Positions 1 through 64,000 of a DNA stretch of 64,000 bases are shown here, piece by piece; the first letter of the stretch is position 1; each line of letters opens with the position of its first letter. The position numbers and the translations under genes were made by a program. The notes under the pieces are model-generated. The model did no database searches, had not been told where the DNA came from, and was given only the letters and a program-made list of their open reading frames with translations. The DNA comes from Primulina eburnea (lineage: Eukaryota > Streptophyta > Magnoliopsida > Lamiales > Gesneriaceae), in assembly GCF_022965805.1 (NCBI RefSeq), contig NW_027330835.1, positions 169,248 to 233,247 of the forward strand. Direction: 5' to 3'.

Positions 1-2
1 AT

Positions 3-2459
3 GTGCTACTGTTGTCACTGCCTAGCTCTTTCGATCCTTTTGTCGTGAACTTCAATATGAACAAGCTCGAGCCCAGCTTTGAAGAGTTGGTGAACATGCT
101 TGTGACCTTTGAGTCCACCATCAAGAAGGAGAAGTCGGTTCTTTATGTGGGCTCTTCATCTGGCACGAAGACCGGTCCACATGGAAAGGGAAAGAAGCGT
201 TCTTTCCAGCGCCCCAAGAAGAGCGAGCCCTTGAAGAGGCAGACTCCGAGTCCCGTAGTGGTAGCCGCGCCAGCCAAGGCTGAGAAGACTGTTGACATCT
301 GTCACCACTGCAAGAAGCCTGGACATTGGAGGCGTAACTGCAGGGAATATCTTGCGCAGAAGGGTTCTGGCAAGGGTATGTTCTATATTGAAGTAAATAT
401 CTCGATTAATTTTACTTCTTGGGTATTAGATACCGGCTGTGGCTCACATCTCTGTAATGATTTGCAGGTGATGGGAAGAAGTAGGAGGCTCCGAGAGGGT
501 GAGACCTTCCTGAGGATGGGCAATGGAGCAAGGGTTGCTGCCAAAGCCGTAGGAGATGTTTATTTAATATTGAACAATGATTTTAAGCTTGTTTTGAGAG
601 ATGTTTTGTGTGTACCAGACTTGGTTAAAAACATTATTTCCATTTCTATGCTTGATATTGATGGATTTTCTTGTTTATTTAGCAAAGGTGTTTGCAATAT
701 TTACAAGAATGAATGTTTAGTTGGTACGGGTGAACTTGAAAACAATCTCTACACCTTAAAATTAAAAGATATTCCACTTAACAATGTCCAAACGATAACA
801 ACAACAAATAAGCGCAAACAAGATACTCTTAATTCGGCACAATTATGGCATGCTCGATTAGGTCATATTTCCTCAAGAAGGATGAACAAGCTAGTGGGAG
901 TTGGCATGTTTGATATGTCTGATATTAACGCTCTCACGACTTGTGAATCCTGTCTGAAAGGAAAGATGACCAAAATTCCCTTTAAGGGCCATGCGGAGCG
1001 AGCCAAAGGGTTATTGGATTTGATCCATACCGATGTGTGCGGTCCGCTTAGCATCACCAATAAGCATGGACATGCCTACTTCATCACCTTTACCGATGAC
1101 CATTCGAGGTATGGGTATGTGTATTTGATGAAATACAAGTCTGAAGCCTTTGAACGGTTCAAAGAATTCAGAAGTGAAGTAGAGAAGCAATTGGGACGAA
1201 GCATCAAGACACTTCGATCGGATCGAGGTGGTGAGTACTTGAGTGCCGAGTTCCAAGAGTATCTTAGAGAGAATGGGATTCTCTCGCAGTGGACTCCGCC
1301 CGCTACACCGCAGTTGAATGGTGTTTCGGAGCGTCGTAACCGGACTTTGATGGACATGGTTCGGTCTATGATGGGGTTCACGGAGTTGCCGCCATCCTTT
1401 TGGGGATATGCGCTTGAAACAGCGGCACTGTTGTTGAACAATGTCCATACAAAGGCAGTTGACAAGACTCCATATGAGATATGGATGGGTAAGCCTCCCA
1501 AGTATTCTTATCTTAGAATATGGGGGTGTCCTGCTTATGTGAAGCAGACAGTGGGAGATAAATTGGATAGTCGATCCATTTTATGCTACTTTGTGGGATA
1601 TCCAAGAAATTCCATTCGATATTATTTCTATCATCCCCAAGAAACAAAGGTGTTTGTTTCTAGGAACGCAACCTTTTTGGAAAAGGAATTTCTATTAGAT
1701 AGAAAAGGCGAGATGATAGAACTCGAAGAGGTTCGAGAGGCACCCACAGTTGTAGAACCCACACCCAATGAGCTAAGTGAGGAGATACAAGCTCCTAGGA
1801 GATCCGAGAGGATCTCGAGACCACCTATGAGGTATGGTCTGCTTCTTGAAGAGGGCCATGATGAGCCTAATCTTGGATGTGATCCAAGGACTTTCAAAGA
1901 AGCGTTATCGGATGCCGATTCATCCAAATGGCTTGAAGCAATGGAATCTGAGATGAATTCCATGCATTCGAACCAAGTGTGGAATCTCGTGGATCCACCT
2001 GAGGGAATTTTTCCCATAGGGTGTAAATGGATTAACAAGAGGAAACTTGGGGCGGATGGGAAGGTATTGACCTTCAAGGCGCGATTGGTAGCAAAAGGGT
2101 ATACTCAAAGACAAGGTGTTGACTATGAGGAAACCTTTTCTCCAGTTGCTATGTTCAAGTCCATTAGGATATTGCTAGCCATAGCTGCATGGTATGACTA
2201 TGAGATATGGCAGATGGATGTGAAGACAACCTTCCTTAATGGGGATATTAAGGAAGAGATTTACATGTCTCAACCTGAAGGGTTTACATCCATTGGAAGT
2301 GAGCATATGGTATGCAAACTTCAAAGATCTATTTATGGTCTTAAGCAGGCATCGAGGAGTTGGAACCTCAGATTCGATAGTACAATCAAAGAGTTTGGTT
2401 TTACTAAGAATCCTGAGGAACCCTGTGTGTATAAGAAGGTCAGTGGGAGTGCTGTGTGA
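3..2459 (+). CDS. Ty1/copia gag-pol polyprotein, first part (gag C-terminus, protease, integrase, start of RT)
   Basis: This is an open frame of 818 codons with no true start, because it begins inside gag. In order: gag tail; CCHC zinc knuckle CHHCKKPGHWRRNC at residues about 100-113; aspartic protease with DTG at about 143 (VLDTGCGSHLC); integrase HHCC finger starting HARLGH at about 283; integrase core with Asp344 (TDVCGP), Asp407 (RSDRGG) and Glu443 (VSERRN), a correct D,D-35-E spacing; GAG-like linker and the N-terminal half of reverse transcriptase. The frame ends at a TGA (2457-2459) made by a 2-bp TG duplication relative to the sister copies (GTGTGACA versus GTGACA). The reading continues in the frame starting at 2456. 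Residue numbers count from base 3. Confidence 0.93.
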   Translation: MLLLSLPSSFDPFVVNFNMNKLEPSFEELVNMLVTFESTIKKEKSVLYVGSSSGTKTGPHGKGKKRSFQRPKKSEPLKRQTPSPVVVAAPAKAEKTVDICHHCKKPGHWRRNCREYLAQKGSGKGMFYIEVNISINFTSWVLDTGCGSHLCNDLQVMGRSRRLREGETFLRMGNGARVAAKAVGDVYLILNNDFKLVLRDVLCVPDLVKNIISISMLDIDGFSCLFSKGVCNIYKNECLVGTGELENNLYTLKLKDIPLNNVQTITTTNKRKQDTLNSAQLWHARLGHISSRRMNKLVGVGMFDMSDINALTTCESCLKGKMTKIPFKGHAERAKGLLDLIHTDVCGPLSITNKHGHAYFITFTDDHSRYGYVYLMKYKSEAFERFKEFRSEVEKQLGRSIKTLRSDRGGEYLSAEFQEYLRENGILSQWTPPATPQLNGVSERRNRTLMDMVRSMMGFTELPPSFWGYALETAALLLNNVHTKAVDKTPYEIWMGKPPKYSYLRIWGCPAYVKQTVGDKLDSRSILCYFVGYPRNSIRYYFYHPQETKVFVSRNATFLEKEFLLDRKGEMIELEEVREAPTVVEPTPNELSEEIQAPRRSERISRPPMRYGLLLEEGHDEPNLGCDPRTFKEALSDADSSKWLEAMESEMNSMHSNQVWNLVDPPEGIFPIGCKWINKRKLGADGKVLTFKARLVAKGYTQRQGVDYEETFSPVAMFKSIRILLAIAAWYDYEIWQMDVKTTFLNGDIKEEIYMSQPEGFTSIGSEHMVCKLQRSIYGLKQASRSWNLRFDSTIKEFGFTKNPEEPCVYKKVSGSAV

Positions 2460-3460
2460 CATTCCTTGTTCTTTATGTTGATGACATTCTACTCATTGGG
2501 AATGATGTAGGAATGTTGCAATCAACTAAGATATGGTTAGCTAGTAAGTTCTCAATGCAGGACTTGGGTGAAGCATCTTTTGTATTGGGAATACAGATCT
2601 ATAGAGATAGATCAAAAAGATTGCTTGGTCTCACCCAGTCCACATACATTGATACCATCGTGAAGCGGTTCTCGATGGATGAGTCCAAGAGAGGACATCT
2701 ACCAATGTGTCATGGCGTGTCCCTATCCAAGTCTATGTCTCCCAAGACTGATGCAGAGATAGCGGCGATGACACGAATTCCGTATGCTTCGGCTATTGGT
2801 AGTATCATGTATGGGATGCTATCTACACGTCCTGACGTGGCATTTGCACTAAGTGTAGTGAGTAGATATCAATCCAACCCTGGTCTTCCACACTGGAAAG
2901 CTGTGAAAGACATCCTCAAGTATTTGAGAAGGACCAATAAGTTGTTTTTGGTCTATGGGGGTGGAGAACTAAAATTGGAAGGCTATACCGACTCTAGCTT
3001 CCAAAGCGATGTTGATGACTCGAAGTCAACCTCCGGATTCATATTCATGCTCAATGGTGGTGCTGTCTCTTGGAAGAGTTCCAAGCAAGACAGTACTGCG
3101 GATTCCACCACTGAGGCAGAATACATTGTTGCATCGGCTGCAGCAAAGGAGGCTGTTTGGATTAGGAATTTCGTCCAAGAGTTGGGCGTCATTCCAAATG
3201 GAGTTGCTCCTATCCCGGTGATGTGCGACAACACGGGAGCCATAGCTCAGGCGAAGGAGCCAAGGTCTCATCAGAAGTCCAAACACGTATTGAGAAAGTA
3301 CCACATCCTCAGAGAGATCGTGGAAAGAGGAGATGTCGTGATTGACAAAGTCGGCTCCGCAGATAATGTTGTTGATCCACTAACTAAGCCTTTACCAGGA
3401 CCATCATTCGAGAAGCATCACGAATCTATGGGTCTGAAGCATATGGGTAGTTGGCTCTAG
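2456..3460 (+). CDS. Ty1/copia polyprotein, second part (RT catalytic half and RNase H), frameshifted from the first
   Basis: This 334-codon frame continues the copia polyprotein after the TG duplication. It holds the reverse transcriptase catalytic motif YVDD near its start and the copia RNase H ([10 protein letters not shown], a TEAEY motif, and a CDNTGA...SHQKSKH segment). The stop at 3458-3460 lies four bases before the polypurine tract, as usual for copia elements. The ATG at 2456 is only the first one in frame and is not a biological start. With the frameshift the element cannot make a full RT unless the ribosome shifts. Otherwise it has no visible stop or frameshift, so the inactivation looks recent. 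Confidence 0.93.
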   Translation: MTFLVLYVDDILLIGNDVGMLQSTKIWLASKFSMQDLGEASFVLGIQIYRDRSKRLLGLTQSTYIDTIVKRFSMDESKRGHLPMCHGVSLSKSMSPKTDAEIAAMTRIPYASAIGSIMYGMLSTRPDVAFALSVVSRYQSNPGLPHWKAVKDILKYLRRTNKLFLVYGGGELKLEGYTDSSFQSDVDDSKSTSGFIFMLNGGAVSWKSSKQDSTADSTTEAEYIVASAAAKEAVWIRNFVQELGVIPNGVAPIPVMCDNTGAIAQAKEPRSHQKSKHVLRKYHILREIVERGDVVIDKVGSADNVVDPLTKPLPGPSFEKHHESMGLKHMGSWL

Positions 3461-3474
3461 TGCAAGTGGGAGAT

Positions 3475-5541
3475 TGTTAGAGTAGGTGCACGTCGAGCCA
3501 AGTGTTGGCCGAGTGTTCACAATGAAACTCTATGTATAAACGATCTTTATTTTAATAATATTTGAATTTATTAATTTGGCGCATCTTTATCTTTATACCC
3601 ATGCTAGTTGCATAGATAAAGTCCTTGAATATACAAATAGTAGAAAGAATATGAGATGCTCATAAGATGAGTATCATGAAACTCATATTTGGAATACTGT
3701 ATATTCTAAACGGTTCCTAGTCGATTCAGCCGCCATTAAGAAGGATATAGGCCGCTCGAGTTAGAGACTAGTATCTGCGATGTGAGTACCATGTTTCATT
3801 GGTAGGGGACATTGTGATGTCCGAACATGCAGATAGGTGCTCCTTGTAGAGTGCACTGAACAACCCTCTATAAAGGACTTTCCAAGTGGTTCTCACTTAT
3901 CGAGTGGAAACGTCCTAGTTTATGGTTGTACACCATTAGTCCTTATGACCCGGGACAACATTGAGACTCTATGTGCTAGCGTTTCACTTTGACTTGTTTA
4001 CCGACTCTTATGGGGTCATCAGGTGGCAAGGTTGGGTGTTACGGCGAAACGTATAGGAGTCGATGCATTGTAGTCGGGGATTCACCGCTTACCTACGGGT
4101 ATGGATATCCTATGTGTTTTTCATGTATGTGTGGATTGAAATCTCTGATCAGAGTATGGTGGTTATTATGAAAGGGGTTTCATAGATTACACCATCGATG
4201 CAACCACGACATGACACATAGTATCGATTCATTGACAACTCTCGATAGACCAATAGTTGTCGAATCGGTCGGGATATATGAGTTGAAGGGACCGTACTGT
4301 ACGCTAACCATAATTGAATTGTTCTTGCAGGCACTATCATGTGATACCTAGGGAATCACGTAAGCGATGCTGCTAGGCGTTTAACGTGATTGGTTGGGTA
4401 CTATCAGACTTGAGTTCTGACGTTCTTACTATCAAGGAGTTGATAAGTAAGAATGGAGCAATTGGGGTATGCTCGAATAAGGACATGTTTAGTCCGAATC
4501 ACATAGAGATGTGAACCCACGGCTAGTTGTATCAATGAACCATTGAGGGCCACACAAGTACTGGCTTTGTAAATCCCGATGAGAAATAAAATAGTTCAAT
4601 GTGTTGAACGGCTTATAAATGTGTTTATAAGCGTTAAGAAAAATAGAAGTATGACTTCTAAGAGAGAAATATAAATTTTAATTTATGGAAGTGTTCCTGA
4701 GATTAAAATTTGGCCAAGAAAATAATGTAGTTGAAAATTGTGATTTTCATAAACATTGTTGTGGACTAAATTAAATTAATTCAAGTGTTGAACTAATTAA
4801 ACACTAGTGGACCTAGTAGAGTCTAAATAATTAAATTAATTCAAGTGTTGAATTAATTATATAATATTGAGTCTTGTAGAGCTCAATTAAAATAATTATT
4901 TAACTAGTGGGACTTGAATAAATTCAAGTAGTATTTAATTAATCTCAAAAATGTTTGAGATAATTAAAATTTAGTCTATGGTTTTTAATGTGTTAAAAAC
5001 CATAATATATATGAGAGACATGCTAGGGTTTGCATGCTTGGGAGATCAAGAGTCTTGAATACTTTTTAATAAAATAATGCATGGCATGTGGATTACTTTT
5101 TGGACTACCAAGACTCATCTTCCCTCCTCATTCAACTTGACTTGGCCGAAAATTCCTTGAGTTTTTCTCTCTCATTTTTCAAGTTTTGTTCATCAATTTT
5201 TGGAGAGCAAAAATCATTCTCATTGAAAAATCCTTGAGTTTTTCTAGTGCAAAACTTGAGGGGATTTACCTTGTTAAGTGGTGGGCCTTATTTCTTGAAG
5301 GAAAGGAGTTGGAGGCTTGTAGATCTTCAACCAAGAAGAGCTAAAGTATTTATACTTTAGTTGGTGCCATTACATCAACCTCAAGAGGTTGATAGGTAAA
5401 TCTTTCTTAAACATCCTATGCATGTTTTTGTAGTTTTTGTAAATATTACACAAATCTTTTATGGGGGCCGAAATATTTGCTCAAAAATTTATAATTTTTG
5501 CTTCCGTTGCGCTTCCGGCCTCCGTAACCGGTCCGCTTTCA
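3475..5541 (+). repeat. 3' LTR of copia-1 (type I copia LTR)
   Basis: The LTR is 2067 bp, beginning TGTTAGAGTAGG right after the polypurine tract and ending CCGCTTTCA. The ends match the other copia LTRs here. It has a single copy of the AAGT-ATGACTTCT/TTATAAG block near 4600-4680, unlike copia-mid and copia-2, which carry it twice. The short frames within it (for example around 3989-4171) recur in every LTR copy and have no recognisable domain. No gene is seen. Confidence 0.92.
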
Positions 5542-6080
5542 AAATGGAAATGTGGATATACAATCTATCAAGTTCTAACTCAACCAAGACATTTATACAA
5601 TCTATACTTGATCTTGGTACAATTTGACGGCATAACGACGTATATTCTTAATACCGGTCAATCCAATCTCAACAAATATCAACATGTACCATCCTCAACT
5701 CACAATCGAATCATATGCACAAAACCATACTCAAATTCGATACATCTTATTCCTAAACATGCTGAAATTCATAAGAAATGCATACGACATCCTTTCTTTG
5801 TTCTAGTTTCGATTATAAACTCATAATCCTCACTAGAATATCCAAATACAGTCATAATAGCATTTCCTTTACATGAAATTCTTGAAACATGTTAGAACTG
5901 AATAAAAAGTGTACCCTTTCAAAGCCTTCAACGCAAGAATAAGAATCCCAACTCGGATTATAATTTGGATGGCTAAATCTTGAGATATCTACCTTCAAAG
6001 CCTTGAAAACTTGAAGAGTTTTTGGAGGAAGTCTCGGTTCTGCCTGCTGGAAATGAGAAGAAGGTGACTCATGTTCGACT

Positions 6081-6090
6081 TATATTTATA
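6081..6090 (-). promoter_or_regulatory. TATA box of the gypsy-D LTR
   Basis: TATAAATATA on the minus strand sits about 55-65 bp downstream of the CGC-N4-GCG dyad pair. The position matches the TATA boxes of gypsy-A, -B and -C. Assignment is by sequence only. Confidence 0.6.
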
Positions 6091-6142
6091 CCCCTGCCAT
6101 GTGTCAAGTTGAGAACAAGAGTGGATGTCTCGCATGCAGCAC

Positions 6143-6175
6143 CGCGGGTGCGGTACTGTAAGGAGCGCGGGTGCG
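6143..6175 (-). promoter_or_regulatory. CGC-N4-GCG dyad pair 1 of the gypsy-D LTR
   Basis: Two CGCGGGTGCG palindromes start at 6143 and 6166, 23 bp apart, just upstream (minus strand) of the TATA box. Further pairs of the same LTR lie beyond the gypsy-A and copia-2 insertions. Confidence 0.65.
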
Positions 6176-7907
6176 CCAAGCTTTCGGCAGAAATATAATT
6201 TTCCAAAACAGTCGATGTGGGGACCCGGACGCTAATCATCTTCTTATTAATCATCTTTGGGATTTAATTATCAGTTCTGATAAAACAGGGTCTAAAAATT
6301 TTTCTTTTTAAAAGAAAGTGCGAAAGGTAATGGCATCTATATAATATACATATCTGTATAAAAACTACAGTTCAGTAAAAAAAAATACAATACTGTACAA
6401 CCTAAGTCTAAGGTTCAATTACTAAATTCAAGTAATAACCCAAGTCTGCTACAAGTCCGGAATCACCACGCTAACTCGTCTTCTCTTATCGTCATCTCGA
6501 CCCTGATCCAGCCCCACCTGTTGTCATGCACACATACAAAACAAGACAACAGCCGGATAACTCCGGTGAGAATAATCCAAGTATAAAACATGGTAAGCAT
6601 GTATATAAACAAACTAATTCATAAACATGCGATCCGGTGTATATTTCATAATCGATGAAATAAATCAAATAAGCATGTAACTCAAATCAGATAAACATGC
6701 ATATAAACGATCTAAATCATAAAAACATGCTAGCACAACTGAAAGCAATAACGATGGGTCCCATGATCTAGGAGCCACATCCATATAAGCATGAAGTCCT
6801 AATCAAATCATGTCTAGACTTGACTCGATCTATAACTCTAGGGATCCCGGGGTGAATAAGACGATCTATCACCTACTCTCCAATCGGGGTGACGGTACGT
6901 CTTATTCCTAGACTTCGGCCTGATCTGTATCCGCATCTACAATAAGGGAGGTGATCTTCCCCTATGCTGTGATATCGCCGAACGTCTAGAAGTCTGGATG
7001 ATCTCGCAGACTTTCCTATCTTAATGCATGAATACACAATCTGTAAACAAGCATAATCATCTTAATGCAATGCAACATGATATATAAACAAAGCATAATT
7101 AAATAAAACATAAACAAGAATATAGTATGTGATTTATTGGGCAACTCAAGGATGATCTCGATTGAGTTGTTTCTTCCCGAATATCACATGAATTATACCT
7201 TTGTCGTCCCCGTCTGAGGAAGACGATGATCTGTATTCAACTCTGTCCATCTCAATCTGAAAAGACAATATCGAATACGCTGCATCAGTGAATAACTCAA
7301 TACACAATCTGTTCTGATCACTACACAAATCAGTATACAATCTGATCAATATCTGAATAAGATACAATCTAACTCATGTCATTGACACATAACAATACAA
7401 TCTGAATAATTACGGAGTCTGATCAATCTAAATCAATACTGAATCTGATCAATCTAAATCAATACTGAATCTGAATACGCCGTCAATCTGAACATCACAT
7501 ATATATAATACCAGAACTCATAATCTGAATATCGGTATATTCAAAATCAGTAATACACAATTCTGATATCAAAATCTCAATCAATATCTATCACCATTCA
7601 TATCAATCATAAAAATAGTCTATTCTGAAATCTGACTTCAATCCTATAATGTCTACGGTAGCAGAAACATCATATCTGAAACACATGCAATTCTGACAAT
7701 ATCATAAACTCAAATCTTGTTTAAACGTAACAAAACTTACGTCCAATTGTAGCCTGCGTTGATAGGAACACAGTACCGAAGTCGGATTTCAATTTGGATA
7801 AACGGTTTCTTTGTAAATTGAATTCTAACCTCAAGAATATAAAATCTCTCCCCTAAACTCTCGACTTTCAGGTTGAAAGAATGGAGGAGAATCAAGGGTT
7901 ACACACG

Positions 7908-7919
7908 TATATATATATT
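7908..7919 (-). promoter_or_regulatory. TATA box of the gypsy-A 3' LTR
   Basis: The alternating TA stretch lies about 50 bp downstream (minus strand) of the dyad cluster. The other LTR has the same element at 43379-43390 with a small internal change. Confidence 0.55.
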
Positions 7920-7968
7920 GCATGCATAATGGATACGTGTCTTTCTCAAGATATGCCACAAAACCTCT

Positions 7969-8173
7969 CGCGCATATGCGCGACATAACCCGCGCATATG
8001 CGCGAGACCTACTGGTCTCGGCAAACAGTACCCGCGCATATGCGCCACGCTTCTCGCGCATATGCGCCAAGGCTTCTGGAGGTGTCGCGCATATGCGCGC
8101 ATGTCTTCGCGCATGTGCGCCAACCTTACTGTGATTCTCGCGCATGTGCGCCACTCTTGATCGCGCATGTGCG
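7969..8173 (-). promoter_or_regulatory. CGC-N4-GCG dyad cluster, core ATAT/ATGT, four pairs
   Basis: Eight CGCGCATATGCG or CGCGCATGTGCG motifs start at 7969/7991, 8033/8055, 8086/8108 and 8139/8162. Within-pair offsets are 22, 22, 22 and 23 bp; pairs repeat every 53-64 bp. The cluster sits immediately upstream of the LTR TATA box. Confidence 0.75.
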
Positions 8174-8346
8174 CCAACACATAAATTTGCACACATAATT
8201 TACACCTTTCTTATGTGTTCTGGCTCCGATCCGTTCCGTCTATATTTATCTCTATTACTTCAATAATCATTCCAGATTAATTATCAATTACGGTAATCAT
8301 ACTCAATTCATTTCAGATTACGGTAATTAAATTCTCGGGCATTACA

Positions 8347-8910
8347 TTTCTCCCCCTCTTAGATCTGAGTTCGTCCTCGAACTCACAAGCAATCAATCCA
8401 AATTTATCAGAAGAGATGTATAACAGAGTTTAACCTCCAAACTCATCTCACTAACATCATTCTGTGGTGTCTTTCTTTGGTCAATCTCTGATTCTACTCT
8501 GAATTCAAAATTCAAGAATTATAATATCATAATCCTTTTTCAACTCGTTCTAGCCGAATCAATCCCGCATTACTGGCTATACAACATCCGTATATGCCAA
8601 TCTGCAGTCTATAACCAAACAACACCACCTGTAGTTGTGATCCCATCAGTCTATCCCAATCTAGGACATAATCAATCTTCATCTCCCAATACCAATCGTC
8701 ATCATCCGACATTGGTTTCTTAAATCTGTCCATTCTGAACTATCTCAATAACTATTGTCATACAGTAAGTCACACAATGACAATAATCTATATAAACTAG
8801 TACTAACATCCAGTACTAAAGCTCTACAATTATTTATCAATATCTGGTAACTACACCCTGACTATCTGTCAATCTGTGAATAATCTGCACAAGAGAGCTT
8901 ATGATATACT
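8347..8910 (-). mobile_element. Gypsy-A internal 3' end: polypurine tract and untranslated tail
   Basis: The polypurine tract AAGAGGGGGAGAAA lies at 8347-8360 (minus strand) against the LTR. The rest matches the 3' end of gypsy-B (28330-28829) and includes an MDRFKKP-type reading of 68 codons (8527-8733) also visible in gypsy-B, where a stop follows the acidic DDDDW stretch. I cannot assign this segment a function. ATACT at 8906-8910 is the left TSD of copia-mid. Confidence 0.75.
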
Positions 8911-10967
8911 TGAAAGGGGATCGGTTACGGTGACCGGAAGCGCAACGGAAGTCAAAATTTTTAATTTTTACATAGAAATTTCGGCCACCCCAAGAAATTG
9001 TGCAACAAATACAATAAAACACAAAAATGTCATACATAGGGTGTTTTAAAGAAATATACCTATCAATCTCAAGAGATTGATTATGGCTCCAACTTTGTTG
9101 TCAAACAACAAAGCTCTTGAAAGGTAGAAACTATCTTCAAGCTTTCCAATGAGCACTCCTTGCTCAACTATTAAGCCCACCACCAACTAGGTAGATCCCC
9201 TCATATTTTGCACTAGAAAAATATGAGGATTTTTCAAAGAGAAGTGTTTTTGATCTCCAACAATTGAAGAAAAAAAGAGAAAAAAAATGGAGGAGAGAAT
9301 AGCTTGATGTTTTTGGCCATCATGCTTGGAGGGAGAGGGAGAATGAGTTAATTGCATGTCTTGGTGTTGCAAAAAGCAAAAGTGAAAAAGTTGCATGCCA
9401 TGCAATTTTTTATTCAAAAGTAATCTCCACCTCTTCACCTCCCAAGCATGTATATTATATGGTTTTATCAAAATAAAAATCATGGACTAAATTTAATTAT
9501 CTCAAACATATTTGAGACTAATTAAACATTACTTGAATTTACCCAAGTCCCACTAGTTAAATAATTAATTTAAATTGAGCTCTACAAGACTCAATATACC
9601 ATGCTTGGAGGGAGAGAGGAGAATGAATTAATTTTTTATGTCTTGGTGTTGCAAAGAGCAAAAGTGAAAAAGTTGAATGCCATGCAATTTTTTATTCAAA
9701 AGTATTCTCCAACTCTCCACCTCCCAAGCATGCAATGTAAGTGGGCTTGTAACATTTACAAAGCCCATGGACTTTATTTAAATGTCTCAAACCCATTTGA
9801 GACCATTTACTAATGACTTGATTTTACTCAAGCCCACTAGTTTAATAATTATTTTATTATTGGGCTCTACAAGACCCAATATGATTTAATTAATCCAACA
9901 CTTGAATTAATTTAATTATTTGGACTCTACTAGGCCCACTAGTGTTAAATTAATTCAACACTTGAATTAATTTAATTTAGTCCATAATAATGTTTATTAA
10001 AATCACAATTTTCAAATACATTATTCACTTGGCCAAATTTTAATTTAGGAACACTTCCATAAATTAAAATTTACATTTCTCTCATAGAAGTCATACTTCC
10101 ATTTTTCTTTACACTTATAAACTCATTTATAAGTCGTTCAACACATTGAACTATTTTCTCCTTTATAGAAGTCATACTTCTAATTTTCTTTACGCTTATA
10201 AACTCCTTTATAAGTCGTTCAACACATTGAACTATTTTTACTTCTCAACGGGATCTAGAAAGCTAGTACTTGTGTGGCCCTCAATGGTTCATTGATACAA
10301 ATAGCCGTGGGTTCACATCTCTATGTGATTCAGACTAAACATGTCCTTATATGAGCATACCCCAATTGCACCATTCTTATTTATCAACACCTTGATAATA
10401 AGAACGTCAGAACTCAAGTCTGATAGTACCCAACCAATCATGTTAAACGCCTAGCAGCATCGCTTACATGATTCCCTAGGTATCAAATGATAGTGCCTGC
10501 AAGAACCATTCTATTATGGTTAGCGTACAGTACGGTCCCTTCAACTCATATATCCCGACCGATTCGACAACCATTGGTTTATCGAGAGTTGTCAATGAAT
10601 CGATACTATGTGTCATGTCGTAGTTGCATCAATGGTGTAATCTATGAAACCCCTTTCATAATTACCACCATACTCTGATCAGAGATTTCAACCTACATAC
10701 ACATGATAACACATAGGATATCCATACCCGAAGGTAAGCGGTGAATCCCCGACTACAATGCATCGACTCCTATGTGTTTCGACAGAACACCCAACCTTGC
10801 CACCTGATGACCCCATGAGAGTCGGTAAACAAGTCAAAGTGTAATTCTAGCACATAGAGTCTCAATGTTGTCCCGGGTCATAAGGACTAATGGTGTACAA
10901 CCATAAACCAGGACGTTTCCACTCGATAAGTGAGAACCACTTGGAAAGTCCTTTAATGGAGGGTTGT
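8911..10967 (-). repeat. 3' LTR of copia-mid, left part (mosaic)
   Basis: The LTR starts TGAAAGGGGATC and is split by the chromovirus at the GTTGT target (10963-10967). About 285 bp near 9600-9890 are absent from the 5' LTR. That block repeats the preceding LTR section in a diverged form that matches the copia-2 LTR (about 60230-60560). A tandem duplication of about 75 bp (10085-10230) marks this as a type II LTR. No gene is seen. Confidence 0.88.
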
Positions 10968-12584
10968 TGTGACACCCTGACCCGATACAATTAAAAATAC
11001 AGCGGAATTTAAAATTTTCTTTAAAATATGGAAGGAGTTTCAAAATACATTTCATAAAAATGTTTACAAAACAAATACATGATCATTCAAATGATATACA
11101 AAATACAGAAGAATTATTCTTATGATCATGTCCCAAAATGATACAAAATAATCTTCCTTCCAACGGTGCATGCATATGACCCCTATCCACAGTCAACGTC
11201 CAGGGTCACCACTCTGATCTGCATCACATGAAATAACTGAAATGAGAATAAATCTCAGCAAGTGGAACTCTAACATAGCAATGATACATAGTATACTCTG
11301 TAAATCATGACTTTGAAATCATAAATACCATCAACTCTGAAACATGAATACTGTAGCAATAACTGTAGCAATAGCATATCAATAGGATAACAATACGATG
11401 GTATTTCTCTTTTCTCTGGTTGGATTGATATCAATAGTATCTATGACTGTGGGTGCAAATATCCCATCGATATAAATCGATAACTGTGAGGGATATAAGC
11501 CTATAGGCGTTGATCAACTAATTGCATGCAATGCTCTGACTATGATAAATCAATCCAATAAAACATTTGAACTCTGAATAGCATTTAAAGCCGTCGTTTC
11601 ACAATCTCATAATATCTCTTGTATTCCCTTTTTAACAATAGTGAGACATACAATGCCTCCAATAGATAATCAATGAAATCAATACATAACAATGGATCAA
11701 TGGAAGGGAATAACACTTTGAAACCTTTAAAACACAATACATATATCATCATGTGAGCAAAGGGATGAAATTCCACTTACAAACCAATAGAACACCTCCA
11801 AACTAACTCTTGGTACACCACCTACAACAATAATCCATAAACAACACCAATATCAACTCTATATCCACAAGTACAAGTCAAATAATCCATTAATCAACTC
11901 AAACAACAAGCCCAAGTCAACCCTTAACTCAAAACCTTAATAGAATCGCACCAAAAACTTACCTAAGCTTCCTTATACCACGTAGAACGTCGATCTCTAG
12001 TCGAAAATCCAAACAAAGCCAAGAATCAAAGGTAGGAAGCAATTGAAAATGGAGAAAACCCTTGCCCTAGAGAGGAAATCTCGAAAAGAAGATAAGAGAT
12101 AAGGTATGGAATGGCCAACAACTCCCAAAAAGCAACTAAATATCTCGCCCATACTTACACCGCGGGTGCGGTCACACAAGCACCGCGGGTGCGCTAAGCT
12201 CACGGCAATCCAACAAAATTCCATGCACGAACACCGCGGGTGCGGTGCTACAATTACCGCGGGTGCGGTGCACACCGCGGGGGCGGTCCTTGCACTGCCG
12301 CGGGTGCGGTCATGCCACGGCCTTCCAAAACCAAAATGATGAATAGTACACCGCGGGGGCACTCCTCTAAGAGCGCGGGTGCACTCTTGCTACGGCAATG
12401 AACAGTAATAAGGCCACAAAAATAGATCCGAAACGCTGAAACGAACAATCAACACCAACTAATACCTCAATAAAACAATAACCAATAATACTATGGCCCA
12501 AAACACAACTCTAAACATCTAATCATAAAACCCAAATAACAAGTAAAGCTTAAACCGTACCGTACACCGGGCTCGGCTATTACA
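10968..12584 (-). repeat. 3' LTR of the chromovirus
   Basis: The LTR is 1617 bp, TGTGACACCC to CGGCTATTACA on the plus strand. It contains four dyad pairs at 12160-12384. The 121- and 77-codon frames at 11997-12362 and 12106-12339 are translations of these GC-rich repeats and occur identically in the other LTR. Confidence 0.95.
12160..12384 (-). promoter_or_regulatory. CGC-N4-GCG dyad cluster, core GGGT/GGGG, four pairs (3' LTR copy)
   Basis: CCGCGGGTGCGG-type motifs start at 12160/12183, 12234/12257, 12275/12298 and 12351/12373. Offsets are 23, 23, 23 and 22 bp. On the minus strand an AT-rich GATATTTAG follows just downstream of the cluster. The last pair has decayed ends (GCAC instead of GCGG). 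Confidence 0.72.
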
Positions 12585-12585
12585 A

Positions 12586-12600
12586 TCTCCCCTCCTTAGA
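12586..12600 (-). other. Polypurine tract of the chromovirus
   Basis: A purine run (TCTAAGGAGGGGAGA on the minus strand) abuts the 3' LTR. It is the expected primer for plus-strand synthesis. Confidence 0.8.
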
Positions 12601-12624
12601 GGAATTTCGTCCGCGAAATTGACG

Positions 12625-13029
12625 TCACTGCACGAACAACTCAGGATACTTCTCTCTCATCTCTTCCTCTGGTTCCCACGTAGCCTCCTCTATCAAATGG
12701 TTCCTCCAAAGGACTTTAACGATGCCGATCTCTTTGTTCCTTAGAACCCTAACTGTGCGATCCAAAATCTGGACCGGAATCTCTTGGTACGTCAAACTCG
12801 GCGTCAAGTCCAATGGCTCGTGGTGAAGAACATGGGAAGGATCTGCAATATACTTCCTGAGCATTGATACGTGAAACACATTATGGACTCTGTCAAGATC
12901 GGGCGGTAGGGCTAATCTGTAGGCTCGGTCACCAACTCTGTCCAAGATCTCAAAAGGGCCAATAAACCTCGGACTCAGCTTGCCCTTCTTGCCAAATCTC
13001 ATCACACCCTTGAGAGGTGCTATCTTCAA
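12625..13029 (-). CDS. Integrase C-terminus with chromodomain-like tail, separated by a 1-bp deletion
   Basis: This 134-codon frame continues the polyprotein after a frameshift. It begins [19 protein letters not shown], the integrase GPF/Y-type segment (FIGPFEIL), and ends with a chromodomain-like sequence rich in the VLWRNH...[10 protein letters not shown] pattern found in plant chromoviruses, which in that family directs integration to particular chromatin. The upstream frame stops at TTT TGA; restoring one T in the run at about 13027-13031 would join the two. The methionine given as a start is internal and unlikely to be used. Confidence 0.92.
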
Positions 13030-16000
13030 AATACATAATCGCCAACCTCGAACTGCAAAGGTCTGCGGCGAACATCTGCATAACTCTTCTGTCTGGACTG
13101 AGCAGTCTTCATCCTCTCTCTGATCACTGCAACAACATCGGCCGTCTGCTGGACCAACTCTGGTCCCAACATCTTCCTCTCACCAACCTCATCCCAAAAC
13201 AAAGGCGATCTGCACTTCCTGCCATAAAGTGCCTCATACGGTGCCATCCCAATCGACGCCTGGTAGCTATTGTTGTACGTGAACTCCACAAGTGGCAATT
13301 TAGAATCCCAACTACCAGAATAGTCAATAGTACAAGCTCTGAGCATATCCTCAAGAATCTGAATGACTCTCTCTGACTGACCGTCGCTCTGAGGATGATA
13401 AGCTGTACTGAAAGCTAACCGCGAACCCATAGCTCTGTGCAGACTCTTCCAAAACTCGGAGGTAAACCTGGGGTCACGATCAGACACGATCGACACAGGA
13501 ACCCCATGAAGTCTAACAATCTCTGCAATGTAGTCCTCGGCGTACTGATTCATGGAGTACGTCGTCTTGACTGGGAGAAAGTGCGCTGACTTGGTCAATC
13601 GATCAACGATGACCCAAATGGAATTATAACCTCTCTGAACTCTGGGAAGACCAGTCACGAAATCCATAGTGATATGCTCCCACTTCCACTGAGGAATCGG
13701 CAAAGATAGCAATGTCCCAGCAGGTCTCTGATGCTCAATCTTCACCTGCTGACAAGTAAGGCACTGAGAAATGAACAAAGCAACATCTTTCTTCATACCT
13801 GGCCACCAATAGAGTCGACGAAGATCCTGATACATCTTCGTACTGCCTGGATGAATCGAATATGGCGCGGTATGAGCCTCTGTCAAGACGTCTCTACGAA
13901 TATCGTCGCCAATAGGAACACAAATACGACCTCTGAAAGTCACCAAACCATCACCATTTGAACCAAACTCTGAGTTCCCTCTCTCCTCTGCTCTAGCTCT
14001 CAACTCTGTCAACTGAACATCAGTCGACTGCTCTCTACGGATCCTGTCCGTCAAAGTAGATCGAATGACTAACGCTGAAAGACGAGCAATGGTACCTGGA
14101 ATCACCAGATCTATCTCCTCTCGATGCAAATCCATCAACAATGGCCTCTGAATCAAAGAACTCAATGAAGTACTCGACTTGCGACTCAACGCATCTGCCA
14201 CAACGTTCGCCTTCCCTGGGTGGTAACTGATAGTCACATCATAATCCTTGACAAGCTCTAACCACCTCCTCTGCCGCATGTTGAGCTCTTTCTGAGAAAA
14301 CAGATACTTCAAACTCTTGTGGTCTGTGAAAATCTCACACTTTTCGCCATACAGATAATGTCTCCAAATCTTCAGGGCGAAAACCACAGCTGCTAGCTCT
14401 AAATCATGCGTCGGATAATTCTTCTCGTAATCCTTCAACTGGCGAGAAGCATAGGCAATAACCTTACCTCGCTGCATCAGAACTGCACCAAGGCCTCTCT
14501 TCGACGCATCGGTATAGACAACGAAATCCTCAGAACCACTAGGCAATGAAAGAACAGGAGCTGTCGTCAATCTATCCTTCAGCTCTTGGAATGCACTCTG
14601 GCAATCGATGGACCACTCGAACTTCACAGTCTTCCTCGTCAGATTGGACAATGGCAGGGCAATCTTGGAAAAATCTGAAATGAAACGACGATAATAACCC
14701 GCCAAACCAAGGAAACTGCGTACCTCTGAAACAGAAGTAGGAATAGGCCAATTCTGAATCGCCTCTATCTTCAATGGATCAACAGCAATGCCATCTCTCG
14801 AAACGACATGGCCTAGAAAAGAAATCTGATCCAGCCAAAACTCACACTTCTTCAACTTGGCAAACAACCTCTTCTCTCGCAACAACTGAAGCACAACTCT
14901 GAGATGCTCTGCATGAAGCTCTCTGGTCTTGGAATAGATAAGAATATCGTCGATGAAAACAATGACGAAGCTATCCAAGAACGGCTTGAACACACGGTTC
15001 ATCAGATCCATAAAGACCGAAGGGGCATTGGTCAAACCAAACGACATCACAAGAAACTCAAAATGACCATACCTGGTCCTGAAAGCCGTCTTAGGGACAT
15101 CAGACTCCCTAACCTTCAACTGATAGTAGCCAGACCGAAGATCAATCTTCGAAAACACAGTGGCACCATGGAGCTGATCAAACAAATCATCTATCCGTGG
15201 CAACGGATACTTGTTCTTGACAGTCACTTTGTTGAGCTCCCTGTAGTCGATACACAGCCGCAAGGAACCATCTTTCTTCTTAACGAAAAGAACTGGAGCT
15301 CCCCAAGGCGAAGAACTCGGACGAATGAAACCCTTATCTAGAAGATCCTGCAACTGCGCCTTCAACTCCTTCATCTCAGTAGGGGCCATTCGGTACGGAG
15401 CCTTAGAGATAGGAACCGTACCTGGAGCTAAATCGATCACGAATTCAACATCTCTGTCCGGTGGCAAACCCGGAACATCATCCTCAAACACATCAGCAAA
15501 CTCCCTCACAACATCGATATCATCAATATTCAACTTAACCAGTCTATCAACATCCACAATAGAAGCAAGAAACCCATCGCAACCTCTACACAGCAATCTC
15601 TCAGCCTCAAGACAAGAAATAAAAGGAAGGACCAGCGAAGTACCTGAGCTGGCGAGAACTCCTCCCTGGCCATCATCTGCAAAAGTCACCTTCTTAGCAA
15701 CACAATCGATAACTGCACGGTAAGTCGAAAGCCAATCCATGCCAAGAATAACATCGAAGGCAACCATAGGGATAACAATCAAATCAGCGAAAACAACTCG
15801 CTCCTCAATACGAACAGGGCACGCAAACACAATCGATGTCGGGCACAATACATCTCCCGAAGGCAAAACAACACTAAGCTGAATGGGAAGAATAGAAGGA
15901 ACTATACCCAAAGATCTCAAAAACAAATCAGACATAAAAGAATGAGTAGCACCAGTATCAATCAAAGTAGTAGCTACTCTGCCTGAAATCAAAATAGTAC

Positions 16001-17051
16001 TAGAGATCAATGAAGAATCATGATTAATACCTTCCTTGGTCATCGAAAAGATACGACCCTGCACTCTCCCTTGGCTAGCTCCCTTAGGACAATTTCTGGC
16101 AACGTGGCCTGCCGTGCCACAACGATAGCAAGACTGAGTGCCAAATCTGCACTCTCCACGGTGATGCTTGCCACACTTCTGACACAAAGGCTTCTCGGGA
16201 TCAAATGGAACAACTGGAACTGGCGATGGTCTAGGACTCGGCTCCATCTTGCCCTTGCCCTTGAAACGATCCCTGCCCCTCTGATTAGAACCCTGGCCTC
16301 TCTGAGCAACAGCTTGATGCCTCTCCTGCCTCTCCCTGGCGATATCCTTCTCGTCCTGCTCGGCCAACAAAGCTTTGGACACGATCTCCTTGAAAGTAAC
16401 AGCCTTGGACATGTTGATATCACGGCGAATCTCCGCTCTAAGGCCTCGAATGAAATGAGCGCCTTTGTCCTTGTCGTTCGAAGCAATATACGGAGCAAAC
16501 AAGCAACCCTCCTCAAACTTCAGGATATACTGACCAACATCCAAGCTCCCCTGTCGAAGCTCCAAGAACTCCGTAACCTTCCTCGCTCGAAGTGCATCGG
16601 GGAAATACTTGTCGTAGAACAAGTCCGTGAACTCTGACCACTTCAGCGTCGCAACAGTCACACCAACCTTCGTCGCATTCCACCAAATGCGGGCAGCCTT
16701 AACCAACATGAAAATGGCACAACTAATCCTGTCTTTGTCCTCATACTGGAGATGATCGAAGATAGCTTCAAGCGCCTTGACCCACTCGACAGCAACTAGA
16801 GGATCGGTGCTACCTGCGAATTCCGGTGGATCCATCCTCTTGAAAGCAGAAAAGACGGCATCAGTGCCAACAGCCTGAGCAACCTGACCTCTCACTTGGC
16901 CTCTACCCTGTCCAGTTCCTTGCATACAAATGAGCTGCTGAATCTGCTCGCTATGCACCTTAGCCTGCTCCTTAAGCAACTTGCCGAACTCGTCGACAAC
17001 TCTCGAGGAAGAACTATCCTCACCCTCTGCCGCCTTACGCTTAGGAGGCAT
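13026..17051 (-). CDS. Chromovirus gag-pol polyprotein (gag, protease, RT, RNase H, integrase)
   Basis: The frame is 1341 codons from [10 protein letters not shown]. Gag domain at about residues 85-240; two CCHC-type knuckles at about 285-325 ([26 protein letters not shown]); aspartic protease with DTGATHSF, catalytic Asp at about 365; reverse transcriptase with FIDD at about 696-699; RNase H with YTDAS, DLELAA and FTDHKSL; integrase HHCC finger ending CLTCQQVK, then the core with Asp near 1129 (TMDFVTG), Asp near 1191 (VSDRDPRF) and Glu near 1228 (GQSERVIQ). All catalytic residues are present. The start is the first ATG after the primer-binding site, 117 bp downstream of it. The frame ends early at a TGA made by a 1-bp deletion; the remaining 134 codons are in the next frame. 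Confidence 0.96.
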
Positions 17052-17167
17052 ACTCTACAATTGCTCACAAGACACCAATCAATATATATAACAATGGATA
17101 GATGCAAGAAAACATACCTGGACAGTTGAAAGTAGACGAAGTCATATGCATTGGTCCGAAGAACACC

Positions 17168-17179
17168 GCTCTGATACCA
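17168..17179 (-). other. Primer-binding site of the chromovirus
   Basis: TGGTATCAGAGC on the minus strand, five bases inside the 5' LTR, is complementary to the 3' end of initiator methionine tRNA. Confidence 0.9.
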
Positions 17180-17184
17180 CTAAA

Positions 17185-18800
17185 TGTGACACCCTGACCC
17201 GATACAATTAAAAATACAGCGGAATTTAAAATTTTCTTTAAAATATGGAAGGAGTTTCAAAATACATTTCATAAAAATGTTTACAAAACAAATACATGAT
17301 CATTCAAATGATATACAAAATACAGAAGAATCATTCTTATGATCATGTCCCAAAATGATACAAAATAATCTTCCTTCCAACGGTGCATGCATATGACCCC
17401 TATCCACAGTCAACGTCCAGGGTCACCACTCTGATCTGCATCACATGAAATAACTGAAATGAGAATAAATCTCAGCAAGTGGAACTCTAACATAGCAATG
17501 ATACATAGTATACTCTGTAAATCATGACTTTGAAATCTTAAATACCATCAACTCTGAAACATGAATACTGTAGCAATAACTGTAGCAATAGCATATCAAT
17601 AGGATAACAATACGATGGTATTTCTCTTTTCTCTGGTTGGATTGATATCAATAGTATCTATGACTGTGGGTGCAAATATCCCATCGATATAAATCGATAA
17701 CTGTGAGGGATATAAGCCTATAGGCGTTGATCAACTAATTGCATGCAATGCTCTGACTATGATAAATCAATCCAATAAACATTTGAACTCTGAATAGCAT
17801 TTAAAGCCGTCGTTTCACAATCTCATAATATCTCTTGTATTCCCTTTTTAACAATAGTGAGACATACAATGCCTCCAATAGATAATCAATGAAATCAATA
17901 CATAACAATGGATCAATGGAAGGGAATAACACTTTGAAACCTTTAAAACACAATACATATATCATCATGTGAGCAAAGGGATGAAATTCCACTTACAAAC
18001 CAATAGAACACCTCCAAACTAACTCTTGGTACACCACCTACAACAATAATCCATAAACAACACCAATATCAACTCTATATCCACAAGTACAAGTCAAATA
18101 ATCCATTAATCAACTCAAACAACAAGCCCAAGTCAACCCTTAACTCAAAACCTTAATAGAATCGCACCAAAAACTTACCTAAGCTTCCTTATACCACGTA
18201 GAACGTCGATCTCTAGTCGAAAATCCAAACAAAGCCAAGAATCAAAGGTAGGAAGCAATTGAAAATGGAGAAAACCCTTGCCCTAGAGAGGAAATCTCGA
18301 AAAGAAGATAAGAGATAAGGTATGGAATGGCCAACAACTCCCAAAAAGCAACTAAATATCTCGCCCATACTTACACCGCGGGTGCGGTCACACAAGCACC
18401 GCGGGTGCGCTAAGCTCACGGCAATCCAACAAAATTCCATGCACGAACACCGCGGGTGCGGTGCTACAATTACCGCGGGTGCGGTGCACACCGCGGGGGC
18501 GGTCCTTGCACTGCCGCGGGTGCGGTCATGCCACGGCCTTCCAAAACCAAAATGATGAATAGTACACCGCGGGGGCACTCCTCTAAGAGCGCGGGTGCAC
18601 TCTTGCTACGGCAATGAACAGTAATAAGGCCACAAAAATAGATCCGAAACGCTGAAACGAACAATCAACACCAACTAATACCTCAATAAAACAATAACCA
18701 ATAATACTATGGCCCAAAACACAACTCTAAACATCTAATCATAAAACCCAAATAACAAGTAAAGATTAAACCGTACCGTACACCGGGCTCGGCTATTACA
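17185..18800 (-). repeat. 5' LTR of the chromovirus
   Basis: The LTR is 1616 bp and nearly identical to 10968-12584. Differences I see are at about 17325 (C for T), 17544 (T for A), 17775 (one A fewer) and 18764 (A for C). Confidence 0.95.
18376..18600 (-). promoter_or_regulatory. CGC-N4-GCG dyad cluster, core GGGT/GGGG (5' LTR copy)
   Basis: It has the same four pairs and spacings as at 12160-12384. This copy lies in the transcribing 5' LTR, upstream of gag-pol. Confidence 0.72.
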
Positions 18801-19189
18801 GTTGTTCAGTGCACTCTACTAGGAGCACCTATCTACATGCTCGGACATCACAATGTCCCCTACCAATGAAACATGGTACTCACATCGCAGATACTAGTCT
18901 CTAACTCGAGCGGCCTATATCCTCCTTAGTGGAGCTGAATCGACTAGGAACGGTTTAGAATATACAGTATTCCAAATATGAGTTTCATGATACTCATCAT
19001 ATGAGCATCTCATATTCTTTCTACTATTTGTATATTCAAGGGCTTTATCTATGCAACTAGCATGGGTATACAGATAAAGATTTGCCAAAATAATAATTTC
19101 AAATATTATTAAAATAAAGATTGCTTATACATAGAGTTTCATTGTGAACACTCGGCCAACACTTGGCTCGACGGGCACCTACTCTAACA
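18801..19189 (-). repeat. 3' LTR of copia-mid, right part
   Basis: The LTR resumes after the chromovirus (GTTGT duplicated at 18801-18805) and ends CTCTAACA at 19189. Next to it lies the polypurine tract, read on the plus strand as TCTCCCACTT (19191-19200). Confidence 0.9.
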
Positions 19190-20861
19190 ATCTCCCACTT
19201 GCACTAGAGCCAACTACCCATATGCTTTAAACCCATTGATTCGCGATGCTTGTCGAATAATGGTCCAGGTAAAGGCTTAGCTAGTGGATCAACAACATTA
19301 TCTGCGAAGCCGACTATGTCAAAAGACACTTCTTCCTCTTTCCACAATCTCTCCGAGGATGTGGTACTTACTCAATACATGTTTGGACTTCTGATGAGAC
19401 CTTGGCTCCTTTGCTTGAGCTAAAGCTCCCGTGTTGTCACACAACACCGGGACAGGAGCAACTACATTAGGAATGACGTCCAACTCTTAGACGAAATTCC
19501 TTATCCAAACAGCCTCCCTTGCTGCATCTGATGCAGCAATGTATTCGGCCTCTGTGCTGGAATCCGTAATATTGTCTTGCTTGGAACTCTTCCAAGAGAC
19601 AGCAGCACCGTTGAGCATGAATACAAAACCAGAGGTTGACTTCGAGTCATCGATATCGCTTTGGAAGCTAGAGTCGGTATAGCCTTCCAATTTTAGTTCT
19701 CCACCCCATAGACCAAGAACAATTTATTGGTCCTTCTCAACTACTTGAGTATGTCTTTCACAGCTTTCCAATGTGGAAGACCGGGGTTCGATTGATATCT
19801 ACTCACTACACTTAGTGCGAAAGCCACGTCAGGACGTGTAGATATCATCCCATACATGATGCTACCAATTGCCGAAGCATACAGAATGTGTGTCATCGCC
19901 ACTATCTCTGCATCAGTCCTTGGGAGACAGACTTGGATAGGGACACGCCATGACACATTGGTAGATGTCCTCTCATGGACTCACCCATCGAGAACCGCTT
20001 CACGATGGTATCAATGTATGTGGACTAGGTGAGATCAAGCAATCTTTTCGATCTATCTCTATAGATCTGTATCACAATACAAAAGATGCTTCACCCAAGT
20101 CCTGCATCGAGAACTTACTCGCTAACCATATCTTAGTTGATTGCAACATTCCTACATCATTCCCAATGATTAGAATGTCATCAACATAAAGCACCAGGAA
20201 TGTCACAACACTCCCACTGACCTTCTTATACACACAGGGTTCCTCAGGATTCTTAGTAAATCAAACTCTTTGATTGTACTCTCGAATTTAAGGTTCCAAC
20301 TCCCAGATGCCTTCTTTAGACCATAAATAGATCTCTGAAGTTTGCATGCCATATGCTCACTTCCGACAGATGTAAACCCTTCAGGTTGAGACATGTAAAT
20401 CTCTTCCTTAATATCCCCATTAAGAAAGGCTGTCTTGACATCCATCTGCCATATCTCATAGTCATACCATGCAGCTATGGCTAGCAAATAGTAGAATCGG
20501 CATAGCAAATAGTAGAATTGACATCCATCTGCCATATCTCCTTAATATCTCATAGTCAGATTCCATCGCTTCAAGCCATTTGGATGAATCGGCATCAGAT
20601 AACGCTTCCTTGAAGGTCCTTGGATCACATCCATGGTTAGGCTCATCATGGCCCTCTTCAAGAAGTAGACCATACCTCATAGGTGGTCTCGAGACTCTCT
20701 CGGATCTTCTAGGAGATTGTATCTCCTCTCTTGGCTCTTCGGGTGTGGGTTCTTCAATTGTGGGTGTTTCTCGAACCTCTTCGAGTTCTATCATCTCCCC
20801 TTTTCTATCCAATAGAAATTCCTTTTCCAAAAAGGTTGCATTCCTAGAAACAAACACTTTT
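19190..20861 (-). pseudogene. Copia-mid pol remnant: RNase H, RT and integrase C-terminus
   Basis: Reading leftward on the minus strand, this holds the integrase C-terminal linker (20562-20857), a rearranged RT start, RT with the [12 protein letters not shown] motif (20203-20535), and RNase H fragments ([10 protein letters not shown] at 19487-19690, plus 19741-19956). Several frameshifts separate the fragments. At about 20476-20556, about 220 bp of RT seen in copia-1 are replaced by short copied segments. Gypsy-B interrupts the integrase linker at 20862. It cannot encode an active enzyme. Confidence 0.9.
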
Positions 20862-20996
20862 TGTAATGCCCGATAATTTAATTATTGTAATCTGATATGA
20901 TTTACTGATTATGAATTGATGTAATTATAGGCGGGCCAGTTCGAGATAAGATTTGAGCAAGTATATGAAATTATACAATTTGGGCCGAAGGTATAG

Positions 20997-21158
20997 CGCC
21001 CGGGCGAAAATGTTTGTCCGCCCGAGCGCCATTGAGTGTTGGTAGAAAGCCGAGAGTCCTTCGCCCGGGCGGAACTTTTTGTTCGCCCGAGCGCGCATGA
21101 ATAATGGATGAGGGCCGAGAGTTCTTCGCCCGACCGGCAACTTTTGTCCGCTCGAGCG
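20997..21158 (+). promoter_or_regulatory. CGC-N4-GCG dyad cluster, core CCGG/CCGA/TCGA, three pairs (5' LTR)
   Basis: Motifs start at 20997/21019, 21062/21084 and 21127/21149, each pair 22 bp apart; the two halves of a pair are near inverted repeats. The motif at 21127 is CGCCCGACCG here but CGCCCGAGCG in the 3' LTR, so it decayed after insertion. Confidence 0.75.
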
Positions 21159-21207
21159 AGCGACGTGCAACACCAAGATATATGCCACGTTTCAGATGTG
21201 CATGCGG

Positions 21208-21217
21208 TATATATATG
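21208..21217 (+). promoter_or_regulatory. TATA box of the gypsy-B 5' LTR
   Basis: TATATATATG lies about 50 bp downstream of the dyad cluster. The 3' LTR has one more TA here. Confidence 0.6.
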
Positions 21218-22942
21218 TTTAAGCATGAAATTCTTCATATTTCAGCCGAGGGAAACGAGAAAAGCTTAAGGAGAAAGCTTTAAGTTTCTTCGAAGACTAT
21301 TATTGTGATTTTGTGTAATCTGTCTGTCTGATTTTAAATCCGACTACAGTACTGTGTTCCTCTCGACACGAGCTACACAAGGACGTAAGTTTTGTTACGT
21401 TTAGACAAGATTTGAATTTATGATATTGTCAGAATTGAATATGATTCAGATATAGTGTTTCTGCTACCGTAGATATTGTAGAATTGAAGTCAGATTAAAG
21501 AACAGACCGTTTCTGTAATTGTTATGATTTTTGAAAAATATTGACTGAGATTCTATATCAGAATTGTGTTAATATTCAGAGTATGAATTATGTTGACACA
21601 GATTATGAGTGCCAGTATTATATATGTGATGTTCAGATTGACGGGGTTATTCAGATTGTATTATTATGCCGTCGAAACATCAGTTGAATTAGATTGATCA
21701 GATTCAGATATGATTTCGATTTGATTGTGATATTATTGATAAAACTCAGATTGTATCTTGTTCAGATATTGATCAGATTGTATACTGAATTGGGTATTGA
21801 TCAGAACGCATTGTGTATTGAGTTAGTCACTGACACAGTGTATTCGATATTGTCATTTCAGATTTGATATGGACAGAGTTGAATACCAGACTTCGTCTTC
21901 GTCAGACAGGGACGACAAAGGTATAATTCATGTGATATTCGGGAAGCATAACTCAAATTAGATTAATTTGAGTTTCCCAATAAAATCACATACTAGATTA
22001 TTGTTTATATTGTTACCTGATTATGCTTTGATTATAGAATTGTATTCAAGCAGGTAAGATAATTTAGATATTCAGTTATGAATATGATTATGCTTTGTTT
22101 ACAGATTCTTATTCATTGCATCTAAGATAGGAGAGTCTTTGACAGGCATTGTCAAATAGCTAGACGTTTCGGTGTATCTCAGCATAGGAGTAGGTATTAC
22201 TCTTATTGCCGCCGTTGATACAGCTCAGACCGAAGTCTAGGAATGAGACGTACATTACCCCGATTGGAGGGTAGGTAGTGACGTCTTATTCACCCCGGGA
22301 TCCCTAGAGTTTTAGTCGAGTCAAGTCTAGACATGATTTGATTAGGACTGCATGATTATATGGATGTGGCTCCTAGATCATGGGACCCATCGTTATTACT
22401 TTCAGTTGTGCTAGCATGTTTTATGATTTAGATTGTTTATATGCATGTTTATCTGAATTGAGTTGCATGCTTATTTGATTTATTTCATAGATTATGAAAT
22501 ATATTGTGTTTATACATGATCGCATGGTTTATGAACTAGTTTGTTTATATACATGCTTACCATGTTTTATACTGGGATTTATTCTCACCGGAGTTATCCG
22601 GCTGTTGTCTTGTTTTGTAAGTGTGCATGACAACAGGTGGGGCTAGATCAGGGTCGAGATGACGATGAGAGAAGACGAATTAGCGTGGTGATTCCGGACT
22701 TGTAGCAGACTTGGTTTATTACTTGAATTTAGTACTTGAACCTTAGACTTAGGTTGTACAGTATTGTACTTTTCTACTGAACTGTAGTTTTTATACAGAG
22801 ATGTATATTGTTTAGATTCCATTACCTTCCGCAGTTACATTTTAAAAAAAGAAAATTTTTTTGACCCTGTTTTATCTTAATTGATAATTAAATCCCAAAG
22901 ATGATTAATAAGATAGATCAGCGTCCGGGTCCCCACAACAGG

Positions 22943-22954
22943 TGGTATCAGAGC
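22943..22954 (+). other. Primer-binding site of gypsy-B
   Basis: TGGTATCAGAGC starts five bases inside the 5' LTR and is complementary to initiator methionine tRNA. Confidence 0.9.
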
Positions 22955-23268
22955 GATAGATCCTTTAGATTGAGATAGTAAGAGTTGATAGATTCTTCAG
23001 ACTGAGATAGCAGAGAATGAGCGGGGTAGATTGAATTGTTTGTCCTTGCATGTGATTGCTAGCATGAGATTTATTTCAATGTTGACTACATTGTGTGTGC
23101 TAGCATGATTTATTGCTTTCCCTATTACATGTTGCTTGTTATCTGAGTTGTTTGCAGCATGTAATTACTAAGCCTGGATCAGAACCGAGTCTGAATCAAA
23201 GGTATATGATCAGAGGAGGGCTGAGACAGATTGTATAGATGGTGTACTAATCTGTTTGATATTCAGAT

Positions 23269-24180
23269 ATACCGCCTCGAAGAATTTCAGAAAACGGCAG
23301 TACTTCGTCTGAACAGAGAGATGTATTAGAAACTCAGTTAGAAGAAAAGATGAAGGAATTTGAGTTATTACAGCCGCCGGTTCTGAATGGTACCGAGACA
23401 TCTGACGATTGTCAGAATTGGTTTGATGTTATAGAAATCTTGTTCGATTTACTTGACTGTACAGATGAACAGAGGGTTCAAATGGTGCCTTATCAGTTAC
23501 GAGAAGCCGCCAGGAGTTGGTGGATTACCAGTAGAAGAATGTGGGCACAGAGAGGTACAGTGATGTCGTGGGAAATATTCAGAACTGAATTCTATCGAAG
23601 ATTTTTCTCAGCTTCTTACCGAGAGGACAAGAAATTAGAGTTTGAGAATTTGAGCCAAGGGCCGCTGAATATTGACCAATATATTGCTAAATTCTCTACT
23701 CTACTTCATTTTGCTCCTCATTTAGCTGGAAATGATGAAGCTGTAGTGAATCAGTTTATCAGAGGGCTGAATTCGGAGGTAGTTGCATTTATGAATTTGC
23801 AACGACCTTATCATTTTGCTGATGTCTTGAGTAAAGCAAAGAGGGCGGAGGCGAGTCTGATTAGACAGCTAGGGAGGTTGTGCGTGAAGCCACCCCACAC
23901 CCAGCAATCCCCTCTTCGATTCGATCGAGGCAATACGAGTGGAAAGCAAGAATTGCTGAAAGCTCGGAAGAAGCCATTCAAGAAGTTGGGAAGTGGTTCC
24001 TCTAGCTCAAGTGGTTCAGTCCAAGCCATACCGATGTCTATTGTAGGACTTGCGGAGGGAGACATTCCTCAGAACAATGCAAAGGAGTGCTTGGTAGATG
24101 CAATATCTGTAAACAGCTGGGGCATTTTGCTAAAGTTTGTCCCCAGAGACGGTCCCGAAGATCTTAGGGAACAATGTTAA
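23269..24180 (+). pseudogene. Gypsy-B gag, start codon lost and frameshifted
   Basis: An open frame runs from 23350 (MKEFELLQPP) and extends upstream in frame to 23269. There the codon aligned with the gypsy-C gag start (MPPRRI) is ATA instead of ATG. The middle is a clear retrotransposon gag domain (ARSWWITSRRMW, EFYRRFFSASYRE, LNIDQYIAKFSTLLHFAPH). A frameshift after the SSSSSG stretch scrambles the zinc knuckles that remain readable in gypsy-A (CRTCGGRH, CNICKQLGHF). The frame ends at 24180. Gag would package RNA, but this copy lacks an intact nucleocapsid. Confidence 0.85.
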
Positions 24181-25057
24181 GTGAGAAACAGATCCAGAAT
24201 TCACAACAGGTACTATTCTTTACGATTCTATTGCATATGTGTTGATATATACTAATGCATCTGTTAAGAATATCTTTGACTGAGTTGCATGGAGATACGC
24301 TGTATCTGTTGGGTCTGTGTATACGGTAGTATTGATTACTTGGTTGTTGAGGAATATGTTGATATCAGAGATTTCTGTGACATGTTATATACTACAGTGA
24401 AATGAACCCGAGATTGGGTTAGATTATGATGTACTGGTGTTATATGATTTCGATTTCATTATTGACATATAATGCTAAACAAGTACAAAAATATTGTGGA
24501 ATGTGTTCCAGAAATGGTAAGATTAAGATCAGATCTAGTTGAGAAATGAGGATTCTAGATCCAGAATTCCTTAGATCATTGTACTGTTATGACTCGATTA
24601 TCACAGAAAGGGACAGATGGTATCCTTATGTGTTTGGTAGATATACTGAAATCGAGTCTAACGGTGACAGATTTTCCAGTAATAGATGAGTTGACGGATG
24701 TTTGTCAGATAAGATTTTAGATTTTCTTTATATCCGAAAGATAGATTTCAGAATTGAATCTAGAGTTGATACTGAATGTTGTTTTAGAATTCAGTACAGA
24801 ATGATATTGAAGATTAATAGAAGGGTACAGATTGCTAACTCTTAGATTCAGAGATATTCTGATGATTGTATGCTTGTTATATCCATGATATTTGATATGT
24901 TAACAGCATCTGATTGATTAAATGGAATATTTGAAGATTTTATTGAATATTTAGAGAACCGTGATTATTGTATACAGAAATTAAGCCGGTATGAATCATA
25001 ATTGAAACAGATTGTATTCAGAATATGTGATATCTGCAGTTTGTATACCGAATTATT
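24181..25057 (+). pseudogene. Gypsy-B degenerate protease and start of RT
   Basis: No long frame is open, but conceptual translation across stops gives a protease-like stretch (YVLIYTNAS where DTGAS is expected, then LYDFDFIID near 24440-24480). The segment before RT follows (LKSSLTVTDFPVIDELTDV, about 24650-24710) and the first RT residues to about 24800. The RT catalytic core never appears; integrase sequence follows within a few hundred bases once the solo LTR is removed. Confidence 0.65.
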
Positions 25058-27119
25058 TGAAAGCGGACCGGTTACGGTGGCCGGAAACGCAACGGAAGCA
25101 TAAATTTCGAAAAATAGCATAGAAATTTTCGGCCACCTTGATTATTTGTGCAATATTTACAAAAATCAAAAAACATGCATAGGATGTTTTAGAATTTTAC
25201 CTATCAACTTTAAGAAGTTGATGATGGCTCCAACTTAGTTGCAAGCAACTAAGCTCTTCTTGGCAAGATAAGTCTACAAGCTTCCTTCCTCCAAAAATCA
25301 AGCCCACCACTTAACAAGGTAAATCCCCTCAAGTTTTGCACTAGAAAAACTTGAGGATTTTTCAAAGAGAAATGATTTTTGCTCTCCAAAATGAAGAACA
25401 AAACTTGAAAAATGAGAGAGAAAAATTGATGAATATTTCGGCCAAGTGAGATTGTAAGGGGGAGTGGGAGACTAGCCTAGGTATTGGGAAAAAGTTGTCT
25501 CTCAAAAGCAACAAAAAGTTGCATGCCTAGTCTTCCAACCCTTCACCTCCCCAAAGCATGCAAACCCTAGAATGACATGCATATAATATGGTTTTTAATC
25601 ACATTAAAAACCATGGACTAAATTTTAATTATCTCAAACACATTTGAGATAAATTAAATATTACTTGAATTTACTCAAGTCCCACTAGTTTAAATAATTA
25701 TTTTAATTGAGCTCTACAAGACTCAATATTATTTAATTAACTCAACACTTGAATTAATTTAATTATTTTAGACTCTACTAGGTCCACTAGTGTTTAATTA
25801 ATTCAACATTTGAATTAATTTAATTTAGTCCCCAATAATGTTTATGAAAATCACAATTTTCAACTACATTATTTACTTGGCCAAATTTTAATCTTAGGAA
25901 CACTTCCATAAATTAAAATTTATATTTCTCTCTTAGAAGTCATACTTCTATTTTTGTTCACTCTTATAAACACATTTATAAGCCGTTCAACACATTGAAC
26001 TATTTTACTTCTCTTCGGGATTTACAAAGCAAGTACTTGTGTGGCCCTCAATGGTTCATTGATACAACTAGCCGTGGGTTCACATCTCAATGTGATTCGG
26101 ACTAAACATGTCCTTATTCGAGCATACCCCAATTGCTCCATTCTTACTTATCAACTCCTTGATAGTAAGAACGTCAGAACTCAAGTCTGATAGTACCCAA
26201 CCAATCACGTTAAACGCCTAGCAGCATCGCTTACGTGATTCCCTAGGTATCACATGATAGTGCCTGCAAGAACCATTCAATTATGGTTAGCGTACAGTAC
26301 GGTCCCTTCAACTCATATATCCCGACCGATTCGACAACTATTGGTTTATCGAGAGTTGTCAATGAATCGATACTATGTGTCATGTCGTGGTTGCATCGAT
26401 GGTGTAATCTATGAAACCCCTTTCATAATTACAACCATACTCTGATCAGAGATTTCAACCCACACATACATGAGAAACACATAGGATATCCATACCCGTA
26501 GGTAAGCGGTGAATCCCCGACTACAATGCATCGACTCCTATATGTTTCGCCGTAACACCCGACCTTGCCACCTGATGACCCCATAAGAGTCGGTAAACAA
26601 GTCAAAGTGAAACGCTAGCATATAGAGTCTCAATGTTGTCCCGGGTCATAAGGACTAATGGTGTACAACCATAAACTAGGACTTTTCCACTCGATAAGTG
26701 AGAACCACTTGGAAAGTCCTTTATAGAGGGTTGTTCAGTGCACTCTACCAGGAGCACCTATCTGCATGCTCGGACATCACAATGTCCCCTACCAATGAAA
26801 CATGGTACTCACATCGCAGATACTAGTCTCTAACTCGAGCGGCCTTTATCCTTCTTAGTGGCGGCTGAATCGACTAGGAACGGTTTAGAATATACAGTAT
26901 TCCAAATATGAGTTTCATGATACTCATCATATGAGCATATCATATTCTTTCTACTATTTGTATATTCAAGGACTTTATCTATGCAACAAGCATGGGTATA
27001 AAGATAAAGATGCGCCAAATTAATAAATTGAAATATTATTAAAATAAAGATCGTTTATACAAAGAGTTTCATTGTGAACAGTCGACCAACACTTGGCTCG
27101 ACGTGCACCTACTCTAACA
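25058..27119 (-). mobile_element. Solo copia LTR inserted in gypsy-B
   Basis: A 2062-bp LTR on the minus strand (TGAAAGCGG...CTCTAACA) is flanked by a perfect TSD TTATT (25053-25057, 27120-27124). It is type I, with a single TTATAAG block, like copia-1. No internal sequence remains, so the two LTRs of a former element recombined. Gypsy-A preserves the unoccupied site at about 37390-37400. Confidence 0.94.
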
Positions 27120-28829
27120 TTATTTGCACAGTTGAGACAGAAATCAGCAACTGTAAACGACACAGGTAACAGATATATCAGAATTAGTAGAAATGTCAGA
27201 AAGTCAGAATTTCTGAGTTTTACAGATTTCCTTATTCTCTTATTCCCTTATTATGTTATATCTATTTGCGTATTGTGATTGATCTAAATCAGTATTTGAG
27301 ACATCTTATATTGTTTGGGAGCATATTCTATTTGCAGATGAGATATAGCAGATGATTTGGGGCACTGTGAAGATTGATCAGTAGTCAGAATTATCAGTAT
27401 TGCCAGCAATTGTTGTTTATGAGTTTTCTTAAACTCACTAGATCTGTATAGGTTGTTTGTATTTTGAATCTGATTGATATTACTGTGGATTACATGTATG
27501 TTTGATACAGATTAGTGTAAACAGTCAGATATGTGATCAGAATGTTCAGAATTTGTTTGTAATAATCAGAACAGAGCATCAGTCAGAATAACAGATATTT
27601 GATTTTGTGTTATATGGGACTGATTATGCTATGATATCAGAATGTTTCAGAATTGGTTACAGATTTTGATATTGATTGTCAGAGCCGAATACCAGGTAGG
27701 TATTTCTTCTTTAATTTATGATTATTTACTGATTGTTTATGTAGAATCGTTCGAATCTGAAATCGCAGATAATGTCAGAAATACACAGTTGTGGATTCAG
27801 TTTTCATTCTTCTGATCGAGAATGTATGATATTTGAACAGACAGCATTGATATAGACAGATTAAATCAGTTGTGGCAGAAATTATACCGAAACGTTGGCA
27901 GAAATTGTACTGATATGTCTGAATCGCTAACAGAATAGACCGAAAGATAGAAATCAGAAGATCATTACAGATTTTGTATATCTATGAATAGAAATGGGAG
28001 TGCATTTCTATGGCTTTCGTCATGAAAGTACCGTCATTTTATCCAAATTGAGATATAATATGATTATGATTGACAGATTGTTCAATCTATATCAATTAGT
28101 TTGTACCAGATAACGTACAAACAGAACTAGATGACACAGATTGATGTCAGAAGAATGATCAGAATCAACAGAATGTCAAGATAGAGTATATCAGAAGGTG
28201 ATTGTCTGGTTGATTTTGTACTTGTGATAGAGTATATCATGAGTTTCTTCTTAGATTGTGTTACAATTGGCAGACAGTCAGAACGTATTGTCCAGATATT
28301 GGAAGATTTTGGTAGAGCTATATAGTGCTGGATGTTAGCACTAATTGATATGACCTAATATCACTATGTGACAATACCTATCAGCTTATCAGATTGATAA
28401 TGAGATAGTATACACAAGACAGTATACGAAGAGTAATACAGATTTCTTTTGAAGATAATTCGAAGAAAGATGCAGATAGTTCAGAATGGACAGATTTAAG
28501 AAACCAACGTCGGATGATGACGATTGGTAGTTGAAGCTAAAGATTGTTTATGTCTTTGTTTGAGGTAAACAAATTTGTTAACAGCTGATGATACTGATAT
28601 GTGATAAGCTATAGATTGGTTTATACGGATGTTGTATAGCCAGTATGATGAGATTGTTGTTGTCAGAACTAGTTTAAGGGGTATTATGACATTATACTTC
28701 GTGAATTCTTATTCCAGACTGGAATCAGATATTTGAGTTTTGGTTTAAACTCTGTACGCATTTCTTCTCATATATCTGAATTGATTGTTGTGAGTTCGAG
28801 GACGAACTCAGATCTAAGAGGGGGAGAAA
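27120..28829 (+). pseudogene. Gypsy-B degenerate integrase, 3' tail and polypurine tract
   Basis: It begins with the TSD copy, then a linker readable as FAQLRQKSATVND...SFTDFLIL (27093-27278 frame), which I compare to the region before the integrase zinc finger. Integrase core remnants follow: a DRLFNLYQL-like stretch near 28060-28110 and GRQSERIVQILED near 28270-28310, the E-containing part of the core. Many stops are present. The polypurine tract GAGGGGGAGAAA is at 28818-28829. Confidence 0.68.
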
Positions 28830-30909
28830 TGTAATGCCCGAGAATTTAATTATTGTAATCTGATATGATTTACTGATTATGAATTGATGTAATTATAGGC
28901 GGGCCAGTTCGAGATAAGATTTGAGCAAGTATATGAAATTATACAATTTGGGCCGAAGGTATAGCGCCCGGGCGAAAATGTTTGTCCGCCCGAGCGCCAT
29001 TGAGTGTTGGTAGAAAGCCGAGAGTCCTTCGCCCGAGCGGAACTTTTTGTTCGCCCGAGCGCGCATGAATAATGGATGAGGGCCGAGAGTTCTTCGCCCG
29101 AGCGGCAACTTTTGTCCGCTCGAGCGAGCGACGTGCAACACCAAGATATATGCCACGTTTCAAATGTGCATGCGGTATATATATATGTTTAAGCATGAAA
29201 TTCTTCATATTTCAGCCGAGGGAAACGAGAAAAGCTTAAGGAGAAAGCTTTAAGTTTCTTCGAAGACTATTATTGTGATTTTGTGTAATCCGTCTGTCTG
29301 ATTTTAAATCCGACTACAGTACTGTGTTCCTCTCGACACGAGCTACACAAGGACGTAAGTTTTGTTACGTTTAGACAAGATTTGAATTTATGATATTGTC
29401 AGAATTGAATATGATTCAGATATAGTGTTTCTGCTACCGTAGATATTGTAGAATTGAAGTCAGATTAAAGAACAGACCGTTTCTGTAATTGTTATGATTT
29501 TTGAAAAATATTGACTGAGATTCTATATCAGAATTGTGTTAATATTCAGAGTATGAATTATGTTGACACAGATTATGAGTGCCAGTATTATATATGTGAT
29601 GTTCAGATTGACGGGGTTATTCAGATTGTATTATTATGCCGTCGAAACATCAGTTGAATTAGATTGATCAGATTCAGATATGATTTCGATTTGATTGTGA
29701 TATTATTGATAAAACTCAGATTGTATCTTGTTCAGATATTGATCAGATTGTATACTGAATTGGGTATTGATCAGAACGGATTGTGTATTGAGTTAGTCAC
29801 TGACACAGTGTATTCGATATTGTCATTTCAGATTTGATATGGACAGAGTTGAATACCAGACTTCGTCTTCGTCAGACAGGGACGACAAAGGTATAATTCA
29901 TGTGATATTCGGGAAGCATAACTCAAATTAGATTAATTTGAGTTTCCCAATAAAAAATCACATACTAGATTATTGTTTATATTGTTACCTGATTATGCTT
30001 TGATTATAGAATTGTATTCAAGCAGGTAAGATAATTTAGATATTCAGTTATGAATATGATTATGCTTTGTTTACAGATTCTTATTCATTGCATCTAAGAT
30101 AGGAGAGTCTTTGACAGGCATTGTCAAATAGCTAGACGTTTCGGTGTATCTCAGCATAGGAGTAGGTATTACTCTTATTGCCGCCGTTGATACAGCTCAG
30201 ACCGAAGTCTAGGAATGAGACGTACATTACCCCGATTGGAGGGTAGGTAGTGACGTCTTATTCACCCCGGGATCCCTAGAGTTTTAGTCGAGTCAAGTCT
30301 AGACATGATTTGATTAGGACTGCATGATTATATGGATGTGGCTCCTAGATCATGGGACCCATCGTTATTGCTTTCAGTTGTGCTAGCATGTTTTATGATT
30401 TAGATTGTTTATATGCATGTTTATCTGAATTGAGTTGCATGCTTATTTGATTTATTTCCTAGATTATGAAATATATTGTGTTTATACATGATCACATGAT
30501 TTATGAACTAGTTTGTTTATATACATGCTTACCATGTTTTATACTGGGATTTATTCTCACCGGAGTTATCCGGCTGTTGTCTTGTTTTTTATGTGTGCAT
30601 GACAACAGGTGGGGCTAGATCAGGGTCGAGATGACGATGAGAGAAGACGAATTAGCGTGGTGATTCCGGACTTGTAGCAGACTTGGTTTATTACTTGAAT
30701 TTAGTACTTGAACCTTAGACTTAGGTTGTACAGTATTGTACTTTTCTACTGAACTGTAGTTTTTATACAGAGATGTATATTGTTTAGATTTCATTACCAT
30801 CCGCAGTTACATTTTAAAAAAAGAAAATTTTTTTGACCCTGTTTTATCTTAATTGATAATTAAATCCCAAAGATGATTAATAAGATAGATCAGCGTCCGG
30901 GTCCCCACA
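28830..30909 (+). repeat. 3' LTR of gypsy-B
   Basis: The LTR is 2080 bp, TGTAATGCCCGAG to CCCCACA. The dyad cluster is at 28965-29126 and is better preserved than in the 5' LTR. Confidence 0.92.
28965..29126 (+). promoter_or_regulatory. CGC-N4-GCG dyad cluster of the gypsy-B 3' LTR
   Basis: It has three pairs with the same 22-bp offset as the 5' LTR copy, ending at the CGCTCGAGCG at 29117. Confidence 0.73.
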
Positions 30910-31444
30910 ACTTTGTTTCTTGGGGATGATAGAAATAATATCCAACTTAATTCCTTGGATATTCCACAAAGTAACATAAAATGGATCGACTATCCAATTT
31001 ATCTCCCACTACCTGCTTCATAAGCAGGGCACCCCATATTCTAAGATAAGAATACTTAGGAGGCTTACCCATCCATATCTCATATGGTGTATGCCTTTGA
31101 ATGGACATTTAATGGAATATCTTTCAATTTTAAGTTATAGAGATCGTTTTCAAGTTCTCAAGTACCAATTAAACATTCATTCTTGTAAATGTAGCAAACA
31201 CCTTTGCAAAATAGACAAGAATATCCATTTTTATCACAATAGAAATGGAAACAATGTTTTTCACCAAAAAGGTACAAACAAAACATCTCTTTAAAATTAA
31301 CTTAAAACTATTGTTCAACAATAAGTAAACATCTATTAAGGTCTTGGCAGCAACTCTTGCTCCATTGCCTATCCTCTAGAAGGTCACACCTTCCTTAAGC
31401 TTTCTACTTCTTCCCATCACCTGTAACTTATTACAGAGATGTGA
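30910..31444 (-). pseudogene. Copia-mid integrase linker, deletion junction and protease remnant
   Basis: After the gypsy-B TSD copy (30910-30914) the integrase C-terminal linker continues to about 31085. It then joins the segment that should lie before the integrase finger, at an AATGTCCA sequence (about 31107-31114). Everything between, the zinc finger and catalytic core, is absent, as at 56688 in copia-2. The remaining part matches copia-1 protease downstream of DTG, with frameshifts. Confidence 0.85.
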
Positions 31445-32368
31445 TCAACATTTGGTATCCAATACCCAAGAAGTAGAGTTAACTGAAATGTTTACTTCAA
31501 TGTAGAACATACCATTTCCAGAACTTTTCTGGGCAAGATATTCTTTGCAATTACGCCTCCAATGTCCAGGCTTCTTGCAGTGATAACAAACATCACTAGT
31601 CTTGTCAGCCCTAACTGGTGTGGCTGCCACAACGGGATTCGGAGATTGCCTCATCAAGGGCACGTTCTTCTTGGGACGTTGGAAAGAACTCTTCTTTCCC
31701 TTCCCATGTGGATCAATCTTCGTACCAGATGAAGAACCCACATAAATAACCAACTTCTCTTTCTTGATGGTGGATTCAAACGTAACAACCATGTTCACCA
31801 ACTCCTCAAGGGTCGGCTCCATCTTGTTCATGTTGAAGTTCACCACAAAAGGATCAAATGAGCTAGACAATGATAACAGCAACACGTCGGTGGTCAACTC
31901 CGAAGGCAAGATCATATCCATGCCAACGAGCTTATCCACGAGCCCAATCAACTTAAGGCCATGCTCATGGACCGAGGCCCCATCTCGCATGCGCATAGTG
32001 ATCAGCTCCTTGACGGTAGCATGCCTAAGAGGCCGAGTCTGCTCACCAAAGAGCTCTTTGAGGTGCTTATGAATGTCAGCAGCATTCTTTGCACCCTCAA
32101 AACGCCTCTGCAGCTCATCATTCATAGAAGTCAGCATATAACACCTGGCTATCAAGTCATGGTCACACCATTCCTTGTAAGCCTGCAATTCCTCAGGATT
32201 GCAGTCAGTCGGAGCCTCAACAGGGGGCGACTCAGTCAGTGTATATGCTACCCTTTCCGAATTCAAGACGATTTTTAGGTTTCTTAGCCAAGTGAGGTAA
32301 TTAGGTCCAATTAATATGTTTTTGTCGAGTATTACGGATATTGGATTGCGAATCGATGACATCGTCAA
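31445..32368 (-). pseudogene. Copia-mid gag and protease start, ending at a premature stop
   Basis: The frame has 307 codons. The likely gag start is the second methionine (MSSIRNPISVIL), which aligns with the copia-2 ATG at 55429. It shows the copia gag core (LTWLRNLKIVL, EWCDHDLIARCYMLTSMN, LPSELTTDVLLLSLSSSFDPF) and the zinc knuckle CHHCKKPGHWRRNC in the form CYHCKKPGHWRRNC. The frame ends right after VLDTKC in the protease, where copia-1 has DTGCGS. The Gly codon after Cys became TGA. It is the only near-complete copia gag N-terminus in the window. Confidence 0.9.
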
Positions 32369-34136
32369 TTTGTACTGAAAAGTAAAAACAGATAAATGTT
32401 GATGACTATTTTAAAATATTTAGTAAGATATGAAGTTTGGACTTTTACTTCATAAATATTTGCTCCCACTGTTTTGACATCTTTCACTACCCTCTAGTGA
32501 AAGCGGGAAACTCCTTTCCTCAGTAGGTACGTAAGGTCCAATTAGCGAATTATGATCCCGAATAATATCAGCCAATCACAATTCCTAAAAGGTAGTTTCC
32601 AATTGCATCACAATGCAACCCTCTACGTAAACTTTTGTCTCACGTTTGATTAGGACCCAATAATATGACGTCGTTCATCTTCACGTGTCAAGCCTTACCC
32701 ATCGATGTTGAACCTTAATGGACGGTCGCCATGAGTTCCCTCAATAATATGAGCCGAAATCATGGGAGTTCCACGTAGTTCACATCACCATGTCAATGGA
32801 TCTCACACCTTTCCGGCACCCAGGGCCCCCCCAATAATATGAGCCGAGCCCCGAGTACGGGTAGCGTTCATCATGCACCCATTGTCGATGGAAGACAAGG
32901 AAATTATAAACAAATTTATAATTCCCCTTTTCGGGCTTGATATTAATTTTGAATCTTATTCAAAATGAGGGTTTTTAATTTGAAAGGTCTCATCATTAAT
33001 TTTATTTTAAAAGCTCGCCATGTTTGATCGTATGTTTGCCGGATTCATGCAACTTTGTTATTATCATAATAATAACGCACATACTCATTATTTATAACAT
33101 ATCATGCATATATTATAAACAGTAAACAAAACAAGGATGATCAATCGCCCCAATACTAACGGACCGTGTGAGCTAAACACGGGCCTAGGTCCAATCCTAG
33201 GGAAATGCACGGGATGCAAATGCAACTATTACATAAGCTTCCAATATTTACATGTCTTCGATCTTCATAATCATCATGGCCACCATCTTCCAATCTTGAT
33301 CATCCACTATACTAATATTTACAAATAAATATCCATGGCAAATAGGGATACATCTCATGGGGTGGGAACGGGCCATAAACCAAGCCCACTTTATAAATTG
33401 ATAATTATTACAATCATTCAACATAAAATATCCTAGCATACACCTAGCAAATTGGGCTTGGGCTTTTGATCATCCTTCATGCATAATATCACATATCATA
33501 CACCATCAATTAATTATCACAATAATTAATTGATCCAATATTATATATCTTGATCCAATCACTAACCGCCACGATTATAAACTAAATTAACAAAGTATAC
33601 AAACACCTTTGTCTACTTTCCAATTAATTTATTTATAACCGAATTTCTTATAAATCACAATTTACTATAAATAATTAAAGTCAACTTCAATTATTTATTT
33701 TATGAGGAAAAAATTGCAACTTTTGTAATTTTAAACTTAAGGGCCCAAAAACTTATTTTTCATCAAAAACATTTTTAGCCCATTTAAAATTCACAAACAT
33801 GTTAGCCATCAAATGGCCCAACAACTCAAGGCTCATGACACTTTGATATTTCAAAACACCTTTTCAAAACCCTAGCCGTCATTGCCGTCGCCGGAGCTCC
33901 GTCGCCGAATTCCGGCCAACTTACAAAATTTTTTTTTTATTAAATTGATTGGGCTGTTCGGGCAGCCCCTCGGACTGCCCGAGCTGCCCGACACGGGCAG
34001 CAACATGCTGCCCAAAATCCCCATTGTAATGCCTTGATTTTTCTTGCAAATTTCATTCTCATGCGGTTTGAAATCAATCTCAATATAATATCTTGTATTT
34101 GCTACACAAAATCGTAACCATAGCTCGGATACCACT
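32369..34136 (-). mobile_element. Copia-mid 5' leader
   Basis: About 1.77 kb of untranslated leader lies between the 5' LTR and gag. The primer-binding site is at 34123-34134 and reads TGGTATCCGAGC, one change from the initiator tRNA match. Near 33955-34012 lies a run of GGGCAGC/GCTGCCC inverted repeats, and near 32560-32850 several copies of CCAATAATATGA. Both match the copia-2 leader. No gene is seen. Confidence 0.85.
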
Positions 34137-36292
34137 TGAAAGGGGATCGGTTACGGTGACCGGAAGCGCAACGGAAGTCAAAATTTTTAATTTTTACATA
34201 GAAATTTCGGCCACCCCAAGAAATTGTGCAACAAATACAATAAAACACAAAAATGTCATACATAGGGTGTTTTAAAGAAATATACCTATCAATCTCAAGA
34301 GATTGGTTATGGCTCCAACTTTGTTGTCAAACAACAAAGCTCTTGAAAGGTAGAAACTATCTTCAAGCTTTCCAATGAGCACTCCTTGCTCAACTATTAA
34401 GCCCACCACCAACTAGGTAGATCCCCTCATATTTTGCACTAGAAAAATATGAGGATTTTTCAAAGAGAAGTGTTTTTGATCTCCAACAATTGAAGAACAA
34501 AAGAGAAAAAAAATGGAGGAGAGAATAGCTTGATGTTTTTGGCCATCATGCTTGGAGGGAGAGGGAGAATGAGTTAATTTCATGTCTTGGTGTTGCAAAA
34601 AGCAAAAGTGAAAAAGTTGCATGCCATGCAATTTTTTATTCAAAAGTAATCTCCACCTCTTCACCTCCCTAGCATGTATATTATATGGTTTTTATCAAAA
34701 TAAAAACCATGGACTAAATTTAATTATCTCAAACATATTTGAGACTAATTAAACATTACTTGAATTTACCCAAGTCCCACTAGTTAAATAATTAATTTAA
34801 ATTGAGCTCTACAAGACTCAATATAATTTAATTAATTCAACCTTTGAATTAATTTAATTATTTGGACTCTACTAGGTCCACTAGTGTTTAATTAATTCAA
34901 CACTTGAATTAATTTAATTTAGTCCATAATAATGTTTATGAAAATCACAATTTTCAAATACATTATTCACTTGGCCAAATTTTAATTTAGGAACACTTCC
35001 ATAAATTAAAATTTACATTTCTCTCATAGAAGTCATACTTCTATTTTTCTTTACACTTATAAACTCATTTATAAGTCGTTCAACACATTGAACTATTTTC
35101 TCCTTTATAGAAGTCATACTTCTAATTTTCCTTACGCTTATAAACTCCTTTATAAGCCGTTCAACACATTGAACTATTTTACTTCTCAACGAGATCTAGA
35201 AAGCTAGTACTTGTGTGGCCCTCAATGGTTCATTGATACAACTAGCCGTGGGTTCACATCTCCATGTGATTCGGACTAAACATGTCCTTATATGAGCATA
35301 CCCCAATTGCTCCATTCTTACTTATCAACTCCTTGATAATAAGAACGTCAGAACTCAAGTCTGATAGTACCCAACCAATCATGTTAAACGCCTAGCAGCA
35401 TCGCTTACATGATTCCTAGGTATCAAATGATAGTGCCTGCAAGAACCATTCTATTATGGTTAGCGTACAGTACGGTCCCTTCAACTCATATATCCCGACC
35501 GATTCGACAACCATTGGTTTATCGAGAGTTGTCAATGAATCGATACTATGTGTCATGTCGTAGTTGCATCAATGGTGTAATCTATGAAACCCCTTTCATA
35601 ATTACCACCATACTCTGATCAGAGATTTCAACCTACATACACATGATAACACATAGGATATCCATACCCGAAGGTAAGCGGTGAATCCCCGACTACAATG
35701 CATCGACTCCTATGTGTTTCGACAGAACACCCAACCTTGCCACCTGATGACCCCATGAGAGTCGGTAAACAAGTCAAAGTGTAATTCTAGCACATAGAGT
35801 CTCAATGTTGTCCCGGGTCATAAGGACTAATGGTGTACAACCATAAACATGGACGTTTCCACTCGATAAGTAAGAACCACTTGGAAAGTCCTTTAATGGA
35901 GGGTTGTTCAGTGCACTCTACTAGGAGCACCTATCTGCATGCTCGGACATCACAATGTCCCCTACCAATGAAACATGGTACTCACATCGCAGATACTAGT
36001 CTCTAACTCGAGCGGCCTATATCCTCCTTAGTGGCGGCTGAATCGACTAGGAACGGTTTAGAATATACAGTATTCCAAATATGAGTTTCATGATACTCAT
36101 CATATGAGCATCTCATATTCTTTCTACTATTTGTATATTCAAGGGCTTTATCTATGCAACTAGCATGGGTATACAGATAAAGATTTGCCAAAATAATAAT
36201 TTCAAATATTATTAAAATAAAGATTGCTTATACATAGAGTTTCATTGTGAACACTCGGCCAACACTTGGCTCGACGGGCACCTACTCTAACA
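34137..36292 (-). repeat. 5' LTR of copia-mid
   Basis: The 2156-bp LTR, TGAAAGGGGATC to CTCTAACA, is type II with the duplicated TTATAAG block at about 35020-35170. It lacks the 285-bp block found in the 3' LTR. Confidence 0.93.
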
Positions 36293-37749
36293 ATACTCTA
36301 TCACAAGTACAACTCCATCAAAATCACAATCTGATATCATCTAATTCTTACATTCTCGTCAATCTGACTATTTCTTTGACATTGATCTATGCCATCTGGT
36401 TCTGTTTGTACGTAATCTGGTACAAACTGATAGATATAGATTGAGTAATCTGTCAATCATAATCATATCATATCATAATCTAAAGAAAATGGCGGTAATT
36501 TCATTACGAAAGCCATAGAAATGTACTCCCATTTCTATTCAGAACTATACAAAATCTGTAATAATCTTCTGATTTCTATCTTTTTGTTTTCTTCTGTTAG
36601 CAATTCAGACTTGTCAGTACAATTTCTGCCAACATTTCTGTACAAATTCTGTGACAATTGATCTGATCTGTCTATATCACCACTATCTGTTCGAATAACG
36701 CACATTCATAACTATCTGAATGAAAACTGAATCCATAACTGTTCGGTTCTGACGTTATCTGTGAATTCAGATTCGAACCATCCTGTATAATCAATTCATT
36801 TAATAACATAAAATAAAGAAGAAATACCTACCTGGTATTCGGCTCTGACTATCAATATCAAAATCTGTAACCAATTCTGAAACATTCTGATATCATAACA
36901 TAATCAGTCCCATATAACACAATATCAAATATCTGTTATTCTGACTGATGCTCTGTTCTGATTATTACAAACAAATTCTGAACATTCTGATCACATGTCT
37001 GACTGTTTACACTAATCTGTATCAAACACTGATTCACAATGACAGGAATATTACATCAGATTCAGAATAGAAAGAAACGATACAGATCTAGTACTCATAA
37101 AACAAAGATTGCGGCAACCCTGATGATTCTGACTACTGATCAATCTTCCCAGTGCCTAAATCATCTGCCATATCTCATCTGCAAATAGAATATGCTCTCA
37201 ACCAATATCAGATGTCTCAATTACTGATTTAGAGCAAGCACAATACGCAAGTAGATATAACATAATAAGGAGATCAGAGAATAAGAAAATCTGTAAAACT
37301 CAGCGATTCTGACTTTCTGACATTTCTGCTAATTCTGATATATCTGTTACCTGTGTCGGTTAAAGTCACTGATTTCTGTCTCAACTGTGCAAAAAAATCG
37401 GTATACAAACTACAGATATCACATATTCTGAATACAATATGTTTCAAACAAAATACATATCTGAACAATTTCTGTATACAAGAATCCTAATTCTCAGAAT
37501 ATTTAGTATGATCTTTCAAATATTCCTTCAATTCATTTTGTATCATTCTGTATAGTCAATACCATTTTGTACTAAATCTACTATACAAACAATGCCTGAT
37601 CTCAATTCAATTCTGAACTCTATCTTTCTGATATAACACAATCCTGAAATCTGGTCTAGGCAAACATTAGCCAACTTGTTTAATATTGACCAATCTGTCG
37701 ATACTAAACTCGATTTCAGTGGATCTACTGAATATATAAGGATGCAATC
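36293..37749 (-). pseudogene. Gypsy-A degenerate integrase region
   Basis: It starts with the copia-mid TSD (36293-36297). The DNA is homologous to gypsy-B 27120-28250 in reverse, with no long open frame. The FAQLRQKSVTLTDTGN linker reads at 37274-37468 and continues through the site where gypsy-B holds its solo LTR. The left TSD of the next solo LTR (CAATC) is at 37745-37749. Confidence 0.7.
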
Positions 37750-39989
37750 TGTGGGGACCCGGACGCTAATCATCTTTGGGATTTAATTATCAATTAAGAT
37801 AAAACAGGGTCTAAAAATTTTTCGTTTTAAGATATAACTGCGGAAGGTAATGGAATCTAAATACTATACATGTCTGTATAAAATACATTTCAGTATTAAA
37901 GTACAACAAGCTAATCTAAGGTTCAACTACTAAAGTCCAGTAATAAAACCAAGTCTACTGTAAGTCCGGAATCACCACGCTACACTCGTCTTCTCTCATC
38001 ATCATCTTGACCCTGATCCAGCCCCACCTGTTGTCATGCACACATACAAAACAAGACAACAGCCGGATAACTCCGGTGAGAAATAAATCCCAGTATAAAA
38101 CATGGTAAACATGTATATACATAAAATAATTCATGAAACATGCTGTCACGAATAAAATCAAAACATTAGATTTCATAAGCTATGAAATCTAATCACAATA
38201 AACATGCACTTCAAATCAGCTAAACATGCATATAACCAATCTAAATCATAAAGACATGCTAGCACAACTGGAAGCAATAACGATGGGTCCCATGATCTAG
38301 GAGCCACATCCATATGAGCATGCAGTCCTAATCAAATCATGTCTAGACTTGACTCGATCTATAACTCTAGGGATCCCGTAATGAATAAGACGTCAATGGC
38401 TGTTACCTACTCAACCGATCGTGGTAACTGTACGTCTTATTCCTAGACTTCGGCCATGGCTGTATCGTGGTGCTACAATAGGACAATGTCTGCTCCTATG
38501 TACGATACACCGAACGTCTAGAAGTCTGACAATGACTGTCAAGACTTTCCTATCTTAACTGCAATGAATAACAATCTGTAAACAAAGCATAATCATATTC
38601 ATAACTGAATATCACAATTATTTTACATGCTTGAATACAATTCTATAATCAAAGCATAATCAGGTAACAATATAAACAATAATCCAGTATGTGATTTTAT
38701 TGGGAAACTCAAATTAGTCTAATTTGAGTTATGCTTCCCGAATATCACATGAATTATACCTTTGTCGTCCCCGTCTGATGAAGACGAAGTCTCGAAGTCG
38801 AATTTGTCCATATCTGATCTGAAATGACAATAACCAATACACTGTATCAATGTATAATCCAATTCAAAATCTATCTGGTCAATATCTGAATACACTACAA
38901 TCTGATTCATATCAACCATATCACAAGATAACAGAAACCAATACTGAATTTGATCAATCTGTACCAACTGATGTTTCGACGGCATAACAATACTGTCTCG
39001 ATAACCCCGTCAGTCTAAACATCACAAATATAATACCAGACTTCGAAATCAATACTGATACCAATGATAATCTCAATAACAATACGAATCTGATACAAAA
39101 TCTCAATCAAATCAACTCTGAAAATCATAACAAATACATAAACAATCTGTTCTTCAATCTGACTTCAATTATACGATGTTTACAGTAGCAGAAACACCAT
39201 ATCTAAATCATATTCAATTCTAACAACATCATAAAATCAAATCTTGTCTAAACGTAATAAAACTTACGTCCGTGCGTAGCCTGCGTTGATAGTAACACAG
39301 TACCGAAGTCGGATTTCAATTCAGGTAGACGGTTTACTCGTAAATCAATTTCTAAAGAAAAGAACAAAGCTTTTCCCTAAACCCTCGATTTCTTTCCCCT
39401 TTTTTCTGAAAATTACGCATGCTGATATATATATATATATACATCTCACGCATTCCAAGAGACAAGTGGCAATTCGACCAATTGCATGCCGCGCGCATAT
39501 GCGCGCATAAAGCCGCGCATATGCGCCGGCAGTTCTGCCCGGCTGCTACTGCCTCTCGCGCATATGCGCCCACTCGCCCGCGCATATGCGCCAAAGCCCC
39601 TGGATGTCCCGCGCATGTGCGCGCAATGAAGTCGCGCATGTGCGCGAGACTTTCTGCTCGGCATTCGTGGGCTAGCGCATATGCGCGACACACCTCCGCT
39701 CATATGCGCCCAACCTACTGGACCATACGCGCAGGTGCGCGTGCTCGCTTCACGCAGGTGCGCCAACTCTTCGGACGGCTCGCGCATGTGCGCGCTTATC
39801 GTCGCGCATATGCGCCGATGCTACTGTCCTTGCACACACATTTCACACCTTTATCATGTGTCCTAGTCCGATCCGTTCCGTCTATAATCATCTCGATTAA
39901 TTCTATAAATCATTTCAGATTAATCTCCATTTAAAGTAATCATATCCAAATCATTCCAGATTACGGTAATTAAATTCTCGGGCATTACA
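37750..39989 (-). mobile_element. Solo gypsy LTR (A-like subfamily) inserted in gypsy-A
   Basis: The 2240-bp LTR, TGTGGGGACCC to GGGCATTACA, has a perfect TSD CAATC (37745-37749, 39990-39994) and no internal region. It is clearly related to the gypsy-A LTR but diverged from it, and has six dyad pairs instead of four. Confidence 0.92.
39492..39814 (-). promoter_or_regulatory. CGC-N4-GCG dyad cluster, six pairs, in the solo gypsy LTR
   Basis: Motifs start at 39492/39514, 39557/39579, 39610/39633, 39674/39697, 39728/39751 and 39781/39803, with offsets 22, 22, 23, 23, 23 and 22 bp. The core is mostly ATAT, with ATGT and AGGT variants. A (TA)n TATA stretch lies at about 39425-39441, downstream on the minus strand. 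Confidence 0.75.
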
Positions 39990-40440
39990 CAATCTGCTCC
40001 TTTCTGTACTAATCGAGTCATATACAATACAGATATCAAAGGAATTCTAAATCTAGAATCTTTATCGTGGTATTTCCACTGATCATTCCTTTCTGGTCGT
40101 ACACTTACCATTTCTAGAAAAATTCTACAATATGTCTGTACTTGTGCAGCATATACATATCAATAATGCGTTCCAATCAGAAAACACAAGTACATCATAA
40201 TCTAACTCGATCTCATTCTTATCTTACTGTAGTATATAATGTCACAGAAATCTCTGATATCAACAGTTCCTCAACAAGCTAGGAAATCAATACTACAGTA
40301 CCACTAGACCCAACAGATACAACATATCTCCATACAACTCAGTCAAAGATATTCTTTAACAAATGCATTCGTATATATCAATACATATGCAATAAAATCA
40401 TAAAGAATAGTACCTGTTGTGGATTCTGGTTCTGTTTCTC
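39990..40440 (-). pseudogene. Gypsy-A degenerate protease and RT start
   Basis: It is homologous to gypsy-B 24181-24640 in reverse, with many stops. It sits between the solo LTR and gag. No RT catalytic motif is visible. Confidence 0.65.
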
Positions 40441-41362
40441 AATTAAACGCTGTTCCCTACGATCTTCGGGACCATTTCTGGGGACAAACTTTAGCAAAAT
40501 GCCCCAGCTGTTTACAGATATTGCATCTACCAAGCACTCCTTGGCATTGCTCTGAGGAATGTCTCCCTCCGCAAGTCCTACAATAGACATCAGTATGGCT
40601 TGGACTCGAACCACTTGAGCTAGAAGAGCCACTTCCCAACTTCTTGAATGGCTTCTTACGAGTTTTCAGCAACTCTTGTTTCCACTCGTACTGCCATGCT
40701 CATATCGAAGAGGGGATTGCTGGGTCTGAGGTGGCTTCACACACAACCTTGTCAATTGTCTAATCAGACTCGCCTCCGCTCTCTTTGCTCTACTCAAGAT
40801 ATCAGCGAAATGATAAGGTCGTTGTAAATTCATAAATGCAACTACCTCTGAATTCAACCCTCTGATGAATTGATTTACTATAGCTTCATCATTTCCAGCT
40901 AAATGAGGAGCAAAATGCTAGTAGAGTCGAGAATTTAGCAATATATTCGTCAATATTTAACTGCCCTTGGCTCAAATTCTCAAACTCTAATTTCTTGTCC
41001 TCTCGGTACGAGACTGAGAAAAATCGTCGATAAAATTTCGTTCTGAATATCTACCACGAAATCACTGTACCTCTCTGTGCCCACATTCTTGTACTGGTAA
41101 TCCACCAACTCCTGGCGGCTTCTCGTAACTGGTAAGGTACCATTTTAACCCTCTGTTCATCTGTACAATCAAGTAAATCAAACAAGATTTCTATATCATC
41201 AAACCAGTTCTGACAGTCTTCAGATGTCTCGGTACCATTCAGAATCGGCGGCTGTAATAACTCAAATTCTTTCATCTTTTCTTCTAGCTGAGTTTCTGAT
41301 ACATCTAGCTGTTCAGACGAAGTACTACCCCTTTCTGGAAATCTCCGAGGCGGTATATCTGA
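40441..41362 (-). pseudogene. Gypsy-A gag, broken by frameshifts
   Basis: Fragments in different frames rebuild the gag order: MKEFELLQPPILNGTET start segment (41051-41275), LNSEVVAFMNLQRPYHFAD segment (40666-40857), and a nucleocapsid with two knuckles (CRTCGGRHSSEQC and CNICKQLGHFAKVC, 40457-40672). As in gypsy-B, the codon at the expected start is ATA. The gap between fragments contains small indels. Confidence 0.82.
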
Positions 41363-41669
41363 ATATCAAACAAATCAATATACAATCTGTATAATCTGTC
41401 TCAGCCCTCCTCTGATCATATACCTCTGATTCAGACTCGGTTCTGATCCAGGCTTAGTAAGTACATGCTGCAATCAACTCAGATACAAACAACATGTAAT
41501 AGGGAAAACAGTAAATCATGCTAGCACACATCATGCAAATCAACGTTGACGTAAATCCCATGCTAGCAATCACATGCAAGGAAGAAAATTCAATCTACCC
41601 CGCTCATTCTCAGCTATCTCAGTCTGAAGAATCTATCAATTCTGACTATCTCAAGCTAAAGGATCTATT

Positions 41670-41681
41670 GCTCTGATACCA
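41670..41681 (-). other. Primer-binding site of gypsy-A
   Basis: TGGTATCAGAGC on the minus strand lies five bases inside the 5' LTR. Confidence 0.88.
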
Positions 41682-41686
41682 CCTGT

Positions 41687-43817
41687 TGTGGCGACCCGGA
41701 CGCTAATCATCTTCTTATTAATCATCTTTGGGATTTAATTATCAGTTCTGATAAAACAGGGTCTAAAAATTTTTCTTTTTAAAAGAAAGTGCGGAAGGTA
41801 ATGGCATCTATATAATATACATATCTGTATAAAAACTACAGTTCAGTGAAAAAAAATACAATACTGTACAACCTAAGTCTAAGGTTCAATTACTAAATTC
41901 AAGTAATAACCCAAGTCTGCTACAAGTCCGGAATCACCACGCTAACTCGTCTTCTCTTATCGTCATCTCGACCCTGATCCAGCCCCACCTGTTGTCATGC
42001 ACACATACAAAACAAGACAACAGCGGGATAACTCCGATGAGAATAATCCCAGTATAAAACATGGTAAGCATGTATATAAACAAACTAATTCATAAACATG
42101 CGATCCGGTGTATATTTCATAATCGATGAAATAAATCAAATAAGCATGTAACTCAAATCAGATAAACATGCATATAAACGATCTAAATCATAAAAACATG
42201 CTAGCACAACTGAAAGCAATAACGATGGGTCCCATGATCTAGGAGCCACATCCATATAAGCATGAAGTCCTAATCAAATCATGTCTAGACTTGACTCGAT
42301 CTATAACTCTAGGGATCCCGGGGTGAATAAGACGATCTATCACCTACTCTCCAATCGGGGTGACGGTACGTCTTATTTCTAGACTTCGGCCTGATCTGTA
42401 TCCGCATCTACAATAAGGGAGGTGATCTTCCCCTAAGCTGTGATATCGCCAAACGTCTAGAAGTCTGGATGATCTCGCAGACTTTCCTATCTTAATGCAT
42501 GAATACACAATCTGTAAACAAGTATAATCATCTTAATGAAATGAAACATGATCTATGAACAAAGCATAATTAAATAAAACATAAACAAGAATATAGTATG
42601 TGATTTATTGGGCAACTCAAGGATGATCTCGATTGAGTTGTTTCTTCCCGAATATCACATGAATTATACCTTTGTCGTCCCCGTCTGTGGAAGACGATGA
42701 TCTGTATTCAACTCTGTCCATCTCAATCTGAAAAGACAATATCGAATACGCTGCATCAGTGAATAACTCAATACACAATCTGTTCTGATCACTACACAAA
42801 TCAGTATACAATCTGATCAATATCTGAACAAGATACAATCTAACTCATGTCATTGACACATAACAATACAATCTGAATAATTACGGAGTCTGATCAATCT
42901 AAATCAATACTGAATCTGATCAATCTAAATCAATACTGAATCTGAATACCCCGTCAATCTGAACATCACATATATATAATACTAGAACTCATAATCTGAA
43001 TATCGGTATATTCAAAATCAGTAATACACAATTCTGATATCAAAATCTCAATCAATATCTATCACCATTCATATCAATCATAAAAATAGTCTATTCTGAA
43101 ATCTGACTTCAATCCTATAATGTCTACTGTAGCAGAAACATCATATCTGAAACACATGCAATTCTGACAATATCATAAACTCAAATCTTGTTTAAACGTA
43201 ACAAAACTTACGTCCAATTGTAGCCTGCGTTGATAGGAACACAGTACCGAAGTCGGATTTCAATTTGGATAAACGGTTTCTTTGTAAATTGAATTCTAAC
43301 CTCAAAAATATAAAATCTCTCCCCTAAACTCTCGACTTTCAGGTTGAAAGAATGGAGGAGAATCGAGGGTTACACACGTATATATAATATTGCATGCATA
43401 ATGGATACGTGTCTTTCTCAAGATGTGCCACAAAACCTCTCGCGCATATGCGTGACATAACCCGCGCATATGCGCGAGACCTACTGGTCTCGGCAAACAG
43501 TACCCGCGCATATGCGCCACGCTTCTCGCGCATATGCGCCAAGGCTTCTGGAGGTGTCGCGCATATGCGCGCATGTCTTCGCGCATGGGCGCCAACCTTA
43601 CTGTGATTCTCGCGCATGTGCGCCACTCTTGATCGCGCATGTGCGCCAACACATAAATTTGCACACATAATTTACACCTTTCTTATGTGTTCTGGTCCGA
43701 TCCGTTCCGTCTATAATTATCTCTATTACTTCAATAATCATTCCAGATTAATTATCAATTACGGTAATCATACTCAATTCATTTCATATTACGGTAATTA
43801 AATTCTCGGGCATTACA
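41687..43817 (-). repeat. 5' LTR of gypsy-A
   Basis: It is 2131 bp, the same length as the 3' LTR. The end is TGTGGCGACCC where the other copy has TGTGGGGACCC. A TATA stretch is at 43379-43390 and the dyad cluster at 43441-43645. Confidence 0.93.
43441..43645 (-). promoter_or_regulatory. CGC-N4-GCG dyad cluster of the gypsy-A 5' LTR
   Basis: Four pairs correspond one to one with 7969-8173. Two motifs have single changes here (a T in the first, CATGGGCG in the sixth). Confidence 0.74.
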
Positions 43818-43881
43818 GTCGACCGCGGGTGCGGTCAAGTAAACACCGCGGGTGCGGTCTCAGCACCGCGGGTGCGGTCTC
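43818..43881 (-). repeat. Gypsy-D LTR, middle segment with dyads
   Basis: It begins with the right TSD of gypsy-A (GTCGA) and ends with the left TSD of copia-2 (GTCTC, 43877-43881). It holds a CCGCGGGTGCGG pair at 43823/43846 (23 bp) and a third motif at 43866 whose partner lies beyond copia-2 at 60965. Confidence 0.82.
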
Positions 43882-45775
43882 TGTTAGAGTAGGTGCCCGT
43901 CGAGCCAAGTGTTGGTCGAGTGTTCACAATGAAACTCTAGGTATAAGCAATCTTTATTTTAATAATATTTGAAATTATTACTTTGGCACATCTTTATCTG
44001 TATACCCATGCTAGTTGCATAGATAAAGCCCTTGAATATACAAATAGTAGAAAGAATATGAGATGCTCATATGATGAGTATCATGAAACTCATATTTGTA
44101 ATATTGTATATTCTAAACGGTTCCTAGTCGATTCAGCCGCCACTAAGAAGGATATAGGCCGCTAGAGTTAGAGACTAGTATCTGCGATGTGAGTACCATG
44201 TTTCATTGGTAGGGGACATTGTGATGTCCGAACATGCAGATAGGTGCTCCTTGTAGAGTGCACTGAACAACCCTCCGTAAAAGGACTTTCCAAGTGGTTC
44301 TCACTTATCGAGTGGAAATGTCCTAGTTTATGGTTGTACAGAATTAGTCCTTATTACCCGGGACAACATTAAGACTCTATGTGCTAGAATTACACTTTGA
44401 CTTGTTTACCGACTCTCATGGGGTCATTAGGTGGCAAGGTTGGGTGTTCTGTCGAAACACATAGGAGTCGATGCATTGTAGTCGGGGATTCACCGCTTAC
44501 CTTCGGGTATGGATATCCTATGTGTTACCATGTGTATGTAGGTCGAAATCTCTGGCCAGAGTATGGTGGTAATTATGAAAGGGTTTCATAGATTACACCA
44601 TCGATGCAACTACGACATGACACATAGTATCGATTCATTGACAACTCTCGATAAACCAATGGTTGTCGAATCGATCAGGATATATGAGTTGAAGGGACCA
44701 CCGTACTGTACGCTAACCATAATAGAATGGTTCTTGCAGGCACTATCATCTGATACCTAGGGAATCATGTAAGCGATGCTGCTAGGCGTTTAACATGATT
44801 GGTTGGGTACTATCAGACTTGAGTTCTGACGTTCTTATTATCAAGGTGTTGACAAATAAGAATGGAGCAATTGGGGTATGCTCATATAAGGACATGTTTA
44901 GTCTGAATCACATAGAGATGTGAACCCACGGCTAGTTGTATCAATGAACCATTGAGGGCCACACAAGTACTAGCTTTCTAGATCCCGTTGAGAAGTAAAA
45001 ATAGTTCAATGTGTTGAACGGCTTATAAAGGAGTTTATAAGCGTAAAGAAAATTAGAAGCATGACTTCTATAAAGGAGAAAATAGTTCAATGTGTTGAAC
45101 AACTTATAAATGAGTTTATAAGTGTAAAGAAAAATGGAAGTATGACTTCTATGAGAGAAATGTAAATTTTAATTTATGGAAGTGTTCCTAAATTAAAATT
45201 TGGCCAAGTGAATAATGTATTTGAAAATTGTGATTTTAATAAACATTATTATGGACTAAATTAAATTAATTCAAGTGTTGAATTAATTTAACACTAGTGG
45301 GCCTAGTAGAGTCCAAATAATTAAATTAATTCAAGTGTTGGATTAATTAAATCATATTGGGTCTTGTAGAGCCCAATAATAAAATAATTATTAAACTAGT
45401 GGGCTTGAGTAAAATAAAGTAATTAGTAAATGGTCTCCAATTGGTTTGAGACATTTAAATAAAGTCCATGGGCTTTGTAAATGTTACAAGCCCACTTACA
45501 TTGCATGCTTGGGAGGTGGAGAGTTGGAGAATACTTTTGAATAAAAAATTGCATGGCATGCAACTTTTTCACTTTTGCTTTTTGCAACACCAAGACATAA
45601 AAAATTAATTCATTCTCCTCTCTCCCTCCAAGTGAGATGGCCGAAACTTCCCATTGTTCTCTCCTCCATATTTTCTTCATTTTTGTTCTTCAATTTGTTG
45701 AGGAACATCACACTTCTCAAAGATAAATCCTTTTATTTTTCTAGTGCAAAATAAAAGGGGATCTACCTAGTTGGT
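43882..45775 (+). repeat. 5' LTR of copia-2, left part
   Basis: TGTTAGAGTAGG start; type II with the duplicated TTATAAG block at about 45020-45130. It is interrupted at the TTGGT target (45771-45775) by gypsy-C. No gene is seen. Confidence 0.92.
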
Positions 45776-46384
45776 TGTGGGAACCCGGACGCTAATCATC
45801 TTCTTAATCATGATTGGGACTAATTAATCAAGTATAATAAACAGGGTCTAAATTTAAATTTTTTTTTTTAAAATGCGGAAGGTAATGGAATCAAGCTCCT
45901 ATACATATCAGTATAAAAGTGTAAATCTGATAAAATATACAATCATACATACTCAGGTTCAACAACTACTATCAAGTGTTTAAACCCTAGCTCTAGTCCA
46001 AGTCCGGTATCACCACTCTAATCTCGATCTGTCCTCATCTCTGTGACCCAGTACCTGTCCCACCTGTTGCCATGCACACATATAGACAAGACAACAGCCG
46101 GATAACTCCGGTGAGAATAAATCCCAGTATAAACAATGTAAACATGCAATCATATAAAAACATATATAAAAGCATATAAGCAATAATCATAACATGTATC
46201 AAATCAGAACATGAAGCAATATCAAGAATAACTCTTATTCTAAACATGTACCATCATCAGGAACATAATCAACATCAAATAATATAAATCAATATCAAGC
46301 AATGAATCACACTCAGACTCAAACTCAACTCAAACAACGCGTCGTTTCAGACTCGACTCAACTCTAACCTAGGGATCCCGATGT

Positions 46385-46640
46385 CTGGACGAAACAGCCA
46401 TAGAATTGACGACTCAGTCAAGATTTAAGCGAATCAGCCAATAGCTAGGCGAAACAGCCGATAGCTAGACGAATCAGTCATAGATAGAAGAATCAGTCAA
46501 TATATAGACGAATCAGTCAGTATATAGACGAATCAGTCAATAAATAAGCGAATCAGCCAATAGCTAGGCGAAACAGCCGATAGCTAGACGAATCAGTCGG
46601 TGACTAGGCAACTCAGCCAATGACTAAACAATTCAGCAGT
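46385..46640 (-). repeat. Minisatellite in the gypsy-C 3' LTR
   Basis: Units of about 19-21 bp share AGACGAATCAGTCA followed by ATA-rich spacer. The other LTR has a similar array at about 51925-52180 with slightly different units. Confidence 0.7.
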
Positions 46641-47342
46641 CAATACATGCAGTTGCTATAAATCAATAGACTACAAACATCAATCTCAACAATTACAAAT
46701 ATCAATGTAATAACTAAGTATGTGATTTAGGGAGACTCGAGTCAAACCTTACTCGAGTTGTGCAATCCCAACACAACATTAATTTATACCTTTCATTCTG
46801 ATACTCTGACTCTGTCGAAGTCTCGAACCTCAAGCCTGTCAATAACTCAATCTGACAATACCATATCGAGGGTACAATATCAATACACCAACCAAACAAT
46901 ACTGGATATAATCAGAATTCTACCAAATTCTGTTTCAACAACATAACGTCATAATTTCAATATATCCAGTACTACCATATCAGTCAGATATGAATCCCAA
47001 CATCTCATAATAACAACTCAATTTTGATATCATATCAACTCCGAAAATCATAACAATTCCATACGGTATCTATTCTTCAGTCCGGTTTCGATTATACGAT
47101 GTCTAACATGTCAAGAACATCATATATGAATCCTATTCAATTCTGACAATAGCATAATTTCAAAGCATGTCAAAACGTAGCAAAACTTACGTCCAGTTGT
47201 AGCCTACGTCGATAAGAACTCAATACCGAAATCGGATTAAAAATCGAACGGACGGATTTCTCACAAAAGGCGTAAGGATTTTCTTTCCCAAAGCGTCGAC
47301 CCTTCTTCGGATTTCTTCTCTGAATTCTAAATGAATTCGTGC

Positions 47343-47345
<3 letters not shown>

Positions 47346-47397
<52 letters not shown>
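47346..47397. repeat. (TA)26 microsatellite at the TATA-box position
   Basis: 52 bp of perfect TA repeat where the 5' LTR copy has 21 bp of interrupted TA (52895-52915). The LTRs were identical at insertion, so one copy changed length afterwards. YIYIYI-rich frames here are artefacts. Confidence 0.9.
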
Positions 47398-47401
<4 letters not shown>

Positions 47402-47451
47402 CCCGCACATGCAAGAGGACGAGTGGCTCAACTCGGTTATTCCACGTCTCG

Positions 47452-47667
47452 CGCTCGAGCGGTAAGAAAGTACCGCTCGGGCGCGAGCTCGGCGCTCGGG
47501 CGGTGAAAATCTGCCGCCCGGGCGCGAGGCTCTCTGACCAGAACATATCCTATCTTCCATTGGCGCTCGAGCGGTAATATTCTACTGCTCGGGCGCCACC
47601 TCTCCTGCCCGAGACTCTTCTTGGTTGAACATTGGCGCTCGGGCGGTCAAAAGCTACTGCTCGGGCG
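47452..47667 (-). promoter_or_regulatory. CGC-N4-GCG dyad cluster, core TCGG/TCGA, four hairpin-like pairs
   Basis: Motifs start at 47452/47474, 47493/47515, 47564/47586 and 47636/47658, every pair exactly 22 bp apart. Flanks extend the pairs into 35-bp inverted repeats. Two motifs start TGC where the other LTR has CGC, consistent with C-to-T decay. Confidence 0.76.
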
Positions 47668-47822
47668 CCACTAATTCTGTCCAATTTTTGTATAATTCGT
47701 ATACTTGGCCCCGTTCGGTCTCAGCATAATGCATCTATACTCATATCAGTTTATTATCAATAAATCATCTCAGATTACGTTAATCATTTCAGATTACGCT
47801 AATCAAATTCTTGGGCATTACA

Positions 47823-49085
47823 TTTCTCCCCCCCTTAAGATACGATTTCGTCCTCGAAATCACAGGCCATCAATCATATCAGTAAGAAGGTATATAACAG
47901 AAACTGAAGAGAAAACTCACATCAGTTAAATAACTCGGGGAAATCTCGGTCTCATGTCTGACTCTGTTTCCCAAGTATCTTCTTCGATGCCCTGACGACT
48001 CCACTGAATCCTCATAGTGGAATAGTCCTCGTTCTGAGTGGCTTACTCTTTCCGATCAAGAATCTAAATCGGTTTCTCAACATAACCCAATGTATCATCC
48101 AATTCAGTCTCGCCTGGCTAAATAACACGTGAAGCATCAGAAAGATATTTTCTCAAGAATAACCATGAAAAACACCATGTATTCCAGCTAATGAAGACGG
48201 TAACGCGAGTCGATGGGCACGATCTCCTATCTTCTCCAGAATCTCGTACGGCCCAATATAACGTGGAGACCGTTTCCCTTTCTTACCAAATCTGGCAATT
48301 CTTCTGAAAGGTAAAATTTTCAAAAATACTCGATCTCCAGCCTCAAATACCAACGATCATCGTCAGACATTGGCATATCTGGCTTGTCTATCTTGGGCTG
48401 CCTTCATTCTTTCCTGAATCAGCTTCACATTTTTCAGTCATATCCCTGATCATGTCAGGTCCGATCTCAGGAACCTCAGAGATATCATTCTACTAAAGAG
48501 GGAATCGACACCTCTTTCCGTACAACACTTCGAAAGAAGTCATTTCAATACTCAGCTAATAACTTCTGTGGTACAAAACTCACAAAGTGGCAATGCATCT
48601 TGCCAGCTAGTGCCAATATCAAGCACTACTGCTCTCAGCATATCCTCCAATGTCTGGATCGTCTGCTCAGACTATCCATCGGTCTATGGATGATATGCGT
48701 TACTAAGATGTAATTTCGTACCTAGTGCTTACTGCAAACTCTGTCCAAAGTGCGATATAGACCGAGAATCATGGTCTAAAACAATCGACTTTGGTACTCT
48801 ATGCAGTCTATTCACCTTTCTGACATAATTCTCAGCCATCTAGTCATGTCTGTACGTCATCTTGTACTGAATAAAGCATGCAAATTTGGTCAATCTGTCA
48901 ATCACAACCCAAATTGCGTCACAATATCGGGAGGATCTCAGTAATTTCCTTACAAAATTCATGGAAATGTGATCTCATTTCCTTTCAGGAATAGTCAAAC
49001 TCTGTAATAGTCCTCCGGATTTCTTTCTCTCAGCCTTCACCTGTTGGCAATTTAGACATTTGGCTACAAGTTCATCAATATCAGC
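47823..49085 (-). pseudogene. Gypsy-C polypurine tract and degenerate integrase
   Basis: The polypurine tract (read as TTTCTCCCCCCC on plus) abuts the LTR. An integrase C-terminal piece is clear at 48153-48353 (GDRVFLKILPFRR, GKRSPRYIGPYEIL). Upstream to about 49085 the core and the finger end (ADIDELVAKCLNCQQVK near 49030-49080) can be read across stops. Many stops correspond to CTG-to-CTA changes on the plus strand. Confidence 0.78.
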
Positions 49086-49749
49086 TTTCATTTGTTTCTA
49101 CCAAAACTGTCTATTATCTGATTCAAAGACTAATTCAGAATAACAGCAATATTCAGTCGGATTCAAGACATCACTCATTAGTACTGATATGCTAAACTCA
49201 TAAAACCGAAAATATCTGACACTGATATCCACATCGGCCAACTAATTACGGTTTAATTCTGCTAGAATCATCAGCTATATCATCTTCAGATATAACCCAC
49301 CCTGAATGCAATCTGTCTCAATCAGGATTTATCATCTCAACAGTTTCTAATATCAAGTCAAGGCTACAATCAATCTCTCTGACTGGAATCAGATCTGAAC
49401 TCTTATCGAGTAAAAACATAAATAACTTTCATATCATTGGTAAATCAGCCAATGATAGACTCAATTTCAGTAAATCAACTGGATACATAAGGAGTCTTTC
49501 TTCTCCTTTCTGTAATAATCGAGTCATATCTAGTACGAATTATCAAAGAAATTCTCAATCTAGAATCCTTATCGTACAGTATTCATTCCTTGGCCATCTC
49601 AAGTCCAATTCTCACCATCTTCTGGAACTAATCTTGGGTAGCTCTGTACTTGGTCAGCATATCAGTATCAGTAATGCAGTTCCAAAATCAGAGAACACCA
49701 GTACAATATCATCTACCACACAATCTAACTCGATCTCATTCGCCTCCTA
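49086..49749 (-). pseudogene. Gypsy-C RT start fused to integrase; RT core absent
   Basis: About 0.66 kb links protease to integrase. On the minus strand it shows the pre-RT segment and an LIPVREIDCSLDL stretch typical of the RT N-terminus, then passes into integrase-finger sequence without any RT catalytic or RNase H motif. Confidence 0.6.
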
Positions 49750-49953
49750 CTATAGTATACAAGATCTAACAGAAATCACTGATACAAGATCTTTTCTCAA
49801 CGGAAAAGAAACAATTACTACAGTAAATAGGGACTCCACAGATAATGCATGCATCAATGCAAGTCTTTCAGAAATAAAAGTATGTGAAGCACCGGTATCC
49901 CTCAATACATATGCAGGATAATCAAACAAATCAGTTACCTGCAACATCATCAT
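49750..49953 (-). pseudogene. Gypsy-C aspartic protease fragment
   Basis: This 67-codon frame contains VLRDTGASHTFIS, the retroviral-type aspartic protease active site with its DTGA motif intact. It is separated from gag by a stop in the linker. Confidence 0.8.
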
Positions 49954-51031
49954 CTGGTGCTTCCTGAGCCTGCTCCTCGGTCAAAGCAAATACTCTGGTC
50001 TGCTGTCTAGGAGGTTGGCCAACTGTCTGGCTTCCTCCTGGCCTCTGCTGTGACTGAGATGGTGCTGGCTGAAAGGAAGTAACAGCAGCTGATTGTCTAC
50101 TCCACTGTGATCCAGATGATTCGGTTCCCTGAAATCTTTGAGAACCTTTCTGTGGACACACTCTGGAAAAATGTCCCTGTTGTTTGCAGAAGTGGCAGCT
50201 ACCAAGTACTCCTTGGCACTGTTCAGTGGAATGTCTCCATCCACAATTTCCACAGTAAGCCCCGGTATAACTCTGTTGGGGACCACTGGAACTAGAAGAA
50301 CTGCCGCCAGACTTCTTAAACTACTTTCCTCTAGCCTTCAGAAAATCTTTCTTTCCACCACTACTATCACTCTCAAATCTGGGAGGTGGTTGCGGTGGTC
50401 TCCACTCTTGAGAAACAAATGCAGCTCCTCTCTGCCTTATCAGGCCTGCTTCAGCGCCCTTTGCTCTATTCATGGAATCAGCAAAGTTATTTGGTCGCCC
50501 TGTGTTCACCAATGTAAAGATATCAGGATTCAAGCCATTGATGAACTGATCAGCCACGGCTTCATCATTATCAGCCACATGTGGAGCAAACTTCAACAAG
50601 GTAGAGAACTTGGTCACGTATTCTTCAATGTTCAGCTGACCCTGTCTCAAATTGTCAAACTCTGCCCCCTTGTCTTTCCTGTACGACACTGGGAAAAATC
50701 TCTGATAAAATTCAGTTTTAAATACATCCCAAGTAATAGTCGTACCTCGCTGCTCCAAGGCCCTCTTCATCGTACTCCACCAGCTCTTTGCAACATCATG
50801 CAACTGGTTCCCAATCAACTTAATTCGGCGCTCATCGCTATACTCCAGCAATTCAAACAGCTTTTCGATATCATTCAGCCAACTCTCACACTCAACTGAT
50901 GTCTCAGTACCCGTCAGAGTGGGTGGTTTGAATGACTGAAACCTCTTCAGCAAGGTTTCCATTGGATTCGGTGTTACATCCATTGGAGGATTTGATGTAC
51001 TACCCTGTTCTGGAATTCGTCTAGGAGGCAT
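49931..51031 (-). pseudogene. Gypsy-C gag with nonsense mutation
   Basis: It starts MPPRRIPEQGSTSNPP at 51031 and runs 236 codons through the gag domain (AKSWWSTMKRAL, EFYQRFFPVSYRKD, LNIEEYVTKFSTLLKFAPH). It stops at KARGK* (50321), where a TAG replaces what looks like CAG. Beyond it the frame continues to a knuckle region and a Gln/Ser-rich tail (49931-50161). This copy keeps the ATG lost in gypsy-A and -B. Confidence 0.88.
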
Positions 51032-51300
51032 ATCTGAAACTCAAAAGGATTAGTGACCCAATCCAACACATCTGTTTCAATTCAATCTCCCTCCCGATCA
51101 TCTTACTGCTGATCGAGAATCAATTCAGATTTGTTCCCAATAATACAGATTACAAATCAAATCAGATAAATCAGGTAACATGTATTATATAAAGCAGTAC
51201 AACATGCTAGCATTCAAAAAAAGGAAAGAATACCTCAATCTACCCCGCTCACTAGCCTCTTCTATCTCAATCTCAAGAATCTACAGTTCTAGTACCTACA

Positions 51301-51312
51301 GCTCTGATACCA
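51301..51312 (-). other. Primer-binding site of gypsy-C
   Basis: TGGTATCAGAGC on the minus strand lies five bases inside the 5' LTR. Confidence 0.88.
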
Positions 51313-51317
51313 CCTGT

Positions 51318-53340
51318 TGTGGGGACCCGGACGCTAATCATCTTTTTAATCATGATTGGGACTAATTAATCAAGTATAATAAACAGGGTCTAAATTTAAA
51401 TTTTTTTTTTTTTAAAATGCGGAAGGTAATGGAATCAAGCTCCTATACATATCAGTATAAAAGTGTAAATCTGATAAAATATACAATCATACATACTCAG
51501 GTTCAACAACTACTATCAAGTGTTTAAACCCTAGCTCTAGTCCAAGTCCGGTATCACCACTCTAATCTCGATCTGTCCTCATCTCTGTGACCCTGTACCT
51601 GTCCCACCTGTTGCCATGCACACATACAGACAAGACAACAGCCGGATAACTCCGGTGAGAATAAATCCCAGTATAAACAATGTAAACATGCAATCATATA
51701 AAAACATATGTAAAAGCAAATAAGCAATAATCATAACATGTATCAAATCAGAACATGAAGCAATATCAAGAATAACTCTTATTCTAAACATGTACCATCA
51801 TCAGGAACATAATCAACATCAAATAATATAAATCAATATCAAGCAATGAATCACACTCAGACTCAAACTCAACTCAAACAACGCGTCGTTTCAGACTCGA
51901 CTCAACTCTAACCTAGGGATCCCGATGTCTGGACGAAACAGCCACAGAATTGACGACTCAGTCAAGATTTAAGCGAATCAGCCAATAGCTAGGCGAAACA
52001 GCCGATAGCTAGACGAATCAGTCAATAGATAGACGAATCAGTCAATATATAGACGAATCAGTCAGTATATAGACGAATCAGTCAATAAATAAGCGAATCA
52101 GCCAATAGCTAGGCGAAACAGCCGATAGCTAGACGAATCAGTCGGTGACTAGGCAACTCAGCCAATGACTAAACAATTCAGCAGTCAATACATGCAGTTG
52201 CTATAAATCAATAGACTACAAACATCAATCTCAACAATTACAAATATCAATGTAATAACTAAGTATGTGATTTAGGGAGACTCGAGTCAAACCTTACTCG
52301 AGTTGTGCAATCCCAACACAACATTAATTTATACCTTTCTTTCTGATACTCTGACTCTGTCGAAGTCTCGAACCTCAAGCCTGTCAATAACTCAATCTGA
52401 CAATACCATATCGAGGGTACAATATCAATACACCAACCAAACAATACTGGATATAATCAGAATTCTACCAAATTCGGTTTCAACAACATAACGTCATAAT
52501 TTCAATATATCCAGTACTACCATATCAGTCAGATATGAATCCCAACATCTCATAATCAATAACAACTCAATTTTGATATCATATCAACTCCGAAAATCAT
52601 AACAATTCCATACGGTATCTATTCTTCAGTCCGGTTTCGATTATACGATGTCTAACATGTCAAGAACATCATATATGAATCCTATTCAATTCTGACAATA
52701 GCATAATTTCAAAGCATGTCAAAACGTAGCAAAACTTACGTCCAGTTGTAGCCTACGTCGATAGGAACTCAATACCGAAATCGGATTCAAAATCGAACGG
52801 ACGGATTTCTCACAAAAGGCGTATGGATTTTCTTTCCCAAAGCCTCGACCCTTCTTCGGATTTCTTCTCTGAATTCTAAATGAATTCGTGCATGTATATA
52901 TATATAATATATATACATCCTCGCACATGCAAGAGGACGAGTGGCTCCACTCGGTTATTCCACGTCTCGCGCTCGAGCGGTAAGAAAGTACCGCTCGAGC
53001 GCGAGCTCGGCGCTCGGGCGGTGAAAATCTGCCGCCCAGGCGCGAGGCTCTCTGACCAGAACATATCCTATCTTCCATTGGCGCTCGAGCGGTAATATTC
53101 TACCGCTCGGGCGCCACCTCTCCTGCCCGAGACTCTTCTTGGTTAAACATTGGCGCTCGGGCGGTCAAAAGCTACCGCTCGGGCGCCACTAATTCTGTCC
53201 AATTTTTGTATAATTCGTATACTTGGCCCTGTTCGGTCTCAGCATAATGCATCTATACTCATATCAGTTTATTATCAATAAATCATCTCAGATTACGTTA
53301 ATCATTTCAGATTACGCTAATCAAATTCTTGGGCATTACA
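51318..53340 (-). repeat. 5' LTR of gypsy-C
   Basis: The 2023-bp LTR runs TGTGGGGACCC to GGGCATTACA. It has a short TA stretch at 52895-52915 and the dyad cluster at 52970-53185. Confidence 0.92.
52970..53185 (-). promoter_or_regulatory. CGC-N4-GCG dyad cluster of the gypsy-C 5' LTR
   Basis: It has the same four pairs as the 3' LTR. The last two pairs keep CGCTCGGGCG where the 3' LTR copy has TGCTCGGGCG. Confidence 0.75.
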
Positions 53341-53611
53341 TTGGTGGTGGGCCTAATTTGAAGGAAAGATTCAAGGAGGAGGAAGCTTGTAGATTGCCAT
53401 TCCTTTCAAGAGCTAAGGTGTTTACACCTTAGTTGGAGCCATAAAATCAATCTTTGTGATTGATAGGTAATTTCTCAACACCCTATGCTTGAAAGTTGAG
53501 ATTTTTGTATATGCTATACTAGTACACAAGGTGGCCGAATTTTTCATGTAAAAATTCGAAATATTTTGAGCTTCCGTTGTGCATTTCGGTCACCTAAATC
53601 GATCCCTTTCA
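53341..53611 (+). repeat. 5' LTR of copia-2, right part
   Basis: It resumes after gypsy-C (TTGGT duplicated) and ends GATCCCTTTCA at 53611, followed by AG and the primer-binding site. Confidence 0.92.
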
Positions 53612-53613
53612 AG

Positions 53614-53625
53614 TGGTATCAGAGC
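53614..53625 (+). other. Primer-binding site of copia-2
   Basis: TGGTATCAGAGC starts two bases inside the LTR and is complementary to initiator methionine tRNA. Confidence 0.92.
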
Positions 53626-55428
53626 TAAGGGTACTAGTTTTTGGATAGCATATACGATATATTATATTGAGGGCGATTTCTAACCGATTGAGATGAAAAT
53701 TTGCAACGATTCAAGGCCGGATGGGGGCAAATTTTGGGCAGCATGTTGCTGCCCATTTCGGACAGCTTGGGCTGCCCGAGGGGCTGCCCGAAACGGGCAG
53801 CAAGGGCAGCCCTAGGGGCTGCCCGAACCGCCCCCCCTATTTTATTAAAAAAAAAATAAATTTTTTTGTTGGCCGGAATCCGGCAACGGAGCTCCGGCGA
53901 CGGCGATGACGACTAAGGTTTCCAAAAGTGTTTTGGATAATCAAAGTGTCATGGGCCTTGAGTTGTTGGGTCATTGGATGGCCAACACATTTGTGATTTT
54001 AAATGGGCCAAAATGTTTTTGGTGAAAAATGAGTTTTTGGGCCCTTAAGTTTAAAATTACAAAAGTTGCAAGTTTTTCTCATGAAATAAATAATTTAAGT
54101 TGGACTTTAATTATTTATAGTAAATGGAGATTTACAAGAAATTCGGTTATAAATAAATTAATTTGAAAGTAGACAAAGGTGTTTGTATACTTTGTTAATT
54201 TAGTTTATAATCGTGGCGGTTAGTGATTGGATCAAGATATATAATATTGGATCAATTAGTTATTGTGATAATTAATTGGTGGTGTATGATATGTTATATT
54301 ATGCATGAAGGATGATCAAAAGCCCAAGCCCAATTTGCTAGGTGTATGCTAGGATATTTGTGTTGTATGATTGTAATAATTATCAATTTAAAGTGGGCTT
54401 GGTTTATGGCCCGTTCCCACCCCCCATGAGATGTATCCCTATGTGCCATGGATATTTAATTGTAAATATTAGAATAGTGGAAGATCAAGATTGGAAGATG
54501 GTGGCCTTGGGGATTATGAAGATCGAAGACATGTAATATTGGATGCTAATGTAATAATATAGTTGCATTTGCATCCCGTGCATTTACCCTAGGATTGGAC
54601 CTAGGCCCGTGTTTAGCTCACACGGGCCATTAGTACTTGGGGCGATTGATCATCCTTGTATTGTTTTCTATTTATAATATATGCATGATATGTTATAAAT
54701 AATGAGTATGTGCGTTATTATTATTATAATAACAAAGTTGCATGAATCCGGCAAACATACGATCAAACATGGCGAGCTTTTAAAATAAAATTAATGATGA
54801 TGCCTTTCAAATTAAAAACCCTCATTTTGAATAAGATTCAAAATTAATATCAAGCCCGAAAAGGGGAATTATAAATTTGTTTATAATTTCCATGTCTTCC
54901 ATCGACAATGGGTGCATGATGAACGCTACCCGTACTCGGGGCTCGGCTCATATTATTGGGGAGCTTTGGGTGCCGGAAAGCTGTGACATCCATTGACATG
55001 GTGATGTGAACTACGTGGAACTCCCATGATTTCGGCTCATATTATTGGGGGAACTCATGGCGACCGTCCATTAAGGTTCAACATCGATGGGTAAGGCTTG
55101 ACACAGTAAAGATGAACGACGTCATATTATTGGGTCCTAATCAAACGTGAGACAAAAGTTTACGTAGAGGGTTGCATTGTGATGCAATTGGAAACTACCT
55201 TTTAGGAATTGTGATTGGCTGATATTATTCGGGATCATAATTCGCTAATTGGACCTTACGTACCTACTGAGGAAAGGAGTTTCCCGTTTTCACTAGAGGG
55301 TAGTGAAAGATGTCAAAACAGTGGGAGCAAATATTTATGAAGTAAAAGTCCAAACTTCATATCTTACTAAATATTTTAAAATAGTCATCAACATTTATCT
55401 GTTTTTTACTTTTCAGTACAAATTGACA
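53626..55428 (+). mobile_element. Copia-2 5' leader
   Basis: This is a long untranslated leader. At 53735-53835 it has a dense set of GGGCAGC and GCTGCCC inverted repeats. TATTATTGGG repeats start at 54951, 55040, 55125 and 55223 (the last as TATTATTCGGG). A pyrimidine-rich stretch ending in CAG at about 55411-55416 lies 13 bases before the gag ATG. No protein-coding gene is seen. Confidence 0.8.
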
Positions 55429-56293
55429 ATGTCTTCGATTCGCAATGCTGATATCCGTAATACTCGACAAACACATATTAACTGGACCTAATTATCTCAC
55501 TTGGCTAAGAAACCTAAAAATCGTCTTGAATTCGGAAAGGGTAGCATATACACTTACATGAGTCGCCCCCTGTTGAGGCTCCGACTAACTGCAATCCTGA
55601 GGAAATTGCAGGCTTACAAGGAATGGTGTGACCATGACTTGATAGCCAGGTGTTATATGCTGACTTCTATGAATGATGAGCTGCAGAGGCGTTTTGAGGG
55701 TGCAAAGAATGCTGCTGACATTCATTTGCACCTCAAGGAGCTCTTTGGTGAGCAGACTCGGCCTCTTAGGCATGCTACCGTCAAGGAGCTGATCACTTTG
55801 CGCATGCGAGATGGGGCCTCGGTCCATGAGCATGGCCTAAAGGTGATCGGGCTCGTGGACAAGCTCGTTGGCATGGATCTGATCTTGCCTTCAGAGTTGA
55901 CCACCAACGTGTTGCTCTTATCGCTGCCTAGCTCATTTGATCCTTTTGTGGTGAACTTCAACATGAACAAGATGGAGCCGACCCTTGAGGAGTTGGTTAT
56001 ATATGCTTGTTACGTTCGAATCCACCATCAAGAAAGAGAAGTTGGTTCTTTATGTGGGTTCTTCATCTGGTACGAAGATTGATCCACATGGGAATGGAAA
56101 GAAGCGTTCTTTCCAACGTCCCAAGAAGAACGTGCCCTTGTTGAGGCAATCTCCGAATCCCGTTGTGGCAGCCACACCAGTTAGGGCTGACAAGACTAGT
56201 GATGTTTGTCATCACTGCAAGAAGCCTGGACATTGGAAGCGAAATTGCAAGGAATATCTGGCCCAGAAGAGTTCTGGAAACGGTATGTTCTAA
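55429..56293 (+). pseudogene. Copia-2 gag, frameshifted
   Basis: ATG at 55429 (MSSIRN) aligns with copia-mid gag, but a small indel ends that frame at 55491. Gag resumes at 55501-56082 (EWCDHDLIARCYMLTSMN, LPSELTTNVLLLSLPSSFDPF). A second shift near 55995 separates the nucleocapsid part, which keeps the zinc knuckle CHHCKKPGHWKRNC and ends at a stop after GNGMF (56293). Confidence 0.9.
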
Positions 56294-57260
56294 ATTGAAG
56301 TATACATTTCAATTAACTCTACTTCTTGGGTATTAGATACCGATTATGAATCACATCTCTGTAATGGGTTACAGGTGATGGGAAGAACTAGAATGCTTAA
56401 GGAAGGTGTGACCTTCTAGAGGATGGGCAATGGAGCAAGAGTTGCTGCCAAGGCTATTGAAGATGTTTACTTATTATTGAACAATAGTTTAAGTTAATTT
56501 TATGAGATGTTTGTTTGTACCTAATTTTGTAAAAACATTGTTTCCATTTCTATGCTGATAAAAATGGATATTCTTGTTTATTTTGCAAAGGTGTTTGCAA
56601 CATTTACATGAATGAATGTTTGATTGGTACTGGTGAACTTGAAAACGATCTCTATAACTTAAATTAAAAGATATTCCACTAAATGTCCATTCAAAGGCAA
56701 TGCACCATATGAGATATGGATGGGTAAGCCTCCTAAGTATTCTTATCTTAGAATATGGGGGTGCCCTGCTTATGAAGCAGGTAGTGGGAGATAAATTGGA
56801 TAGTCGATCCATTTTATATTACTTTTTGGGATATCCAATGAATTCGATTGGATACTACTTCTATCATCCCCAAGAAACAAAAGTATTTGTTTCTAGGAAT
56901 GCGACCCTTTTGAAAGGGAATTTCTATTGGATAGAAAAAGGGAGATGATAGAACTCGAAGAGGTTCGAGAGACACCCACAATTGAAGAACCTACACCCGA
57001 AGAGTCAAGAGAGGAGATACAAGCTCCTAGTAGATCCGAGAGAGTCTCGAGACCACCTATGAGGTATGGTCTGCTTCTTGAAGAGGGCCATGATGAGCCT
57101 AACCATGGATGTGATCCAAGGACCTTCAAGGAAGCGTTATCTGATGCCGATTCATCCAAATGGCTTGAAGCTATGGAATCTGAGATGAATTCCATGCATT
57201 CGAATCAAGTGTGGGATCTTATAGATCCACCTGAGGGAAAGGTTCCCAAAGGGACTTGGG
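56294..57260 (+). pseudogene. Copia-2 protease remnant joined to integrase C-terminus
   Basis: The protease (VLDTDYESHLC in place of DTGCGSHLC) runs with stops to about 56688. The sequence then jumps at AATGTCCA to PYEIWMGKPPKYSYLRIWG, the part after the integrase core. Relative to copia-1, bases 783-1439 (657 bp, 219 codons) are missing, including the HHCC finger and all three catalytic residues. The linker follows at 56927-57331. Confidence 0.9.
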
Positions 57261-58665
57261 ACGGATGGGAAGGTATTGACCTTCAAGGCGCGATTGGTGG
57301 CAAAAGGATATACTCAAAGACAAGGAGTTGACTTTGAGGAAACCTTTTCTCCAGTTGCAATGTTCAAGTCCATAAGGATTTTGCTAGCCATAGCTGCATG
57401 GTATGACTATGAGATATGGCAGATGGATGTCAAGACAGCCTTTCTTAATGGGGATATTAAGAAAGTGATTTACATGTCTCAAACCTGGAGGGTTTACATC
57501 TATCGGAAGTGAGCATATGGTATGCAAACTTCAGAGATCTATTTATGGTCTAAAGCAGGCATCTAGGAGTTGGAACCTCAGATTCGATAGTACGATCAAA
57601 GAGTTTGGTTTTGCTAAGAATCCTGAGGAACCCTATGTTTATAAGAAGGTCACTGGGAGTGTTGTAACATTCCTGGTGTTTTATGTTGATGACATTCTAA
57701 TCATTGGGAATGATGTAGGAATGTTGCAATCAACTAAGATATGGTTAGCGAGTAAGTTCTCGATGCAGGACTTGGGTGAAGCATCTTTTGTATTGGGATA
57801 CAGATCTATAGAGATAGATCGAGAAGATTGCTTGGTCTCACCCAGTCCACATACATTGATACCATCGTGAAGTGGTTCTCGATGGATAAGTCCAAGAGAG
57901 GACATCTACCAATGTGTCATGGCGTGTCCCTATCCAAGTCTGTCTTTCAAGACTGATGCAGAGATAGCGGCGATGACAAAGCATTCCTTACGCATCTGCG
58001 ATTGGTAGCATCATGTATGGGATGATATCTACACGTCTTGACGAGGCTTTCGCACTAAGTGTAGTGAGTAGATATCAATCGAACCCTGGTCTTCCACACT
58101 GGAAAGCTGTGAAAGACATCCTCAAGGAGTTGAGAAGGACCAATAAATTGTTCTTGGTCTATGGGGTGGAGAACTAAAATTGGAAGGCTATACCGACTCT
58201 AGCTTCCAAAGCGATATCGATGACTCGAAGTCAACCTCTAGGTTTGTATTCATGCTCAATGGTGCTGATGTCTCTTGGAAGAGTTCCAAGCAAGACAATA
58301 TTACGGATTCCAGCATAGAGGCCGAATACATTGCTGAATTAGATGCAGCAAGGGAGGCTGTTTGGATAAGGAATTTCGTCTAAGAGTTAGACGTCATTCC
58401 TAATGGAGTTGCTCCTATCCCGGTGTTGTGTGACAACACGGGAGCTTTAGCTCAAGCAAAGGAGCCAAGGTCTCATCAGAAATCCAAACTAGTACTGAGA
58501 AAGTACCACATCCTCGGAGAGATTGTGGAAAGAGGAGAAGTGTCTTTTGACACAGTCGGCTCCGCCGATAATGTTGTTGATCCACTAGCTAAGCCTTTAC
58601 CTGGACCATTATTCGACAAGCATCGCGAATCAATGGGTTTAAATCATATGGGTAGTTGGCTCTAG
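57261..58665 (+). pseudogene. Copia-2 RT and RNase H, frameshifted
   Basis: RT fragments include [12 protein letters not shown] (57276-57512) and the YVDDILIIG catalytic motif (57517-57870). RNase H fragments are at 58180-58383 ([10 protein letters not shown]) and 58423-58665 (CDNTGALAQAKEPRSHQKSK). There are at least three frameshifts. The last frame ends just before the polypurine tract AAGTGGGAGA (58669-58678). Confidence 0.9.
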
Positions 58666-58679
58666 TGCAAGTGGGAGAT

Positions 58680-60953
58680 TGTTAGAGTAGGTGCCCGTCG
58701 AGCCAAGTGTTGGCCGAGTGTTCACAATGAAACTCTATGTATAAGCAATCTTTATTTTAATAATATTTGAAATTATTACTTTGGCACATCTTTATCTGTA
58801 TACCCATGCTAGTTGCATAGATAAAGCCCTTGAATATACAAATAGTAGAAAGAATATGATATGCTCATATGATGAGTATCATGAAACTCATATTTGTAAT
58901 ACTGTATATTCTAAACGGTTCCTAGTCGATTCAGCCGCCACTAAGAAGGATATAGGCCGCTAGAGTTAGAGACTAGTATCTGCGATGTGAGTACCATGTT
59001 TCATTGGTAAGGGACACTGTGATGTCCGAACATTCAGATAGGTGCTCCTTGTACAGTGCACTGAACAACCCTCCATAAAAAGACTTTCCAAGTGGTTCTC
59101 ACTTATCGAGTGGAAATGTCCTAGTTTATGGTTGTACAGAATTAGTCCTTATGACCCGGGACAACATTGAGAATCTATGTGCTAGAATTACCCTTTTACC
59201 ATTGGTTACCGACTCTCAGTGGGGTCATTAGGGTTGCAAAGGTGTGTTTGGTGCTTCCTGTTGCCGAACACGACCCTAGCGAGTCGATAGTCTTGCAATT
59301 GTATCAGTCAGTGGCTATTCATCACCCGCCTATACCTTCTCGTGTATGGGATATGCCTTAGGTGTGTATAATAATGTGTAATGATAGGCTCCGGAAATCT
59401 TCTGGGCCAGAGTTAAGTGGTGGGTAATTTATGAAAGGGTTTCATAGAATTACACCATCGAATGCAAACTACGACATGAACACAATAGTAGATCTGATTC
59501 ATTGACAAACCTCGAATAAAACCAATGGTTGTCCGGAAATCGATGCAGGATATAAGTGAGTTGAAGGGACCGGTATCTATAAACAGCTACTAACCATAAT
59601 AGCATATGGTTCTTGCAGAGGCCACTAATCAATCTATAACCTTAGGGAAAAAAAAAAAAAAACTCAATGTAAGCGATGCTGCTATGGTGGTTTAACATGA
59701 TTGGTTTGCACCAATGTATTATCAGGAACTGTGGTGTTCTGACGTTCTTATTATCAAGGTGTTGATAAATAAGAATGGAGCAATTGGGGTATGCTCATAT
59801 AAGGACATGTTAAGTCCGAATCACATAGAGATGTGAACCCACGGCTAGTTGTATCAATGAACCATCGAGTGCCACACAAGTACTAGCTTTCTAGATCCCG
59901 TTGAGAAGTAAAAATAGTTCAATGTGTTGAACGGCTTATAAAGGAGTTTATAAGCGTAAAGAAAATTAGAAGTATGACTTCTATAAAGGAGAAAATATTT
60001 CAATGTGTTGAACGACTTATAAATGAGTTTATAAGTGTAAAGAAAAATGGAAGTATGACTTCTATTAGAGAAATGTAAATTTTAATTTATGGAAGTGTTC
60101 CTAAATTAAAATTTGGCCAAGTGAATAATGTATTTGAAAATTGTGATTTTAATAAACATTATTATGGACTAAATTAAATTAATTCAAGTGTTGAATTAAT
60201 TTAACACTAATGGGTCTAGTAGAGTCCAAATAATTAAATTAATTCAAGTGTTGGATTAATTAAATCATATTGGGTCTTGTAGAGCCCAATAATAAAATAA
60301 TTATTAAACCAGTGGGCTTGAGTAAAATCAAGTAATTAGTAAATGGTCTCAAATGGGTTTGAGACATTTAAATAAAGTCCATGGGCTTTGTAAATGTTAC
60401 AAGCCCACTTACATTGCATGCTTGGGAGGTGGAGGGTTCGAGAATACTTTTGAATAAAAAATTGCATGGCATGCAACTTTTTCACTTTTGCTTTTTGCAA
60501 CACCAAGACATAAAAAATTAATTCATTCTCCTCTCTCCCTCCAAGTGAGATGGCCGAAACTTCCCATTGTTCTCTCCTCCATATTTTCTTCATTTTTGTT
60601 CTTCAATTTGTTGAGGAACATCACACTTCTCAAAGATAAATCCTTTTATTTTTCTAGGGCAAAATAAAAGGGGATCTACCTAGTTGGTGGTGGGCCTAAT
60701 TTGAAGGAAAGATTCAAGGAGGAGGAAGCTTGTAGATTGCCATTCCTTTCAAGAGCTAAGGTGTTTACACCTTAGTTGGAGCCATAAAATCAATCTTTGT
60801 GATTGATAGGTAATTTCTCAACACCCTATGCTTGAAAGTTGAGATTTTCGTATATGCTACACTAGTACACAAGGTGGCCGAACTTTTCATGTAAAAATCG
60901 AAATATTTTGAGCTTCCGTTGTGCATTTCGGTCACCTAAATCGATCCCTTTCA
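58680..60953 (+). repeat. 3' LTR of copia-2, with an indel-rich patch
   Basis: At 2274 bp this LTR is about 114 bp longer than the 5' LTR. Nearly all the extra length lies in about 59180-59740, where small insertions occur every few bases, including a run of 15 A or more near 59648. The rest is almost identical to the 5' LTR. No gene is seen. Confidence 0.9.
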
Positions 60954-61147
60954 GTCTCATTCTACCGCAGGTGCGGTGTGGCTACGGGAATTTTACTAAC
61001 TTGCTGCCCATTGCACCGCGGGTACGGTGCTTGCCAGACCGCGGGAGCGGTCTTGCACGGCTAACATTTCATATTTTATCGCATCATTTCGCCCCGTCTG
61101 TTCTTGCGTTTCGTATTCAACTATCTACAAGAATCTCAGGCATTACA
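60954..61147 (-). repeat. Gypsy-D LTR, right end
   Basis: It starts with the right TSD of copia-2 and ends CAGGCATTACA at 61147, the standard end of the gypsy LTRs here. It carries CGC-N4-GCG-type motifs at 60965 (partner of 43866) and a pair at 61016/61039 (23 bp). On the minus strand this is the first part of the LTR, and it is preceded by array DNA rather than a polypurine tract. Confidence 0.82.
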
Positions 61148-64000
61148 ATCTATCCACAACAACAAAAATAGAATCCCTCCCCTTCTTAGTCCTAGGCAAC
61201 CCCAAAATAAAGTCCATAGAAATGTCAATCCAAGTTCTATTTAAGAATAGCACGCAAAAGTATTCCCAAAGTTCTATTGACAACTTCAGTTTGTCTATCC
61301 GTTTGAGGATGACAAGTAGTAGAAAACAACAATATTGTGCCAAGTTTAGCCCATAAAGTCTTCCAAAAGTAACTCAAGAATTTAACATCGCGACCAGAAA
61401 CAATAGTCCTAGGCATGCCATGCAACCTAACGACTTCTCTAAAGAACAAATCCGCAATGTTTGAAGCATCATCGGTTTTATGACAAGCTATAAAATGTGC
61501 CATCTTAGAGAATCTATCCACAACAACAAAAATAGAATCCCTCCCCTTCTTAGTCCTAGGCAACCCCAAAATAAAGTCCATAGAAATGTAAATCCAAGTT
61601 CTTCTTAAGAATATCACGCAAAAGTGTTCCCAAAGTTCTATTGACAACTTCAGTTTGTCCATCCGTTTGAGGATGACAAGTAGTAGAAAACAACAATTTT
61701 GTGCCAAGTTTAGCCCATAAAGTATTCCAAAAGTTACTCAAGAATTTAACATCACGACCAGAAACAATAGTCCTAGGCATGCCATGCAACCTAACGACTT
61801 CTCTGAATAACAAATCCGCAATGTTTGAAGCATCATCGGTTTTATGACAAGCTATAAAATATGCCATCTTAGAGAATCTATCCACAACAACAAAAATAGA
61901 ATCCCTCCCCTTCTTAGTCCTAGGCAACCCCAAAATATAGTCCATAGAAATGTCAATCCAAGTTTTATTTAATAATAGCACGCAAAAATGTTCCCAAAGT
62001 TCTATTGACAACTTCAGTTTGTCCATCCGTTTGAGGATGAGAAGTAGTAGAAAACAACAATTTTGTGCCAAGTTTAGCCCATAAAGTCTTCCAAAAGTAA
62101 CTCAAGAATTTAAAATCGCGACCAGAAACAATAGTCCTAGGCATGCCATGCAACCTAACGACTTCTCTAAAGAACAAATCCGCAATGTTTGAAGCATCAT
62201 CGGTTTTATGACAAGCTATAAAATGTGCCATCTTAGAGAATCTATCCACAACAACAAAAATAGAATCCCTCCCCTTCTTAGTCCTAGGCAACCCCAAAAT
62301 AAAGTCCATAAAAATATTAATCCAAGTTCTTCTTAAGAATAGCACGCAAAAGTGTTCCCAAAGTTCTATTGACAACTTCAGTTTGTTCATCCGTTTGAGG
62401 ATGACAAGTAGTAGAAAACAACAATTTTGTGCCTAGTTTATCCCATAAAGTCTTCCAAAAGTATCTCAAGAATTTAACATCGCGACCAGAAACAATAGTC
62501 CTAGGCATGCCATGCAACCTAGCGACTTCTCTAAAGAACAAATCCGCCATGTTTGAAGCATCATCGGGTTTATGACAAGCTATATAATTTGCCATCTTAG
62601 AGAATCTATCCACAACAACAAAAATAGAATCCCTCCCCTTCTTAGTCCTAGGCAACTCCAAAGTAAAGTCCATAGAAATGTCAATCCAAGTTCTTTATAA
62701 GAATAGCACGCAAAAGTGTTCCCAAAGTTCTATTGACAACTTCAGTTTGTCCATCCTTTTGAGGATGACAAGTAGTAGAAAACAACAATTTTGTGCCAAG
62801 TTTAGCCCATAAAGTCTTCCAAAAGTAACTCAAGAATTTAACATCGCGACCAGAAACAATAGTCCTAGGCATGCCATGCAACCTAACGACTTCTCTAAAG
62901 AACAAATCCGCAATGTTTGAAGCATCATCGGTTTTATGACAAGCTATAAAATGTGCCATCTTAGAGAATCTATCCACAACAACAAAAATAGAATCCCTCC
63001 CCTTCTTAGTCCTAGGCAACCCCAAAATAAAGTCGATAGAAATGTAAATCCAAGTTCTTCTTAAGAATATCACGCAAAAGTGTTCCCAAAGTTCTATTGA
63101 CAACTTCAGTTTGTCCATCCGTTTGAGGATGACAAGTAGTAGAAAACAACAATTTTGTGCCAAGTTTAGCCCATAAAGTATTCCAAAAGTTACTCAAGAA
63201 TTTAACATCACGACCAGAAACAATAGTCCTAGGCATGCCATGCAACCTAACGACTTCTCTGAATAACAAATCCGCAATGTTTGAAGCATCATCGGTTTTA
63301 TGACAAGCTATAAAATGTGTCATCTTAGAGAATCTATCCACAACAACAAAACTAGAATCCCTCCCCTTCTTAGTCCTAGGCAACCCCAAAATAAAGTCCA
63401 TAGAAATGTAAATCCAAGTTCTTCTTAAGAATAGCATGCAAAAGTGTTCCCAAAGTTCTATTGACAACTTCAGTTTGTTCATCCGTTTGAGGATGACAAG
63501 TAGTAGAAAACAACAATTTTGTGCCTAGTTTATCCCATAAAGTCTTCCAAAAGTATCTCAAGAATTTAACATCGCGACCAGAAACAATAGTCCTAGGCAT
63601 GCCATGCAACCTAGCGACTTCTCTAAAGAACAAATCCGCCATGTTTGAAGCATCATCGGGTTTATGACAAGCTATATAATTTGCCATCTTAGAGAATCTA
63701 TCCACAACAACAAAAATAGAATCCCTCCCCTTCTTAGTCCTAGGCAACTCCAAAGTAAAGTCCATAGAAATGTCAATCCAAGTTCTTTATAAGAATAGCA
63801 CGCAAAAGTGTTCCCAAAGTTCTATTGACAACTTCAGTTTGTCCATCCTTTTGAGGATGACAAGTAGTAGAAAACAACAATTTTGTGCCAAGTTTAGCCC
63901 ATAAAGTCTTCCAAAAGTAACTCAAGAATTTAACATCGCGACCAGAAACAATAGTCCTAGGCATGCCATGCAACCTAACGACTTCTCTAAAGAACAAATC
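61148..64000 (-). repeat. Tandem array of 364-bp units derived from a gypsy integrase core
   Basis: Units begin at 61148, 61512, 61876, 62240, 62604, 62968, 63332 and 63696, each exactly 364 bp apart: seven full units and a partial one reaching the window end. On the minus strand each unit encodes the integrase core from (T)[16 protein letters not shown] through [30 protein letters not shown] and [14 protein letters not shown] to LLRAILKKN. Because 364 is not a multiple of 3, the frame shifts by one at each boundary, so each unit gives a separate 118-171-codon frame overlapping the next. Units share more than 90% identity by eye. In every unit the expected catalytic Asp in VSDRD is Gly. It is not a functional gene. 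Confidence 0.93.

Follow-up and report, generated by a model that had tools for sequence, protein, structure and literature searches.

How plant gypsy LTRs are switched on and off is, to our knowledge, mostly unknown. In Tnt1 and Retrolyc1, tandem enhancer boxes in the U3 are repeated and distinguish subfamilies by their transcription, and their turnover outpaces that of the remaining element; we know of no dyad pair at a fixed offset among them. Sirevirus RM boxes, repeated motifs of Ty1/copia LTRs, are termed Sirevirus-specific in the available text of their description (Bousios et al. 2010, PMC2829016). For Del/Tekay elements, the accessible portion of PMC4029996 describes 5' CpG islands as the LTR segment that varies most and eudicot Del groups as being without a CpG island. 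In the VANDAL/VANC system, short repeated non-coding motifs have letters that vary by family alongside a sequence-specific binder (PMC12844716, available part).

We analysed a window of 64,000 nt from Primulina eburnea (GCF_022965805.1, NW_027330835.1, 169,248 to 233,247, forward strand), meaning the whole stretch of DNA, throughout which we surveyed open reading frames from 250 aa upwards. We found that the U3 of its gypsy (putatively Tekay-type) LTRs contains several CGC-N4-GCG dyad pairs, most of them inside a composite module whose sense-strand order is CMGWR - 7 bp - CGC-N4-GCG - 12/13 bp - CGC-N4-GCG and which spans 44-45 bp. The features are as follows.

6143..6215, minus strand: D2, left part, D-like U3 array; sites 6143 and 6166; module 6143-6187
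6216..8346, minus strand: element A, 3' LTR; array 7971-8173; modules 7971-8014, 8035-8078 and 8088-8131
7909..7918, minus strand: LTR A, TATA-like tract; distance to the array 54 bp
10968..12584, minus strand: element D (Tekay-like chromovirus), 3' LTR; array 12161-12383, the final two sites carrying a mismatch; modules 12161-12205 and 12276-12320
12137-12142: TATTTA-like word in the element D 3' LTR
12585-13026: element D SH3 and chromodomain, in a separate frame after gag-pol
13026..17054, minus strand: element D gag-pol frame (gag, protease, RT, RNase H, integrase)
17185..18800, minus strand: element D, 5' LTR; array 18377-18599; modules 18377-18421 and 18492-18536
20862..22939, plus strand: element B, 5' LTR; array 20997-21158; modules 20985-21028 and 21050-21093
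21208..21217, plus strand: LTR B, TATA-like tract; distance to the array 50 bp
28830..30911, plus strand: element B, 3' LTR; array 28965-29126; modules 28953-28996, 29018-29061 and 29083-29126
37750..39989, minus strand: solo LTR, A-like; array 39494-39814; 6 pairs (12 sites, one mismatched)
41687..43817, minus strand: element A, 5' LTR; array 43443-43645; modules 43443-43486, 43507-43550 and 43560-43603
43818..43876, minus strand: D2, right part, D-like U3 array; sites 43824, 43847 and 43867
45774..47824, minus strand: element C, 3' LTR; array 47452-47667 with two mismatched sites; module 47493-47536
47346-47397: (TA)26 tract within the element C 3' LTR
51316..53342, minus strand: element C, 5' LTR; array 52970-53185; modules 53011-53054 and 53154-53197
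60966..61049, minus strand (assigned by the polarity of its cores): D3, D-like remnant; sites 60966, 61017 (one mismatch) and 61040; offsets 51 and 23

The gag-pol of element D matches RVP_2, RT, Integrase_H2C2 and gypsy-type gag domains, and is not that of a Ty1/copia Sirevirus; the element also matches SH3_Tf2-1 (E 6e-25) and, under the cut-off of 25.1 bits, Chromo (E 1.8e-4, 21.8 bits). Its predicted products comprise a gypsy pol with integrase SH3 and chromodomain, as in a Del/Tekay chromovirus. The LTR ends of element D, CAGGGTGTCACA, have GGG at -8 to -10, as given for U5 att type A in the available text of PMC4029996, and in those of element A, CGGGTCCCCACA, the GGG is displaced by one. 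Elements A, B and C are without intact pol; the gag and integrase remains of element C are 30% and 42% identical to element D, and an SH3-like piece was judged by eye. RT relatives were scattered across many flowering plants; no relatives were found in viral contigs or in phages, and plasmids gave two distant RT matches. No Rfam family in the window reached the gathering threshold.

The LTRs of element A (41687..43817 and 6216-8346) are 98.7% identical, with a PPT-like tract right of 8346, beside the 3' LTR, and a target-site duplication, GTCGA, at 6211-6215 and 43818-43822. Its insertion split a single D-like array, so that sites 6143/6166 and 43824-43867 belong together as D2; we joined their coordinates across element A by resuming at 43818 via the GTCGA duplication. 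Because the LTR bodies of A, B, C and the solo LTR are 60-85% identical and make up one LTR type, the arrays amount to about three types (A/solo, B/C and D), not to five independent families, five being the number of families in a preliminary description of this DNA.

The window holds 72 exact CGC-N4-GCG sites, compared with 1.73 expected and a maximum of 6 in 100 dinucleotide shuffles. When 832 pairings of a 3-mer half-site with a spacer were scanned, this motif had the highest observed/expected ratio (72 versus 1.9) among combinations with at least 15 matches; the shuffles and the scan together rule out chance composition as its source. One exact site, at 57991, stands isolated. Consistent with the reported clustering of GC-rich motifs upstream of TATA in gypsy LTRs, each of the nine delimited LTRs has its array in the U3, with a TATA-like word downstream of it. 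A TATA-like tract follows 50-57 bp past the array end in the A, B, C and solo LTRs; a TATA box in every LTR, as had been claimed, goes too far, element D having only a TATTTA-like word.

We then considered spacing in a single LTR from each element, together with the solo LTR, D2 and D3, a sample of 50 sites, 4 of which have one mismatch in the six fixed bases. These form 24 consecutive pairs, every one with an offset of 22 or 23 bp (A, 22,22,22,23; solo, 22,22,23,23,23,22; B, 22,22,22; C, 22,22,22,22; D, 23,23,23,22; D2, 23,23; D3, 23), and leave single sites at 43867 (D2) and 60966 (D3). Distances between pairs are variable (18-20, 30-31, 41-43 and 49-53 bp). Successive distances equalled 22/23 bp in 24 of 43 cases, whereas sites placed at random 20,000 times within the same arrays gave a mean of 2.3 and never more than 10. 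Intra-pair spacers are 45-58% identical inside families and 23-32% identical across families, where 26% is expected by chance. Pairing at 22 or 23 bp, an N4 that differs by family and an offset that is kept while N4 and spacer letters change, all claimed before, were borne out.

The pair, previously taken as the unit, is real and belongs to a larger module. The earlier description had missed a third block, the CAG/CCG-type word CMGWR. In each of the three array types it starts, read in the sense direction, exactly 12 bp upstream of most pairs. CMGWR, defined after the flanks had been seen, stood at exactly -12 in 50 of 69 (A), 31 of 40 (B/C) and 23 of 42 (D) distinct flanks; at -13 to -11 the counts were 50, 34 and 23, compared with shuffle maxima of 6, 5 and 5. 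Among window pairs alone, it occurs at -12 in 8/10 (A type), 5/7 (B/C) and 3/4 (D), and is missing from 5 of 21 pairs (the distal A pair, one solo, two C and one D); of the D pairs whose upstream neighbour lies close, 0/8 carry it. Scanning the gap between CMGWR and the dyad gave a peak at N7 both in the window (26 matches; other gaps at most 9) and in 40 array loci (92 matches; other gaps at most 15). The window contains 23 full modules, and 22 of the 22 within delimited LTRs point along transcription. An E2F-like reading of the flanking word TTGGCGC, judged by eye, was rejected: it occurs in some A flanks and is missing in D.

The geometry recurs across the genome (812 Mb, searched with pair offsets of 10-40 bp allowed). 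Two forward pair patterns gave 74,889 and 21,639 matches and the reversed patterns 5,747 and 5; CMGWR-N7-CGC-N4-GCG gave 44,286 + 43,426 (about 87,700), compared with 651 + 609 (1,260) for its reversed pattern. These large counts are not independent, because the members of a family are related by descent, and the real sample is about three array types. The spacing peak, which the preliminary description had proposed to look for in further LTRs, was found beyond the window: among the matches listed, on one contig, the offset was 22/23 bp in 42 of 50 and 74 of 96 places. A contaminant locus from another source, L003, carries a related gypsy element with CGC-AAGT-GCG at an offset of 18-19 bp, and the 22-23 bp rule is therefore not universal. 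The exact CMGWR-N7-CGC-N4-GCG was not found in any of 13 contaminant loci.

The sites had been described as palindromes. They are not simply so, since N4 nearly always has one polarity relative to transcription: all 25 non-palindromic cores in the window share one orientation in the sense direction. Among 110 modules oriented from CMGWR alone, 3 cores were reversed (1 ATGT, 2 TCGG). Plain inverted repeats, considered as the nature of the pair, hold for C-type flanks but not for D, and N4 cores are mostly direct. With CMGWR orientation, a TATA-like word lay only downstream of the array at 20 of 39 loci, only upstream at 1, on both sides at 6 and on neither at 12. With core-polarity orientation, the counts among 25 loci, 2 of them without polarity, were 13, 1, 2 and 7, the chance of a TATA-like word being 0.18 per 90 bp.

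An offset of 22-23 bp corresponds to 2.1-2.2 helical turns. Gaps in A-type arrays cluster at 22/23, 31 and 42/43 bp with a positional peak at 10.6 bp, and 15 of 20 such arrays peak within 10.2-11.0 bp; a gap-only statistic is broad (R about 0.7, 10 to 10.7 bp). The claim that two turns place the sites on one face stands for A-type arrays, where alone helical phasing between pairs is clear. As a rule for all arrays, for which a period scan counting homologous between-pair gaps once (n=11) gave p of about 0.013, we rejected it, since the window C array, peaking at 10.2 bp, contradicts it and C-type gaps of 42-44 and 49-50 bp fit phasing poorly.

The observed sequence, spacing, polarity, position and genome-wide repetition of the module are consistent with a protein-bound element, and we consider that it probably serves as an upstream U3 enhancer for a putative multi-subunit complex. 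A protein dimer would occupy each CGC...GCG dyad, two dimers about two turns apart would bind jointly, CMGWR may be contacted by a further domain or partner protein, and the complex would drive or gate transcription from the TATA box. Binding, subunit make-up and the effect on transcription we infer from the DNA itself. Family-specific recognition by a binder, or selection to evade a repressor, both suggested earlier, would go beyond these results.

RNA hairpins fit less well than a protein-bound module and seem unlikely: U3 pairs, present at the 3' end of element RNA, would act there as stem-loops (3'-end processing, packaging or dimerisation) or be seen by small-RNA machinery, much as has been proposed for Sirevirus palindromes, whose clusters draw small RNAs (accessible text of PMC10760457, citing Bousios et al. 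2016). The two motifs pair together in 19 of 21 predicted minimum-energy folds, yet the better-folding strand among 21 pairs was the sense strand in 5, antisense in 11 and neither in 5. Folding is strong for several A and C pairs (z -5.6, -8.2 and -7.1), whereas one B and one D pair among 8 folded against shuffles were unremarkable (z -0.6 and -1.0). C-type pairs are inverted in their flanks too, and some elsewhere have inverted cores (TCGG ... CCGA), but the N4 cores of A and D are direct, with partner cores ACCC in 85/96 and GGGT in 4/96 among the matches listed. Neither CMGWR fixed at -12 nor the 10.6-bp phasing of A arrays is expected from loops.

We regard as quite improbable a methylation platform, in which a CpG-dense array would recruit methyl-CpG binding or demethylation factors for silencing or anti-silencing and the reader would set the spacing. 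A reader of CpG density needs neither fixed offsets nor polarity, and CMGWR requires no CpG, even though CpG observed/expected is 1.15-1.54 in the arrays versus 0.68-1.07 in the LTR remainder, plastic 5' CpG islands are known from Del/Tekay LTRs (PMC4029996, available text) and VANC-type anti-silencing relies on short family-specific repeats (PMC12844716, available text). Functionless tandem repeats, an ancestral unit duplicated and spread with the offset as its relic, also fit less well and are very unlikely: spacers are similar within families and TRF detects 41-, 53- and 65-bp units, but between-pair distances changed within the same arrays, and across families the letters outside CGC, GCG and CMGWR largely changed at constant lengths, which argues against a neutral relic, as this would lose both together.

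More tentatively, the protein-bound module could be the platform of a multi-subunit complex new to description, host- or element-encoded, that reads CMGWR-N7-CGC-N4-GCG-N12/13-CGC-N4-GCG like a ruler; Tekay families might keep the ruler, diversify the N4 readout and exchange U3 modules between families independently of the LTR body. If so, LTR promoters numbering in the tens of thousands within a genome would be under the control of a single geometry. A rigid module common to diverging families offers a DNA bait for the factor and a pattern searchable in other genomes, and with geometry separable from letter turnover, host-element conflict at LTR promoters would become testable.

Among the literature matches listed, CGC-N4-GCG pairs in gypsy LTRs had not been announced. 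The arrays resemble the repeated U3 elements of Tnt1 and Retrolyc1, which differ in being copia elements with other motifs. Like VANDAL/VANC, they consist of short repeated non-coding motifs with family-specific letters; in the available part of PMC12844716 those are DNA transposons with a self-encoded binder, whereas none was identified here among frames of at least 250 aa. They share LTR region and CpG richness, and in element D the element lineage, with the Del/Tekay 5' CpG islands (Cruz et al. 2014, PMC4029996), in whose available text motif, pair and spacing are not given and "palindrom" has 0 occurrences. Closest are the Sirevirus RM boxes, with which they share a repeated GC-rich, CpG-rich dyad upstream of TATA. 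As the accessible text of PMC2829016 describes them, RM boxes are likewise short GC-rich dyads with a family-specific centre and CpG islands, clustered in the upper LTR half upstream of a conserved TATA box, and a binder is known for neither. Their core is CGG-CCG in copia, compared with CGC-N4-GCG in gypsy, and a fixed pair offset and a CMGWR-like third block are not described in that text. The present module carries the theme of Sirevirus palindromes beyond copia into gypsy elements, and its architecture is the more precise one.

We found that the paired dyads are a real and strong feature of this DNA. The dyad CGC-N4-GCG, with a variable core (N4), occurs at 72 sites in the window where 1.73 were expected and shuffled sequences held at most 6. 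It had the highest observed/expected ratio of 832 half-site/spacer combinations, considering only those with at least 15 hits. After the satellite and the second LTR of each element were masked, 47 exact sites remained. Spacing was measured in seven non-redundant arrays (rows of sites in the LTR U3) with 50 sites, 4 of which deviate at one of the fixed letters. The preliminary description gave the pairs and offsets correctly. In these arrays, 24 of 43 successive distances were 22 or 23 bp, whereas random placement of as many sites in the same spans gave a mean of 2.3 and at most 10 (20,000 trials). Distances between pairs were 18–20, 30–31, 41–43 and 49–53 bp.

The genome carrying the window measures 812 Mb, and the window consists of LTR elements nested in one another. 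Nine LTRs were bounded by self-comparison, TGTAATGCCC and TGTAATAGCC starts, PPT-like tracts and TGGTATCAGAGC-type primer sites.

Gypsy-type LTRs delimited in the window
6216-8346 (3′ LTR) and 41687-43817 (5′ LTR), minus strand: element A, target duplication GTCGA, later insertions inside
10968-12584 and 17185-18800, minus strand: element D, LTR identity 99.8%
20862-22939 and 28830-30911, plus strand: element B
37750-39989, minus strand: solo A-like LTR
45774-47824 and 51316-53342, minus strand: element C

The gag-pol frame of element D (1342 aa) encodes protease, RT, RNase H and integrase domains and is followed, in a different frame, by an SH3 domain and a chromodomain match that falls below its cut-off. 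Because its LTRs are 99.8% identical and this frame is long, element D (10968-18800) was probably inserted recently. We call it Tekay/Del-like; its U5 end fits the att site that Cruz et al. (PMC4029996) describe as type A for Del. The remains of element C are 42% identical to D in integrase and 30% in gag, and the C LTRs contain 20-bp tandem repeats (consensus CGAATCAGCCAATAGCTAGA; 46408-46621 and 51952-52166) downstream of the promoter. The satellite (61147-64000; 364-bp unit, 7.8 copies, 95% matches) begins right behind a D-like U3 remnant. The repeated unit is a segment of the gypsy integrase core, and since 364 cannot be divided evenly by 3, the copies change frame.

Sites at 6143/6166 and 43824-43867 are two halves of one D-like array, D2, with element A between them. 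Rejoined by coordinates across the GTCGA duplication, the halves gave distances of 23, 51, 23 and 20, compared with 23, 51, 23 and 18 in D. The insertion of element A (GTCGA at 6211-6215 and 43818-43822) cut the U3 array of this older D-like LTR between two pairs.

The LTR bodies of A, B and the solo LTR are 80–85% identical, and that of C is 60–61% identical to each. In the U3 before the array, identity was 82% for A–solo, 60% and 66% for B with A and solo, 68% for B–C, 63% for A–C and 65% for solo–C; the B array is 62% identical to the C array and 44% to the A array. As judged from these alignments, B (20862-21160 and 28830-29126) seems to be a mosaic of a C-type U3 on an A-type LTR body, which suggests U3 module exchange or very fast replacement. 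Spacers between families are 23–32% identical (chance, 26%), and the 5′ and 3′ LTRs differ little within arrays (A 2/228, B 2/187, C 5/219 and D 0/173).

The sites had been described as palindromes, but simple palindromy does not hold: across the five main window arrays, cores are non-palindromic at 25 of 42 sites. On the sense strand all 25 read ACAT, ACCT, CCGA, CTGG, ACCC or CCCC, and none reads as the reverse complement. Orienting flanks by core polarity (48 arrays retained out of 51 sources) revealed a third conserved block, overlooked previously: CMGWR (CAGAA, CAGTA, CCGAA, CCGAG, CCGTG and others). It starts exactly at −12 from the first CGC of the pair in 50 of 69 distinct A-type flanks, 31 of 40 B/C-type flanks (34 of 40 at −13 to −11) and 23 of 42 D-type flanks, compared with maxima of 6, 5 and 5 in composition-shuffled flanks. 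These counts describe fit and do not test a prior guess, because CMGWR was defined after the flanks had been inspected; what speaks strongly for the block is that it sits at the same distance in each of the three array types. Mean information over the three types was 1.4–1.75 bits at the CGC/GCG letters, 0.5–1.0 bit at −12 to −8, 0.7–0.9 at dyad-adjacent bases and low over most of the spacers; within N4 it was 1.05–1.09 at the second position, mostly C, and 0.1–0.67 at the other three.

CMGWR stands at −12 in 16 of 21 window pairs (8/10 A-type, 5/7 B/C-type, 3/4 D-type). None of 8 D pairs directly after another pair has it, and 23 of the 34 remaining D pairs do. When the CMGWR–CGC gap was scanned from 0 to 25, N7 gave 26 hits in the window (any other gap, at most 9), 92 in 40 array loci (at most 15) and 9 in eighteen 10-kb genome stretches at set coordinates (at most 3), with a secondary count at N14. 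Genome-wide, CMGWR-N7-CGC-N4-GCG matched at least 44,286 + 43,426 times, and the reversed pattern at least 651 + 609 times. Of 23 full modules (CMGWR, N7 and a dyad pair) listed in the window, 22 lie inside delimited LTRs and all of these face the LTR's transcription direction; the other is in D2, whose orientation was inferred from its cores.

Outside the window, one-way core polarity is strongly favoured but has exceptions. In 110 modules oriented by CMGWR alone, counting both positions and second LTR copies, we found ACAT 26 times versus ATGT once, CCGA 41 versus TCGG 2, ACCC 40 versus GGGT 0, and ACCT 5 versus AGGT 0. The genome-wide matches listed include C-type pairs with TCGG ... CCGA and further core classes (GGCC, GGTC, GGGG, GACC, TGCC and others). 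A D-like variant (C1:9131917-9138510) has inverted cores, ACCC ... GGGT, with the 23-bp offset kept; this arrangement occurs at 4 of 96 places listed. CMGWR orientation agreed with core polarity in 36 of 38 loci. With a chance of 0.18 per 90-bp stretch, a TATA-like word lay only on the side predicted by core polarity in 13 of 25 arrays, only opposite in 1, on both sides in 2 and on neither in 7, 2 arrays having no polarity; relative to CMGWR in 39 loci, it was downstream only in 20, upstream only in 1, both in 6 and absent in 12. The dyads are therefore oriented sites.

The 22–23-bp peak extends beyond the window. Whole-genome counts for these repeats are lower bounds: CGCATATGCG-N12-CGC had at least 11,627 forward matches versus at least 3 for the reversed pattern, and GCGC-N4-GCG followed by CGC-N4-GCG with a free gap (0–30 bp, offsets 10–40) at least 74,889 versus at least 5,747. 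With the gap unfixed, 22 and 23 dominated the matches listed (the earliest ones along contig C1, related copies among them): 42 of 50 plus-strand GCGC matches (22 ×37, 23 ×5, 31 ×4, and 12, 20, 21 and 29 once each) and 74 of 96 unique places with the D-type core ACCC (23 ×70, 22 ×4, 24 ×7, 15–20 ×12, 31 ×2, 40 ×1). The A, C and D loci that we fetched were picked from match listings and are biased toward the motif, the A set having been picked with a 22-bp pair. The eighteen set stretches contained 30 sites, 24 of these in L032, which has D-type arrays, and L039, whose C-type array has mixed cores; 22/23 offsets were again prominent.

An RT-relative scan of bacterial and archaeal genome contigs gave 13 loci (L001-L013), evidently contamination by plant-like gypsy fragments on small contigs of reference assemblies. 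In L003, whose RT is 77% identical to the RT of element D, five CGCAAGTGCG sites lie at 708-792 (offsets 19, 18, 19, 19). They precede a TATGTATATTAG word, TATA-like by eye where a TATATA/TATAAA scan was negative, and a TGGTATCAGAGC primer site at 1235. This looks like the dyad with a new core in the U3 of another gypsy element; neither a 22–23-bp offset nor a CMGWR-N7 block was found in L003. The CGC-N4-GCG cluster scan found none in the remaining 12 loci, and a primer-site search in 7 of the 13, used as the check for a U3 within reach, was positive in L003, L004 and L005.

In A, B, C and the solo LTR, the arrays lie 50–57 bp upstream of a TATA-like tract. The earlier proposal that both sites share one DNA face fits A-type arrays, phased at 10.6 bp (gaps 22/23, 31 and 42/43; 15 of 20 arrays peak at 10.2–11.0 bp), but several observations speak against extending it to all arrays: in the window, array C has its peak at 10.2 bp; C-type offsets are 42–44 or 49–50 at 70 of 91 places listed; and of the A-type offsets listed in the 35–65 range, 14 of 67 are 48–51. 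Lengths that stay constant while the letters vary, the orientation of the sites, the third block with its fixed distance, the pre-TATA position and A-type phasing point to a putative multi-subunit complex that would bind the module as double-stranded DNA and, once bound, might act on the LTR promoter. A less likely alternative is that the pairs serve as RNA hairpins. Some A and C pairs are predicted to fold strongly, and the two motifs are joined in the predicted folds of 19 of 21 pairs; however, other pairs fold weakly and the sense strand folds no more strongly.

We found no report of a gypsy CGC-N4-GCG module among the literature matches listed, which covered few subscription papers. Plastic 5′ CpG islands are described in Del LTRs (PMC4029996), and a maize study links Sirevirus-type palindromes to small RNAs and reports Ty3 elements generally without a structure peak (PMC10760457). 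The nearest described likeness is the Sirevirus repeated motif, which consists of GC-rich palindromes with family-specific centres, upstream of TATA in the LTR, and forms CpG islands (PMC2829016). There the signature is CGG-CCG and the host copia, whereas here it is CGC-N4-GCG in gypsy. The gypsy U3 module may be a variation on these already described GC-rich LTR palindromes and a candidate binder site.
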